Source: Ectocarpus siliculosus (taxonomy: Eukaryota; Sar; Phaeophyceae; Ectocarpales; Ectocarpaceae). From it: 64,000 bases of DNA. This document shows, in pieces, positions 1 to 64,000 of the stretch. The DNA is taken from positions 35,047-99,046 of the forward strand of contig FN648443.1 of assembly GCA_000310025.1 (NCBI GenBank), written 5' to 3'. The notes under the pieces were generated by a model that saw nothing but the letters and a program-made list of their open reading frames with translations, did no database searches and was not told the origin of the DNA. Position numbers and translations under genes: made by a program. Numbering within the stretch: the first letter of the stretch is position 1; every line of letters starts with the position of its first letter.

Positions 1-146
1 CCTCGACGCTTTTTCGGGGACACCGACTGCTAGAGAGACTCCCGAGATATTTAGGGTTTTAGGACCTCCGAGGGACTTCAGCGGAATTGCGCGGAACCTC
101 CAAAACGCGGGATCCCCCACTGCATCGCATACGTACCACAAAATAG

Positions 147-3100
147 GTCTGCGTATCTGGTCATGGTCGGGGGCGTGGCCGGTATCCTGACGATGCTCGT
201 CACCGTGAACGATGCCACCACCGTCATCTGGGACACCGGGTTCGACTGGTTCTGGACATCTCTGTTCCTCTTCTTCATCTCGCCCGCGCTGTTCGGGAGG
301 TACATCTGCCGCGCGCTCCGCCTGGCCGTGGTTTTTCACCCGAGGGTGAAGCGTGCCCTGCCGTGGCTCATCCCGGTACGAACGAGTCTTCCAAGTCGTT
401 TGTGGTTTCTTTGTGCGGTGGCTTTTTGAGTCTTTTTGTGTGTTTGTTGTACGAGAACGTGTTGCGTGTTCTTCAAGAGCGTGTTTTTGGCATCTCATCT
501 CTATTGCTTCCCTTCCAATGAGAAAACTGATACTCTGTGCAAGATAGTCTGCATTCGTCAGGGTCTATTCACTCGGTTAGCGTCGATAACAGATGCCCTC
601 AACCGTGATATTACTCTCTCTCTGTCTCACGACGTCCTGAGATCAGCACATGATTCGTACGCTTCGCTACACACTACCCCCCGTGTTGGCTCTTTTGGTA
701 TGGAGCTGTGAAATTGCATTTTATGGGGCATGGGGGTTGCTCATGCGGTGTATCCTGTGAGCGTGTGGGCTTCGATCCTACCGTAGTCCATACCGTATAG
801 GATGTCCGCTGAACACTGTGTTGTTGGAATACCCCAAGCAATGCAATTCCATTGTTTCTGAACTACTCCATCTGGTACTTTTCCACCTGGGGTATATAAG
901 AAGACTGTACTCCAAGTGTGCCACACACGGATCGACCGACGTGTTCGCTATGCGTGGCGCGCCTGCGTTGTACGAGAGCGCAAGATCAAAGTCTCCGATA
1001 GCGGTACTTGAAGTATGGCTGTGCCTGCCGAATGCCAAACGGTTGGTTAGCCGGGAATCCCCATCGACCCATGGCATGTCTGGCTTGGTACAGCAAACGC
1101 AAGGATCGTGACCAGCTTCTGGTTCATCGTGGTAAAACGTAGCCTGGGCCGACGAGAACCCAGCATTTCGCTCCGTCCCGGCATTTTAGGGGTGCGAGGT
1201 CAGTGGTGTAACGACTACGACATGCCTTTACATGAGTCCCTCCCCCCCGGCCCGATATTTCTGCTGTGGTTCATCCATGTACTCGCCGACGACAGGAGCG
1301 CAACTACATGGTGGTGCTGCTGGTCGCCAGCGTGGGAATGTTGGCAATCCCCATCTATCACGAGCACACCTTGGGGGTTTGGTGAGATGGAGCACAATAC
1401 GAAACGAGAAAACACCCCCGGCCATGCTGCTGCACATGACGTTGCACACGTAGAGAGTGAGAACTCACTCTATGTTCGTACGCGGCTCCAGAGGTTCCTT
1501 GATATGACGACGATGGCCTTCGTCGCTTGGTTTCTAGATGGGCACCACGAATCTCCTCTACAATGATGGTGCTGCAGTACGCCTACTCTCTGCTCATTGT
1601 GCCTTAGTGGGTGTTTCGGTACATGAGATATCGCCCATCGCTCGTGCCTTGAGTGGTTGTTGTCGTTCGTATTCCCCGCCGCGTTTGCGCGCGTTCCTTG
1701 CCCAGGGACGCAATTTCGAAGCAGACCACTATCCTGAAGATTGAGGCCCGTGTGCTGGCGGTGGCGCTGGCTTGCATTTACCCGTTCATCAGGAACGTTG
1801 ACGATCTCTTCAGCATCAGCACGGAGCTCATCATTGTCACTGCGACCATCGGGCTCATCACAAGTGAGGCCCACGGAAGCCGATGTGGACAGCCTCGTCC
1901 ACACAGTAGCACCCCCCGTGTATTTTTGCTATTCCTAACCCGAAGTGTAAGTGTGGTTCGTTAATAGCACCAGTTCCGTCTCCTTGTCATCCTTGTCGTC
2001 GAGACCTAGCCTTATAGCACGGCGCGATTCTCAGATAATAGATAAAATTAGACCATCTGACTGGGTTGACTGGTCAGATGGTCTAATTTTATCTAATAAA
2101 AGATATACTCAGAGCTCGTTAGCACCCGGCTGGGACACATCGAGTTAGTGAGTGAGTAGAGATCTCCGGGGCTGGACCCCTCGCCACACGCTGATCGGTA
2201 CATAAACGGTGCTTTTTTTTGTAAGTGGACCGCTGGGATTCGAACCCGTGCGTGGAACTTTGTGTAAGAACACTTTGTCCTGACCATTAGACCACTATTA
2301 TAAGTGCTCAGTGGTCTAATGGTCAAAGCTTTTACACAAAGTTAGTGGTCTAATGGTCAAAGCGTTCTTGCAGTTGGTCATGCGCACGGTTTCGGATCCC
2401 GGTGGTCCACCTACAGAGAGAATCACCATTTGTTTACGAAACAGCAACGAGTGGCGGAGTCCGGCCCCGGAGACCTCTACTCACAATCCCAGTGATTGAG
2501 CCGGAAGGCCATTTGTCCCAGCCGGGTGCTCACAAGCTCTGAGCATATATTATATTAGATTAAATTAGACCATCGGACCAGTGCTCAGATGTTGACTGGT
2601 GAGACCCATGTTGATGGTTTCCAAATCTTTATCTTCCTTTCTTTGGACAAATGCTGACTTTTTCGACCTTTTGGGCAGTCTGCCTCCCGAACGCATGCGA
2701 ATCAGCTGTTCGACCTTTGAGAATAGTCACAGCTTTGCCTGAGATGTATACAGGCCGCCTATTTGTTTCGCCAGGGTCCACGTTTGATTTTTTTCCAGCA
2801 GAGCAAAATGTGCAAGATTCGGCCGAAAGACAACCTCGGAGCAAATCTTGGGCCAAGATCTGTCCAAAAGCTGGTGTTGGAAAAATCTTGCGTGAAAATT
2901 GCGCATGTTGCAAAAATCAAACGTGGGCCCTGGCGAAACATATAGGCGGCCTGTATACATCTCAGGCAAAGCTGTGACTATTCTCAGAGGTCGAATAGCT
3001 GATTCGCATTCGTGGAGGCAGACTGCCCAAAAGGTCAAAAAAGTCAACATTCGTCCAAAGAAAGGAAGATAAAGATTTGAAAATCATAAACATGGGCCTT

Positions 3101-6100
3101 AGATGGTCAAATATTATCTAGTATCAGAGGTCGGTCGAAATGCCTCGACGCGCGCATTGCTCTCTTCATCGCAGGTACGTTGACCCTTGATGGCGCGGCA
3201 CCCTACGCTCGCTTTTTGTCCGGTTTCGCAACTGCCGAGATTGTGGCGATGCGTTTATGCTTTTCCCTCATCATCGTCACCCTCTCCCCTCAATTGTGAC
3301 CACACCAGTCGTGCAGGAGATCGACGGCCTGTGGGGGGGGTGCTACGAGCGGAGATGGTTGGCAAACAACCTTTCGGTCTTGTTCATGATTGTTCTCTTC
3401 GGCGTCAGGTGTGCGATATTTGTGTATCTGCTCGTTGTGCGTGTGTGTATGGGGAGGGGTTTGTCTTCAGTCGATCAGATATATGACGTAGTTGAGCGTC
3501 TGGACGGAGGATTCGGTAGGCTTACTGCGGCCGTTTGTCGGAGTTGGTTTGAATATTGGGATGTGGTCGCTTGATTCGTCCAAAACTTGGGTTCTCTTCT
3601 TGGATAGTAATGAACGGGCTTCGGATAGGAAACATGTATTGAGGACATTATTTTGCGACCGCTAGCGAACGGGCGAGCGTGACTGCTCGGCACGCGCTAA
3701 CGCGAAAGTCGTGGTATCGTGACCTCTTGCTCTTGGACGTCTGAGTGTCCGTACGGCGTATGTATAGTGCACGGCAAGTTATGCAAACACGTACCAACAG
3801 TGACTTCATCACGCGTTGTCCCCAACTTCCAAAATGCGCAGCATCGTTGCCCCGCTGCGACGCCTAGCGTCGGATCCTTTCGCAGCAACCAGGCGCAACT
3901 ACGCCAATCGGGTACTGCCTGACCACACGGAACCCCACAGGTAAGCGACCGCGCAAGAAGGGCAGGAGGTTACAATAGTGATGGCAAGAGAGCAGGCAGG
4001 CACGGACGCACAGCACCCTGCGCCACTGAGGTTTTGCGGCGGCGTTTTAGTCGTGGGTCTAAAGGCGCTACGTAGGTCTGTGGGTACAGCCGGCCGGCGC
4101 TTTGTCGGTGGTTCTCCGTTGTGGCTGTTGAGTTCTGGTGCTTTGGGATATCACAGATTTGCTGTTCTCGTTCTGGCGTGTAATCCCCTTCATCGTTCGC
4201 CGCTTTTGTACAATACTCATATTAATATCTCAAGGTTTGAGAACCCCCCACCCGCGTACCAGTACGTAGGTAGGTTACAGTTGTTGCGTCTTGTAAAGGC
4301 AAGGGAGAGTCGAACCCTAGGTCGAGAAGGGTTATTCTACGAGGACACGTGGGGTCTACATTCGGAATTGGTGGTAGGGGAGGTAGAGGGGTGACGTGGT
4401 AGGCTGTCCACGCCGTCGTTGGGGGACAGACAGATGGAGGCTGCGATCGTCTGATGGATACGCAAGAGGTCGGGTCATCATCAATGTTCTTCTTCGGCAG
4501 CACAAGCTTGTAGCGCGTTGCCGAAGGTATCTGCGCCTCTCGGTCGTTTGAGTAGGTGCAGTTGCAGTTTTCCGCCTCCATAGAAATGCGTGGACATTAC
4601 CAAACCATTCACAGACACTAAATCGTATGAGCGCATCCCCTTCCCCCTTCATGAATTCGCTAGCAGCACGGCGAGAAGAGCGTCGGGGGTTTCGTCAGGA
4701 TTGGACTGCGACTCGTCAATGATGTGTAGCGAAAGCGAAGATGAAACCACGCTCGAGGAAGGGAAGCTTGGAGAGGCCCCAGCCAAGGGCATAACAACAA
4801 CAGAACGGCGAGGCGGTAGCGCTGGCTATGCCGCCGCCTCGGCCGCCATCGGCAGGGGTGTGATAACCACATCCAGCGCCGACGCCAACGGTGCTGTTGC
4901 TCCCCGCACGTGGACCGACCGGGAACCAACAAATTCCTCCGTCGTGACGACTGCAACATGGTTCGTATCCAACGACAACAGCATCGGAGGCAACAGACTT
5001 GATGCTGTCCGGAGGGGGCAATCGGAGAGAGGCGACGACCGCGGCCGCGATGGCGGCCGTCGAAGTCGCTCGCATAAGCAGGACATAGACTTGTGGGACT
5101 TCGAGCGGATTGTGAGGACACCCCTGCTGGCCGTCGCGTTCGAGGACTATTCCAAGAGGGCGCTTTGCCACGAGTCATTCCTCTTTCTGAGCGAGGTTTC
5201 TCGGTGAGTAAAGTCGGGGGGTCGGGGGGCGGGGGGGGGGAGATGGACATAGAAATACAGACAATAAGGATGGTGTGGTGGGAGCTATCGTGTTCTGATG
5301 CCGTGCGCATCTTGTTTGTAGCCTTGCTTTCCGACACTATCGTGTGCATTGGACATCTTGGTACGCTGCGGCCAGCGAACGATATCACCAGTCCTGCTGT
5401 GTGATACGAAAGTTTTCCGGGCACCCCGCGGACCCTTGCGTTTCGAAGGCGTTTCGGTGTCTTCTTCGAGTGTTCCCAGCGGTCTGCGCGGTCGTGAATG
5501 CCTACGTAATCGGCTTGAGTCACTATATGAAACCCGTTTGGGTCGCTGCGGAGTTCTCTTCCGCGCCTAACGCTTCATGCCCAGGAATGTTGTCCCTGCA
5601 TGCCGAGAAGATGTGGATGAGCATTCTCTTGAAACCGCGGTCGCGAGAGTAGAGTTTATTCGGGGGAAGATTGGAGCGGCCGTTCCGACTATGCTACTGG
5701 GGTGTGGTCCTGTTCAGCGGGCTGCGTACTGTACTGAGCTCTGCGTACTGTATTCAGCTCTGCGTACTCAGCTCTGTATCAGGGTGGTTGCGTGCATCAC
5801 CTTCCTGCCGCTGAGATCAGAACGGGCTGCTTGAAAGCGTGTGAAGGGGCAAAACGTATTTCGTCGTGATGAAACGGCGAAGCCCTCCTCACCGGCAGAA
5901 GGCCCGTCTCACCCGCATGCGGCCCGGCTGCGCGCTTAGGGACGCTTCTTTGTAGCCGCCTTGGCCATCGCTTCCCCGTCACGCTATGTACCTCGTGTGG
6001 ACAGACGCATGCTAAGCGCGACGCGGGATCGAGCGCGTGTCCTGGTTCTGTATAGAGGCTTGTGCTTTTCAAGCATCAGGCTCATGGAACACCTGCTTTG

Positions 6101-7678
6101 TCGATATTTTTCTTGTTGCGTACAACTCCGCAAAAGGTTTCTCCGAAAAGTCTCCTTGTGTCTGCCGATATATTGTCATCGTTGTTTCCCTGTGCGTTGT
6201 TGGTAGTTTTCCATATTGGAGCCAACGACAACACGGCATCGAGCTATTTCTACAACCAAGTCTACTCTGAGGGAAAAGTCGACCCCGACGTACAATCTAC
6301 TCTCGGTCAATCGATGCCCGAAACCCTGTTTCTCTCTTTTCTCGCGTCAGGTATCAGAACGGCGACTATGCCACAACGATTAGAGCATCTTCGGGGTCAT
6401 CATTTCCGACTCAGTTCGGTACGTTCTGCTACATCACGGACACCTTCATCAAGGCCGGCTCACCCGAGGAAGTAAACATTAGGTGAGCTGCAACAGGGAA
6501 GACGAGCACGACTCAAAACACGTTGACGTGGATGTTTGTACTCGTGTTTGCGAACGCCACCAAACCTTCATCTGGTCGGACGTGATGCTATTATCGCGGC
6601 GGCGATTGCATTCAAGCCAGTTCGGAAACGGCTTCTATTTCAGGGGGTTATAGGCTGGGTGCGAATTGGTCCAGCACACCATGCGGTGTAGTGCTCTGTT
6701 ATGAGCAAGGTACAATAATTTGATCTTCGGCGTTAACCAACATGAACGTGAAGCGAAGGGCCACGCCAGCTCAGGATAGGGCAACAAACCTCATATTAGG
6801 TCGACATGGGTACCACGTTTTTTTTCCAGGCTGTCTTTGAGACCCCACCAGTTCCTATCTACCCGAACGATGTTCCGGGTGGTTCATATCTTTGGAGATC
6901 CTTTACCGAAGTCCCCCCTGCTGGCTGTTCTGCTGCCTGACTTCGTGACAGAGGCCCCCGTTCGGTGCTTCCATGCTTTCCCCGTTGTTTTCTCGTACTT
7001 CAGCGACAAGGAAAGAAAGCTTATCCTCGCGTTGTACCACAAGGGCGAAGAGCTCTTCGAGGACGTCAACGACGCGGAGAGAAGGTAAACGGGAAAGAGG
7101 CATGACAGGAGAGAGCGCGTGTTGACACAGTTTTTATCGTTTCCGACGCTTGTACATACTCGCGTGCTTTTCCTTGGTCGTGGAAGATAATTGGTATGTC
7201 ATTATCGATCTCATTAGCGTTATCTCACTTTCCCGGACATTTCGAGTTAAGAGAGTGTTTTTCAGGCATCAAACCACGTTCATGTTTTCCGGCAAAAGTT
7301 TCTTGTTCTCCAAGCACCTGGATGGTGCGTGTGAAGGAGATTCTGTTGGACATGGTGGCGCCGCCGATCCCCTCCACCCAGGGTTAACGTAGATCCGTGT
7401 GCTCGTTTTGACAGGGGTGGGTTTAACGGCCATGTCCAGGCAAGGCGGCAGAGCTGAAACACCCCACCTCCCCCGTTAACCACAGCCTAAACCCCTCAAA
7501 ATGACGGCTTTTCAGGATGATTTTCAGACGAGCGTATCTGGCGGTGAAGCGTATGCTGGAAGCCAATCTCCTCCTCCGCTTTCTGAACACGGACCGCTTC
7601 AAGAGCTTGGAGATGCAGAAGGAGAACACCCAGGTTATGGTGGACTCCCCGCCCCAGGCGCGAGTAGTAGTTTCTTAG
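147..7678 (+). CDS. Gene A: 7TM-RGS receptor-like protein, 5' end outside window
   Basis: Predicted membrane protein with a multi-helix 7TM domain and a C-terminal RGS domain, which in known families speeds GTP hydrolysis on G-alpha. Exons supported by paralogue comparison and phase: 147-375 (two TM helices, ends at FHPRVKRALPWLIP), 1296-1381 (YMVVLLVASVGMLAIPIY), 1725-1863 (ACIYPFIRNVDDLFSIS), about 3175-3280 (FATAEIVAMRLCFSLIIV, 3' border unclear), 3317-3408 (WGGCYERRW then a helix), 3842-3940, 4664-5203 (linker and RGS start), 6351-6482, 7004-7084, 7315-7387 and 7516-7678. A further small exon near 1485-1545 is possible. Exon 12 reads into an in-frame TAA at 7385-7387 that gene C lacks, yet the last exon keeps an open RGS frame (MLEANLLLRFLNTDRF) to a TAG. 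Exon 1 would lie left of the window. The RGS call is firm; G-alpha coupling is inferred. Confidence 0.75.
2225..2295 (-). ncRNA. tRNA-like (SINE-type) segment
   Basis: On the minus strand a box A-like TGGTCTAATGG and a perfect box B GGTTCGAATCC lie about 45 bases apart, as in pol III tRNA promoters. The D stem can form. The acceptor ends do not pair properly and the anticodon arm is poor, so this is a tRNA-derived repeat or tRNA pseudogene rather than a working tRNA. Confidence 0.4.
2344..2412 (+). ncRNA. Second tRNA-like segment, inverted relative to the first
   Basis: Plus-strand TGGTCTAATGG followed by an imperfect box B (GGTTTCGGATCC, one extra base) and 'ggtggtccacc'. It mirrors the segment at 2225-2295, with an extra partial box A at 2322. 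The structure is too degenerate for a functional tRNA. Confidence 0.35.
2603..3123. mobile_element. Foldback element with ~190-bp inverted arms
   Basis: 2603-2793 and 2912-3097 are near-complementary arms: 'aaatctttatcttccttt' and 'tgtatacaggccgcctat' on the left return inverted on the right. The spacer is about 120 bp and contains a small palindrome around 'cttgggccaag'. The right outer end (3097-3123) is a diverged copy of the TTAGAT..GACCATC terminus. It lies in an intron of gene A and is absent from unit 2. Confidence 0.65.
4664..5203 (+). CDS. Gene A exon 9: acidic/Ser linker and start of RGS domain
   Basis: A 540-nt exon entered in phase 2 after 'gctag' and left at 'tctcg' before a consensus GTGAGT donor. 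The first about 130 residues are low-complexity, acidic and Ser/Thr/Arg-rich, as expected for a cytosolic linker after the last membrane helix. The last 35 residues (DFERIVRTPLLAVAFEDYSK then LCHESFLFLSEVSR) are the opening helices of an RGS fold. Splicing to 6351 restores the Arg codon of SRYQNGDY. Long antisense ORFs over this exon are shadows of its GC-rich codons. Confidence 0.85.
6351..7678 (+). CDS. Gene A exons 10-13: body of RGS domain
   Basis: Exon 10 (6351-6482, 132 nt) gives the RGS centre, TFCYITDTFIKAGSPEEVNI, matching the 'F...FI..GS..EVNI' core of the family. Exon 11 (7004-7084, 81 nt) gives SDKERKLILALYHKGEELFE. Exon 12 starts at 7315 (MVRVKEILLDMVAPP). Exon 13 (7516-7678) gives the final helix, RAYLAVKRMLEANLLLRFLN, then a proline-containing tail and TAG. 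Exons 10 and 11 have exactly the same lengths in gene C, and exon phases (2 in, 2 out) agree. Exons 11-12 put a 40-60 residue insertion between the EVNI motif and the last helix, unusual for RGS. The TAA at 7385 would cut off the last helix unless another donor is used. Confidence 0.8.
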
Positions 7679-8065
7679 GCGTGATCTTTATATCTAGACA
7701 AGCTCAATGATAACGCGGGCTGGATTCCTTTGCGGGTTGGGATGGCACGGTAGGTTTGTCGGAGTACGGTTACTTTTTGCAGATGTGGGGACAAATTCAA
7801 GCGGAACGCACTTCGAGCGGACCTGTATCACCACCGACAATTTTTCGTGGAGCGTGAAAAGGCAGGGGGCGGCGAGTGGGTTTTCCAGCTTGCGTGTAGA
7901 TTGATGCGAGGGGATTGAATAGTTGATCTTGACGCCATCCTCCCAGGCCTTCCTTCAGACGCCCGGGTCAATGCCAATCGACAGTGCAATGGACCACTCG
8001 CATTGGCGGGTGTGTGTGCTGAGGAGTTGGTTGTTTTCAAGAGAAGCCGCGCGAGAGAGAGGGGG

Positions 8066-8075
8066 GTAAGAGAGA

Positions 8076-8132
<57 letters not shown>
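8066..8132. repeat. GA microsatellite
   Basis: Near-pure AG dinucleotide run with one 'at' interruption, immediately left of the MITE. The matching tract in unit 2 is at 45650-45725. Confidence 0.9.
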
Positions 8133-8137
<5 letters not shown>

Positions 8138-8324
8138 GATAAAATTACACCATTTGATCAGTCCGACGCTCACTAACCTGCATGGCCCCCTTCTAACNNN
8201 NNNNNNNNNNNNNNNNNNNNNNNNNNNNNNNNNNNNNNNNNNNNNNNNNNNNNNNNNNNNNNNNNNNNNNNNNNNNNNNNNNNNNNNNNNNNNNNNNGAT
8301 CAGATGGTCTAATTTTATCTAATA
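8133..8324. mobile_element. MITE copy with the TATTAGATAAAATTA terminus, interrupted by N gap
   Basis: Starts 'tattagataaaattacacca' directly after a GA microsatellite and ends with the inverse '..gatggtctaattttatct'. The middle includes the gap 8198-8297. Unit 2 shows no such ends at 45650-45830, so the insertion may be specific to unit 1, although unit 2 also has a gap there. Confidence 0.6.
8198..8297. other. Assembly gap of 100 N
   Basis: Exactly 100 N, so probably a placeholder of unknown true length, inside a MITE. Confidence 0.95.
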
Positions 8325-11300
8325 GAGAGAACATTTAGCGACGCTCCTTGGAGCTGGACTGAAGGGCCAGCAGGACTTTGTTGTACTCCAACTTGGACGC
8401 GTGTTGTTCGGGTAGAGATAATTGGTTCGACGTCCTCCGCAGTTCGTGATGCGTGTGTGGCGAAGCTGCTTGAGGCTGGGTGAATATCCAGAAACTCGTA
8501 ACTTGGTACCAGCGAGGGCGGGAGAGCTTCGTTGGTTGTACTATTCTAGCCAAAGCAGGACATTCGTTTTCATGCAGGTGGGAACACAGGGAGGCGTTAT
8601 TTGCAGGGGCACTCAGATGTAGCGGGGCTGTTCGGTTTTTCTCACGCTACCACGACCGTGCGGTGCGTGTTTGGATTCGGTTGAAGTGCGGTGCGTTTTT
8701 GCGAGAGGGTGCGTTGCGGTGTGGTGCTGTGCGGTTGTTTTCATGTTACAGCAGTGCGGTGTGGCGAAGCGCGGAGTGGCACGAGTTTTTCACCTCGGAA
8801 AGTGACGGTGCGGTGCCTTACGGTCCAAACATCACCGCACTGCCCAAGAACACGACACCGAGATTGTTGCTGTTTTTTCGCCACTGGCTAGGTATTCTGC
8901 GGAGTGGGAGCACCGGGCCGACAACTGTAGACTTGGAGTGAAACGCGAGGTGGCGGTAGGGAGTTCGCTGAATCGCGTGTGTGAACGTAAGTGCGCTGGG
9001 GGGGCAGACGGGTTCAAAATGTGTTTGGGGTTGGACGACTACGAACATTTTATTTAGAGGTGGACTTGCGGGGGATTGGCCACGACAAGGCCGAGAGTTT
9101 GACAACCAGCAATAGGCTATTCACCTCGCCGATACAAGCTCATGGTGAGCCAACACGTTTATCGATAGAGACAGGGCATGTATTTTCATGAAGATGGACA
9201 AATTCAGGAGGTTGTGTCCGGCAGGGTCGGCATTGGGTATTGTGCGGGGCGGAAGCAGCAGGCCTTCTGCGGTAGACCTGGAGTGAAAGCGTCACGCGAC
9301 AAAAGAGGATCTCGACTCGAAACACACTGAGCACCGGCTTCTAATTGGCAACATATCACTGCGGACTTACGTTTGGGTTGAACGGTTGCGAAAATGGAAA
9401 CAATGGTTGGAGGTGGAGCTGCGGGGTCGACCATAACAAGGCAGCATGCCACACAAGCAGGCATATAGTAGCCCTTCCGCGACAAGCGCATCTCTTCTGT
9501 TGTCACCTCGTTTTTGGTGGAGGAATTTCCGAGATCTTTCCTGGGGCTGGCTTGCGACGAGAGACTCGACCAACCCAGATATTTTTGTTGATCGCTGTGT
9601 CTGTCCCTCAGTGGTAACCGTTTGACATGCCGGAGTGAGAGGTAAAGACAGTCGGATACGGGGGGAAGAAAACGCGGATGATGGGAGCGGAAGATGAACA
9701 TGAGGTCGCGCCGCCTGGTCGCGTCTGTCGCCTGGTCGCATCAACAGGCATTGCTTGCTGTTCGTCATTACTCATGGTAGATGGTAAACGAGTGCTCGGC
9801 TGGGGAATGAATTCGCGGGTGCAGCCTGTGCATGTTTTCAGCAGCTCCTTCACGGTAGCTTGGGACACGGTTTCGCTGCTGCTGCCGCATGTTCGCAAAT
9901 CGCCATTCGAATACGGGCGAGAAGGGCGAGGTATGTATATTCCGTGTTCTTGTGATGTTCTATTTTCATATGCGCAGCATACAACACTTGGTTCGGTTCA
10001 TTTCTTGCACTGTAGTTCACTTGTTTGGGTGTTTTGATGCACTTCCTAGTGTGTATCGTATTTTTGTTTGCCACATCCGCGTCGCCTGAATGCGGTTCAA
10101 AGTATGTGGTTTTAGCCCTCAAAATCCTGACGCTAATGTTGTAAATCCCGGTGTAAGCGAGCTTTTCTTGCAAAGTGAGTTTTTCTCTCGCTCCGCTCCT
10201 GGTCTAGTGGATAGCGCTAGTTCGTGTGTACACAGAGGGAAGAGAGTGCTGAACTCTTCTCACATTAAAAATCGAAGGCAACGTACCGCAGGAGGGGAGG
10301 GTAGAGAGGGACTCTTCTCTTCTGTGTGACCACGGGTTGGAGTAAACGGCACTAGTGCTGTGAGAGCTGATTTGAAGTGAAGACAGAAAAAAAAAAATGT
10401 TGTACATCGCTGGCCGCTGACGGAAGGTGAAATACTGGTGTTTGTTTGTGCTGTCCTTCGCAGTTGGCGATCTATACAAGAGTACAGTGTATCGCCCCTG
10501 AAAAATATCGGTCGTAGAATACGCTAAATAGGGTTGTCTCTGCTTCGGGGGTTGTTACCTACCTTGACGGCCTCGGCGGGTTTAAAAGTGGGTGCTTTGC
10601 CTCCCACTTTTAAAACGTACAGTAGAACTTCAAGGTCTCATAAAAGCCTTTGCTGCCCAGTCACTCTCACGTGACCACTTGTCTCACCGACCACGACCAA
10701 ACGCGGTTTGTATGCACGATGAACCACTCCCTCAGACACCACGACAAGACCCGGGGCTCTGGGCGCCTTGTCCGCCGCCTACTGTGTTTCATTTCACGGG
10801 TAGGCGGCGAGTATGGCTGTGACTTCGGGAGAATGCGAGCAGCGGCCAGTCTGTAGGCTAGCTATGTTCCAATCCACCGCTACACCACGATCACCACTTC
10901 TTCCTCTTCTCCCGCGCGGAATCCTTTCCGTGCTCATTCTTCCCTGAACACTCCACCCAGATATTGTTGGTCTGTGCCTCACTCGTGATGTGGCTGCCGA
11001 ACGTCGAGCCGAATGACTCGTTTCCGGCAACACCCATTCAGATGCCCGGTACACTGCTTCCAGGCTCTTCCGTTCCAGTGCAGTTAAAACGCGTATCTAC
11101 AAAATTTATTACAGGTTGTCGCCTCTCTAGCTTCAGGTCTCCCAGCAGGAAGGCAGGGAGAGGCCCAAACAGCTCAAACCATCGAATTCCTCTTTGCTAG
11201 CCCCGCTCATGTGGGAGCGTTGTTTCAGTTTCGATTCTCTATATAATAATCCGGGCGGCAATAGGAAGTCCGGAGAAAACTGGCCACAAAGTCGACCATC

Positions 11301-11659
11301 CAATTCCCTGGCATGCGTATACTACCTACACGTTGGAGAACACTCACTCCCAGCCCTTGCCGGATCACGTTTAACGACGATATTTTATATTTTCAATGGG
11401 TGCTAATCCTGCCGCACGCCTCAGCGGGGGGGTCATGGTCTCTCGATGGACTGCACAATCACATCCAACGCCCTGCGTCACCCAGCTCAGTAATCTTCGG
11501 CTCAAATTGTACTTCGCGTATGAGAATAATCGGTACAAAAGGGAGGGGGAAAGTGTGAACTCGTTAACCCTTATCCGAACACCTTAAACGCAAGGAACCC
11601 AGCCCCAGGCCTGCATATCGACACTGCTACCTATGTGTGTGTCCTCATATCGAAACCAA

Positions 11660-14600
11660 CTACTGTCCCTCCTGTGGGGGTGGGGAGCCCATCATGGCCT
11701 TCATATTCTCTCTTTGCACCCTCACGTTCTTGAAGCGGTCCGTGTTGAGGAAGCGGAGGACCAGGTTGGCTTCCAGCATATTCTTAACGTCCCGATACGC
11801 TCGCGAAAATATCATCCTGAAAGTCGTGATTGAGTTTCGAGGTGTACACGTTGTGGTTTGGCGGGGGCGGCAGGAGGTGGGGAGTGTTCATATGTCTATC
11901 GGCTAGCTTGGCCATGGCCGCTACACCTAGCCCTGTCAGACGAGCACACGGATCTATATGAATCCTGGGCTTCGGGGTTGGGCGCCGCCTTCACATCCAA
12001 TAGAACCTCCTTCACACGCATTGTCCCGATGCTACAGTAGTGGGTCACACCGCCGAAGAACAAGACATATTCCTACATGAAGTGGGTTTCGTGCGCTGCA
12101 ATGTGCTCTCGAAATTTACGTGAAAGTGAGATACACCGCCAATGAAGGCAACAATCATGAAATATCTCTAGCGGGTATATACTCGCACAAACGTCGGCAC
12201 GAGCACTCGTGTGTTGAACACGTTTTTTTTCCCGCCGCATCTCTCCACGTTCACCTTCTCTCCTCCTCGTTGACATCATCGAATAATTCTTCGCCGTTGT
12301 TGTACAGATCGAGTATCAGTCTCATCCCCGTTTCGCTTAAATACGAGAGAACAACGAAACGAGCATGTAACGCAAAAAAACGGCCCTAGGTCACGTCACA
12401 ACGAACGGCAGGCCGCAGCCAATCAGCCAGCAGCAGGCAGTCGGTACAGCCACAGGCAAACAACCTGAATCCCGGAACCTTGATCTTGTCGAGAGAAAAT
12501 TATGGCGTTTTTCGCGCAGCCTGATAGAAACTGTGTCCACCTCAGACTGGTGTGAGGCTTGTAGCCTGCAGTTTTGAAACTCCACGTACGTGCTCGTACA
12601 AAATCGAACAAGACATTCATACATACTGAGACATAACAAGGAGCGCCAAGTACATCCAGACGCATCGCATGAAGCGCTGGATCAATCTGCACCCAGCCTT
12701 CCCTCGACCCTCGACACCGCCCCTCGAGAACGCCGTGTCCAACATAGCTTGAGTTCAACCACCGCTTCCACTCCAGCATCACACTTGATCAGATAAGGGA
12801 TTGAACCTTTACAGATATCTAACATGGAACGCTGTGTTTTGAGTCGTGCTCGTCAGTCTCTGCTACACCTCACCTTATGTTTACTTCCTCAGATGAGCCG
12901 GCCTTGATGAAGGTATCCGTGATATAGCAGAACGAACCAAACTGAATTCTCGGAGATGAAGCGGAAGATGCTCTTGTCGGCATGGGGTAGTTATTGTTCT
13001 GGTACCTGACGCGGGAAAGAGACAAAACAAGGTCATGGGCGGCGATTTTGCGACAATAGAGTTTATAAGTTCGGGCGGACCTCAACTTTGGCGTTTCTGC
13101 AGTATACCTTACCCGATACGGTATGAGTACTTGTTCCAAACATCGAGCACGGACAACCAACCATATGCAGCCGCGGTGACAATACTCCACAGACGATATG
13201 AAAGTTTTAGGGGCTCTCGGATTTCGTTTCGCAGAGTTGTATGCAACAAAGAAACGTCCCTACAATGCCTGCAACGCACGAGCCTCTTTACAGGCCCAGG
13301 CGATACGTTCGGTCGCACATTGTGAATCGCATGCACATCTCCCCGCTACACAGAGAACGCGACAGGGCGCGCGGAAATGCGGCCGTGTACAAACACGTGC
13401 CTTAGCGCGCAGACCGTTGTTACGTCGGCGAGAAGGGCGTTAGTATTTTCACATGCTTGAAAATCTCTCTGATCTCAGGGGCAGGAACGTGATGCCAGCA
13501 ACAACCTTATAGCGGAGTCGAGTGCAGTGCGCAACCTCCTACACAGGAAACCCTAGTGGCAAAGCTGGAATGGCCAACTCATTGTTTCCACATCAACTCT
13601 ACTCTTGCGACGGCGGTTTCAAGCAACCGCTCCTCGCCTCGAGATGGGAAGGGACAAGACTATGGCCTCGTAACCGTTTGGGGGCATCAACCGTTAACGG
13701 TGGAAGAGCACTCCTCACCGACTCGAAATGGTTGGAGGAACTCTACGCTAACATCATCCAAATCCACGACTACAGAGACCGCAGGGAACGATCGAAGACA
13801 CCGTACGCCTTCGATAGTCGGAAGACAGGGGTATCACACGGAAGGGCGCAGAAACCCTTCGTTCACTGGCTGCGGTGTACGAAGGTATCCAATCCACAAC
13901 AAATGTATCGGAAAACACGGGCACAAACAAGATGGCGGAATGAGCAATATGCGCCGAACACCATGCATACCACCATATCAATCCTGATTCCTCTCATAAG
14001 CCACAGTAAATGGTCCCTGATTAGTGGCGGCATGTGCCTGCCGAAACTTTGGCACTATACCGGGCACAGGCGCTATTCAATCGACATTCCGGAGGGACCA
14101 TTGCTGCAAGTATCTGCCCATCTATTTCCCTCGGTCCTTGGGCTTTACTCACCGAGAAACCTCGCTCAGAAAGAGCACCGACTCGTGGCAAAGCGCCCTC
14201 TTAGAATAGTCCTCGAACGCGGCGGCCAACAGGGGCGTACTCGCAATCCGCTCGAAGTCCCACACCTCCATCTCCTCCCTATCCGAACGACTTCGACTAC
14301 TACAACCGCGGTCTCGGCCGCTGCCCCTCGCTCTCTGCACCCTCTGGAAAGCGCCACGCCTGCCGCGGGTGCTGTTGTCGTTGGATACGGAAGACGATCC
14401 CTCCGCAACGACGGAGGAATTGGTTGGTTCCCGCTCGTTCCACGTACAGGGGGCGACGGCACCGTCGGCGTCGGCGGTGGGTGCCGTAGTCGCACCCCTG
14501 CCAATGGCGGCCGAGGTGGGGACATCGCCAGTGTCACCATCTCCTCCTGCTGCTGTTGTTGTGTCCTTGCCCGGGACTCCTTCACGCTGTCCTTCTTCGA

Positions 14601-17600
14601 GTCTGGCTTCCTCTTCGCTGTCGCCACGTGTCCGTTGCGAGCCGCCGCCTATGACTGACGAAAACCCTAATTCTCGTCTCACCGAGCTATTGCGGAATTC
14701 GTGAGGGGGGAAGGGGGAACGGGGGGTTGCGCTCATGCGCTATTTATCATTGACGGTTTTGGTAACGTTCACGCATTGCTACAAGGCGGAGAACTGCTCC
14801 TACTCATAGTCTACGACAGAGAAACGTCGATAACTCCGGAAATGGCCCGACCCCTTCAGTGTCCGTCAGATGATCGCAGCCTCCGTCCATCTCCCTAGGA
14901 TGGCTTGGACGTCACGCCTCTTACGGTCACTTCCACGATCCCTTACGAGACACCCTGTCTCCTCCTAGACTTCCCGTAGTCGATCAAGGATTCAACTCTC
15001 CCCTGCCTTGAAAAAGGCATTCATCTGCGCGCCTTTCTCTGTTCTGCGCACGTATTGGCACTGGGGGAGAGGGAATCTCAAATCCTCAGATGTGAGTACG
15101 CTAGACCCAGGGAAGGTGGTTTGGCTAAAACGTCAACGGCAAACCTACGATGCCCATGCACGAGGACTCGAACAACACAATATCTGAACCAGAGCAAACA
15201 TCTAGCGATTGTAACCAGAGCGCTACGTAGCCTTTACATGCACGCTTACGACGCCACCGGGCACGCAAGAGAGGACGTACGTCGGTGTCTGTTTCTCCTC
15301 TGGTTTTTATTCTCCCACAGTTTGTGCTTCGCTCACTTGTGGGGTTCCGTGCGGCTGAGGAGAATGCGATTGGCGTGGTTGTGCTGGGTTGCCGCCAAAG
15401 GGTCGAACGCTAGGCGTCGCAGCGGGTCCACAATACTGCGCAAAGGTTGGTTGAGGACACCGCATGGAAACTATCTTCGTAAACGGTACGTGCCGTCAAC
15501 GAGGTTAGTGACCCAAGCGTCGAAGAGCAAGAAATCACGACGAAACGGCGTTCAAGTCAGCACGTGTCGAGCAGTCACGCTCGCCCTTCGGCTACTGCTT
15601 GGAGAATTTGACATCAGTCCTTACTGATTCTCGCCCGCTCAATCTTTTCATTTTTCAAGATAACTAATCAGGGTGTGGACGGATCATATGTTTTTTATAA
15701 ACCACAAACTCTAATCCAAACGTCGACACACAGGCCCTGTCGGCGAAGCGAAATTCCGCGCAGAGGATCAACTATGGAGACAAACGCACTTGTCTGATCG
15801 ACCCAAGACAATTTTTCTCCCTCAGACGGACGGCGAGCAGACACACACCTGACGCCGAAGAGCACCGCCACAAACAAGATGGACACGCTTTTATCAATCC
15901 ATCTCCGCTCGTAGACCCCTCCCCACTTGTCGACGACGTTCTGCTCAACTGTTGCGGTTAGTATCGAGGGTGCAGACGAGGAACGAGATAACGACGGTGG
16001 TAACGGGGAAAACGCAAAAGCACCGCCACAACCTCGGCAGTTGCGAAATCGGGCAAAACAGCAAGCGGTTCTCCGCCGTCCAGGGATGAGATGCATGCGA
16101 TGAGAGTAGCTGCAGACTCCAAATACTATCCCCGTGTGAGCATTGCTCACGTTGGATCATTTCGAACGGCCTCTCTGACAGCTGCAGGCTGTTTAGGTCT
16201 CGAAAAGAAGGTTTTCGAAACACGCACCCGAAAAATATATAAACCAATCGTGCGCACCTGCGTTTAGGTACACCAAAAACAATGAGCTACACGTCGGATC
16301 TACGTTTGGGCATGCAAGCGTACTGCAGGGATTGTAGGTGTGCCTCTTCGGGCTTGCGTACCCTTTTCTAAGTGTGCGTGTTCTATCGATCTTCTGTTGG
16401 CTCTGGCAGTTTTGTGACGACGGACCGAGTCTTTGCAAGATTTGGGATTAGCAAGTGACATACGAGTTGAATGTGAAGACAACAAAACGACAACAACATG
16501 ACGGATACTGGACGAGGCTGTCCACACCGGTTTTCGTGGGCCTCACTTGCGAGGATCACGACGGCCGCGGTGACGATGATGATCTCCTTGCTGATGCTGA
16601 AAAGATCGTCAACGTTCCTGATGAAAGGGAAAGTGCAAGCCAGCGCCACCGCGAACGCGCTTAAGTCGTCGTCCGGATAGTAGCCTGCATCGGAACGGCC
16701 TCCCTGGGTGGGCAGGAACGGGGGGGACGCGCCGAGAAAGACCAACGGCAAATGCCAATCGTCAAGACACGAACGATGACGGTCTACGCCGTTCACACCG
16801 TCATACGCGAATGTCCAAAGGGCGGAGGGTACAAGGCTACAGCGCCACGATTGGAGCTTTACGCAGTGCCCATTGAGAACACGACGACGCAACTCGTCGT
16901 CACATCAATGAACTTCTGGAGCGGCTTGCGGTATGGATTAATTTCCAACTCTTGGGTGTGGAACATCACCTGCAACGGTATGACCGGGGCTGTTTTCTCG
17001 TTCGTAACGCGTTCTACATCTCACTGTGTCTCCAAGGTGTACTCGTGATAGATGGGGATTGCCTACATTCCCACACTTGCTACCAGCAGCGCCGCCATGT
17101 AGTTGCGCTCCTGTCGTCCAAGAGTGGAGGAAACACGTGCATAGGGGCACAGCAGACACACAGCGAGAGAGAAATACATCGAAAGCAGAATGAAAGAGGG
17201 GCGCGGCACGCGGGCACGGAGGGGGAGCAGTTCAAGAAACGGCCAGAGACCGTGGCGAGAGAGAGGGCGCTAGCTGGGGTTGTGAGTGGCATATGTTGCC
17301 AATGTTACCTGGGATTCGACCGTGCTTGGGGCGAGGAATGGCGCGCGCAGAGTCAAACAAAGCAACAACGATGGAACTGCTGGCTGCGTCGAAAACGAAA
17401 TTGAACAGGCGTGCGTAGAAAGGAAAATAGAACAGACGTGCGCAGATAAAACATACAACACACACGCTGACGTGGAGCACTACACGTCCTCGTACACGAA
17501 AACATGCTACCATACGCGTAGTCCCACTTGATCCAAAGCCACAAAATTCGAAGACTTGTACCGGGATGAGCCACGGTAGGGCACGCTTCGCCCTCGGATG

Positions 17601-17790
17601 GAAAACCACGGCCAGGCGGAGCACGCGGCAGATATAGCTCCCCAACAGCGTGGGCACGACCAAGAAGAGTAGCAGAGATACCCAGAAATAGTCGAGCCCG
17701 CAGTCCCAGACGACGTTAATGGAACTGTTGAGGGTGACGAGCATCGTCAGGAGCGCGCAGACGCCTTCGACCATGACCAGATACGCAGAC
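11660..17790 (-). pseudogene. Gene C: 7TM-RGS paralogue, exon 3 nonsense and no exon 1
   Basis: Same architecture as gene A on the other strand, much more diverged from A than A is from B. Exons on the minus strand: 17790-17562 (SAYLVMVEGVCALLTMLVTL and a second helix), 17110-17025, 16684-16547 (FPFIRNVDDLFSISKEIIIV), 15940-15849 (WGGVYERRW, then SVSILFVAVLFGV), 15435-15337, 14686-14153 (linker, then VWDFERIASTPLLAAAFEDY), 13005-12874 (FGSFCYITDTFIKAGSSEEV), 12335-12255, 12031-11927 and 11816-11660 (MLEANLVLRFLNTDRF, TAG stop). Exon 12 here is open through to a phase-2 GTGTAG donor. Damage: TAG at 17065-17063 where A has a Leu codon; the exon-6 acceptor AG is AT, with a frame change after it; no exon 1 is found upstream. 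The RGS half is fully open, so an RGS-only transcript remains possible. Confidence 0.75.
15150..15245 (-). ncRNA. Weak tRNA-like segment
   Basis: On the minus strand TAGCGCTCTGG resembles box A, and TGTTCGAGTCC about 60 bases later resembles box B. It lies in an intron of gene C. I could not fold a convincing cloverleaf. A tRNA-derived repeat or chance is as likely. Confidence 0.2.
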
Positions 17791-20752
17791 CTGGCCATGT
17801 GGTATGCGATGCAGTGAAGCTCCCGGTGTGATTGCGGTTTCATACTCACGTAGCGCCAGGAGATCTTTCCAACTGCTATTCATCAAGGCGTCGCCACTAA
17901 ACCCTCTTTTAGCGGTTGGTTTATAGCAGTTAAACCGGGGCCTCAATACAGGTCGACAATGTCCTAATTAACCGGGACACGGCCCCAAGTTTGCGGAACA
18001 AGAGCCGCGTCGTAAAGCTCGTCTTGATATATGTCTCGTCGCAGCAGTGACGAGCTCACTTTAGGCAGAAAAAGTTTTGTCGAGGACGATTCCCAATTTC
18101 ACTTTGGCGTCGCGATAAGATGTAGCCTTGCGTAATCACAGATTTTCTATTACCACGCACAGAACATTGTGGAGAGGTGAATCGCCGCCAGCCGGTCGGG
18201 TTAAGTCAACTTAAAGAGGGGGAGATGCAGATCTCCTTCTACACAAAGCGAAAATCTCCCAACGTCTGTCGAGGACGATTCCCTCTCTTCACATGAATGT
18301 GATACTCTCTCTTGGGGCGCACCGCCACTAGCTGCGACAGGTTCGAATGCTGATGGACGAATCGGTACGGGGGGTTCCTGGGTTGAACAAGGAGGTATGT
18401 AGGTTTGAAGCTAGCTGTTGTGCGACTGAAAAACCGCGTGCGTTCGTGCGAACGTCTCTCTCGCATGGTCGAAAAGTGTCGTAAGACATTGGGCAGCTGA
18501 GAGTTTGGGCGCAAACGGGGGCTTTTTTCTTTCTAGTTGTCTGAGTTGGTTTTGCCATCAGTTAAAGCTATTATGAATCTGCCCACATATACTCTACTGC
18601 AGTTTTTTTCCATGGAAAAGCTGCCCTTTGTTGTCACCCAAATCGCTGCCACCGCCGTGTGGCTTCTCGTTAACCGCGGAGCACATTTCGCGCGAAACCC
18701 AATACCCTGACTCTCTCTGTTTCCACAGAACACTCGAAAAAACTCTCAATCAAGCGTGTGCCTCACGGGGGGTTGGCGCGATTGAATTGGGTAGCCGCGA
18801 AGCAGTTCAAATCCTGATTGTCTCTTCAAATTCTCTAGAAAACATGGTGTGTATTCTTCTACGTATTATTTTCTCTACCCTACAGCCGTCACTTACTTGC
18901 CGTCACGGTTAAATATTTCCCGTATGTGTTGGTGTATACTTCCGGAAGTATATATGCATACAGTACACGGGCCCGCAGAGAGATAAGAAACAAACGTCCA
19001 AATCGGGCCGAGGCTCAGTAACTTATTTCATCGGCATTCATTGTCGAGCACAGTTTATCTAGTACGAAGTATTGGAAGAGTTTAGTGTAGGATCCATCCT
19101 CCGTGAGCTGTGTATAGCTACTACGTCTTCTTCGACCTTTTTTCTTCACTTTCTTCGTGAAATTTGAGCCTCTCTGTTTCTCCACGAAATATTCCTAACT
19201 GCGGGGCAGTACGCTACAGAATATATGTATCTGTAGACTACTGCTGTATGTTGTTGTTCCACAATTTATCCAGCATCCGAACCCGGTGTGTCGATAGACT
19301 TTTCAGCGGAAATACTCGGAGTAATAACGAAATAACAACCAGGCTGCCGGGATATCATATTTTTTACTGTTTGGTGTTTACCGCGCGCGGTAAACGACAC
19401 CTACACTCCTCCTGCAGTCGGGAGCCGAGGGGCTGCAACAGGTGAACATGAGTGGTAAGACTCAAGAAGTTGTGTTGGTTTGGTGTGAGGGGTGACAGGA
19501 TTGATTGATGATGTGCTGTACATACATACATACCACTATTTGATGCATGCATTCACGTGGCTTGCTTATTGTGGCACACCTTCGACATTGCGAAATTGCC
19601 TACCGTACGCAGTGATATGCATAGCGTCTCAGCGACTCTACCTCGTGCACGACCTCTGGTACCTGATATGGTAGAAGCAGACGCACGTATACAACAAGCA
19701 GTCTCTGGGTCTATTGTAGTCTACTTCTTCACATGCCCACGGAGTCGGGTGGGAAGGCACGCGAGAGTCTTTCGGCAATTCAGGCCAAGCTTTGCCACGT
19801 TGCCACGTTGTCACGGTACGTTGCCACGTTGCAAAGGATGCCCACGTTTCCAAGAGTGCCCATCCACATGGATTGGTCACAGAACGAAAAAAATGAGGTT
19901 GTTTCGGGTCTTCCCCGTGCCATTTCACCACTCACTCAAGACTCACTCTACATTTATTTTGTGTTATTCAGGCAGGGTGTACGTGCAAGGCGATGGGAGA
20001 ATATAACCAAGGAAAGAACAAAGGACAGCAGCAGCAACAACCGCTACATCTGTGGTCGGGGCCAATTTCCACACAGCTTCGAGGTGATTTATTGTATGTA
20101 GTGAAAAGAGTTGCATCACATTATACCGGTTGATGTTTTGCCAGGATACCGTTGGGTTGCGTAAGATACCACATGCATGCCCTGGACATATTGTCAAACC
20201 TCGATTACTCTGCAGTGAAACAAAAGCCGGTGCCGAAAACGACTGCGTTAGAACGTTGGGATTGCTGTCTCGTCGAGGGGTTCCGAAACCATGTCTTTTG
20301 AATGCGGCATCCTCTCCGTCATGTACGGGACCAGAAAATGTGTACATGTGTGCATACTAGGTTCTACAGCAAAATAACGGTGACACAAGTTCTACGGTTC
20401 GTTTTTGTATTGCTTAGATATATGCTACGTTGGTACTGGCGTGGGTAGGTGCTTGGAGTAGGCCAAGATCGCCGTTAGGTGGTGAAGCGGCCTCCGTGCA
20501 CATTTTGTGGATCGGCGGGACTGTCCACGACGCACGAATCGGCGGGATTGGGTGCATCCGTTCTTTTTTTTTATTGTGCGTCATGCCTGGTCAGCAGCTG
20601 GTTACTTGCTGCTGTTCGCCCGCACTTGTGGACAGCTACTGCTGCAGGTCGGATCGCAGCTTGCTCAGACCTGAGGCGAACAAGGCAGAGGCAGTTGCAA
20701 GAGAAGGCATATCACACCAACCTTCGCTGGTGACCCACCCTCTTCGATTGAT
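17791..20752. other. Non-coding: former intron 1 of gene C and single-copy DNA
   Basis: 17791-19949 matches 56219-58465, which in gene D is intron 1. In unit 1 no exon 1 follows beyond the duplication edge. 19950-20752 is single copy. I see only short shadow ORFs and GT-rich stretches. Confidence 0.5.
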
Positions 20753-20902
20753 ATGGAGAGGTCTAGCAGAAGTGCTGCGGGTAGTTCCTTTGATGATACG
20801 GGTGGTCCTGGAACGTCAACTTCTTGGGAGCAACATTATGGTGATGGGGATATCGATCTCGACCTGTCAAGCTTGACGCCGAGCTACACACGCACGGACA
20901 AG
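20753..20902 (+). CDS. Possible first exon of an unknown gene
   Basis: ATG followed by 50 codons rich in Ser, Gly, Asp and Thr (MERSSRSAAGSSFDDTGG...) and a strong donor, AAGG|GTGAGT, near 20903. No domain is recognised and I could not identify the next exon, so the gene call rests only on start plus donor. It could be chance. Confidence 0.25.
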
Positions 20903-22500
20903 GGTGAGTCAGAGAGAGGGCACAGGGAGGGAGATGCACAATAGCGCCATTGTCTTGTGTCCTCAGCGGTGATATCGTAAAGCACTTGATACACGGGTAA
21001 TCGCGTTGTTTTTTTTGCTTCGTATATGTCCGCTGTTGCTGTGTCCTACACTGAGAGACTGAGAGTCAAGTTTCAACAACACGGTTGTGGCAGGGGTAAT
21101 CCGCAGAAATCCGTTTGGTATACATACACAGCAAGCAAGCGCGATAGACTATTTTCCTCGAGCATGCCCAGACCTCAACGCCCCTTGCCCATGTCACTCC
21201 TCTGTCCTGGCTTCCGACTTCAATCCCTCTCGAGAGTCTTTGCCTTCAGGCTCTAGACATGCTTGTCGCAGCGTTGCAGCAACCCTTGTGCATACAATCC
21301 CTGAAGTTTAGGGAGCAAAAAAAACGGATTTATATTCCGACGTCAACTCCGAGTGACCAAGAGTTTACTTTCTCAAAAAGAGACGGAGAGATGGACAGAG
21401 CGGTAGAGAGCAGTAGAGACCATCAAGAGAGTGATACACACACGTACTTCAACAACTTGTCGGCCACGTTTGTTTCTATCGGTCACCGCACACACGTTGT
21501 AACCAACGCTGCTGTCTCATAACGAGTTGCGTCTCGCTGCCTCTTTCGTACCTACACAATACAGGAGCTGATACACAGCAGTAGTCTATGAACAACCCTC
21601 TGAAAAACCTGAGTGAGAAAAGAAGATGGTCACAGGGTCGTTCTTAACGAAGAAATCAGATCTCGAAATCACATTTGGATATAAGAATAAAAGAGTCGGA
21701 TCTACCCAAATCCGGACAGAAATGGCATGTGTGTCGTAACGGAAGATGTGCCAAATGGAAACGAATCTCTGCAGTTCACCACGAACAACCCGAGAGGACC
21801 GCCGCTTGCCAACTGCCAGATTACGTTTGTGACATACTGCTATGGCGTTGCCACACCACATGGGGAGCTATCGCTCCCGAGAAGCACACACCAAACGCGT
21901 ACATGGCCTCTGTGCGGTACTGACACGATTTCTATGGATGTGACACTTTGAATCGACCCTCGTCCGACGGAAAGCCGCCAATTCATCTGTGCATTTGAAG
22001 TTCGACAACCCACGGGAGATTGCCCCACAGACCAACACATCCCACACACGTTTTTCTTCGGGGCCAGTCACGTGCAACAACGATGCGCAGTCACCCTCCC
22101 TTTAGGTTGACTTTTTGTGCTCTTTCTTTCCTCTGTGCTGGTCGGTGGATGGGGTTCGTGTGGATGGGGGTAGGTGGGCACGCGCCGTGTATGCGAGTAG
22201 ACCGTGGTCCCGCAACTATGGACGCTGTTCACCCAAATCGGGATCCGATTAAATGATTTCACCTTTTTTCAAATCCCGATTTGGTTTTGGGTCGTCCTGT
22301 TATAAGTCCTATAGATTCGACGGGTTCCATAACATTTCAGCCAATCAACGAAAGAGTTCTGTGGATCGTCCGGTCTTATAACCAAATCTTATAACCAATC
22401 TGAATATGATTTCGAGATCTGATTTCTTCGTTAAGACCGACCCTCGTGCATATGCATGACTATGGATACCAAGATGACAAATAACAGTTATTTCATTTAT
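20903..22500. other. No gene seen
   Basis: Short ORFs only. Two stretches around 21640-21700 and 22250-22440 share short inverted words ('gatctcgaaatcacat' against 'tgatttcgagatctga'), suggesting an old inverted repeat. Confidence 0.4.
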
Positions 22501-22599
22501 CTTTTTCCTAGAATCGCAGCATTTTCTCCGGGCCGGGAAACAAACGCTCTTTCGAGCGCTCTCAGGGCACCACGCTTATTCACTTGGTTTCAGAGTGCA

Positions 22600-23410
22600 G
22601 TCCGGACCGTTCGAGCGCTGACAGGCCAGCATTTCGCATTTTGCAGTTTTCGCAATTTTGACGCTCGGAGCGCAGTTCCTTCGGTCCGATGTGCTCTATC
22701 GTCCTCTCCATTGCCTTTCCGTTCGTCTCTGCCTTCTTTTTTCTCTACCGGTCTCGCTGTCTCGCCGTCCGTCGAGTCGTGAGAGACGCTCTCTCTCTCT
22801 CTCTCTTCAGCGCTTTTTCTCTCTCTCCTCTTCTCTCGGAATTATAATCGGAACCAGAGTCCGAATGAGCGGTACAACTTCATTATTATGGTCCGAACCG
22901 TTCGAGCGCTGACAGGCCAGCATTTCGCATTTTGCAGTTTTCGCAATTTTGACGCTCGGAGCGCAGTTCCTTCGGTCCGATGTGCTCTATCGTCTTCTCC
23001 ATTGCCTTTCCGTTCGTCTCTGCCTTCTTTTTTCTCTACCGGTCTCGCTGTCTCGCCGTCCGTCGAGTCGTGAGAGACGCTCTCTCTCTCTCTCTCTCTT
23101 CAGCGCTTTTTCTCTCTCTCCTCTTCTCTCGGAATTATAATCGGAACCAGAGTCCGAATGGGCGGTACAACTTTATTATTATGGTCCGAACCGTTCGAGC
23201 GCTGACAGGCCAACATTGCGCATTTTGCAGTTTTCGCAATTTTGACGCTCGGAGCGCAGTTCCTTCGGTCCGATGTGCTCTATCGTCTCGCTGTCTCGCC
23301 GTCCGTCGAGTCGTGAGAGACGCTCTCTCTCTCTCTCTCTCTCTCTTCAGCGCTTTTTCTCTTTCTCCTCTTTTCTCGGAATTATAATCGGAACCAGAGT
23401 CCGAATGTGC
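22600..23410 (+). repeat. Three tandem ~280-bp C/T-rich repeats
   Basis: Units start near 22603, 22890 and 23182 with 'ccgttcgagcgctgacaggc', run through 'ttcggtccgatgtgctctat' and a CTCT tract, and end 'ggaattataatcggaaccag'. Unit 3 has an internal deletion of about 65 bp. Peptides in the different frames are repeats of the same DNA rather than genes. Confidence 0.8.
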
Positions 23411-24099
23411 ATGTTTCCAACCGGAACAACTGCTGTGCTGGGGTAGTGCCCGGCCATTGTTGATTTAGAGCGGAAGAGTTAATAATGGTTGGTGTTGTTT
23501 GGCAGGGGCGGAAACTGATTCCTGCCGCGTTGCCATGGTTGTTATTGGGTGGGAAGATTCGCCGTTTGGTACCCTATGGTTGGAGAGGAAAAGGAGTTGG
23601 GAAGATTCCTGCGGGGGAAATGATTGATGAATGGGTCTTATTTCCCGTCAGGTCAGGGTACACTTCCGAAAACAGGGTACAGTTGGTGAGAAAAGTAGAC
23701 ACAGCAGGGTATACCCTGCTCCTTTTCGGACGTACCGGGGTGAAATTGGGCGCTGACCAATCATATGAATGCATTTACTGCTGTTAATGACTGTGTACCC
23801 AGGTGTATCGCTTTTCGACCAGGGTATACCCTGTTGTGTCGTTTTCCCTTTATTTTTTTTCTCTCTCTGTCTGTATCATCTGTGATTCTCTCTCCGTCTC
23901 TGTGTCTGTCTGTGTGTCTTTCTCTGCCTTCTCCCTCACTCATTTGTTTCCTGTCTCTCTTTTTCTGTCTCTCTCTATCTCCCTCTGTCACACACACAAT
24001 AATACCTATAATTTTTACACGTCACACATATTTTGCACGTGTGTGCGGCTGGCTCTTTTCTCATATGAATAACATACAGTATCTTTATCTTTTCTCACA

Positions 24100-24190
24100 A
24101 GGGCGCACAAAAATTTTTTTATCCGACACCTAACCCTACCCCCCCCCCCCCCGGGAGGGGTGGTGTGAAAAAAGTTTTTTTTTTTTTGAA
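24100..24190. repeat. poly-C / poly-T tract, inverted relative to 27285-27350
   Basis: 'ccgacacctaaccctacccc' followed by poly-C, 'gggaggggtggtg' and poly-T. Just right of the N gap, 27285-27350 has poly-C, 'ggagggcccc' and 'gttaggtgtcgga', the opposite orientation of the same motif. No gene. Confidence 0.55.
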
Positions 24191-24584
24191 TATTTTCGTA
24201 CAGGCTTTCTTTTGGCTTTCATTTCCCCATTGCGTGTGCTTGCGTGTGGTGGTGTTTACGGCACGACGTGCAAGCAGGACCTTGTTACTAGGAAGGTGTA
24301 GATTGCTACTTCATGTACTGAAATAAGCTGTGATGGGCTGGGGACACTTCTTATTTGGTTTTCAAGTCTTGAAGTACAGCAGTAGTGCTTGGGGACAACC
24401 CCTCAGCTACAAGTAACTTAGAACTTCTCCAAGCCTCTGCGACAAGTTCACGACATTTGACCTCGGTCGAATGTGGCGAAAGGACACAACCAAATGACAC
24501 ATACCCTTGCGTCGAAACGTCATCACTCCAAGCTTACTCAAGCCGGCAACATACCGAAGAGGGGCTGTCGATGAGCCTACGGCG

Positions 24585-25845
24585 GTGGAATCACCTTCGC
24601 CACGTGCAACACCCATCCACAAATAATAGCAATTTGTCTTGGATGGTACTTATTCTTCACTGCCCGAAGCCCCTCCAGTATTGCCAAGTCAAACCCATCC
24701 TCGCTGAACCCTTCGGCACTATACTTGCCATTCACCGCCTGCTCTAACCTATGCATGATACCACTCAGCGACAAGCCGTCTCGCCACGCGCTTGAGCCAT
24801 CAACCTTCGAATGCCATCCACGTCATTGTCTGCCATGTAAATGAAGATACTCTTCGCGAGTGCAACACGACCATGCAAAGCCGCGCACTTCCTGAGTTGG
24901 TTCAAAGTGTACAGTTTCTGCGCTTCGAACTTCTTCTTCCACCGCGTCAGCCTGCCTCGTTGCTGGTGAGGAGTCAACAAATCTAGAGCAAGGTGCTTGA
25001 GTCTTCTGGCTCCAACGATGATCGTTGAACCAGATCTGCTCAAAGACGGAAGGGGTGCAGAGGGAACAATCCAAGTAAAAAAAAGTACATGTGTGGTGGA
25101 ATGAGGGTACGACAGTTAAATTGTTTTGCCTTCCTAGTTGTGCCTTCCTATTTCGCGTTTTTTTCGCTACGTGGTCTCACCTCTGAAAACCTTACTACCC
25201 TTGATGTCAACACACGGCTCGCACGTGCCTCCTGGTTCTTCCACTGCTCCAGCACAACCTGGGCTCGGGATGCCGCGGGAGACGGATTCCACGGCGTAAA
25301 GAGCCACGCCATTCGGGTCTATCCGAGCCTCCCACGACAGCCCCTTTTTGACGACACCATGCAAAGCTGCTGGGTAGTGTTCGAGAAGAGGCTCCCGAAC
25401 ATTCGGACGCAATCCCGCGCAGTGGAGGGGGTTTTGGACGCGCACCATATCGGTCGAACCACTCTCGTGTGCAGCGTCGGAGAAAGTTCCATCCATTTCG
25501 CTGCTCGCGCCCTCACAACCCTCACGCCCGTTCACAACTCCCGTCGCAACCACCTCACCGTCGCTACCCGTGCCCGTACCGCCCTCACGCCCGCCTGCAA
25601 CTCCCGTCGAGAGCACCTCAACGTCACTGCTTGCGCCCGCTCCGCCTCCACCCCCGCCTGCAACTCCCGTCGCAACCACCTCAGCGTCGCTACCCGCGCC
25701 TGCTCCGCCCTCACGCCCGCCTGCAACTCCCGTCGTAACCACCTCAACGTCACTGCTTGTGCCACCGCTGCTATCCATCACGTCCCTCGACCCCTTCCCG
25801 CCGCCCGTAGTGATCGTCGGTTTAAAAACCTCATCGTTGTACTCC
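24585..25845 (-). pseudogene. Unknown gene fragment with 21-aa Gly-rich repeats
   Basis: A minus-strand exon of about 660 nt (25845-25181) encodes KGSRDVMDSSGG, then four 21-residue repeats of the type DVEVVTTGVAGGREGGAGAG, then a mixed domain, and ends at a strong donor AGAG|GTGAGA. Downstream, 25040-24766 encodes a basic helical stretch (RWKKKFEAQKLYTLNQLRKC; ALAKSIFIYMADNDVDGIRR) and 24774-24585 continues in another frame (IMHRLEQAVNGKYSAEGF; ILEGLRAVKNKYHPRQIAII). The last two join with a 2-base shift near 24772. The phase from the first exon to the second does not match cleanly. Function unknown; probably a decayed gene or transposon ORF. Confidence 0.4.
25530..25782. repeat. 63-bp coding minisatellite
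   Basis: 'gcctgcaactcccgtcg' recurs at 25593, 25656 and 25719 with a diverged first copy at about 25530, a strict 63-bp period. It is a multiple of three, so the minus-strand frame keeps 21-residue repeats. Confidence 0.85.
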
Positions 25846-26147
25846 TCTCACGCTTAGCTTCAGCACCACGCCTGCGGATGTAAATAAATATTGATTGATC
25901 CGCCGTTGAGAGGCGGAATTAATTACCTAATCGTTCTACTATTTACATGCTGTGCCAAGTTGCGTAGTAGGCGACACATTCGCACACATCGACAAAGCTG
26001 CATACACGCATTGATACTTTGCGCGACATGCGTGCGGCGAGAATAGACAAAGTAACGGGTCTTGCGAGGTCTTGAAATGTTGGTAAGCACAAGTGAGCAG
26101 TCCAAATTACTCGAGAATGCAACTGCGGACACCGACCGCCATCGCCC

Positions 26148-26444
26148 TCACATGTGTGCGGTCGACCTCTCGTGCTGGTTCACATGAAACTGGGTCAGCC
26201 CTTCACCGGAGCCGAAATAGTGCTGGCACGTGGTGCAAACCCAGTTGCCACTGCAATTCTTCTGAGCGATTTTCGCAACAGGCGAACGCGATCTGCTCGC
26301 ATGCGATGGGCGTGCGGAAGGTGACAGGCAAGGGCAGGGGACACCAATGTAAAGGCCAGTTCTTCTGCAGAGGCGCGAATATCCCCGTGGCACACAGCCT
26401 TGTGGATGGTGCCGGTCTGCATTTCGCGCATTTTTTTTTCTCAA
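26148..26444 (-). CDS. C2H2 zinc-finger-like exon fragment
   Basis: The minus-strand ORF ends with WVCTTCQHYFGSGEGLTQFH followed by VNQH, giving C-x2-C-x3-F-x5-L-x3-H-x3-H, close to the classical C2H2 finger. The N-terminal part is basic and Ser/Pro/Arg-rich with no second finger. It stops 11 residues after the last His. It lies upstream of, and on the same strand as, the fragment at 24585-25845 and could belong to it. A single motif can arise by chance. Confidence 0.35.
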   Translation of the reverse strand: MRKKNARNADRHHPQGCVPRGYSRLCRRTGLYIGVPCPCLSPSARPSHASRSRSPVAKIAQKNCSGNWVCTTCQHYFGSGEGLTQFHVNQHERSTAHM

Positions 26445-26708
26445 ACGTTGTCACAAGTTGTCATGCTGGTCAGCTACCGCTCCGGCTTCTGCCTCTGCTG
26501 TTGAGGCTCCCGCTACTGCTGCTGCTTCCAGTTACATGGGAAGCAGCACAACACAAACGCAGCTGCCGCTGCCAGCTACACGGGCAGCAGTACAACCACG
26601 TTTGGTGGGTATAACACGACGGCAGTTGCATCGCGAGGGCTCCGCATTCGCGCACTCTTGGTTGCGTCCAACCTTGGTGTGGGTTGTTGTGTGTGTGTGT
26701 TGTTCTTA

Positions 26709-26743
26709 CTATTGCTGCTGCTGCTGCTGCTGCTGCTGCGAGG
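26709..26743. repeat. TGC trinucleotide microsatellite
   Basis: Run of CTG/TGC following GT and TTACTATTGC sequence, encoding only homopolymer shadows. Confidence 0.8.
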
Positions 26744-27184
26744 CAGATTATACTATAATGCAACCAAGGCAATCTCATAAAATGGTCCTCATTCCTCTAC
26801 ACTCACTATCGTGCTTGTGCGAAGCCTCATGCTGCAAGGCGGTGCCCTCGTCGACTCCTGAACCGTCGCCGAAGTTGTGTCCGCTCCATGCCATCCGCTC
26901 GCTCTCGGCAGACGCGGTTTAGCCAAGCCGTCTTGTCGAAGGGGGTTGTTGATAGGAATCCCCTCCCCACGGAGAATGTGCTCATCGTGACCTCTCTCCC
27001 CAAGCTCTCGCTCTCCCTTGCTCCTCTGCTACGGACGGTACCGCGGCTGCGGGCTGCGGTACTCTGGAGCAGGGGCTACGTGGATTGTACTACGTACTAC
27101 CCCCTTGCATGAAATGTGCCCACTTTGTATATAGGATTTACTATAGACTTGTTTATATAGGAAATTGTGTGGCGTTTGGGGGGG

Positions 27185-27284
27185 NNNNNNNNNNNNNNNN
27201 NNNNNNNNNNNNNNNNNNNNNNNNNNNNNNNNNNNNNNNNNNNNNNNNNNNNNNNNNNNNNNNNNNNNNNNNNNNNNNNNNNNN
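27185..27284. other. Assembly gap of 100 N
   Basis: Flanked by poly-G on the left and poly-C on the right; probably a sequencing drop-out at a G/C homopolymer, perhaps an inverted repeat. Confidence 0.95.
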
Positions 27285-27354
27285 CCCCCCCCCCGGAGGG
27301 CCCCAAAAAAAAGTTTTGGGGGTTAGGTGTCGGAATTTTTTTTTTTGTGCTTTG

Positions 27355-27960
27355 TCCTAGAATCGCAGCATTTTCTGTGGGCCAGGGATCGTTCTCTCGA
27401 GCGCTCTCAGGCCACCACGCTTAATCACTTGCTTTCAGAGTAAAGTCCCGACCGTTCGGGCGCTCACAGGCCAGCGTTTCGCATTTTTCAGTTTTCGCAA
27501 TTTTGTCGCTCGGAGGGCATTTCTTTCGGTCCGATGAGCTCTACGGTCTTCTCCAATACCATTCCATTGGTCTCTGCCTTCTTTTTTCTCTTCCGGCCTC
27601 GCTGTCTCGCCGTCCTTCCCGTCGTGAGGGACACTCTCAGTCTCTCACTCTCTCTCTCTCTCTTCGGCGCTTTTTCGCTCTCTCCTCTCTCTGAATCAGA
27701 GTCGGAAGCAGAATCGGAAGCAGAGTCGGAATGGGCGGTACAACTTTTTTCTATTTTTTTTGCGTTTCTCTCTTTGTCTGTCTGTGTGTCTCTTTGTGTC
27801 TCTGTGTGTCTTTCCCTGCCTTCTCACTCTCTCCTTTGTTTTGTATCTCTTTTTTTTTCTGTCTCTCTCTATCTCTCTCTGTCACACCCAATAATACCTA
27901 TAATACCTATTTACACGTGTGTCGCACATACACACCTATTTGCACGTGTGCGACTGCATA
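27355..27960 (+). repeat. Diverged single copy of the 22.5-24.1 kb repeat family
   Basis: Shares 'agaatcgcagcattttct' with 22511 and the 'cattttgcagttttcgcaat' type core, then the CTCT tract and 'gggcggtacaactttttt'. The tail with 'aataatacctataat' and 'tttgcacgtgtg' matches 23995-24045. So the family covers both the 280-bp unit and the following pyrimidine-rich tail. Confidence 0.65.
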
Positions 27961-28029
27961 ATATCTTTTTTCGGAATCCATCGGGGTTCGGTCAACGAGC
28001 GGTGCATGAGGTTCGTTAGGTGGTGTCCG

Positions 28030-28631
28030 GATCTTCTTAGGGTATTCGCGCACAAAGGTAATGGCAATTTCCTAGAGTCTTTCGCCACAAACCAGTGGAT
28101 CGCTCCGTACAACATTTGGCTGCTTTCCAAAACAACTGCCACATGTGTTTTGACGTCTGTACAGCAGCGGCAGTAGTTCAATACATTTACAAATACATTA
28201 ACAAGGGCGCGGACTTTATCAAGGCTAAGATCCTGTGCGACGGCGATGAAATAGAGGCCTGCCGTTCAGCGCGATACATTTCAGCTGCTGAAGCTGCGTG
28301 GCGCTTGCTGGGTAGACAGTTGCGCCAGCTATTTTTGACGCTCATTCTTGACGGAGCCCCTGCCAACCTTCTTTGGGAGCATTTCAATAAGGACTTTACA
28401 TCAGATTGGCGCATGTCCATGACCGATCTGGATGCCGATAACGCCGCCCTTCGCGAAATCGATCTCGGGTTACAGCACCATGGACGAACGAACGTTATCG
28501 TTGGACTGCCTGCCGTAATCCATCGAGACACAGAATACTTGCGTTTCAAGCACATGTTCAATCCGGAGCAAATGCGCATGTTTGTGGGAGTTTATCGTTC
28601 CTTTGGACCTAAGCGTGTCGCCTTCGCGTAA
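28030..28631 (+). pseudogene. Decayed Helitron replication-helicase fragment
   Basis: NQWIAPYNIWLLSK (about 28090-28131) runs, after a frameshift, into NNCHMCFDVCTAAAVVQYIY and KYINKG (from 28128), then ARYISAAEAAWRLLG and ALREIDLGLQHHGRTNVIVG. This order is the conserved block between the Rep and helicase parts of Helitron proteins, where '..VPYN..L...YNCHI..EVC....K Y.YKY..KG' and 'ARY.S..EA.WR' are family signatures. The Rep HUH motif and the Walker motifs are not present, and no Helitron ends are seen. It stops at TAA 28629. This is a truncated, frameshifted remnant. Confidence 0.7.
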
Positions 28632-29114
28632 TCGGCACCATGAACGAAGTGCATGTGCCTGCGTGCTACCGTAGGTACACGCCTGCTGTGTGAATGACCT
28701 TTGTTGCGTCGGACGCGTGGGAGTTCGTCCCTTCCTTAGTCGTACGCGTATCATTGGGTGCGGTCGTTGTCGCTTATTGGTGGTCGAGACTATAGGCTGC
28801 GTGTCGCCATATAGGACTGTCCTGGGTGTAGGTGTGTCGATTGCCTTTTGCGAGGCGAGTTTGTCTGCGTGCCAGAGTGTCGTCTGCGCGTGGCCATTGG
28901 ATTCTGCAACAATAACAATACACTTGCACTTCACCCCTCCCTATGTTTACATGCCATCGTCTACATGTCATCACGCTATAGACATGCGCACCATCCGGGC
29001 ATCTACGACACATAACGTCGAGTTAACCTTCCACGATCCACACACGACCGCCCCTATGTACCTTGGGACTCGCTCCATTGGGCGTGGCGGCGTAAGCCGC
29101 CAGAATACTTGTAA
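28632..29114. other. No gene seen
   Basis: GT-rich DNA after the Helitron remnant with only short overlapping ORFs; probably the rest of a decayed transposon. Confidence 0.4.
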
Positions 29115-29389
29115 CTTTATTGTTTTCTTTCGAATTGCATTTATTAGTATTTTCTACCGCCCGAGGGAAGAGAGAGACACCAAACTGGCAGAGAGCACGT
29201 TTCCCGCAGACACGTTTCTGCGGCCTTTCTATCGTGCCTCTGCCACTCTCCCAATAAAGACTGTCTCTCTCTTCCCTCCAAACAGCAACTGAGGGTCCTC
29301 ACTCCTGCGGTGGAGGGAACCAATCTCACTGCACACAGTAGTCTCAGATGACCAAGTCCCTAAAATGGTACCCTACCATTTTCTTCGCC
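29115..29389 (+). repeat. LTR-like direct repeat, left copy
   Basis: 275 bp beginning 'ctttattgttttctttcg', with an AATAAA polyadenylation-like signal in the middle and ending 'ccctaccattttcttcgcc'. A second copy with few changes lies at 29769-30042. The two flank an unrelated repeat at 29486-29772. Confidence 0.7.
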
Positions 29390-29485
29390 TCACATACATA
29401 CAGCTACAAGTTCTACCGGATACTTAATCCGTCCTCTCCTTTCCCCCACCTTCGAAAGAAAAGGGGCGGGTGGGTGGGAAAAGAC

Positions 29486-29772
29486 TCCACTTCCTGTCAG
29501 CTCCAGAGGCTGGCACGCCACTAGAAGCCTTCTATGTGACCACCTCGCTAGTTGTCTCTGCGATACTCTCTCTCTGGCACGCTAAGACTCTGTGGACACA
29601 AGGCTTGAACAGAATGGTAACACATGCGACTCCTCTCGACCGAGGGGGCCCCGCAGTACGCAATACGTTCCGGGTACCCCAATATAAACAGTATGGCAAT
29701 TCGAGTTGTTTCAATAAACCTCGGTTTGTTTTGTCTACGCCTTTGTCTACGCCTTAAACAAACCTGCCCTTT
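29486..29772 (+). repeat. 287-bp LTR-like repeat, copy 1
   Basis: Same length as 36779-37065 with about three substitutions by eye. It contains a TATA-like 'ccaatataaacag' and, 40 bp later, AATAAA, the arrangement expected of a promoter plus polyadenylation signal in a solo LTR. No target duplication was found. Confidence 0.65.
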
Positions 29773-30042
29773 ATTGTTTTCTTTCGAATTGCATTTATTA
29801 GTATTTTCACCGCCCGAGGGAAGAGAGAGATACCAAACTGGCAGAGAGCACGTTTCCCGCAGACACGTTTCTGCGGCCTTTCTATCGTGCCTCTGCCTCT
29901 CTCCCAATAAAGACTGTCTCTCTCTTCCCTCCAAACAGCAACTGAGGGTGTTCTCTCCTGCGGTGGAGGGAACCAATCTTACTGCACACGGTAGTCTCAG
30001 ATGACCAAGTCCCTGAAATGGTACCCTACCATTTTCTTCGCC
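29769..30042 (+). repeat. LTR-like direct repeat, right copy
   Basis: 274 bp, about 95% identical by eye to 29115-29389. It starts at the last bases of the 287-bp repeat. With its partner it could be the terminal repeats of a small non-autonomous element. Confidence 0.7.
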
Positions 30043-31199
30043 AACATCGAGGTCATCATGACACTACTCGTGCAGTGGGATTAGCTCCTGTTACTGCCTA
30101 CCTACCGCACACAGTGCTTTCCCCCGATTGCCTCCCGACTCGCTATGTCGTACCGAAGGGGACACCCCTTGCGAGTCCTCTACTGTGGGCGGCTCCTACA
30201 CATTCCTCTGACTTCATCTTCCCGCCCTTCGGGATACTCGTTCCAATGTGTTGCCCCCAACAGCCATATACAGCAAATTCCCAAATCCTTAGCTAAATGG
30301 TGCAGCGCGCGTTCGTTTCTGGGATTCACCCCTATTTCGTAACCATTTGCCTCGAAGCTCCGCGGGCTTGGTCATACTTCAGAACTTGCACTGCACAACC
30401 TTTAACTAAGACAGGGTGTTAACGGCGCGTCATCGGGCAACGTTGCACAACATGACAACGACGCCACCGCCAGAGCAACTGCTCCGCCGTCTGCCGCCAC
30501 CGCCAGAGCAACTGCTCCGCCGTCTGCTCTGTATCCCGATCATGGGTCGTTAACCTCATCCCGATTCTTGGATCGCCTGATGCGATGTACGAGGAGAACC
30601 CCGACCACTCCGGCGTGACGACGGCAGGAATAATCGGCACCCGGCGTTGATACGGGTGGCTTCCTGCACACCGCCGCCGCATCGACCAGCTGCCCCGCTC
30701 CGCGATTGAGGACCCGACGAGGTCGTCCATCAGGTCTGAGTTCGCTGTGCCTTAACTCTCGCTGCAGCCTTTATTGCGATGCCGTCGGGCCGTCCTCATT
30801 CGGCCGTGTGTTTCAATTCACTCAGCTCTCGGCGACCCCTTCAATAACATCCTTTTGATTCCACCGCCGCCCCTAGGCCGCGGTCTGCGGTCCGCGGAGA
30901 AGACCGTGCACGGCACGGGCGCCTTGCTGCTCCGCGAGCGGGCGTAAGCCCTGGCTCCCATGAAGACGGTCGCGGCGTGGTCGCGGCGTGGGGCACCCGG
31001 CGGACATATCCGCCGTCATGGCTTCTGAAAGGAAACACCTGGTGTTGCCGGCCGCGATCCCCACGCACCGGTCCGCCCGCGTCCTGCCGCCCTGCCCAGG
31101 CGTGACACGATTCAATCGCCATCTGCGAGTGTGCAAGCGCTCCCTTTCACAACAAGCAACAGAACAAATCGAAACCGCGTTTCGTCCACGCGAATAGCG
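30043..31199. other. No gene seen
   Basis: GC-rich DNA with a 33-bp duplication at about 30465-30530 ('cgccaccgccagagcaactg' twice). ORFs are short and overlap on both strands. Confidence 0.45.
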
Positions 31200-33950
31200 G
31201 AAAAATTGGCATTAAAATATTTCGTGCGTACATCGCACGAATGCCGACTCTGAGGTAAACGTGGGTAGTGCTGTTGAAATAAGCCCCCCCAAACCAGGCC
31301 ACCAAAACACGATTGATGTGTTTCGCCCCGGCACATACCGATTGCATATCATCTGCACGGTATACATGACCAACCGCGTAATCGCACAAACTCGGCGGCC
31401 GCAGGAACGGCACTACTGTATGAAACAGGCGGCCCTACCACAGAACCAACAACGAATGTTGGTTGTTTTGTCCTGGCGGATACTGACAAATCCACACCAT
31501 GTTCATGATTCTACTGGATAGTGAGAATCGCTCGAATGCGACAACCGCAGGAACACGCCCACACCCACGGCCGCCATTCACGACTGATGTGTTTGGTTGT
31601 CGGCATAATATATCCGCGTGAATCGCCCACTGCGAAAACCCTGTCAGCACTGTTCGAAACCAAGCGTACAAATCATGGTCGCCAATCACAAATTCATGTG
31701 ATTCGCAGTGGCAGTGTTGAAAACATATTTTGATTGCCATGACTGCCGGATTTTTTTTTTTTTTCGCGTATACGCTGGCCGCATGAGACAGCGTTTTGCA
31801 ACCGGAGCTCCATCACCACTCGCAGAAATCACCATGATATGACTGGGACACGTTAGATTGGGTGGTCAAGGCAGAACTGGCAACCAAGTTCTGATCGACA
31901 TGTCTGCAGGAATCACACGAGTGCGACGGCCTCGGTAGGCAACATCGTTGCAACAACTACCACACCACCGCCAGCCACGATTGATGTGTCTTGTTCCAGC
32001 AGACACTGACCGAGCACAATATGAATGGATGGTAAGACTGCGTGAATCGTCAAAGCGCGACCATCGCAGTTGGCATCGCTTCGAAAACCTAATGCTCCCA
32101 CCCTATCTGCAAAACATTGTAGACGTGTTTAGTTCCGTCGCCTACTTAGATTTTATTCCTCGTGGTGCATTCATGGCTGCGTGAACCGTGCAAAGCGACC
32201 TCTGTGATACGCCGCAAACTTCATGAACGCCAAGCACAAGTGATATTTGTGGTCCCCGCAAAAGAATGGGCTGCGTAGACCGCACGATGCGACACTCTGG
32301 TATGCACTGCTGCGAAAAAACAAGCCTACCAACCACGGTCGCCAATCACGATCCCGGCAGAAATATATCTACTTGAGTCGCCCACTGCGGAAACCCTGCT
32401 AGTTAGCCCTGGTCAATACGAAGCACCGACCTGGACCGTCAAACACGATTGATGCGTCCGGTGCCGGCATACACAAGTCTGCGTCAATCTGCGACATTTA
32501 TCGTACGTAGCACTGTTCCGGATCAAGCTCACCGACCACGGCCGCCAGACACGAGTCATGTGTTTGGTCCCGGCATACACAAACCGGCGAGAATCGCCCG
32601 ATGCGGCAAACCTGGCAAAATCTCCCCATGCCACAACCTTGGTAGGTAACACTGTACAAAGTGAAGCTCACCAGCTACGGCCGCCAAACACGATTGATGT
32701 GTTTGGTCCCGGCATAAACTGATCTGAAGAACCGCCTCATGCGACAACCCTGGTAGGTTGCTACAATGGACCACGAGTAACAACATCAAATATCGACATC
32801 CCTTGTCGGGGACCATAGGTTTTGAGAGGTTTGTCCCGATATCCATTGTCAAAAACAGTAGATTTTGAAAGTTCCTTTCGACCTCCCTTGTCAAGGACAA
32901 CAAAATATTCAAAAGGTTCTGTCGATATGTGTTGTCAACCGTAACAGATTTGCGATGGTGCCTATTGATATGAATTGTGCATAGCAACAGACATTCGACG
33001 GTTTTCTCGGAAGCCATTGCCACTGGGTTCCTGACATGTCATCGATATACATCGTTTACTGCAGTAGATTCTTGAGCGGGCTACCGATATATATCGAAAC
33101 GCAACATCGATAGTCGTTATCTAAGGCAATCTGTCCTCAAGGTCGTAAAGGATATATCCACTTGCACGAGAACATGTTCGAAGGCTTCTTCTAATACTGC
33201 CAGCAACGTCTACCGGAAGGAAGCCTTCGGAGTCTGTTGTTGCCAACGATGTCTATCGTGAAGTTCGACAGACATTTCAATTTGCAATAGATTGCACACG
33301 TCATCTGTCAATAGGCTCGGTCTTTGGCAATAGTGCGAGAAATCCAGCGACCGATCACCCTTACCGACGGCAATATACTCGTCGATGTAGCAGCAGAAAT
33401 AGAAGCCTACCTGGTACACGGTCTATTTCGGGGTGTGCTAGGTAGCAGAAGCTCACCAACCACGGCCGTCACACACGATCGGTACCAGCATAAACAAATC
33501 TGCATGAATCGCCCCATGCGGCAACCCTGGCAGGTAGCACTGTTCAAAACAAAGCTCACCAGCCACGGCCGCCAAACACGATTGATGTGTTTGGTCCCGG
33601 CATAACCTAATCTGCGTGAATCGCTCCATGCGACAACCGGGGTAAAGTAGCGCTCAAACGTAAAGCTCACCACCACGGCCGCCAAACACGATTGATGTGT
33701 TACGTTCCGGCGAAACTGATCTGCGCGAATCGCCCCACGCGACGACCCTGGTAGATAGCCATGTTCAGAAACGACAAGCTCACCGACCACGGCCGCCAAA
33801 CACGATTGGTGTGTTTGGTTCTGGCATAAACAGACTGCGTGAATCGCCCAATGCGACAGCTCGAGGAGGTATGTAGCGCTGTTGCGAAAACAAGTCCATC
33901 AACTACGGCCGCCACACTCTACTCGTGCGTGTGGTTCCGGCAGTTACACT
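31200..33950 (+). repeat. Degenerate part of the CGGCCGCC satellite
   Basis: Scattered units built on 'cacggccgccaaacacgatt', 'gatgtgtttggtcccggcat' and 'gaatcgccccatgcgacaac', with variable spacing. Between 32760 and 33330 the pattern is lost in AT-richer DNA. These are older, diverged members of the array to the right. Confidence 0.7.
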
Positions 33951-35720
33951 CTCTATATCTGTGCTTGAATCGCCCCCGGCGACAACTCTCGTAGTTAGCG
34001 CTTGATGAAAACAAAACAAGTACACCAACCACGGCCGCCACACACTGTTCATGTGTATGGTTCTGGCAGTACTCTCTGTACCTGTGCGTGAATCACCCCA
34101 CGGCAACAAATCTCGTAGGTAGCACTTGTTGAAAACAAAACAAGTCCACCGACTCCGACCGCCACCCCTACTCATGCGTGGGTTTCGGCAGTTATATTCT
34201 CTGTATTCATGCGTGAATCACCCCCGGCGGCAACTCTCGTAGGTAGCCCTTGTTGAAAAACAGAACAAGTCCACCAACTCCGGCCGCCACGCGCTATTCA
34301 TGTGTATGGTGTCGGCATTTACACTCTCTGTATTCATGCGTGAATCGCCCACCGGCGACAACCCTAATATGTAGCTCTGTTGACAAACAAGCCCACCAAT
34401 CACGGCCGCCACACACTTCTCATGTGTGTGGTTCCGACATTCACACACTTCTGTATTCATGCGTTAATTGCCCACAGGCAACAACCCTGGTAGGTAGCGC
34501 TGTTGACAAACAAGCCCACCAACGACGGCCGCCGCACACTTTTCATGTGTGTGGTTCCGTGTTCTGTATTCATTCGTGAATCGCCACACAGGCAACAACC
34601 CTGGTAAGTAGCGCTGTTGCGAAAACAAGCCCTCCAACCACGGCCGCCACACACTTGTTGTGTGTGTGGTTCCGGCATTCACACACTCTGTATTCATGCG
34701 TGAATTGCCCCACAGGCAACAACCCTGGTAAGTAGCCCACCGACCACGGCCGCCACGCACTATGTATGTGTGTGGTTCCCGCATTTACACTTTCTGTATT
34801 CATGCGTGAATTGCCCCACAGGCAACAACCCCGGTAACTAGCGCTGTTGACAAACAAGCCCACCGATCAAGGCCGCCACACACTTTTCATGTGTGTGGTT
34901 CCGGTATTTACACTCTCTTTGTATTTATGCGGGAATCACTCACAGGCAACAACCCTGGAAAGTAGCGCTGTTGCGAAAACAAGCCCCCCAACCACGGCCG
35001 CTACACACACGATTTATTATGAGTGAGGTTCCGGCATTTACAATTTCTGTATTCATGCGTGAATCGCCACAGAGGCAACAACCGTGGCAAGTAGCGCTCT
35101 TGCGAAAACCCGCCCACCAACCACGGCCGCCACACACTATTTATGTGTGTGGTTCCGGTATGCATACACTCTGTATTCATGCGTCAATCGCCACACAGGA
35201 AACAACCCGGGTAAGTAACGCTGTTGCGAAAACAAGCCGACCACCACGGCCGCCACACACTATTTATGTGTGTGGTTCCGGCATTTACACTTTCTGTATT
35301 CATGCGTGAATCGCCACACAGGCAACAACCCTGGTAAGTAGCGCATTATTTATGTGTGTGGTTCCGGCATTTACACTCTATATTCATGCGTGAATCGCCA
35401 CACAGGCAACAACCCTGGTAAGTAGCGCATTATTTTATGTGTGTGGTTCCGGCATTTACACCCTCTATATTCATGCGTGAATCGCCACACAGGCAACAAC
35501 CCTGGTAAGTAGCGCTGTTGCGAAACAAGGCCACCAACCACGGCCGCCACACACTATTTATGTGTGTGGTTCCGGCATTCGTACTCTCTGATTTCATGCG
35601 TGAATCGCCACACAAGCAACAACCCTGGTAAGTAGCGCTGTTGCGAAAACAAGCCGACCACCACGGCCGCCACACACTATTTATGTGTGTGGTTCCGGAA
35701 TTTAATACTTGTTGTATGCA
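33900..35720 (+). repeat. Satellite array with 110-128 bp units
   Basis: 'cggccgccac' recurs near 33906, 34032, 34281, 34403, 34526, 34641, 34747, 34870, 34995, 35124 and 35248 and beyond. Each unit carries an imperfect hairpin ('cacacactatttatgtgtgt'), 'ggttccggcatttacac', 'attcatgcgtgaatcgcc' and 'caggcaacaaccctggtaag'. Units between 35345 and 35500 are shortened. Similarity between neighbours rises towards the right. ORFs read from it (CHGCCLCGDSRMNTE type) are repeat translations. Confidence 0.9.
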
Positions 35721-36778
35721 TGCTCATGATCATACCACGATCGACTGATCAACAACGTGCTGACGTCAAGGTATGCTTGGTGCGGTCCAGCAACTTTCTC
35801 AGTACAATTGTATGTACTCTGGGAGGACTTCAACTGATTCCGTCGAATGGGGCCTCGATTCTCACGGCAAGTCTCCAACAATTTCTTGTAACTTTGTAAG
35901 TATTGTCCACATACTTCGCTGGCAATTGCACAATCTCTGGCTTTTATCGACTGCAGCGTAAATCTGAATCCAGATTATCCCCTGTGATACACACTCGTGT
36001 AAGGACACCCTATGTGATTCAAAACGACTGCAACGCATATCTGAGGCCAGATTAGTCCATGTGATACACTCGTCTACAGCACACCATGTGATCCAGCATT
36101 CGTGTATGTACTTCCATCGCGTATCGACACCAAACAACAATAGTTTGTGGGTATTGTCTTGCTTGGCTGTGGCCACCACATACTCGTTAGATACGGAGCC
36201 GGTACAATTGAAACCACGTTCAACATGGTGCACGTAACGCCACAGAATCCACAGTTAATTTTCTCTCCCGCATCGATGCGGAACAACTGCTGTACTTGCG
36301 AGTGTATGCATACGTGATCCACATGACTGCGTGCTCTTCGTACGGCGGCTACAACCGTGACAGCCAGCGCTGTCGAAGCAGGCCCGCCAACCTCGGCCAC
36401 CAAACCCGGTTGATTTGTTTAGTCATTGAATCACGTGCGACATGGGTGACTGGGTACGCCACCGAATCAACCCAGCAGCAGCGGGATCTCTCTCCCCCTC
36501 CCCATGCAAACGTGCAGAACACTCCGTTGGGGTTGTGTCTCTCCTTGACACACCAAAACACATTGTGGGTTTTGCTCTCTTCCCACATCATCCCACGTTG
36601 TCATCACATCACCACACGTACCGCTCAGTGTTGCGCCCTAGATGCCACGCCTGCCGGCGCCTGGCGTCCTTGCTCTCCTCTCCGCTCTCGTCACATCTCG
36701 GGACCCCGGGTTCTCAGTTACGACTGCTGTAGCTCGGGTAGCCCGATTTACCAACTGGAAGAGGAGGCAAGAAAATAG
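35721..36778. other. No gene seen
   Basis: After the satellite the DNA has two internal near-repeats, 'atctgaatccagattatccc' and 'atctgaggccagattagtcc' (about 35960 and 36040), but no supported coding region. Confidence 0.4.
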
Positions 36779-37065
36779 TCCACTTCCTGTCAGCTCCAGA
36801 GGCTGGCACACCACTAGAAGCCTTCTATGTGACCACCTCGCTAGTTGTCTCTGCGATACTCTCTCTCTGGCACGCTAAGACTCTGTGGACACAAGGCTTG
36901 AACAGAATGGTAACACATGCGACTCATCTCGACCGAGGGGGCCCCGCAGTACGCAATACGTTCCGGGTACCCCAATATAAACAGTATGGCAATTCGAGTT
37001 GTTTCACTAAACCTCGGTTTGTTTTGTCTACGCCTTTGTCTACGCCTTAAACAAACCTGCCCTTT
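36779..37065 (+). repeat. 287-bp LTR-like repeat, copy 2, just upstream of gene B
   Basis: Copy of 29486-29772 with the TATA-like box kept and AATAAA changed to ACTAAA. It ends 26 bases before the gene B ATG at 37092, so any transcription from its promoter would read straight into gene B. Confidence 0.7.
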
Positions 37066-37233
37066 CTTCACGACAAACCCATGAGAATAAAATGCGCCGG
37101 AATTTGCACGCCGATTCATCCGTGCAGCCTTGGCGCTCTTCAGACTGGGAGTCGGGTGCTGCTTCATCGTGCTCGGAACCTGCGCATTAGCTCGCTTCTA
37201 CCGGTTGAAGCAGATATTGGATATTCGCACGAG

Positions 37234-39147
37234 GTATGTAGGCTTGGCCTGTGTCGGAATAGGCGCCCCTAACCGGGACGGCTCTGTAGTCTCACTTCTT
37301 GAGAGTCACTACCCTTTTAGTATTCTCGTGCATCGAATAAAAAAGGAGCAGGCTCATGCATGCGAGAGACAAACTTCTCCATATACATACAAGGTGTCCC
37401 TCCGGAGTGGGGTAAAGAGAGCACCGCGGCAAGGGGTGATGCAAGTACATGCAAATTTGTAAACGCTACCAGCAGAGAAACGACAGCAGTAAATACGTAC
37501 GTATGCATGCATAGATAGCTTCGTATCAAAGGATTCGCGGCAGGTCGGCGCGAGCTCATAACATTTTCAACTTTTGGACGGTTTTCTGGATTTAGTTTGG
37601 TTGAAAGCCCGCAGCCGCGCGGATGGATTTGTATATGTGCATGCCGACCTCCCGACCTCTGGCTCTGCAGTCTGCACGGAGATGTGTGCACCGCTCTGCA
37701 TCTCTGCTGACACCGCCACGAGCTTTTTCGTCGATAATCTAATATACATGCCCCGACTTGCCGTGTAGAGTACCATCACCGGGCGTTGCGCTCCTTCTAC
37801 CGCCATAAGGCCCTGCTTCGACCATCGCAAGCGGAGTGCATTGTAGTCTCTCGTTGAGAGCACAGCAGCTCTTGCCCAAACCAACTTGTTGCCCCCCTGT
37901 CGGGGCCAGAAACTGGAATGGAATTAAATACGATTTGAATGTAGATTGTTCAAAATTATAAAATTATGGTCATAATTGCACAGGATCACAGGTACCACAA
38001 AATGTATGTGACAAATATGAATGGTTCCCGACTGGACACACAGCGTGGGGGGTCTTGGTTAATATAGAGAAGCCGTTCCCTGCTTGACGAAATTTCGGGT
38101 CCTGTACTGAGATAGCAATAGCTCGTGGTGCTGCTGCACCCCTCCGTACAATAAAGCGGTTACAGGACCGCAATATATCCTGCCCCCAAATAATGCGGTT
38201 GTTGCAGCTGTTTTCGGCGAGCAATACGGGTCATCGGTTCAAAGGTTACGGAGGCTCCGCTCGTGCTTACGGGCACGCCGGGTATGTGCAAAGCTCTTGT
38301 GCATCTTTCAGAGAGGACTTCTAGAACAGAAGGTTGTGTTTCATATTCTTTTTAGTGCGGCGCGTTTTGTTGGGATCTTTGCCCCGTTTCAGGGACCTTG
38401 ATTTGACTCGCTCGCACCGGCGTATTTTCCTTGATCAGAGCCGGCTAGCGCGGTCGACTATGTGACTACAGGCCCGATTCAGTTCTGTTTTCATTTTCGT
38501 TTTCAGTTCCGATAACTTTCACCGCCGAAAGATCGCCGGGGTGCCTCGCCACAATAACACACGTATCTAGAGACCAGCAGAGAGACACAAAAAGGTAGCC
38601 CACCCTAAAGCGTAATAGCAACGTGGCACACGCATATACCTGTCTTTTCTCTCTGACGTGGGGCAGATGCCCGTTCGAGAACCAATGAAATCCCTATTGG
38701 ACTACGCTGTAGGATCCAAACGGAAAGTACCACGGTGGGCACATGAGCACCCTTCAAACATGTGATCAATCCGGTCCCGCGTGCGCGAGAGAGAGCAGAG
38801 ACAAGCAGGCCAGAGCCGATGGGAGTAAGCGATATTACTGCCTGGGTGCTTGCTGGTGTTGTGAAAAGAGAGCCAAATCAACCCAGTCATGTAGAGGGTT
38901 TATCTAAGCTATGTCACACAAACGCACAGCAAAAGGCTGCAAATGAGACAAGACGCGTGGCCCCACCAAGATGAGCCTTTCAAGGCTGCTCTTGTTTGGC
39001 AACCTCGACGCTTTTTCGGGGACACCGACTGCTAGAGAGACTCCCGAGATATTTAGGGTTTTAGGACCTCCGAGGGACTTCAGCGGAATTGCGCGGAACC
39101 TCCAAAACGCGGGATCCCCCACTGCATCATATACGTACCACAAATAG
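37234..39147 (+). other. Intron 1 of gene B, crossing the duplication edge
   Basis: Runs from the GTATGT donor after exon 1 to the acceptor 'aaatag' before 39148. The left 1.77 kb is unique and the right 145 bases belong to duplication unit 2. No coding ORF is supported. Confidence 0.5.
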
Positions 39148-41028
39148 GTCTGCGTATCTGGTCATGGTCGGGGGCGTGGCCGGTATCCTGACGATGCTCG
39201 TCACCGTGAACGATGCCACCACCGTCATCTGGGACACCGGGTTCGACTGGTTCTGGACATCTCTGTTGCTCTTCTTCATCTCGCCCGCGCTGTTCGGGAG
39301 CTACATCTGCCGCGCGCTCCGCCTGGCCGTGGTTTTTCACCCAAGGGTGAAGCGTGCCCTGCCGTGGCTCGTCCCGGTACGAACGAGTCTTCCAAGTCGT
39401 TTGTGGTTTCTTTGTGCGGTGGCTTTGAGTCTTTTTGTGTGTTAGTTGTACGAGAACGTGTTGCGTGTTCTTCAAGAGCGTGTTTTTGGCATCTCATCTC
39501 TATTGCTTCCCTTCCAATGAGAAAACTGATACTCTGTGCAAGATAGTCTGCATTCGTCAGGGTCTATTCACTCGGTTAGCGTCGATAACAGATGCCCTCA
39601 ACCGTGATATTACTCTCTCTCTGTCTCACGACGTCCTGAGATCAGCACATGATTCGTACGCTTCGCTACACACTACCCCCCGTGTTGGCTCTTTTGGTAT
39701 GGAGCTGTGAAATTGCATTTTAGGGGGCATGGGGGTTGTTCATGCGGTGTATCCTGTGAGCGTGTTGGCTTCGATCCTACCGTAGTCCATACCGTTTAGG
39801 ATGTCCGCTGAACACTGTATTGTTGGAATGCCCTAAACAATGCAATTCTATGTTTCTGAACTACTCCATCTGGTACTTTTCCACCTGGGGTATGTAAGAA
39901 GACTGTACTCCAAGTGTGCCACACACGGATCGACCGACGTGTTCGCTGTGCGTGGCGCGCCTGCATTGTACGAGCGCGCAAGATCAAAGTCTCTAGCGGT
40001 ACTTGAAGTATGGCTGTGCCTGCCGAACGTCAAACGGTTGGTTAGCCGGGAATCCCCATCGACCCATGGCATGTCTAGCTTGGTACAGCAATCGCAAGGA
40101 TCGTGACCAGCTTCTGGTTCATCGTTGTAAAACGTAGCCTGGGCAGACGAGAACCCGGCATTTCGCTCCGTCCCGGTATTTTAGGGGTGCGAGGTCAGTG
40201 GTGTAACGACTACGACATGCCTTTGCATGAGTCCCTCCCCCCCCGCCCGATATTTCTGCTGTGGTCTATCCATGTACTCGCCGACGACAGGAGCGCAACT
40301 ACATGGTGGTGCTGCTGGTTTCCAGCGTGGGAATGTTGGCAATCCCCATCTATCACGAGCACACCTTGGGGGTTTGGTGAGACGGAGCACAATACGAAAC
40401 GAGAAAACAACCCCGGCCATGCTGCTGCACATGACGTTGCACACGTAGAGAGTGAGAACTCACTCCATGTTCGTACGCGGCTCCAGAGGTTCCTTGATGT
40501 GACGACGACGGCCTTCGTCGCTTGGTTTCTAGATGGGCACCACGAATCTCCTCTACAATGATTGTGCTGCAGTACGCCTACTCTCTGCCCATTGTGCCTT
40601 AGTGGGTGTTTCGGTACATGAGGTACAGCCCATCGCTCGTGCCTTGAATGGTTGTTGCCGGTTGTCTTCCCCACCGCGTTTGCCCCCGTTCCTTGCCCAG
40701 GGACGCAATTTCGAAGCAGACCACTATCCTGAAGATTGAGGCCCGTGTGCTGGCGGTGGCGCTGGCTTGCATTTACCCGTTCATCAGGAACGTTGACGAT
40801 CTCTTCAGCATCAGCACGGAGCTCATCATTGTCACTGCGACCATTGGGCTCATCACAAGTGAGGCCCACGGAAGCCGATGTGGACAGCCTCGTCCACACA
40901 GTAGCACCCCCCGTGTATTTTTGCTATTCCTAACCCGAAGTGCAAGTGTGGTTCGTTAATAGCACCAGTTCCGTCTCCTTGTCATCCTTGTTGTCGAGAC
41001 CTAGCCTTACAGCACGGCGCGATTCTCA

Positions 41029-41099
41029 GATATTAGATCAAATGAGACCATCTGACCAGTCAACGTTGACTGGTCAGATGGTCAAATTTTATCTAATAA
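41029..41099. repeat. Hairpin terminus of the MITE family in unit 2
   Basis: About 60 nt forming an almost perfect hairpin around 'gaccagtcaacgttgactgg', flanked by TTAGATCAAAT and its inverse. It is the counterpart of 2037-2098. The rest of the element is truncated at about 41238, where unit 2 jumps to sequence matching unit 1 at 3676. Confidence 0.7.
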
Positions 41100-42222
41100 A
41101 AGATATGCTCAGAGCTCGTTAGCACCCGGCTGGGACACATGGGATTGGTGAGTGAGTAGGGATCTTCGGGGCTGGACCCCTCGCCAGACGCTGATCGGTA
41201 CATAAATGGTGATTATTTTTGTAAGTGGACCACTGGGATAGCGTGACTGCGCGGCACGCGCTAACGCGAAAGTCGTGGTATCGTGACCTCTTGCTCTTGG
41301 ACGCCTGAGTGTCCGTACGGCGTATGCATAGTGCACGGCGAATTTTGCAAACACGTACCAACAGTGACTTCATCAAGCGTTGTCCCCAACTTCCAAAATG
41401 CGCAGCATCGTTGCCCCGCTGCGACGCCTAGCGTCGGATCCTTTCGCAGCAACCAGGCGCAACTACGCCAATCGGGTACTGCCTGACCACACGGAACCCC
41501 ACAGGTAAGCGACCGCGCAAGAAGGGCAGGAGATTACAATAGTGATGGCAAGAGAGCAGGCAGGCACGGACGCACAGCACCCTGCGCCACTGAGGTTTTG
41601 CGGCGGCGTTATAGTCGTGGGTCTAAAGGCGCTACGTAGGTCTGTGGGTACAGCCGGCCGGCGTTTTGTCGGTGGTTCTCCGTTGTGGCTGTTGAGTTCT
41701 GGTGTTTTGGGATATCACAGATTTGCTGTTCTCGTTCTGGCGTGTAATCCCCTTCATCGTTCGCGGCTTTTGGACAATACTCATAGCTCAAGGTTTGATA
41801 ACCCCCCACCCGCGTATCAGTACGTAGGTAGGTTACAGTTGTTGCGTTTGTCAAGGCAAGGGAGAGTCGAACCCTAGATCGAGGAGGGTTATTCTACGAG
41901 GACACGTGGGGTCTACATTCGGAATTGGTGGTAGGGGAGGTAGAGGGGTGATGTGGTAGCCTGTCCACGCCGTCGTTGGGGGACAGACAGATGGAGGCTG
42001 CGATCGTCTGACGGATACGCAAGAGGTCGGGTCATCATCAATGTTCTTCTTCGGCAGCACAAGCTTGTAGCGCGTTTCCGAAGGTATCTGCGCCTCTCGG
42101 TCGTTCGAGTAGGTGCAGTTGCAGTTTTCCGCCTCCAAAGAAAAGCGTGGACATTACCAATCCATTCACACAGACACTCAAGCGTATGAGCGCATCCCCT
42201 TCCCCCTTCATGAATTCGCTAG

Positions 42223-42762
42223 CAGCACGGCGAGAAGAGCGTCGGGGTTTTCGTCAGGATTGGACTGCGACTCGTCAATGATGTGTAGCGAAAGCGAAGA
42301 TGAAACCACGCTCGAGGAAGGGAAGCTTGGAGAGGCCCCAGCCAAGGGCATAACAACAACAGAACGGCGAAGCGGTAGCGCTGGCTATGTCGCCGCCTCG
42401 GCCGCCATCGGCAGGGGTGTGATAACCACATCCAGCGCCGACGCCACCGGTGCTGTTGCTCCCCGCACGTGGACCGACCGGGAACCAACAAATTCCTCCG
42501 TCGTGACGACTGCAACATGGTTCGTATCCAACGACAACAGCATCGGAGGCAACAGACTTGATGCTGTCCGGAGGGGGCAAACGGAGAGAGGTGACGACCG
42601 CGGCCGCGATGGCGGTCGTCGAAGTCGCTCGCATAAGCAGGACATAGACTTGTGGGACTTCGAGCGGATTGTGAGGACACCCCTGCTGGCCGTCGCGTTC
42701 GAGGACTATTCCAAGAGGGCGCTTTGCCACGAGTCATTCCTCTTTCTGAGCGAGGTTTCTCG
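42223..42762 (+). CDS. Gene B exon 9: linker and start of RGS domain
   Basis: 540 nt, the same length and borders as gene A exon 9, entered after 'gctag' and ended before GTGAGT. It encodes the acidic linker and then DFERIVRTPLLAVAFEDYSK. Only a few substitutions from gene A are visible (for example Gly to Ser and Ala to Val in the linker), with no frame break. Confidence 0.8.
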
Positions 42763-45649
42763 GTGAGTAAAGTCGGGGGGGCGGGGGGCGGGGGGGGAGA
42801 GATGGACATAGAAATAAAGACAATAAGGATGGTGTGGTGGGAGTTATAGTGTTCTGATGCCGTGCGCATGTTGGTTCCCTCATCTTGTTTGTAGCCTTGC
42901 TTTCGGACACTATCGTGTGCATTGGACGTCTTGGTACGCTGCGGCCAGCGAACGATATCACCAGTCCTGCTGTGTGATACGAAAGTTTTCCGGGCACCCC
43001 GCGGACCCTTGCGTTTCGAAGGCGTTTCGGTGTCTTCTTCGAGTGTTCCCAGCGGTCTGCGCGGTCGTGAATGCCTTCGTAATCGGCTTGAGTCACTATA
43101 TGAAACCCGTTTAGGTCGCTGCGGAGTTCTCTTCCACGCCTAACGCTTCATGCCCAGGAATGTTGTCCCTGCATGCCGAGAAGATGTGGATGAGCATTCT
43201 CTTGAAACCGCGGTCGCGAGAGTAGAGTTTATTCGGGGGAAGATTGGAGCGGCCGTTCCGACTATGCTACTGGGGTGTGGTCCTGTTCAGCGGGCTGCGT
43301 ACTGTACTGAGCTCTGCGTACTGTATTCAGCTCTGCGTACTCAGCTCTGTATCATGGTGGTTGCCTGCATCACTTTCCTGCCGCTGAGATCAGAACGGGC
43401 TGTTTGAAAGCGTGTGAAGGGGCAAAACGTATTTCGTCGTGATGAAACGGCGAAGCCCTCCTCACCGGCAGAAGGCCCGTCTCACCGGCATGCGGCCCGG
43501 CTGCGCGCTGAGGGACACTTCTTTGTAGCCGCCTTGCCATCGCTTCCCCGTCACGCTATTTACCTCGTGTGGACAGACGCATGCTAAGCGCGACGCGGGA
43601 TCGAGCGCATGTCCTGGTTCTGTATAGAGGCTTGTGCTTTTCAAGCATCAGGCTCATGGAACACCTGCTTTGTCGATATTTTTCTTGTTGCGTACAACTC
43701 CGCAAGAAGGTTCTCCGAAAAATCTCCTTTCGCCTGCTGATATATTGTCATCTTTGTCAGCGTTGTTGGTAGTTTTCCATATTGGAGCCAACGAAAACAC
43801 GGCATCGAGCTATTTCTACAACCAAGTCTACTTTGAGGGAAAATTCGACCCCGACGTACAATGTACTCTCGGTCAATCGACGCCCGAAACCCTGTTTCTC
43901 TCTTTTCTCGCGTCAGGTATCAGAACGGCGACTATGCCACGACGAAAAGAGCATCTTCGGGGTCATCATTTCCGACTCAGTTCGGCACGTTCTGCTACAT
44001 CACGGACACCTTCATCAAGGCCGGCTCACACGAGGAAGTAAACATTAGGTGAGCTGCAACAGGGAAGACGAGCACGACTCAAAACACGTTGACGTGGATG
44101 TTTGTATTCGTGTTTGCGAACGCCACCAAACCTTCATCTGGTCGGACGTGATGCTATTGTCGCGGCGGCGATTGCATTCAAGCCAGTTCGGAAACGGCGT
44201 CTATTTTCAGGGGGTTATAGGCTGGGTGCGAATTGGTCCAGCACACCATGCGGTGTAGTGCTCTGTTATGAGCTAGGTACAATAATTTGATCTTCCGCGT
44301 TAACCAACATGAACGTGAAGCGAAGGGCCACGCCAGCTCAAGATCCGGTCACAAACCTCATATTAGTTCGACATGGGCACAACGTTTTTTTTCCAGGCTG
44401 TCTTTGAGACGCCATCATTTCCTAAACATCTACCCGAACGATGTTCCGGGTGGTTCATATCTTGGAGCTCCTTTACCGAATTCCCCCTGCTGGCTGTTCT
44501 GCTGCCTGACTTCGTGACAGAGGCCCCCGTTCGGTGCTTCCATGCTTTCCCCGTTGTTTTGTCGTACTTCAGCGACAAGGAAAGAAAGCTTATCCTCGCG
44601 TTGTACCACAAGGGCGAAGAGCTCTTCGAGGACGTCAACGTCGAGGAGAGAAGGTAAACGGGAAAGAGACATGACAGGAGAAAGCGCGTGTTGACACAGT
44701 TTTTATCGTTTCCGACGCTTGTACATACTCGCGTGCTTTTCCTTGGTCGTGAAAGAAAATTGGTATGTCATTATCGATCTCATTAGCGCTATCTCACTTT
44801 CCCGGACATTTCGAGTTAAAGAGAGTGTTTTTCGAGCATCAAACCACGTTCATGTTTTCCGGCAAAAATTTCTTGTTCTCCAGCACTGGGACCCACTCGC
44901 AAGCACTTGGATGGTGCGTGTGAAGGAGATTCTGTTGGATATGGTGGCGCCGCCGATCCCCTCCACCCAGGGTTAACGTAGGTCCGTGTGCTCGTTTTGA
45001 CAGGGGTGGGTGTAACGACCATGTCCAGGCAAGGCGGCAGAGCTGAAACACCCCACCTCCCCCGTTAACCACAGCCTAAACCCCTCAAAATGACGGCTTT
45101 TCAGGATGATTTTCAGACGAGCGTATCTGGCGGTGAAGCGTATGCTGGAAGCCAATCTCCTCCTCCGCTTTCTGAACACGGACCGCTTCAAGAGCTTGGA
45201 GATGCAGAAGGAGAACACCCAGGTTATGGTGGACTCCCCGCCCCAGGCGCGAGTAGTAGTTTCTTAGGCGTGATCTTTATATCTAGACGAGCTCAATGAT
45301 TACGCGGGCTGGATTCCTTTGCGGGTTAGGATGGCACGGTAGGTTTGTCGGAGTACGGTTACTTTTTGCAGATGTGGGGACAAATTCAAGCGGAACGCAC
45401 TTCGAGCGGACCAGTATCACCGCCGAAAATATTTTCGTGAAGCGTGAAAAGGCAGGGGGTGGCGAGTGGGTTTTCCAGCTTGCGGGTAGATTGATGCGAG
45501 GGGATTGAATAGTTGATATTGACGCCATCCTCCCAGGCCTTCCTTCAGACGCCCGGGTCAACGCCAATCGACAGTGCAATAAACCACTCACATTGTCGGG
45601 TGTGTGTGCTGAGGACTTGGTTGATTTTAAGAGAGGCCGCGCGAGAGAG

Positions 45650-45656
45650 AGGGGGG

Positions 45657-45720
<64 letters not shown>

Positions 45721-45725
45721 GGGGG
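45650..45725. repeat. GA microsatellite and poly-G next to a gap
   Basis: Unit-2 counterpart of 8066-8132; the run ends in 15 G and then the N gap. Confidence 0.9.
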
Positions 45726-45825
45726 NNNNNNNNNNNNNNNNNNNNNNNNNNNNNNNNNNNNNNNNNNNNNNNNNNNNNNNNNNNNNNNNNNNNNNNNNNN
45801 NNNNNNNNNNNNNNNNNNNNNNNNN
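45726..45825. other. Assembly gap of 100 N
   Basis: Placeholder gap following poly-G, at the same site as the unit-1 gap. Confidence 0.95.
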
Positions 45826-48502
45826 CTAGCGACGCTCCTTGAAGCTGGACTGAAGGGCCAGCAGGACTTTGTTGTACTCCAACTTGGACGCGTGTTGTTC
45901 GGGTGGAGGTAATTGGTTCGACGTCCTCCGCAGTTCGTGATGCGTGTGTGGCGGAGCTGCTTCAGGCTGAGCGGATTTCCAGAAACTCGTAACGTTCCAA
46001 GTGGTACCAGCGCGGGCGGGAGAGCTTCGTTGGTTGTACTATTCTAGCCAAAGCAGGACATTCGTTTTCACGCAGGTGGGAACACAGGGACGGGTTATTT
46101 ACAGGGACACTCAGATGTAGCGGGGCTGTTCGGTTTTTCTCACGCTACCACGACCGTGCGGTGCGTGTTTGGATTCGGTTGTAGTGCGGTGCGCTTTTGC
46201 GAGAGGGTGCGTTGCGGTGTGGTGCTGTGCGGTTGTTTTCATGTTACAGCGCGGTGTGGTGCGATTTTTTCACCTCGGAAAGTGACGGTGCGGTGCCCTA
46301 CGGTCCAAGCATCACCGCACTTCTCAAGAACACGACACCGAGATTGTTGCTGTTTTTTTGGCACTGGCTAGGTAGTCTGCGGAGCGGGAGCAGCGGGCCG
46401 ACAACTGTAGACTTGGAGTGAAACGCGAGGTGGCGGTAGGGAGTTCGCTGAATCGCGTGTGTGAACGTAAGTGCGCTGGGGGGGAGACGGGTTCAAAATG
46501 TGTTTGGGTTGGACGACTACGAACATGTTATTTAGAGGTGGACTTGCGGGGGATTGGCCACGACAAGGCCGAGAGTTTGACAACCAGCAAGTAGGCTATT
46601 CACCTCGCCGCTACAAGCTCATGGTGAGCCAACACGTTTATCGATAGAGACAGGGCATGTATTTTCATGAAGATGGACAAATTCAGGAGGTTGTGTCCGG
46701 CAGGGTCGGCATTGGGTATTGTGCGGGGCGGAAGCAGCAGGCCTTCTGCGGTAGACCTGGAGTGAACGCGTCACGCGACAAAAGAGGATCTCGACTTCAA
46801 ACACACTGAGCACCGGCTTCTAATTGACAACATATCACTGCGGACTTACGTTTGGGTTGAACGGTTGCGAAAATGGAAACAATGGTTGGAGGTGGAGCTG
46901 CGGGGTCGACCATAACAAGGCAGCATGTCACACAAGCAGGCATATAGTAGCGTTTTTGGTGGAGGAATTTCCGAGATCTTTCCTGGGGCTGGCTTGCGAC
47001 GAGAGACTCGACCAACCCAGATATTTTTGTTGATCGCTGTCTGTCCCTCAGTGGTAACCGTTTGACATGCCGGAGTGAGAGGTAAAGACAGTCGGATACG
47101 GGGGGAAGAAAACGCGGATGATGCGGATAATGGGAGCGGACGATGAACATGAGGTCGCGCCGCCTGGTCGCGTTTGTCGCCTGGTCGCGTCAACAGGCAT
47201 TGCTTGCTGTTCGTCATCACTCATGGTAGATGGTAAACGAGTGCTCGGCTGGGGAATTCACGGGTGCAGCCTGTGTATGTTTTCAGCAGCTGCTTCACGG
47301 TAGCTTTGGAAACGGTTTCGCTGCTGCTGCCGCATGTTCGCAAATCGCCATTCGAATACGGGCAAGAAGGTCGAGTTGTGTATATTCCGTGTATTTGTGA
47401 TGTTCTATTTTCATATGCACAGCATCCAACACTTCGTTCGGTTCATTTCTTGCATTGTAGTTCACTTGTTTGGGTGTTTTGATGCATTTTCCTAGTGTCG
47501 TATTTTTGTTTGCCACATCCGCGTCGCCTGAATGCGGTTCGAAGTATGTGGTTTTAGCCCTCAATACCCTGACGTTAATGTTGTAAATCCCGGCGTAAGC
47601 GAGCTTTTCTTTCAAAGTGAGTTTTTCTCTCGCTCCGCTCCTGGTCTAGTGGATAGCGCTAGTTCGTGTGTACACAGAGGGAAGAGAGTGCTGAACTCTT
47701 CTCACATAAAAAATCGAAGGCAAAGTACCGCAGGAGTGGAGGGTAGAGAGGGGCTCTTCTCTTCTGTGTGACCACGGGTTGGAGTAAACGGCACTAGTGC
47801 TGTGAGCACTGATTTGAAGTGAAGACGAAAAAAAAAAAACAAAAACAATGTTGCAAATCGCTGGCCGCTGACGGAAAGAGAAATACTGGTGTTTGTTTGT
47901 GCTGTTCTTCGGATTTGGCGAGGTGCACATGACTACAATGTATCGCCCCTGAAAAATATCGGCAGTAGAGTACGCTCAATAGGGTTGTCTCTGCTTCGGG
48001 AGTTGTTACCTACCTTGACGGCCTCGGCGGGTTTAGAAGTGGTGTGCTTTGCCTCCCACATTTAAAACGTACATGTAGAACTTCAAGGTCTCATAAAAGC
48101 CTTTGCTGCCCAGTCACTCTCACGTGACCACTTGTCTCACCGACCACGACCAAACGCGGTTTGTATGCACGATCAACCACCCCCTCAGACACCGCGACAA
48201 GACCCGGGGCTCTGGGCGCCTTGTCCGCCGCCTACTGTGTTTCATTTCACGGGTAGGCCGCGAGTATGGCTGTGACTTCGGGAGAACGCGAGCAGAGGCC
48301 AGCCTGTAGGCTAGCTGTGTTCCAATCCACCGCTACACCACGATCACCACTTCTTCCTCTTCTCGCGCGCGGAATCCTTTTCGTCCTCATTCTTCCCTGA
48401 ACACTCCACCCAGATATTGTTGGTCTGTGCCTCACTCGTGATGTGGCTGCCGAACGTCGAGCCGAATGACTCGTTTCCGGCAACACCCATTCAGATGCCC
48501 GG

Positions 48503-48823
48503 TGAAAGGTAAACTACGCTGGGGTGCAGCAAGCCCATGGTGGGCATTACTTGGGGCACTAGGTAGTCAGCCGTGATAGGCCGAGAGAGAGAGGTTGAGG
48601 TGGCGTTGGAGTAAGCGTTGGAGAAGGAAACTTGATTGGAGAGAGCGACGGCGGTAGCGGTGGAGAGAGAGGAAGTGAGCTGCACGCACGCAAGCCTCAT
48701 CACATCCGCCACGCCAAAAGGGTCCCCGTGACTGCACCGGTGGTACCCCACAACACACGAAATTCCCAACACGTATCCCCCTGGGATCCTCACGACCAGA
48801 TACTGCTGCGAGTATATCTAACA
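48503..48823 (-). repeat. 3' LTR of the copia element
   Basis: 321 bp with TG/CA ends. I count about 10 differences by eye from the other LTR, roughly 3%. The left flank is unit-2 sequence matching unit 1 at 11049. Confidence 0.9.
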
Positions 48824-49051
48824 TCCCCCCTGCTCGCAACAGTTTCTCACTGAAAAAACTTCGCTAACATCTGATATCTCAACCAAAAGACGTCGTTTCC
48901 AGAATGTAATATATATGCGATCAAGATCATGCCAAAATATAAGAGAGAAAACCAATTCAAAGAAACGCATATGCTGCATCGCGCGTAACGAATCCTTGGC
49001 GCGGAAAACGAAACAAAACCAAAATAAACTCATCAGACACACAATGAACAC

Positions 49052-51430
49052 TCACGCCAAATTCATCACAAAATCACGGTGAGACTCAAAAGCATCCTTC
49101 GACAAACTCTTCTTGAGAAAATCTGCACGCTGGTGCGGTGACGGCACGTGGATTACCGAAATTTCCTTCCTCTGTACCAGTTCCCGGAGAAAATGGTGCC
49201 TTACATCTTTGTGCTTCGAGTTCGAGTTCGAGATGGGGTTATGGGCTAGTTGAATCGCCCCCTGGTTGTCCTTGAATATTGGGATGCACGGCATGCCAAC
49301 CTGTGGCAGCATGAAACGCCAAACCTGCCTCAAAAACAAAACCTCCTTCACTACATCACCAAGCGCGACGTACTCTGCTTCTGTCGTCGAAAGCGTAACG
49401 CACTTTTGCGTTCTGGAAAACCAAGACACGGCGCCTCCTCCACACGCCACGATCCCCCCTGATACCGACCTACGGTCTGCTGCCTTGCTTGCAAAGTCCG
49501 CATCAGCGTACCCCTGCAAGCTGAATCCCTCTACCGTACCTCTCTGAAATGAAATACCGAAGTGACTCGTCCTCCTCGCATACCCTAAAATACCTATCGC
49601 TGCATCCCAGTGGACCTGCTTCGGAGATGCGCAATACCTCGCTACTGCCCTAACAGCATTCGCAATGTCTGGTCTAGTCTGAGTCGCCAGCCACATCAAA
49701 GATCCGATTAGCTCACGAAACGGAAAGTCTGTCTCTGCCTCATCCGCATCAAAATCAGAAAGCTTCACTCCCGAAGACATCGGAACGCTCTTAACCCCGA
49801 CTACTCCATACTCTGCTGCTAGCTCATCCGTGAAAGTCTCCTGAAAAATCGTCAACCTACCACCAGTCTCCTTGTTCCTCTTGTAAAAGCAGCCAGAATA
49901 CCATCTCAACTCTCCCAGGTTCTTCACCGGCACAGACTTGTTGAGGTCAGCGCCAAACTTGTCACATCTCTCCCTCTCTCCGACAGCAAAAATATCATCT
50001 ACATGTACTACCAAGATCAAAACAACACACCCATCCTCAATCAATCGAAACACACAAGCATCGGCCAAACACTGCTCAAATCCCAATGCTATCAAACACC
50101 TCTTTAGCATTGCATGCCACTGCCTAGGTGCCTGCCTCAAGCCATACAGACTCTTGCCTAATTTTACAATCATTCCAGATAGAGCTCCACATCCCTGCGG
50201 TAGGCGCATGTACACGTCTTCCTCCAACTCCGAACGCACAAAAGCTTGCTCAGTATCGAAATGACAGAGATCGAGGTTTAACTCGCACGCCAAAGCAGCC
50301 AACATCCTAACACACGAGACAGAAACGGTAGGCACGTACAACTCTCCAAAGTCAATGTACTCTCTCTGCGTATCACCTCTCGCTACAAGTCTCGACTTAA
50401 CCTTAGTGGGCCACCCAAACTCATCTGCCTTCCAATCGAATACCCACTTAGCGTTAATTGCATTCTCCACTAATTGCTACTTTGCCGGAGTAAAAGTCCC
50501 CGCTTCCAACAAGCCGTAAAACTCCCTTTGCATGGAGTCGCCCCCGAGGTGTCGGTGCTCCGACGCCATGGCCTCGTTGTAGCTCTTTGGAACACGAAGG
50601 TCGCTAGCCTGACAGTGCGGAAGGTCAGGGCGTTGCTCCGGTGGGCGCTGGTCTCGCAGCATGGCGTCAATGTCTTCCCGGTTGGCGAGAAGCGTGGCAA
50701 ATGCAAGTGGAAAGCCAGCTCCTCCAGCCCCCGGGTCGACCGCTGCGAGTGCTCCCGCCTGCTCTCCTCCCTCCGCTCCCCCCGGCTCCCTGCGCTCCTC
50801 GTCCACCGCGCTCCGAGTCTCCAAGATCGACACCAGAGTGTTCTTGTCTAGCATCGAGACGAGACCTGTGCTGTGCCTGGTCCCCGATCTTGTGCGGCTC
50901 GGCAGCCGCGGGTCTGTCATACCCTCGGCCTTCTTACCCGGGCGAAGCTGCCACATGGCGTGAGCCGTAAGCGGGGGCATCGCGTGGTCCGGCGGCGGCG
51001 GCTGGGCTGGATCGGGAGTCGCTGACGGTGATGTCGAGGCGACAGAAGGCGGAGCTGGAGCGGGAGGTGGAGCGGACGACGGCGTGGGCGCTGGCGGCGG
51101 CGTGGCGGCGGTCGAAGGCGTCGGGACTGGGCCAAAGTTGATCGAGACGACCGGCGGCGTGAACGGGGGGTGCGTCGGCGCAGCGGTGATACCAGCGGAA
51201 CCCCCCTCGCCGGCTGGCGCCGACGTCACCCACGATACGTTGTTGGTGTAGACGACGCGGCCGGTGGACGCCTTGAGGACCTTGACGGTGACGCTCGGGT
51301 GGTTGTCCCCGCGGTTCAGGTAGTAGCAGAGGGTGGCCTGGTCGTCGAGCTTGGTGCGGCGATCCTCACGCATGAAGCCGGGCTGGAAGAACGGCAGCAC
51401 GCGGAACGGCCCCTGCTCGCCGGTGAACAT
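49052..51430 (-). pseudogene. pol: copia reverse transcriptase and RNase H, one TAG stop
   Basis: The 51430-50477 part is the end of integrase (MFTGEQGPFRVLPFF; KLDDQATLCYYLNRGDNHP) and a long Pro/Ala linker, ending at TAG 50479-50477. The 50470-49052 part has reverse transcriptase (KWVFDWKADEFGWPTKVKSR; LCHFDTEQAFVRSELEEDVY; LYGLRQAPRQWHAMLKRCLI; the catalytic VVHVDDIFAVG) and RNase H (RRSVSGGIVACGGGAVSWFS; VTLSTTEAEYVALGD; IFKDNQGAIQLA), ending TGA. From 52654 to 49052 the frame is single and broken only by the three TAG codons. Confidence 0.92.
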
Positions 51431-51475
51431 CTCGTGCGGCGAGCATCGCCCGGGGTTGGCCTTGGTCGCCGACTA

Positions 51476-52654
51476 GTTGAGAGCTTCGGCGGCCCACTTC
51501 GCTGATTCCATCCAAAGACGGTCACCGCGCTGGTCGAGGCCGGGGATGGAGGCGAAGTCGACGGTGAACACACGGCCAGCGCTGCGGCGGGCGGCCATGC
51601 CGGCCTTCATAATCCGCCAGATGGCGCTCTCGACGACGCCGTTGTACTTCGGAGAGCCAGGCGGGGTGAACTCGACGCCGATGCCGTTGTCGTCGCAGAA
51701 GTGCCGGAAGTCGCCACGGGTCTACTCGGTGCCGTTGTCGACGCGGAAACACTCTATGCGCCCGAGGTCGTACCGCCCCACGTCCGCCAGCAGCCTTTTC
51801 GTTGCCGCCAGCGCGTCGGACTTCCGCCGGAGACCCAGCCTTTTCGTTGCCGCCAGCGCGTCGGACTTCCGCCGGAGACCGTAGACCTTGTTCCACCACG
51901 AGGCGCTGTCGACGGCGACGAACAGGTAGAGGTTGCCGCCCAGGGAAGGCACCAGCGGTCCACACAAGTCCAGGAGAACACGCCCGAATGGCTTGGACGC
52001 CCGCGCTCCCGGCCCCCGCGGCATCGACGCTCGCCTGCCCTTCGCCTTCATGCAGTCCGTGCACGGTTCCAGCTCGCTTGTGAGAGTGATGCCCCTCTGC
52101 CGAGCAGTTTCTCTCAAAAACGGTTCACAAGCGTGTGGGAGGGAACGGTGGAAGCGGTTGATGTCCACGGACTGATCGGTTGAACCAAGAGCAAAGGGGG
52201 ACGCACCAGGGCCAAGCGCGGCCGCACCGAAGTCAAAATCAGCACCCCCATCAAAACCATCCAAAACAGCAGCCACACGCGCAGCACCAGTCTCAGGGAT
52301 AAACGCGGGGAAGAACTCTTGGTACGGGGTGTCATCATAGCCATCCATGAGCTGCTCGTCGGTGAGCACACTCGTATCTCCAAGATCCATACCCGGAAAA
52401 GTACCCACACACACAAACTCGGACGCCGAAGAAGGTACTACGCCGGCAGAGCCGGCGGGCGGGACGCTCTCACTCGCAGGTACTACACTGGTGGGACCAG
52501 TGGGCGTGACGCTATCAGTCGAACGTACTACGCTGGTGGGACCAGCGGGCGTGACGCTCTCACTCGAAGGTACTACGCTAGCAGAGCCAGCGGGAGGAAA
52601 CGCAACACTGACACCAATGATATCGCGGAGCCCCCGCTGGGGGAAGGGGAACAC
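51476..52654 (-). pseudogene. copia integrase, with TAG stop and 45-bp internal duplication
   Basis: An N-terminal HHCC-type finger (RFHRSLPHACEPFLRE; LEPCTDCMKAKGRR) is followed by the catalytic core (FGRVLLDLCGPLVPSLGGNL; FRVDNGTE; PPGSPKYNGVVESAIWRI). It carries D in LLDL, D in VDNGTE and the distal E in VVES. The GLRRKSDALAATKRL segment is present twice (45-bp tandem repeat at 51790-51880). TAG at 51724-51722 interrupts the core after DNGTE, and TAG at 51475-51473 follows AEALN. The upstream part holds short T/S/P-rich tandem repeats. Confidence 0.85.
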
Positions 52655-53090
52655 GAATCGGGGGCATTCACGAATGCGGGCAAAGCAGCAGAGTCTACTT
52701 CAATCGCAGATGGGTCGTAAGGCAACCGCACAGCATAAGCGGCAGACGCTTTCTCCTCTCTAGCAAACAGCAGTCCATTTTGTAAAGTCGCACCACGCTC
52801 GTCTTGAAGGATTTGTTGGTTGAGGGAAACAGCATGCGTGGCGAACAGGTTGAAATTCAGGCTTTCCACTACAGATGCGTCTGTCAGCTTCACACACATC
52901 GTCGTTTGTTCGCCATTCTCATCCTCCTGAAAGAAGCTAAGGTTGATGCTACCGATAGCTTGCACTTCTAGCAGTCGACCATCGCCTACGACGACATACT
53001 TCCTATTTGCGGGGATCTCCTGCAGGTCGTACATGTGTAGGCTACTGTTGGTAAAACTGTTGCTTGCACCTGAATCAGCTACCCATCTCT
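52573..53090 (-). pseudogene. copia protease region
   Basis: ERWVADSGASNSFTN just upstream of 53034 is the aspartic protease active-site block (D-S-G-A-S) typical of copia. It is followed by KYVVVGDGRLLEVQAIGSIN and a beta-rich domain. The frame is +1 relative to the end of gag (AAG-TGA-GGG) and differs again from the integrase frame, so at least one shift on each side is needed. It cleaves the polyprotein in active elements. Confidence 0.75.
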
Positions 53091-53107
53091 CGCTACCAGG
53101 CGGCCCC

Positions 53108-55099
53108 TCACTTTATTCCACACTCAGCAAAGACGAAGCAGGCAGGCTCAACTCCAATCGTCACTCCTATCCTACCAAAACAATCTTCGGGGTGAGACTT
53201 GCCTAGGGGCACCGATTGTGCCGTGCAGAGGTGGAGGTAGCCCGAAGATGGAGGCGCGCCAGGAGAAGGGGTAGAGGACGAGGAGGAAGCGGTGCTGCTG
53301 CTGCTCGCGGGGGGGGGCTGACGTGGCTGCTCGGATGACGAATCTTGGCCGGCGGGAGGGTAGTAGACGTAGTGGATCCCGCCGTCAGATGAACGGCTAT
53401 CTTCGTACCCGGAGGAGTAGCTGTAGCTGTCCCCGCCGCCGGCGTAGTGGGCGTACCCGGCGTCGTGGTAGCCGTCGTCGTAGGAGTAGCCCGTCGTAGT
53501 AGTCGCCGTAATCTTCGTAGTAGCCACCATCATCGTGGGCGTAGTACACAACGTACCCCTGCTCTCTTCCGTGGCCAGGACGCGCGTGCCCCGGGCCTCT
53601 CCCTGCCCGCTCTCTCTCGGCACGACCGTCGCTGCTGTGGCGTCCCGCGGGCCCACGACCCCCCGTGTGACGCCCCAGACGACCACCAGGCCCAAGTCCA
53701 CGAAGAGGTCGCGGGGGGGGTGAGGCTTGGCTCCAGCCACCGCCACCATGACCGGTGTGGTGCTGCTGCTCTATCCTCACCCATCGCCCGCCACCGCGGC
53801 CGGGCCCCGGCGGCGGTCTACCCCCTCGCTGGCTACCGCCGCTACCGCGACTGCCGCCGCCCGAGCGGCGTTCCTCGGCGCCCTCTCTCGAACGCGCGCG
53901 CCGCAGTTGCTGGTGGAAACGACACTGCTCGTTGGTGTGGAGTTCGGACTGGTGGTAGCGGCAAAATCCGTCGGGGTCGTCGTTGAACACGTCACTCTTT
54001 TTCTTCTCTCCGTCACGATCTGGACCGTGAGCTGCTCCGTGGCAGCCGTCTTGACCCCCAGATGCCCCCCCACTGCCCCCGCCGCGCCGGCCCATGCCGG
54101 ACGCGGCGAGAGCGATCTCCACCTCGCGCCTCTCCCCCTTGCTCCTCTCGCGCTCCATCTCCGCGTGGGCGTCCCTCACCACAGTCTCAAGGGTACGCAA
54201 CGTCAGGACATCATGGGCAAGCAGTATTCCTTTTTGCACGACATACAACGAAGAGGGAAGGCCACGAGCAATGTCTTTGTTGGCATCTGTTTCATCCTTA
54301 ATCGTGCCCACAGATGCTAGACGCAGGCGAAGGGCTTCTGCGCGGGCAATATAGTCCTGTGGACTCTCCGACTCTTTCATCTCCAACTCCTTCCAGTCCT
54401 GCTCCAACCTCGACTTTTCTGACTGCTTCTTCTCTTGATAGAACTCGGTCACAATTTTCCAGGCTTGTTGTGGACTCTCACACGCCAGAATCAAACTCTG
54501 AATCGGGGGGTACAAGACCTTGCTGATGAGAATATTCCATAGTTTGAAAGACTTGTCTACCACGTTATTGCCAAAAAGTCTCCGAAGCTCTGCTACATTC
54601 ACACCGCTCTTTCCAACCTTGACGTCGACCTCCAGTTCCAACGCATCATGCACACCCTCCTCCTGAAAACATGAAATCATCTTACTACGAAAAATATCAC
54701 ACACAATATACAAGTCCTGCTCCTTCTTCACGCTACCAAGCCAAGGTTCTATTTCTGAGCCAGGATTGACACGTAACGTGCCTGAGCGGGCAAAGCCCTG
54801 TTGTTGAGCGATGGCCTCCGCTGTCGCCTTAGCCGCTTGCGCCACGATGTGTGCGACGCTGCTGGGGTCGTTGAATGTGGCTGGTGTACCCTGGCTGGAG
54901 GGTGATGGTTGGTTACCCGTAGGTGGAACTGGGTTGCCGGCTGGAGTGGCTGGGTTGCCGGCTGGTGGTTGGGCAATGGTGACTTCACCCTCGTTGATCC
55001 TGTTGGCTTCGAGCTCGGCTTGCACTCGTTGCTGGACGATCTCCTCCACTTTTTTTGTAGCTCTTCCCCGCTGAGGGCGGAGAGGTCGACGTCCTCCAT
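53108..55099 (-). pseudogene. gag: copia gag, frameshifted
   Basis: Likely start at 55099 (MEDVDLSALSGEELQKK). An A-run near 55050 must be shifted to enter the long frame KVEEIVQQRVQAELEANRIN. The body has the copia gag core (QAWKIVTEFYQEKKQSEKSR; WKELEMKESESPQDYIARAE; RALPSSLY-like block). A Cys/His stretch (CRYHQSELHTNEQCRFHQQL) stands where a zinc knuckle is normally found but lacks the exact CX2CX4HX4C spacing. A Gly/Arg-rich region follows. A second frame change near 53485 leads into a Tyr/Gly/Ser-rich tail that stops at TGA 53108. Known role: capsid protein binding element RNA. Confidence 0.75.
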
Positions 55100-55194
55100 G
55101 ATGTTTGGTGTTGTGGGAGTCTACCGATTGCGCGTGACTGCACAACCCCCGGAAGGCTACGCCCGCGCGCAGATACCGTGATATCGCCCTAGTG

Positions 55195-55515
55195 CGAAAG
55201 GTAAACTACGCTGGGGTGCAGCAAGCCCGTGCTGGGCGTTACTTGGGGCACTGGGTAGTCGGCCGTGTTAGGCCGAGAGAGAGAGGTTGAGGTGGCGTTG
55301 GAGTAAGCGTTGGAGAAGGAAACTTGATTGGAGAGAGCGACGGCGGTAGCGGTGGAGAGAGAGGAAGTGAGCTGCACGCACGCAAGCCTCATCACATCCG
55401 CCCCGCCAAAAGGGTCCCCGTGACTGCACCGGTGGTACCTCACAACACACGAAATTCCCAACACGTATTCCCCTGGGATCCTCACGACCAGATACTGCTG
55501 CGAGTATATCTAACA
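55195..55515 (-). repeat. 5' LTR of the copia element
   Basis: 321 bp. Its terminal CA is CG here. The right flank at 55516 is the middle of gene D exon 3. The DNA just inside (CACTAGGGCGATATCACGG) would be the primer-binding region; I do not recognise the tRNA. Confidence 0.9.
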
Positions 55516-58500
55516 AGCAGCGCCGCCATGTAGTTGCGCTCCTGTCGTCCGAGAGTAGAGGAAACACGTGCATAGGGGCACAGCAGACACACAGCGAGAG
55601 AGAAATTCATGGAAAGCAGAATGAAAGAGGGGCGGGGCGCGCGGGCAGGGAGGGGGAGCAGTTCAAGAAACGGCCCGAGATGGTGGCGAGAGAGAGGGCG
55701 CTAGCTGGTTTGTGAGTGGCATATGTTGCCAATGTTACCTGGGATTCGACCGTGCTTGGGGCGAGGAATGGCGCGCGCAGAGTCAAACAAAGCAACAACG
55801 ACATAACTGCTGGCTGCGTCGAAAACGAAATTGAACAGGCGTGCGGAGAAAGGAAAATAGAACAGGCGTGCGCAGATAAAATATACAACACACACGCTGA
55901 CGTGGAGCACTACACATCCTCGTACGAAAACATGCTACCATACGCGTAGTCCCACTTGACCCAAAGCCACAAAAATGGAAGCCTTGCACCGGGATGAGCC
56001 ACGGTAGGGCACGCTTCGCCCTCGGATGGAACACCATAGCCAGGCGGAGCTCGCGGCAGATATGGCTCCCCAACAGCGTGGGCACGACCAAGAAGAGTAG
56101 CAGAGATACCCAGAAATAGTCGAGCCCGCAGTCCCAGACAACGTTAATGGAACTGTTGAGGGTGACGAGCATCGTCAGGAGCGCGCAGACGCCTTCGACC
56201 ATGACCAGATACGCAGACCTGGCCATGTGGTATGCGATGCAGTGAAGCTCCCGGTGTGATGGCGGTTTCATTATCACGTAGCGCCAGGAGATCTTTCCAA
56301 CTGCTATTCATCACGCCACTAAACCCTCTTTTAGCGGTTGGTTTATAGCAGTTAAACCGGGGCCCCAATACAGGTCGATATCGCCCTAATTAACCGGGAC
56401 ACGGCCCAAGTTTGCGGAACAAGAGCCACGTTGTAAAGCTCGTCTTGATATGTGTCTCGTTGCAGCAGTGACAAGCTTACTTTAGGCAGAAAAAGTATTG
56501 TCGAGGACGATTCCCAATTTCACTTTGGCGTCGCGATAAGATGTAGTCTTGCGTAAGCACAGATTTTCTTACTCATATAACCACGTACAGAAGATTGTGG
56601 AGAAGTGAATCGCCGCCAGCCGGTCGGGTTCTGGTCACTACCCTTAAAAGCCTTCTTGCCCAGGGCAATCAAGAAGACTAAAAGAGGGGGAGATGCAGAT
56701 CTCCTTCTACACAAAGCGAAAATCCCCCAACGTCTGTCGAGGACGACTCCCTCTCTTCACATGAATGTGATAGTCTCTCTTGGGGGGCACCGCCACTAGC
56801 TGCGGCAGGTTCGAATGCTGCTGGACGAATCGGTACGGGGAGTGCCTGGGTTGAACAAGGAGGTATGTAGGGTTTGAAGCTAGCTGCTGTGGGACTGAAA
56901 AACCGCGTGCGTTCGTGCGAACGTCTCTCTCGCATGGTCGAAAAATGTCGTAAGACATTGGGCAGCTGAGAGTTTGGGCGCAAACGGGGGCTTTTTTCTT
57001 TCTAGTTGTCTGAGTTGGTTTTGCCATCAGTTAAAGCTATTAAGAATATGCCCACATATACTCTACTGTAGCTTCTTTCCATGGAAAAGCTGCCCTTTGT
57101 TGTCACCCAAATCGCTGCCACCGCCGTGTGGCTTCTCGTTAACCGCGGAGCACATTCCGCGCGAAACCCAATACCCTGACTCTCTCTGTTTCCACAGAAC
57201 ACTCGAAAAAACTCTCAATCAAGAGTGCCTCACGGGGGGTTGGCGCGATTGAATTGGGTAGCCGCGAAGCAGTTCAAATCCTGATTGTCTCTTAAAATCC
57301 TCTAGAAAACATGGTGTGTATTCTTCTACTTATTGTTTTCTCTACCCTACAGCCGTCACTTACTTGCCGTCACGGTTAAATATTTCCCGTATGTGTTGGT
57401 GTATACTTCCGGAAGTAAATATGCATACAGTACACGGGCCCGCAGAGAGATAAGAAACAAACGTCCAAATCGGGCGGAGGCTCAGTAACTCATTTCATCG
57501 GCATTCATTGTCGAGCACAGTTTATCTAGTACGAAGTATTGGTAGAGTTTAGTGTAGGATCCATCCTCCGTGAGCTGTGTAGCTATTACGTCTTCTTCGA
57601 CCTATTTTCTTCACTTTCGTGAAAATTGAGCCTCTCTGTTTCTCCACAAAATATTCCAAACTGCGGGGCAGTACGGCTGCTGCAGTCTACAGAATATACG
57701 TATCTGTAGACTACTGCATGTTGCTGTTCTACAATTTATCCAGCATCCGAACCCGGTGTGTCGATAGACTTTTCAGCGGAAATACTAGGAGTAACGAAAT
57801 AACAACCAGGGCTGCCGGGGTATCATATTTATTTACTGTTTGGTGTTTACCGCGGCGCGCGGTAAACGACACCTATACTCCTCCTGCAGTCGGGAGCCGA
57901 GGAGCTACAACAGGTGAACATGAGTGGCAAGACTCAAGAAGATGTGTTGGTTTGGTGTGAGGGGTGACAGGATTGATTGATGATGATGAAACTACTGCTG
58001 TACATACCTACATACCGCTATTTGATGCATGCATTCACGTGGCTTGCTTATTGTGGCAGACGTTGGACATTACGAAATTGTCTACCGTACGCAGTGATAT
58101 GCATAGCGTCTCAGTGACTCTACTTCGTATACGACCTCTGGTACCTGATATATGGTAGAGGCAGACGCACGTATACAACAAGCAGTCTCTGGGTCTAAAG
58201 TTGTTCTCACATTCATGGAGTAGTCTATGTATCAATCTCCACGGGTCGGGTGGGAAGGCACGCGAGAGTCTTTCGGCAAATTAGGCCAAGCTTTGCCACG
58301 TTGCCACGTTGTCACGGTACCACGGTGCCCCGTTGCCACGTTGCAAAGGATGCCCACGTTTCCAAGATTGCCCATCCACATAGATTGATCACAGGCCGAA
58401 AAAAAAATGATTCTGTTTCGGGTCTTCCACGTGCCATTTCACCACTCACTCAAGACTCACTCTACATTACATATGATGCATAGTCGTCATAGACGAAAAG

Positions 58501-58982
58501 GTAGACTACATGTTTGGGGTTGGGTTTGAGTTAGGGTTATAGGTGAACATGAGTGGTATGTCTGAGCGAAAGATCTGTGTGCAATTACTTTACGTCCGAA
58601 CCCAAAAGACACTCACTTCAATTGCAGTATTTTCTCCAAAATGTTACGGGATGTGAGGACAAGGATATGAACGGCAGTTCTCAGCAAGGTATCTAGATCT
58701 GGCGGGAACTGCAACTCCCTAGGATTATCGTTAAGGGGATATTGCCTTAGCGACCCCTCCCACGGAAAATCACGGCATCGCTCAAGTTCGATAGAGACGC
58801 ACTGCGCGTCCATGCATTCCACATAACAGGACGGCCTACCTCGTGCGAATATCCAATATCCATCTCGACCGGTAGAAGCGGACCAATGCGTAGGTTCCGA
58901 GCACGATGAAGCAACGTCCGAGCACCAGTCTGACGAGCTCTAAGGCTGCATGGATGGGCGGGCGTGTGGTATTCCGGTGCAT
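55516..58982 (-). pseudogene. Gene D: 7TM-RGS 5' remnant cut by a copia LTR
   Basis: Only the start of a 7TM-RGS gene remains. Exon 1 (58982-58840, 143 nt) starts with an ATG in frame with a first helix (GRCFIVLGTYALVRFYRS) and ends WILDIRT at a phase-2 donor. Exon 2 (56218-55990, 229 nt) is the same length as in genes A, B and C and carries two helices. Exon 3 starts at 55541 and stops after 26 nt, where the retrotransposon LTR begins at 55515. All later membrane helices and the RGS domain are absent; the matching DNA is the 6.0 kb missing from unit 2. Intron 1 is about 2.6 kb and mostly inside the duplication. This is the only copy with an intact in-frame initiator exon. Confidence 0.8.
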
Positions 58983-59176
58983 TGGATGCACATACATACG
59001 AGTATACTCCAGTAATCTCGGATTTGAGACGCATCTAGATTTCGGAACGAAATCGAGAAGAGTCAGATATTCCAGAAAGGATGTTGGAAAATGACCCCAC
59101 CTAGTTCAGTCCCCCTTTTCTCTCCCGAAATACGCCGGAGCTATAGAGGAGAAGGGATATATTCGAGAGTCGTAAC
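58983..59176. promoter_or_regulatory. Putative bidirectional promoter region
   Basis: 194 bp between the divergent ATGs of gene D (-) and the 59177 ORF (+). No TATA box is evident. Inferred only from gene arrangement. Confidence 0.35.
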
Positions 59177-60040
59177 ATGCCGCCTCGCAACACGCGGCGC
59201 GCCACGGCGGCGGCTTCGGCGGCTGCTTCTCCTACAACGGCTTCCTCAGCGGCGGCGCCTTCTTCCTCAGCGGCTGCTGCCCCGGCGGCGGCTGCCGCGG
59301 CCCCAGCGGCTGCCAGCGCGCCGATGGGACCGCTTTCCCCGCCTCCACCTGGGCTGCCTCCCCGGCCCGACCGCCAGACGGCCGCGTTTGTGGACGCGAC
59401 CACGGCGGCCTACGCTCTGCCGTGCTACACGGCGCTGGTGCCGGGAGCCGGGGCAACGCTGGACCTTGGGCGGGTGTTCGACCGCAACCGGCTCGGTTGC
59501 GATCAGGGCACTGTGGAGGAGTTGGTCCTCCGTTTGGGTGAGGTGGCCACTCGGCTGCCGCCCCTTGCCGGGGCGGAGACCTACACGGCAGTTTTGGCGC
59601 GCGCCAGGAAGGTGGCCACTTCGCGGGCGGGCGACAAGTCCGTTGCCTATCGCCAGGCCGAGGCGAAGAAGCTCTTGGCCGAGTACACGGTGGAACTCGC
59701 GCTCCGCCATGGCCGCCTCTTGCAGTCAGAAGGCTGTGTGCTGCTGGAAGCAGTAGAGGATGTTGTTCTGCCTGCTCACTTCGGAGGTTCGGCGGCGCGG
59801 TCCGCGACGGCAGCGCCACCGGCGGCTGCTGTCGCCCCGGCCGCCGCCCCGGCGACGTACTTATCTGATGCGGAGCTGGCGCAGCGAATGCAAGCACAGA
59901 TTGACCTGAGTGGGGGGCCGAGCGACAGCAGCGGGAGGGCGGAGAGCCCGCACGAGAGGGACGACCGCGAGCTGATCGCTCTGCTGACTCGAGCGCACGC
60001 AAAACCAGAGGTGCGCTGCTCAATATTCAATATTCTATAA
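59177..60040 (+). CDS. Ala-rich 287-aa protein of unknown function
   Basis: Starts MPPRNTRRATAAASAAASPT in an Ala/Ser/Pro-rich, probably disordered first 60 residues. A more ordered region follows (FVDATTAAYALPCYTALVPG; EELVLRLGEVATRLPPLAGA; VAYRQAEAKKLLAEYTVELA), then a second Ala-rich stretch and an acidic end. Strong GC3 bias and a clear open frame support coding. A possible donor (CCAGAG|GTGCGC) near 60010 would drop the last 9 residues, so it may be the first exon of a longer gene. Its ATG is 194 bp from the gene D ATG on the other strand. No family recognised; a gag-like ORF cannot be excluded. Confidence 0.55.
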   Translation: MPPRNTRRATAAASAAASPTTASSAAAPSSSAAAAPAAAAAAPAAASAPMGPLSPPPPGLPPRPDRQTAAFVDATTAAYALPCYTALVPGAGATLDLGRVFDRNRLGCDQGTVEELVLRLGEVATRLPPLAGAETYTAVLARARKVATSRAGDKSVAYRQAEAKKLLAEYTVELALRHGRLLQSEGCVLLEAVEDVVLPAHFGGSAARSATAAPPAAAVAPAAAPATYLSDAELAQRMQAQIDLSGGPSDSSGRAESPHERDDRELIALLTRAHAKPEVRCSIFNIL

Positions 60041-60105
60041 AATATGCCAAGTGTTGAAAGTGATGAAAGTGTTCAAAAAAAAAAAAAAAAAAGGGGGCAC
60101 ATTTC

Positions 60106-60136
<31 letters not shown>

Positions 60137-60849
60137 AGGTTGTGCGAATCCTCACGCCCTCTCGTGCATCTGAGGACGAGCTACACGCGCTTCTCTTTAG
60201 AAGACTACGATGAAGGTCTGGTCGTACCATACTGGTGGTTCACACTTCGATGTCGGGGGTGCATGTGTACTGTATGCACGTCGAAAAAAAAAAAAAAAAA
60301 AAAAAAAAGAAAAGAAAAAAAAAAAAAAAGAAAAAAAAAAAGAAAAGAAAAAAAAAAAAAAAAAAATCGAAGCCCTTCTTGGCACGGATCTACATGTGTA
60401 CATATATACTGAAGTATGTATTCTGCGGACACTAACAGAATGCGTGCCCACAACAACCAACCATGGCTATCTGGTGTTTCATGTTGCCGCTCTATTGATA
60501 AAGGCCTGCCGCTGTTGCCCGGTCCTCACATCGTACGTCATACCTTACGAAACATCATGAATGATTGGTGGCATACATATGTACGTAGCCCGTCCATAGT
60601 TCCCTCCATCTGTAGTGGCAGCTGCGGCAACACACACGCACAGCTTGTTGTTGTCCGTGACTACGGTTACACCTTCTGGCTGTTACCGCGGTGTGGTCAT
60701 TTCACCGATGCCCGCTGCACACTCACATACAGTTGAAGGGTTGTCTACTGCATATTTTCCCACAATACCCTCACTAATACTGAAGCCTTTGAGAAAATAC
60801 TTCGGATGTACTCCCACACGCACCGATGAGGTTGTTAGTCTATGCCTCA
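60041..60849. other. Homopolymer and simple-repeat region, no gene
   Basis: Contains poly-A at 60074-60091, a TTG run at 60105-60137 and an A/G-only stretch at 60283-60366, then single-copy DNA leading into the satellite. Lys-rich or Phe-rich ORFs here are translations of the poly-A. Confidence 0.7.
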
Positions 60850-63045
60850 CCGCTCCGCTGTTGGCTGTTACATTCTGGTGTCGGACCGTCGGTAGATTTG
60901 TTTGTCACAAATGTTGGCTGTTACACGCCATTGTGTAGCCATCATTGCACAAGCAGTTGCCTCATGACGAAATCCCTGCGAGACACGCCGATGTTTTGCC
61001 CGCAGCAGATTCTGCCTTTAGCATACGCCGATATGCCTTGCGACCCGTCAGTAGATTTGTTTGTCACAAATGTTGGCTGTTACACGTCTTTGTATAGCCA
61101 TCATATCACAAGCAGTTGCATCATGACGAAATCCCTGCGAGACACGCCGATGTTTTGCCCGCAGCAGACTCTCTCTGCCTTTAGCATACGCCGATATGCT
61201 TGCGACGTCGGTAGATTTGTTTGTCACAAATGTTGGCTGTTACACGCTATTGTGTAGCCATCATGCACAAGCAGTTGCCTCATGACGAAATTCCTGCAAG
61301 ACACGCCGATGTTTTGCCCGCAGCAGACTCTGCCTTTAGCATACGCCGATATGCTTGCGACCGTCGGTAGATTTGTTTGTCACAAATGTTGGCTGTTACA
61401 CGTCTTTGTATAGCCATCATTGCACAAGCAGTTGCCTCATGACGAAATCCCTGCGAGACACGCCGATGTTTTGCCCGCAGCAGACTCTGCCTATAGCATA
61501 CGCCGATATGCTTGCGACCGTCAGTAGATTTGTTTGTCACAAATGTTGGCTGTTACACGTCTTTGTATAGCCATCATTGCACAAGCAGTTGGCCTCATGA
61601 CAAAATCCCTGCGAGACACGCCGATGTTTTGCCCGCAGCAGACTCTGCCTTTAGCATACGCCGATATGCTTGCGACCGTCAGTAGATTTGTTTGTCACAA
61701 ATGTTGGCTGTTACACGTCTTTGTATAGCCATCATTTCACAAGCAGTTGCCTCATGACGAAATCCCTGCGAGACACGCCGATGTTTTGCCCGCAGCAGAC
61801 TCTGCCTATAGCATACGCCGATATGCTTGCGACCGTCAGTAGATTTGTTTGTCACAAATGTTGGCTGTTACACGCCTTTGTATAGCCATCATTGCACAAG
61901 CAGTTGCCTCATGACGAAATCCCTGCGAGACACGCCGATGTTTTGCCCGCAGCAGACTCTGCCTTTAGCATACGCCGATATGCTTGCGACCGTCGGTAGA
62001 TTTGTTTGTCACAAATGTTGGCTGTTACACGCTTTTGTGTAGCCATCATTTCACAAGCAGTTGCCTCATGACGAAATCCCTGCGAGACACGCCGATGTTT
62101 TGCCCGCAGCAGACTCTGCCTATAGCATACGCCGATATGCTTGCGACCGTCAGTAGATTTGTTTGTCACAAATGTTGGCTGTTACACGCCTTTGTATAGC
62201 CATCATTGCACAAGCAGTTGCCTCATGACGAAATCCCTGCGAGACACGCCGATGTTTTGCCCGCAGCAGACTCTGCCTTTAGCATACGCCGATATGCTTG
62301 CGACCGTCGGTAGATTTGTTTGTCACAAATGTTGGCTGTTACACGCTATTGTGTAGCCATCATTTCACAAGCAGTTGCCTCATGACGAAATCCCTGCGAG
62401 ACACGCCGATGTTTTGCCCGCAGCAGACTCTGCCTATAGCATACGCCGATATGCTTGCGACCGTCAGTAGATTTGTTTGTCACAAATGTTGGCTGTTACA
62501 CGCCTTTGTATAGCCATCATTGCACAAGCAGTTGCCTCATGACGAAATCCCTGCGAGACACGCCGATGTTTTGCCCGCAGCAGACTCTGCCTTTAGCATA
62601 CGCCGATATGCTTGCGACCGTCAGTAGATTTGTTTGTCACAAATGTTGGCTGTTACACGTCTTTGTATAGCCATCATTTCACAAGCAGTTGCATCATGAC
62701 GAAATCCCTGCGAGACACGCCGATGTTTTGCCCGCAGCAGACTCTGCCTATAGCATACGCCGATATGCTTGCGACCGTCGGTAGATTTGTTTGTCACAAA
62801 TGTTGGCTGTTACACGCTATTGTGTCGCCATCGTGCACAAGCAGTTGCTTCATGACGAAATCCCTGCAAGACACGCCGATGTTTTGCCCGCAGCAGACTC
62901 TGCCTTTAGCACACGCCGATATGCTTGCGACCGTCGGTAGATTTGTTTGTCACAAATGTTGGCTGTTACACGCCTTTGTATCGCCATCATTGCACAAGCA
63001 GTGCCTCATGACGAACTCCCTGCGAGACACGCTGGTGTGGTTTCT
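60850..63045 (+). repeat. 157-bp satellite array, about 14 units
   Basis: 'gtagatttgtttgtcacaaa' recurs every 157-159 bp from about 60890 to 62936. Each unit also has 'acacgccgatgttttgcccg' and 'gcatacgccgatatgcttgc'. 157 is not a multiple of three, so the frame rotates and the 71-aa ORFs in each unit are repeat translations. Variants alternate from unit to unit. Confidence 0.95.
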
Positions 63046-63054
63046 TTAGTTAGA

Positions 63055-63075
63055 GTCCCCCCCCCCCCCCCCCCT
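63055..63075. repeat. Poly-C tract
   Basis: About 18 C at the right edge of the satellite, just before unique sequence. Confidence 0.9.
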
Positions 63076-63089
63076 TGGGGGCTGTTACC

Positions 63090-63381
63090 CACCGTTAGAG
63101 GTGACGGCTGGCACGGATGTGGTTATTCATCGTCTCACAGCTGCTGTCGCTGTGATGAATTGGTGTCGTTGCGGCACGCCGCTGCGGATGTCCTGCCGCT
63201 ACGTCCCATTGGCTGTACACGCGTTGTACCACCTACGCCAGTACAATTACGTCATCGCCCCACTTGCGAAAAATGCAAGGCCGCGGGCAGGAACGCCAAC
63301 CACAATCACAAGACTTGTGCGTTCTCCATATGCTCCAAATGTCGGCGTGCCGGACACCGGTCCAACGGTTGCCCTTATTAG
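63090..63381 (+). CDS. Zinc-knuckle C-terminal ORF, partial
   Basis: The frame ends TCEKCKAAGRNANHNHKTCA followed by FSICSKCRRAGHRSNGCPY and TAG. The last motif is an exact CX2CX4HX4C zinc knuckle (C-SK-C-RRAG-H-RSNG-C). An earlier CX2CX10HX2C set sits before it. Knuckle pairs of this kind end gag proteins and some MULE-type transposases. The upstream part runs into satellite and poly-C, so the true start is unknown; probably the tail of a transposon protein. Confidence 0.45.
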
Positions 63382-63952
63382 TTGCGTAGGCTCTGCATTC
63401 CGTCTTCCCGCCCCGAGTAGGTGTGGGCAGTGAGGGGGGCCGGGCGCCTTTTGTTAGCTCGTTGCTGGGTTCCCTCAGGCTTTGAGGATCTTTCCTTTTG
63501 TTGACACGAATTATTCTGAGGTTGTCGTTCGTTTTAGCGTTGCACTTATCGCCGGCAGCCGCGTGGGAGGTGTCCCTCCCACCTAGGGAATGTCTTGATT
63601 CATGTAGCTTGTGCTTCATACATATACTACTATTGCCCGTTCGGCCGCACCCTTTTCGTTTTGGGTTTGGTGGGTTCCAGACCATCGACTTTCTCTGTAC
63701 GGTTGGCAGCTCTAGCAAAGGCGCTGCTGGGGGTAGCTTGACTGCCCCGGGCACACGGGACGAGGTGTCAGGAGGTGGAGCCTGGAGGGTAATCCTTCGG
63801 GGCCACAAATATGAGCGACCTGTTGGGACCGGCCCAGTTACAAGGCAGCAACGGGGCGGCGGCGTCGGCGGTGGAGTAGCGGGCGGCACAACACACGAGC
63901 CTGTTGATCGCGGGAAAAGTACTCGCTCCGGGAGAACTGGAGGATTGCAGTC
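63382..63952. other. No supported gene
   Basis: Long ORFs exist on both strands but none has a recognisable domain. Confidence 0.35.
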
Positions 63953-64000
63953 ATGGCGATTCTGGTGAACGTGGAATTGCCGCAGAGGAGCAAGGGCGAG
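63953..64000 (+). CDS. Possible start of an ORF leaving the window
   Basis: ATG in 'cagtcatggcg' opens a frame (MAILVNVELPQRSKGE) that runs off the end. Too short to judge. Confidence 0.2.
   Translation, partial: MAILVNVELPQRSKGE

Follow-up and report, generated by a model that had tools for sequence, protein, structure and literature searches.

The window analysed here, 64,000 nucleotides of the Ectocarpus siliculosus contig FN648443.1 (positions 35,047 to 99,046, forward strand), is the right part of one cluster of tandem 7TM-RGS genes. The cluster has at least four direct units, and the window contains parts of the final two. In line with the Ectocarpus origin, a polyketide synthase fragment of the genome is 90/90 identical to the Ectocarpus entry PDB 4b0n. 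We consider it likely, at a probability of roughly 85%, that the cluster is a decaying array in which a tandem unit of an A-type gene and a C-type gene cut at its intron was copied to at least four units, and that gene A encodes a probable membrane-bound RGS protein. The analysis documents a brown-algal 7TM-RGS family that is clustered, corrects a preliminary description that had read the repeat as two copies of one gene pair, and identifies the copies that are still open. The cluster is real but ordinary, and most of its copies are broken.

Direct repeats and the origin of the gene pair

Genes A and C are homologues from one family that converge on each other, and both their 7TM-RGS identity and their tail-to-tail arrangement were borne out. 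Copies are named A0 (on contig C26), A1 (on contig C68), A2 (gene A of the window) and A3 (gene B); genes C and D are C2 and C3. Four segments of the window are repeated in direct orientation (Table 1), with identities of 95.3-97.0% over ungapped columns. The direct orientation proposed for a repeat 39 kb away therefore holds, but the repeat does not comprise the whole pair. Missing from the second copy are the equivalent of most of gene C, where a copia element lies instead, and that of a stretch that includes exon ex5 of gene A. Within the first ~20 kb, counterparts exist for no more than 12,272 bases. The supposed left edge, at 1 and 39003, is merely the start of the window, with homology running to 37062 and to window position -1948.

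Table 1. Features of the window, with positions counted from its first base
Feature	Position	Strand	Details
Direct match 1	1..2239 = 39003..41239		96.2% (gaps counted)
Direct match 2	3676..8120 = 41240..45710		95.8% (gaps counted)
Direct match 3	8336..11050 = 45827..48503		92.9% (gaps counted)
Direct match 4	17082..19954 = 55513..58468		91.4% (gaps counted)
Gene A (copy A2), exons ex2-ex10	147..7678	+	147-375, 1296-1381, 1706-1863, 3309-3408, 3842-3940, 4664-5203, 6351-6482, 7004-7084, 7516-7678 (stop); all introns AG/GT, 528 aa open
Foldback (inverted repeat)	2602..3099		ex4-ex5 intron of gene A; own inverted repeat, 84%
Gene C (copy C2)	11660..17790 (low end approximate)	-	nine exons, ex10-ex2; broken
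In-frame TAG in gene C ex3	17063..17065	-	
Unit junction	19954..20073		C-type intron joined to region upstream of next A-type gene
Gene B (copy A3)	20753..45267	+	first exon 20753-20903, TM1 exon 37128-37233, then 39148-39376, 40291-40376, 40701-40858, (ex5 absent), 41406-41504, 42223-42762, 43917-44048, 44573-44653, 45105-45267
Composite insertion, 15.4 kb	21632..37062		between first exon and TM1 exon of gene B
Deletion point in gene B	41239..41240		equivalent of gene A 2240-3675, including ex5, missing
Copia LTR element	48504..55515	-	at site of missing 6.0-kb equivalent of 11051-17081
Gene D (copy C3) remnant	55513..58945	-	ex2 55990-56218, TM1 exon 58840-58945
Right end of homologous unit	58468		inside TM1-ex2 intron of C-type gene

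Exon identity is far higher between genes A and B (98.6% over 1488 sites) than between A and C (77.6% over 1577 sites), supporting the view that the direct duplication is younger than the A/C split. It had also been proposed that the A/C pair came from the inverted duplication of a single gene and was then duplicated once in direct orientation. The homology of A and C over nine exons in opposite orientations, together with the much closer relationship of A to B, speaks for such a history; however, A resembles the neighbouring paralogues E (80.0% exon identity) and F (79.6%) at least as closely as it resembles C, and C pairs with E in a tree of nine sequences (UFBoot 72). Once H, I and G were included, the last two represented by about 230 sites each, support was 33-57 at nodes between paralogues; nodes within the A copies were supported at 75-87. 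Gene D, having too few sites, was kept out of both trees. Moreover, E, F and H, as well as the remnant I, all lie upstream on the plus strand, an arrangement in which C could be an older neighbour, and the units number at least four instead of two. An inverted origin of the pair is thus unsupported, and this history is unlikely.

Gene models, decay and substitution rates

Two more 5' exons of gene A lie to the left of the window (C68:32187-32337 and C68:33164-33269) and complete an open model of 11 exons and 614 aa, with splice sites that are our own sequence-based prediction. For the TM1 exon, a CCAG acceptor was dropped because it is absent from A0, B, F and D, and the common GCAG acceptor was taken. 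The model has seven TM-like segments (seven 19-residue Kyte-Doolittle peaks above 1.2 in residues 1-310) and, C-terminal to them, an RGS domain that covers positions 2-116 of the 117 in the PF00615 profile and scores 27 bits, barely clearing the cut-off of 23.9. Spliced models were needed, since a Pfam search with nine individual open frames from the block gave nothing over the cut-off. When the genome was searched in six frames for the RGS family, seven matches came up, none inside the cluster, in which four exons share the domain. The foldback in gene A belongs to about 900 extra bases missing from A0 (146 bp on C26 against about 1040 in A2); in A1 it is seen in part, interrupted by an N run.

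Two of the four A-type copies, A0 and gene A, are open through all exons. A1 carries a 1-bp frameshift, and the spliced model of gene B, without ex5, meets a stop at codon 252. Within the large insertion in gene B are tandem repeats (about 123 bp) and a segment whose ends carry direct repeats of 298 bp (29478-29775 and 36771-37068). Two pieces of the insertion gave 41 and 45 genome matches, and four open frames in it had no Pfam match at E<=0.01.

Gene C has a frameshift in ex4 in addition to the stop in ex3, and neither a first exon nor a TM1 exon was detected at its locus at E<=0.1. Among the C-type copies, the TM1 exon is kept only in the last one, gene D, whose body is lost at the copia element: just the first 26-29 bases of ex3 remain (to 55541), 3 bases overlap the LTR, and a first exon was searched for and not found. 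The element has 320-bp LTRs with 9 differences and domains for Retrotran_gag_2 (PF14223; 1.9e-10) and RVT_2 (PF07727; 3.7e-36). No target-site duplication was found, the flanks being CCCGG and AGCAG. Such duplications are a mark of simple insertions, so the copia class stands but a simple-insertion history does not; the missing duplication would fit recombination of one copia insertion with another, or else a deletion that came later.

The headless C copies might nevertheless be alive and encode soluble RGS proteins from ex7-ex10, which are open in C1 and C2. This is improbable, since C0 has lost 11 bp from the end of ex7, which shifts the frame, and the changes among the C copies are few, with dN/dS values of 0.83-0.93 over all exons. 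Points against the favoured array reading are that in ex8-ex10 the C copies show 0 synonymous against 2-4 other changes and that the aligned ex7 acceptor is not AG in C1, C2, E and F, with an in-frame AG close by. In favour of that reading, ten comparisons among A, E, F and C2 gave dN/dS values of 0.23-0.38 for the RGS exons ex8-ex10, A2-A3 excepted (0.51, on 7 changes). Less favourable to it are the values of 0.45-0.62 over all exons, found within the A type as well as between types, and of 0.60-0.85 in the linker. These counts pass over exons that contain an inner stop, and the A2-C2 comparison thus uses 140 of about 220 TM codons.

Number of units and position of their edges

The sequence at window positions 1000-1500 recurs at 97% identity at C68:14482, C68:75041 and C26:4802899, which gives at least four units where a single later copy of the pair had been described. 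Their length is about 21-26 kb, the largest insertion left out; more units lie upstream on contig C68, and the first lies on contig C26. The spacing is 21,564 bp between A1 and A2 and 38,995 bp between A2 and A3, the latter being long mainly because of the 15.4-kb insertion. Between A0 and A1 it would be about 25.8 kb if C68 continues C26, as the overlap of the two contigs suggests. The array probably bridges these contigs, judging from the last 896 bases of C26 before its N run, which equal the start of C68 with 0 mismatches, compared with 99.0% and 98.4% identity to two other units; the overlap is short against the 21.9-kb N run on C26 and the 217.7-kb C68. Between the last 4,663 bases of C68 and 6,980 examined bases to the right of the N run there is no genuine overlap, and a 36-bp match was dropped as poly-G. 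C68 itself was examined outside positions 139047-213046. A family search of the genome yielded at least 77 matches, 76 of them in the cluster (82 of 92 candidates scored). All 75 matches with E<=4.4e-4 were on C26:4737485-4837836 or C68, and two weaker ones were on C26 (E 0.0026) and C155 (E 0.0011).

Between the two parts of the unit junction, about 118 bases match neither donor. The same junction is present upstream at C68:9990-10249 (96.5% identity) and C68:31096-31359 (94.7%), and its occurrence three times without any N makes stacked haplotypes unlikely. An assembly artefact, whether two haplotypes or one locus assembled twice and set in tandem, might be suspected from the 100-N gaps beside the same AG microsatellite in both copies (8198-8297 and 45726-45825) and from the repeated contig end, but is very improbable given these junctions and four A copies set apart by private lesions.

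The preliminary description had placed the edges in first introns, with exon 1 outside. An edge in an early intron is borne out on the C/D side, where the TM1 exon of D lies beyond the right end, but exon 1 is not outside for A and B, whose first exons are inside the unit. Because the right edge cuts the C-type intron, the inner C copies are headless; the A copies keep their first exons. In the decaying array that we favour, convergent neighbouring paralogues, A-type on the plus and C-type on the minus strand, would have been joined in one duplication unit of roughly 21-26 kb, which starts upstream of the first A exon and stops in the C-type intron flanked by the TM1 exon and ex2. Further copies would presumably have arisen through unequal crossing-over, each adding one A-type gene with its first exons and one headless C-type gene. 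The cluster clearly illustrates how the place where a duplication unit ends can determine which convergent partner is copied with its front.

Possible role and comparison with known systems

From its domain order, gene A most likely encodes a membrane-bound RGS protein that would speed GTP hydrolysis on G-alpha in the manner of plant 7TM-RGS proteins. According to PMC3879662, Ectocarpus has six G-alpha paralogues, and the ectocarpene receptor might be of the GPCR family. That the cluster is a fast-changing gamete or pheromone receptor locus of Ectocarpus, with A copies added whole and the C partner beheaded, is highly doubtful; no link of its genes to the ectocarpene receptor was found in this analysis. 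Esi0104_0023, the male-biased GPCR-like gene of the same paper, could not be assigned to the cluster through its primers: both were without a match in the examined stretches, and the forward primer was without a match in the genome. Among the open full-text matches listed, with subscription literature mostly outside, no paper was on 7TM-RGS genes in brown algae by title or abstract.

For plant 7TM-RGS proteins of the AtRGS1 type, a membrane-bound GAP role is proposed in PMC3386157 and PMC3718340. As in that type, the gene A model has seven TM segments and then a C-terminal RGS domain on one chain. The likeness is one of domain order, whereas the brown-algal gene differs in its 11 exons, its 540-base linker exon and its several linked copies. 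The element in the window resembles Ty1/copia LTR retrotransposons in its gag, RVT_2 and LTRs, and is unlike them in sitting at a 6-kb deletion with no target-site duplication. Ordinary tandem gene arrays with pseudogenes, such as receptor clusters, are known as a class, and this cluster shares with them its direct repeat units, private lesions and transposon-linked deletions. It differs from them in that the unit edge cuts one of two genes, while the partner keeps its first exons.

Array layout and unit junctions

The window corresponds to positions 35047-99046 of contig C68 (217,709 bp), and the sequence of window positions 1000-1500 is found again, at 97% identity, at C68:14482, C68:75041 and C26:4802899, C26 being a second contig with further members of the 7TM-RGS family. 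The repeated units, each a convergent pair of an A-type (+) and a C-type (-) gene, are in direct orientation, as seen in a comparison that took in 139 kb of C68, counting its N runs, and 80 kb of C26. The unit junction in the window recurs without N at C68:9990-10249 (96.5%) and C68:31096-31359 (94.7%), the latter with an extra insertion of ~217 bp located 120 bp rightward. Neither donor flank matches the central ~118 bases of the junction, for which C68:112938-113053 gives a 72% match.

C68 opens with 896 bases that show 0 mismatches to the 896 bases lying immediately ahead of an N run on C26, and since two other units diverge by 1.0% and 1.6% across this stretch, C68 is most likely the continuation of C26. 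Given this, the array contains at least four units (A0/C0, A1/C1, A2/C2 and A3/C3), and the A0-A1 spacing would be about 25.8 kb. The A1-A2 and A2-A3 spacings are 21,564 bp and 38,995 bp. Just one of the regular intervals could be measured inside a single contig, for which reason we put the unit length at 21-26 kb and the probability that the feature is a real, decaying tandem array at about 0.85. The reference strain Ec32 is probably haploid. A fragment of a type III polyketide synthase encoded in this genome agrees with PDB 4b0n, an Ectocarpus entry, at 90 of 90 residues. Haploid parthenosporophytes served for genotyping in PMC4333798. The end of C68 (217400-217709) is homopolymer-rich and has a low-quality look.

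Coordinates of features in the array and of family members outside it
Feature	Location	Strand	Remark
Unit junction	window about 19954-20073		C-type intron / A-type upstream region
Composite insertion, 15.4 kb	window 21632-37062		between gene B first exon and TM1 exon
Copia element	window 48504-55515		gag + RVT_2
Exact 896-bp overlap	C26:4814199-4815094 / C68:1-896		
H	C26 4737k	+	family matches outside array
E	C26 4764k	+	family matches outside array
F	C26 4778k	+	family matches outside array
I, two-exon remnant	C26 4796.8-4797.5k	+	family matches outside array
G	C26 4837.6k	-	family matches outside array; right of N run

Unit edges and paralogue history

At 58468 the homologous unit stops, inside the gene D (copy C3) intron that separates ex2 (55990-56218) from the TM1 exon (58840-58945); exons are named first exon, TM1 exon and ex2-ex10. 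Past this point the inner units continue with ~118 bases and then the next A-type upstream region, and the unit edge itself therefore cut the C-type gene. The preliminary description, a two-copy gene pair with edges cutting first introns, thus captured a real feature but partly misdescribed it: the C side is cut, in the TM1-ex2 intron, while the A side is uncut, and the left edge in that description is simply the window start; the match extends to 37062.

Exon identities were 97.9-98.9% among the A copies, 98.4-99.0% among C0-C2 and 97.4% for C3-C2 (229 sites). Between types they were 77.6% for A2-C2, 80.0% for A2-E, 79.6% for A2-F, 79.0% for C2-E and 81.4% for E-F. C grouped with E in a nine-sequence tree (UFBoot 72); a larger tree that also took in H, I and G gave full support to the A and C clades and values of 33-57 at the between-paralogue nodes. 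From these identities and supports A and C appear to be two among several old neighbours; the proposed inverted duplication giving rise to the A/C pair is not supported, the A2-E and A2-F identities exceeding that of A2-C2 and the paralogue nodes being weak. The dN/dS ratios in ex8-ex10 between A, E, F and C2 were about 0.24-0.38, those between types 0.41-0.80 in TM exons and 0.60-0.85 in the linker; the TM-exon value for A2-A0 was 0.87.

Gene models and decay of the copies

Exons were identified as conserved blocks common to A, C and two other paralogues, and those of gene A (copy A2) have standard splice sites. Its nine exons in the window are open (528 aa), and because two 5' exons were located left of the window, the complete model has 11 exons, 614 aa and seven TM-like segments. 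The RGS domain scored 27 bits, barely above the Pfam cut-off of 23.9, and a PDB search gave three matches, none meaningful (best E 0.88). A gene A intron holds a dispersed repeat present on many contigs (window 1000-1250).

All of ex2-ex10 are open in two of the eight array copies, A0 and A2, and the first and TM1 exons in all four A copies. In A1, ex7 contains one additional T, possibly a reading error. Gene B (A3) is without ex5, and splicing its other exons gives a model with a stop at codon 252. In C0, taken from C68:1-6026, ex2-ex3 are missing and 11 bp are deleted at the end of ex7; in C1, ex2-ex6 are missing. Gene C (C2) carries a TAG in ex3 (17063-17065), and its ex4 is shifted out of frame, a lesion absent from C0. 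What remains of C3 is ex2, the TM1 exon and, from ex3, 26-29 bases; the copia element stands in place of 6.0 kb of the C-type gene, with its edge within ex3. The LTRs of this element differ at 9 of 320 positions and its flanks are unequal (CCCGG versus AGCAG). Between ex7 and ex8, A0 carries about 2 kb (C26:4807296-4809269) absent in the C68 copies. Outside the array, ex2-ex10 are open in E and F, with an aligned ex7 acceptor other than AG in both; F matches both the first and TM1 exons, and E gave no match to either within 4.2 kb upstream.

Pieces of the 15.4-kb insertion are repeated in the genome: one of 1001 bases has at least 41 matches including itself, the others at 87-94% (40 of 92 candidates scored), and one of 801 bases at least 45, the others at 84-98% (40 of 115 scored). 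Part of the insertion (33481-35702) consists of tandem repeats whose main period is about 123 bp. Direct repeats of 298 bp, 98% alike (29478-29775 and 36771-37068), bound a 7.6-kb segment; their ends have no TG start and no CA end. A 157-bp unit is repeated in tandem (13.7 copies, about 95% alike) at 60884-63032.

Family range and G-protein context

Searching the entire genome (189.5 Mb, 492 contigs) at the protein level gave at least 77 exon matches (82 of 92 candidates scored), and 76 of the 77 listed were within C26:4737485-4837836 or on C68; the remaining one, on C155, was weak (E 0.0011). Seven single-exon RGS matches (L025-L031) lie outside the cluster, on C15, C14, C10, C11, C2, C9 and C20, six of them above the Pfam cut-off.

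Sex-biased GPCR-like genes are described for Ectocarpus in PMC3879662, and for the one checked by primer match, Esi0104_0023, no tie to the cluster was found. The gene A product would probably act as a membrane-tethered RGS protein on G-alpha, of which the same paper reports six Ectocarpus paralogues, every one of them with expression in gametes.
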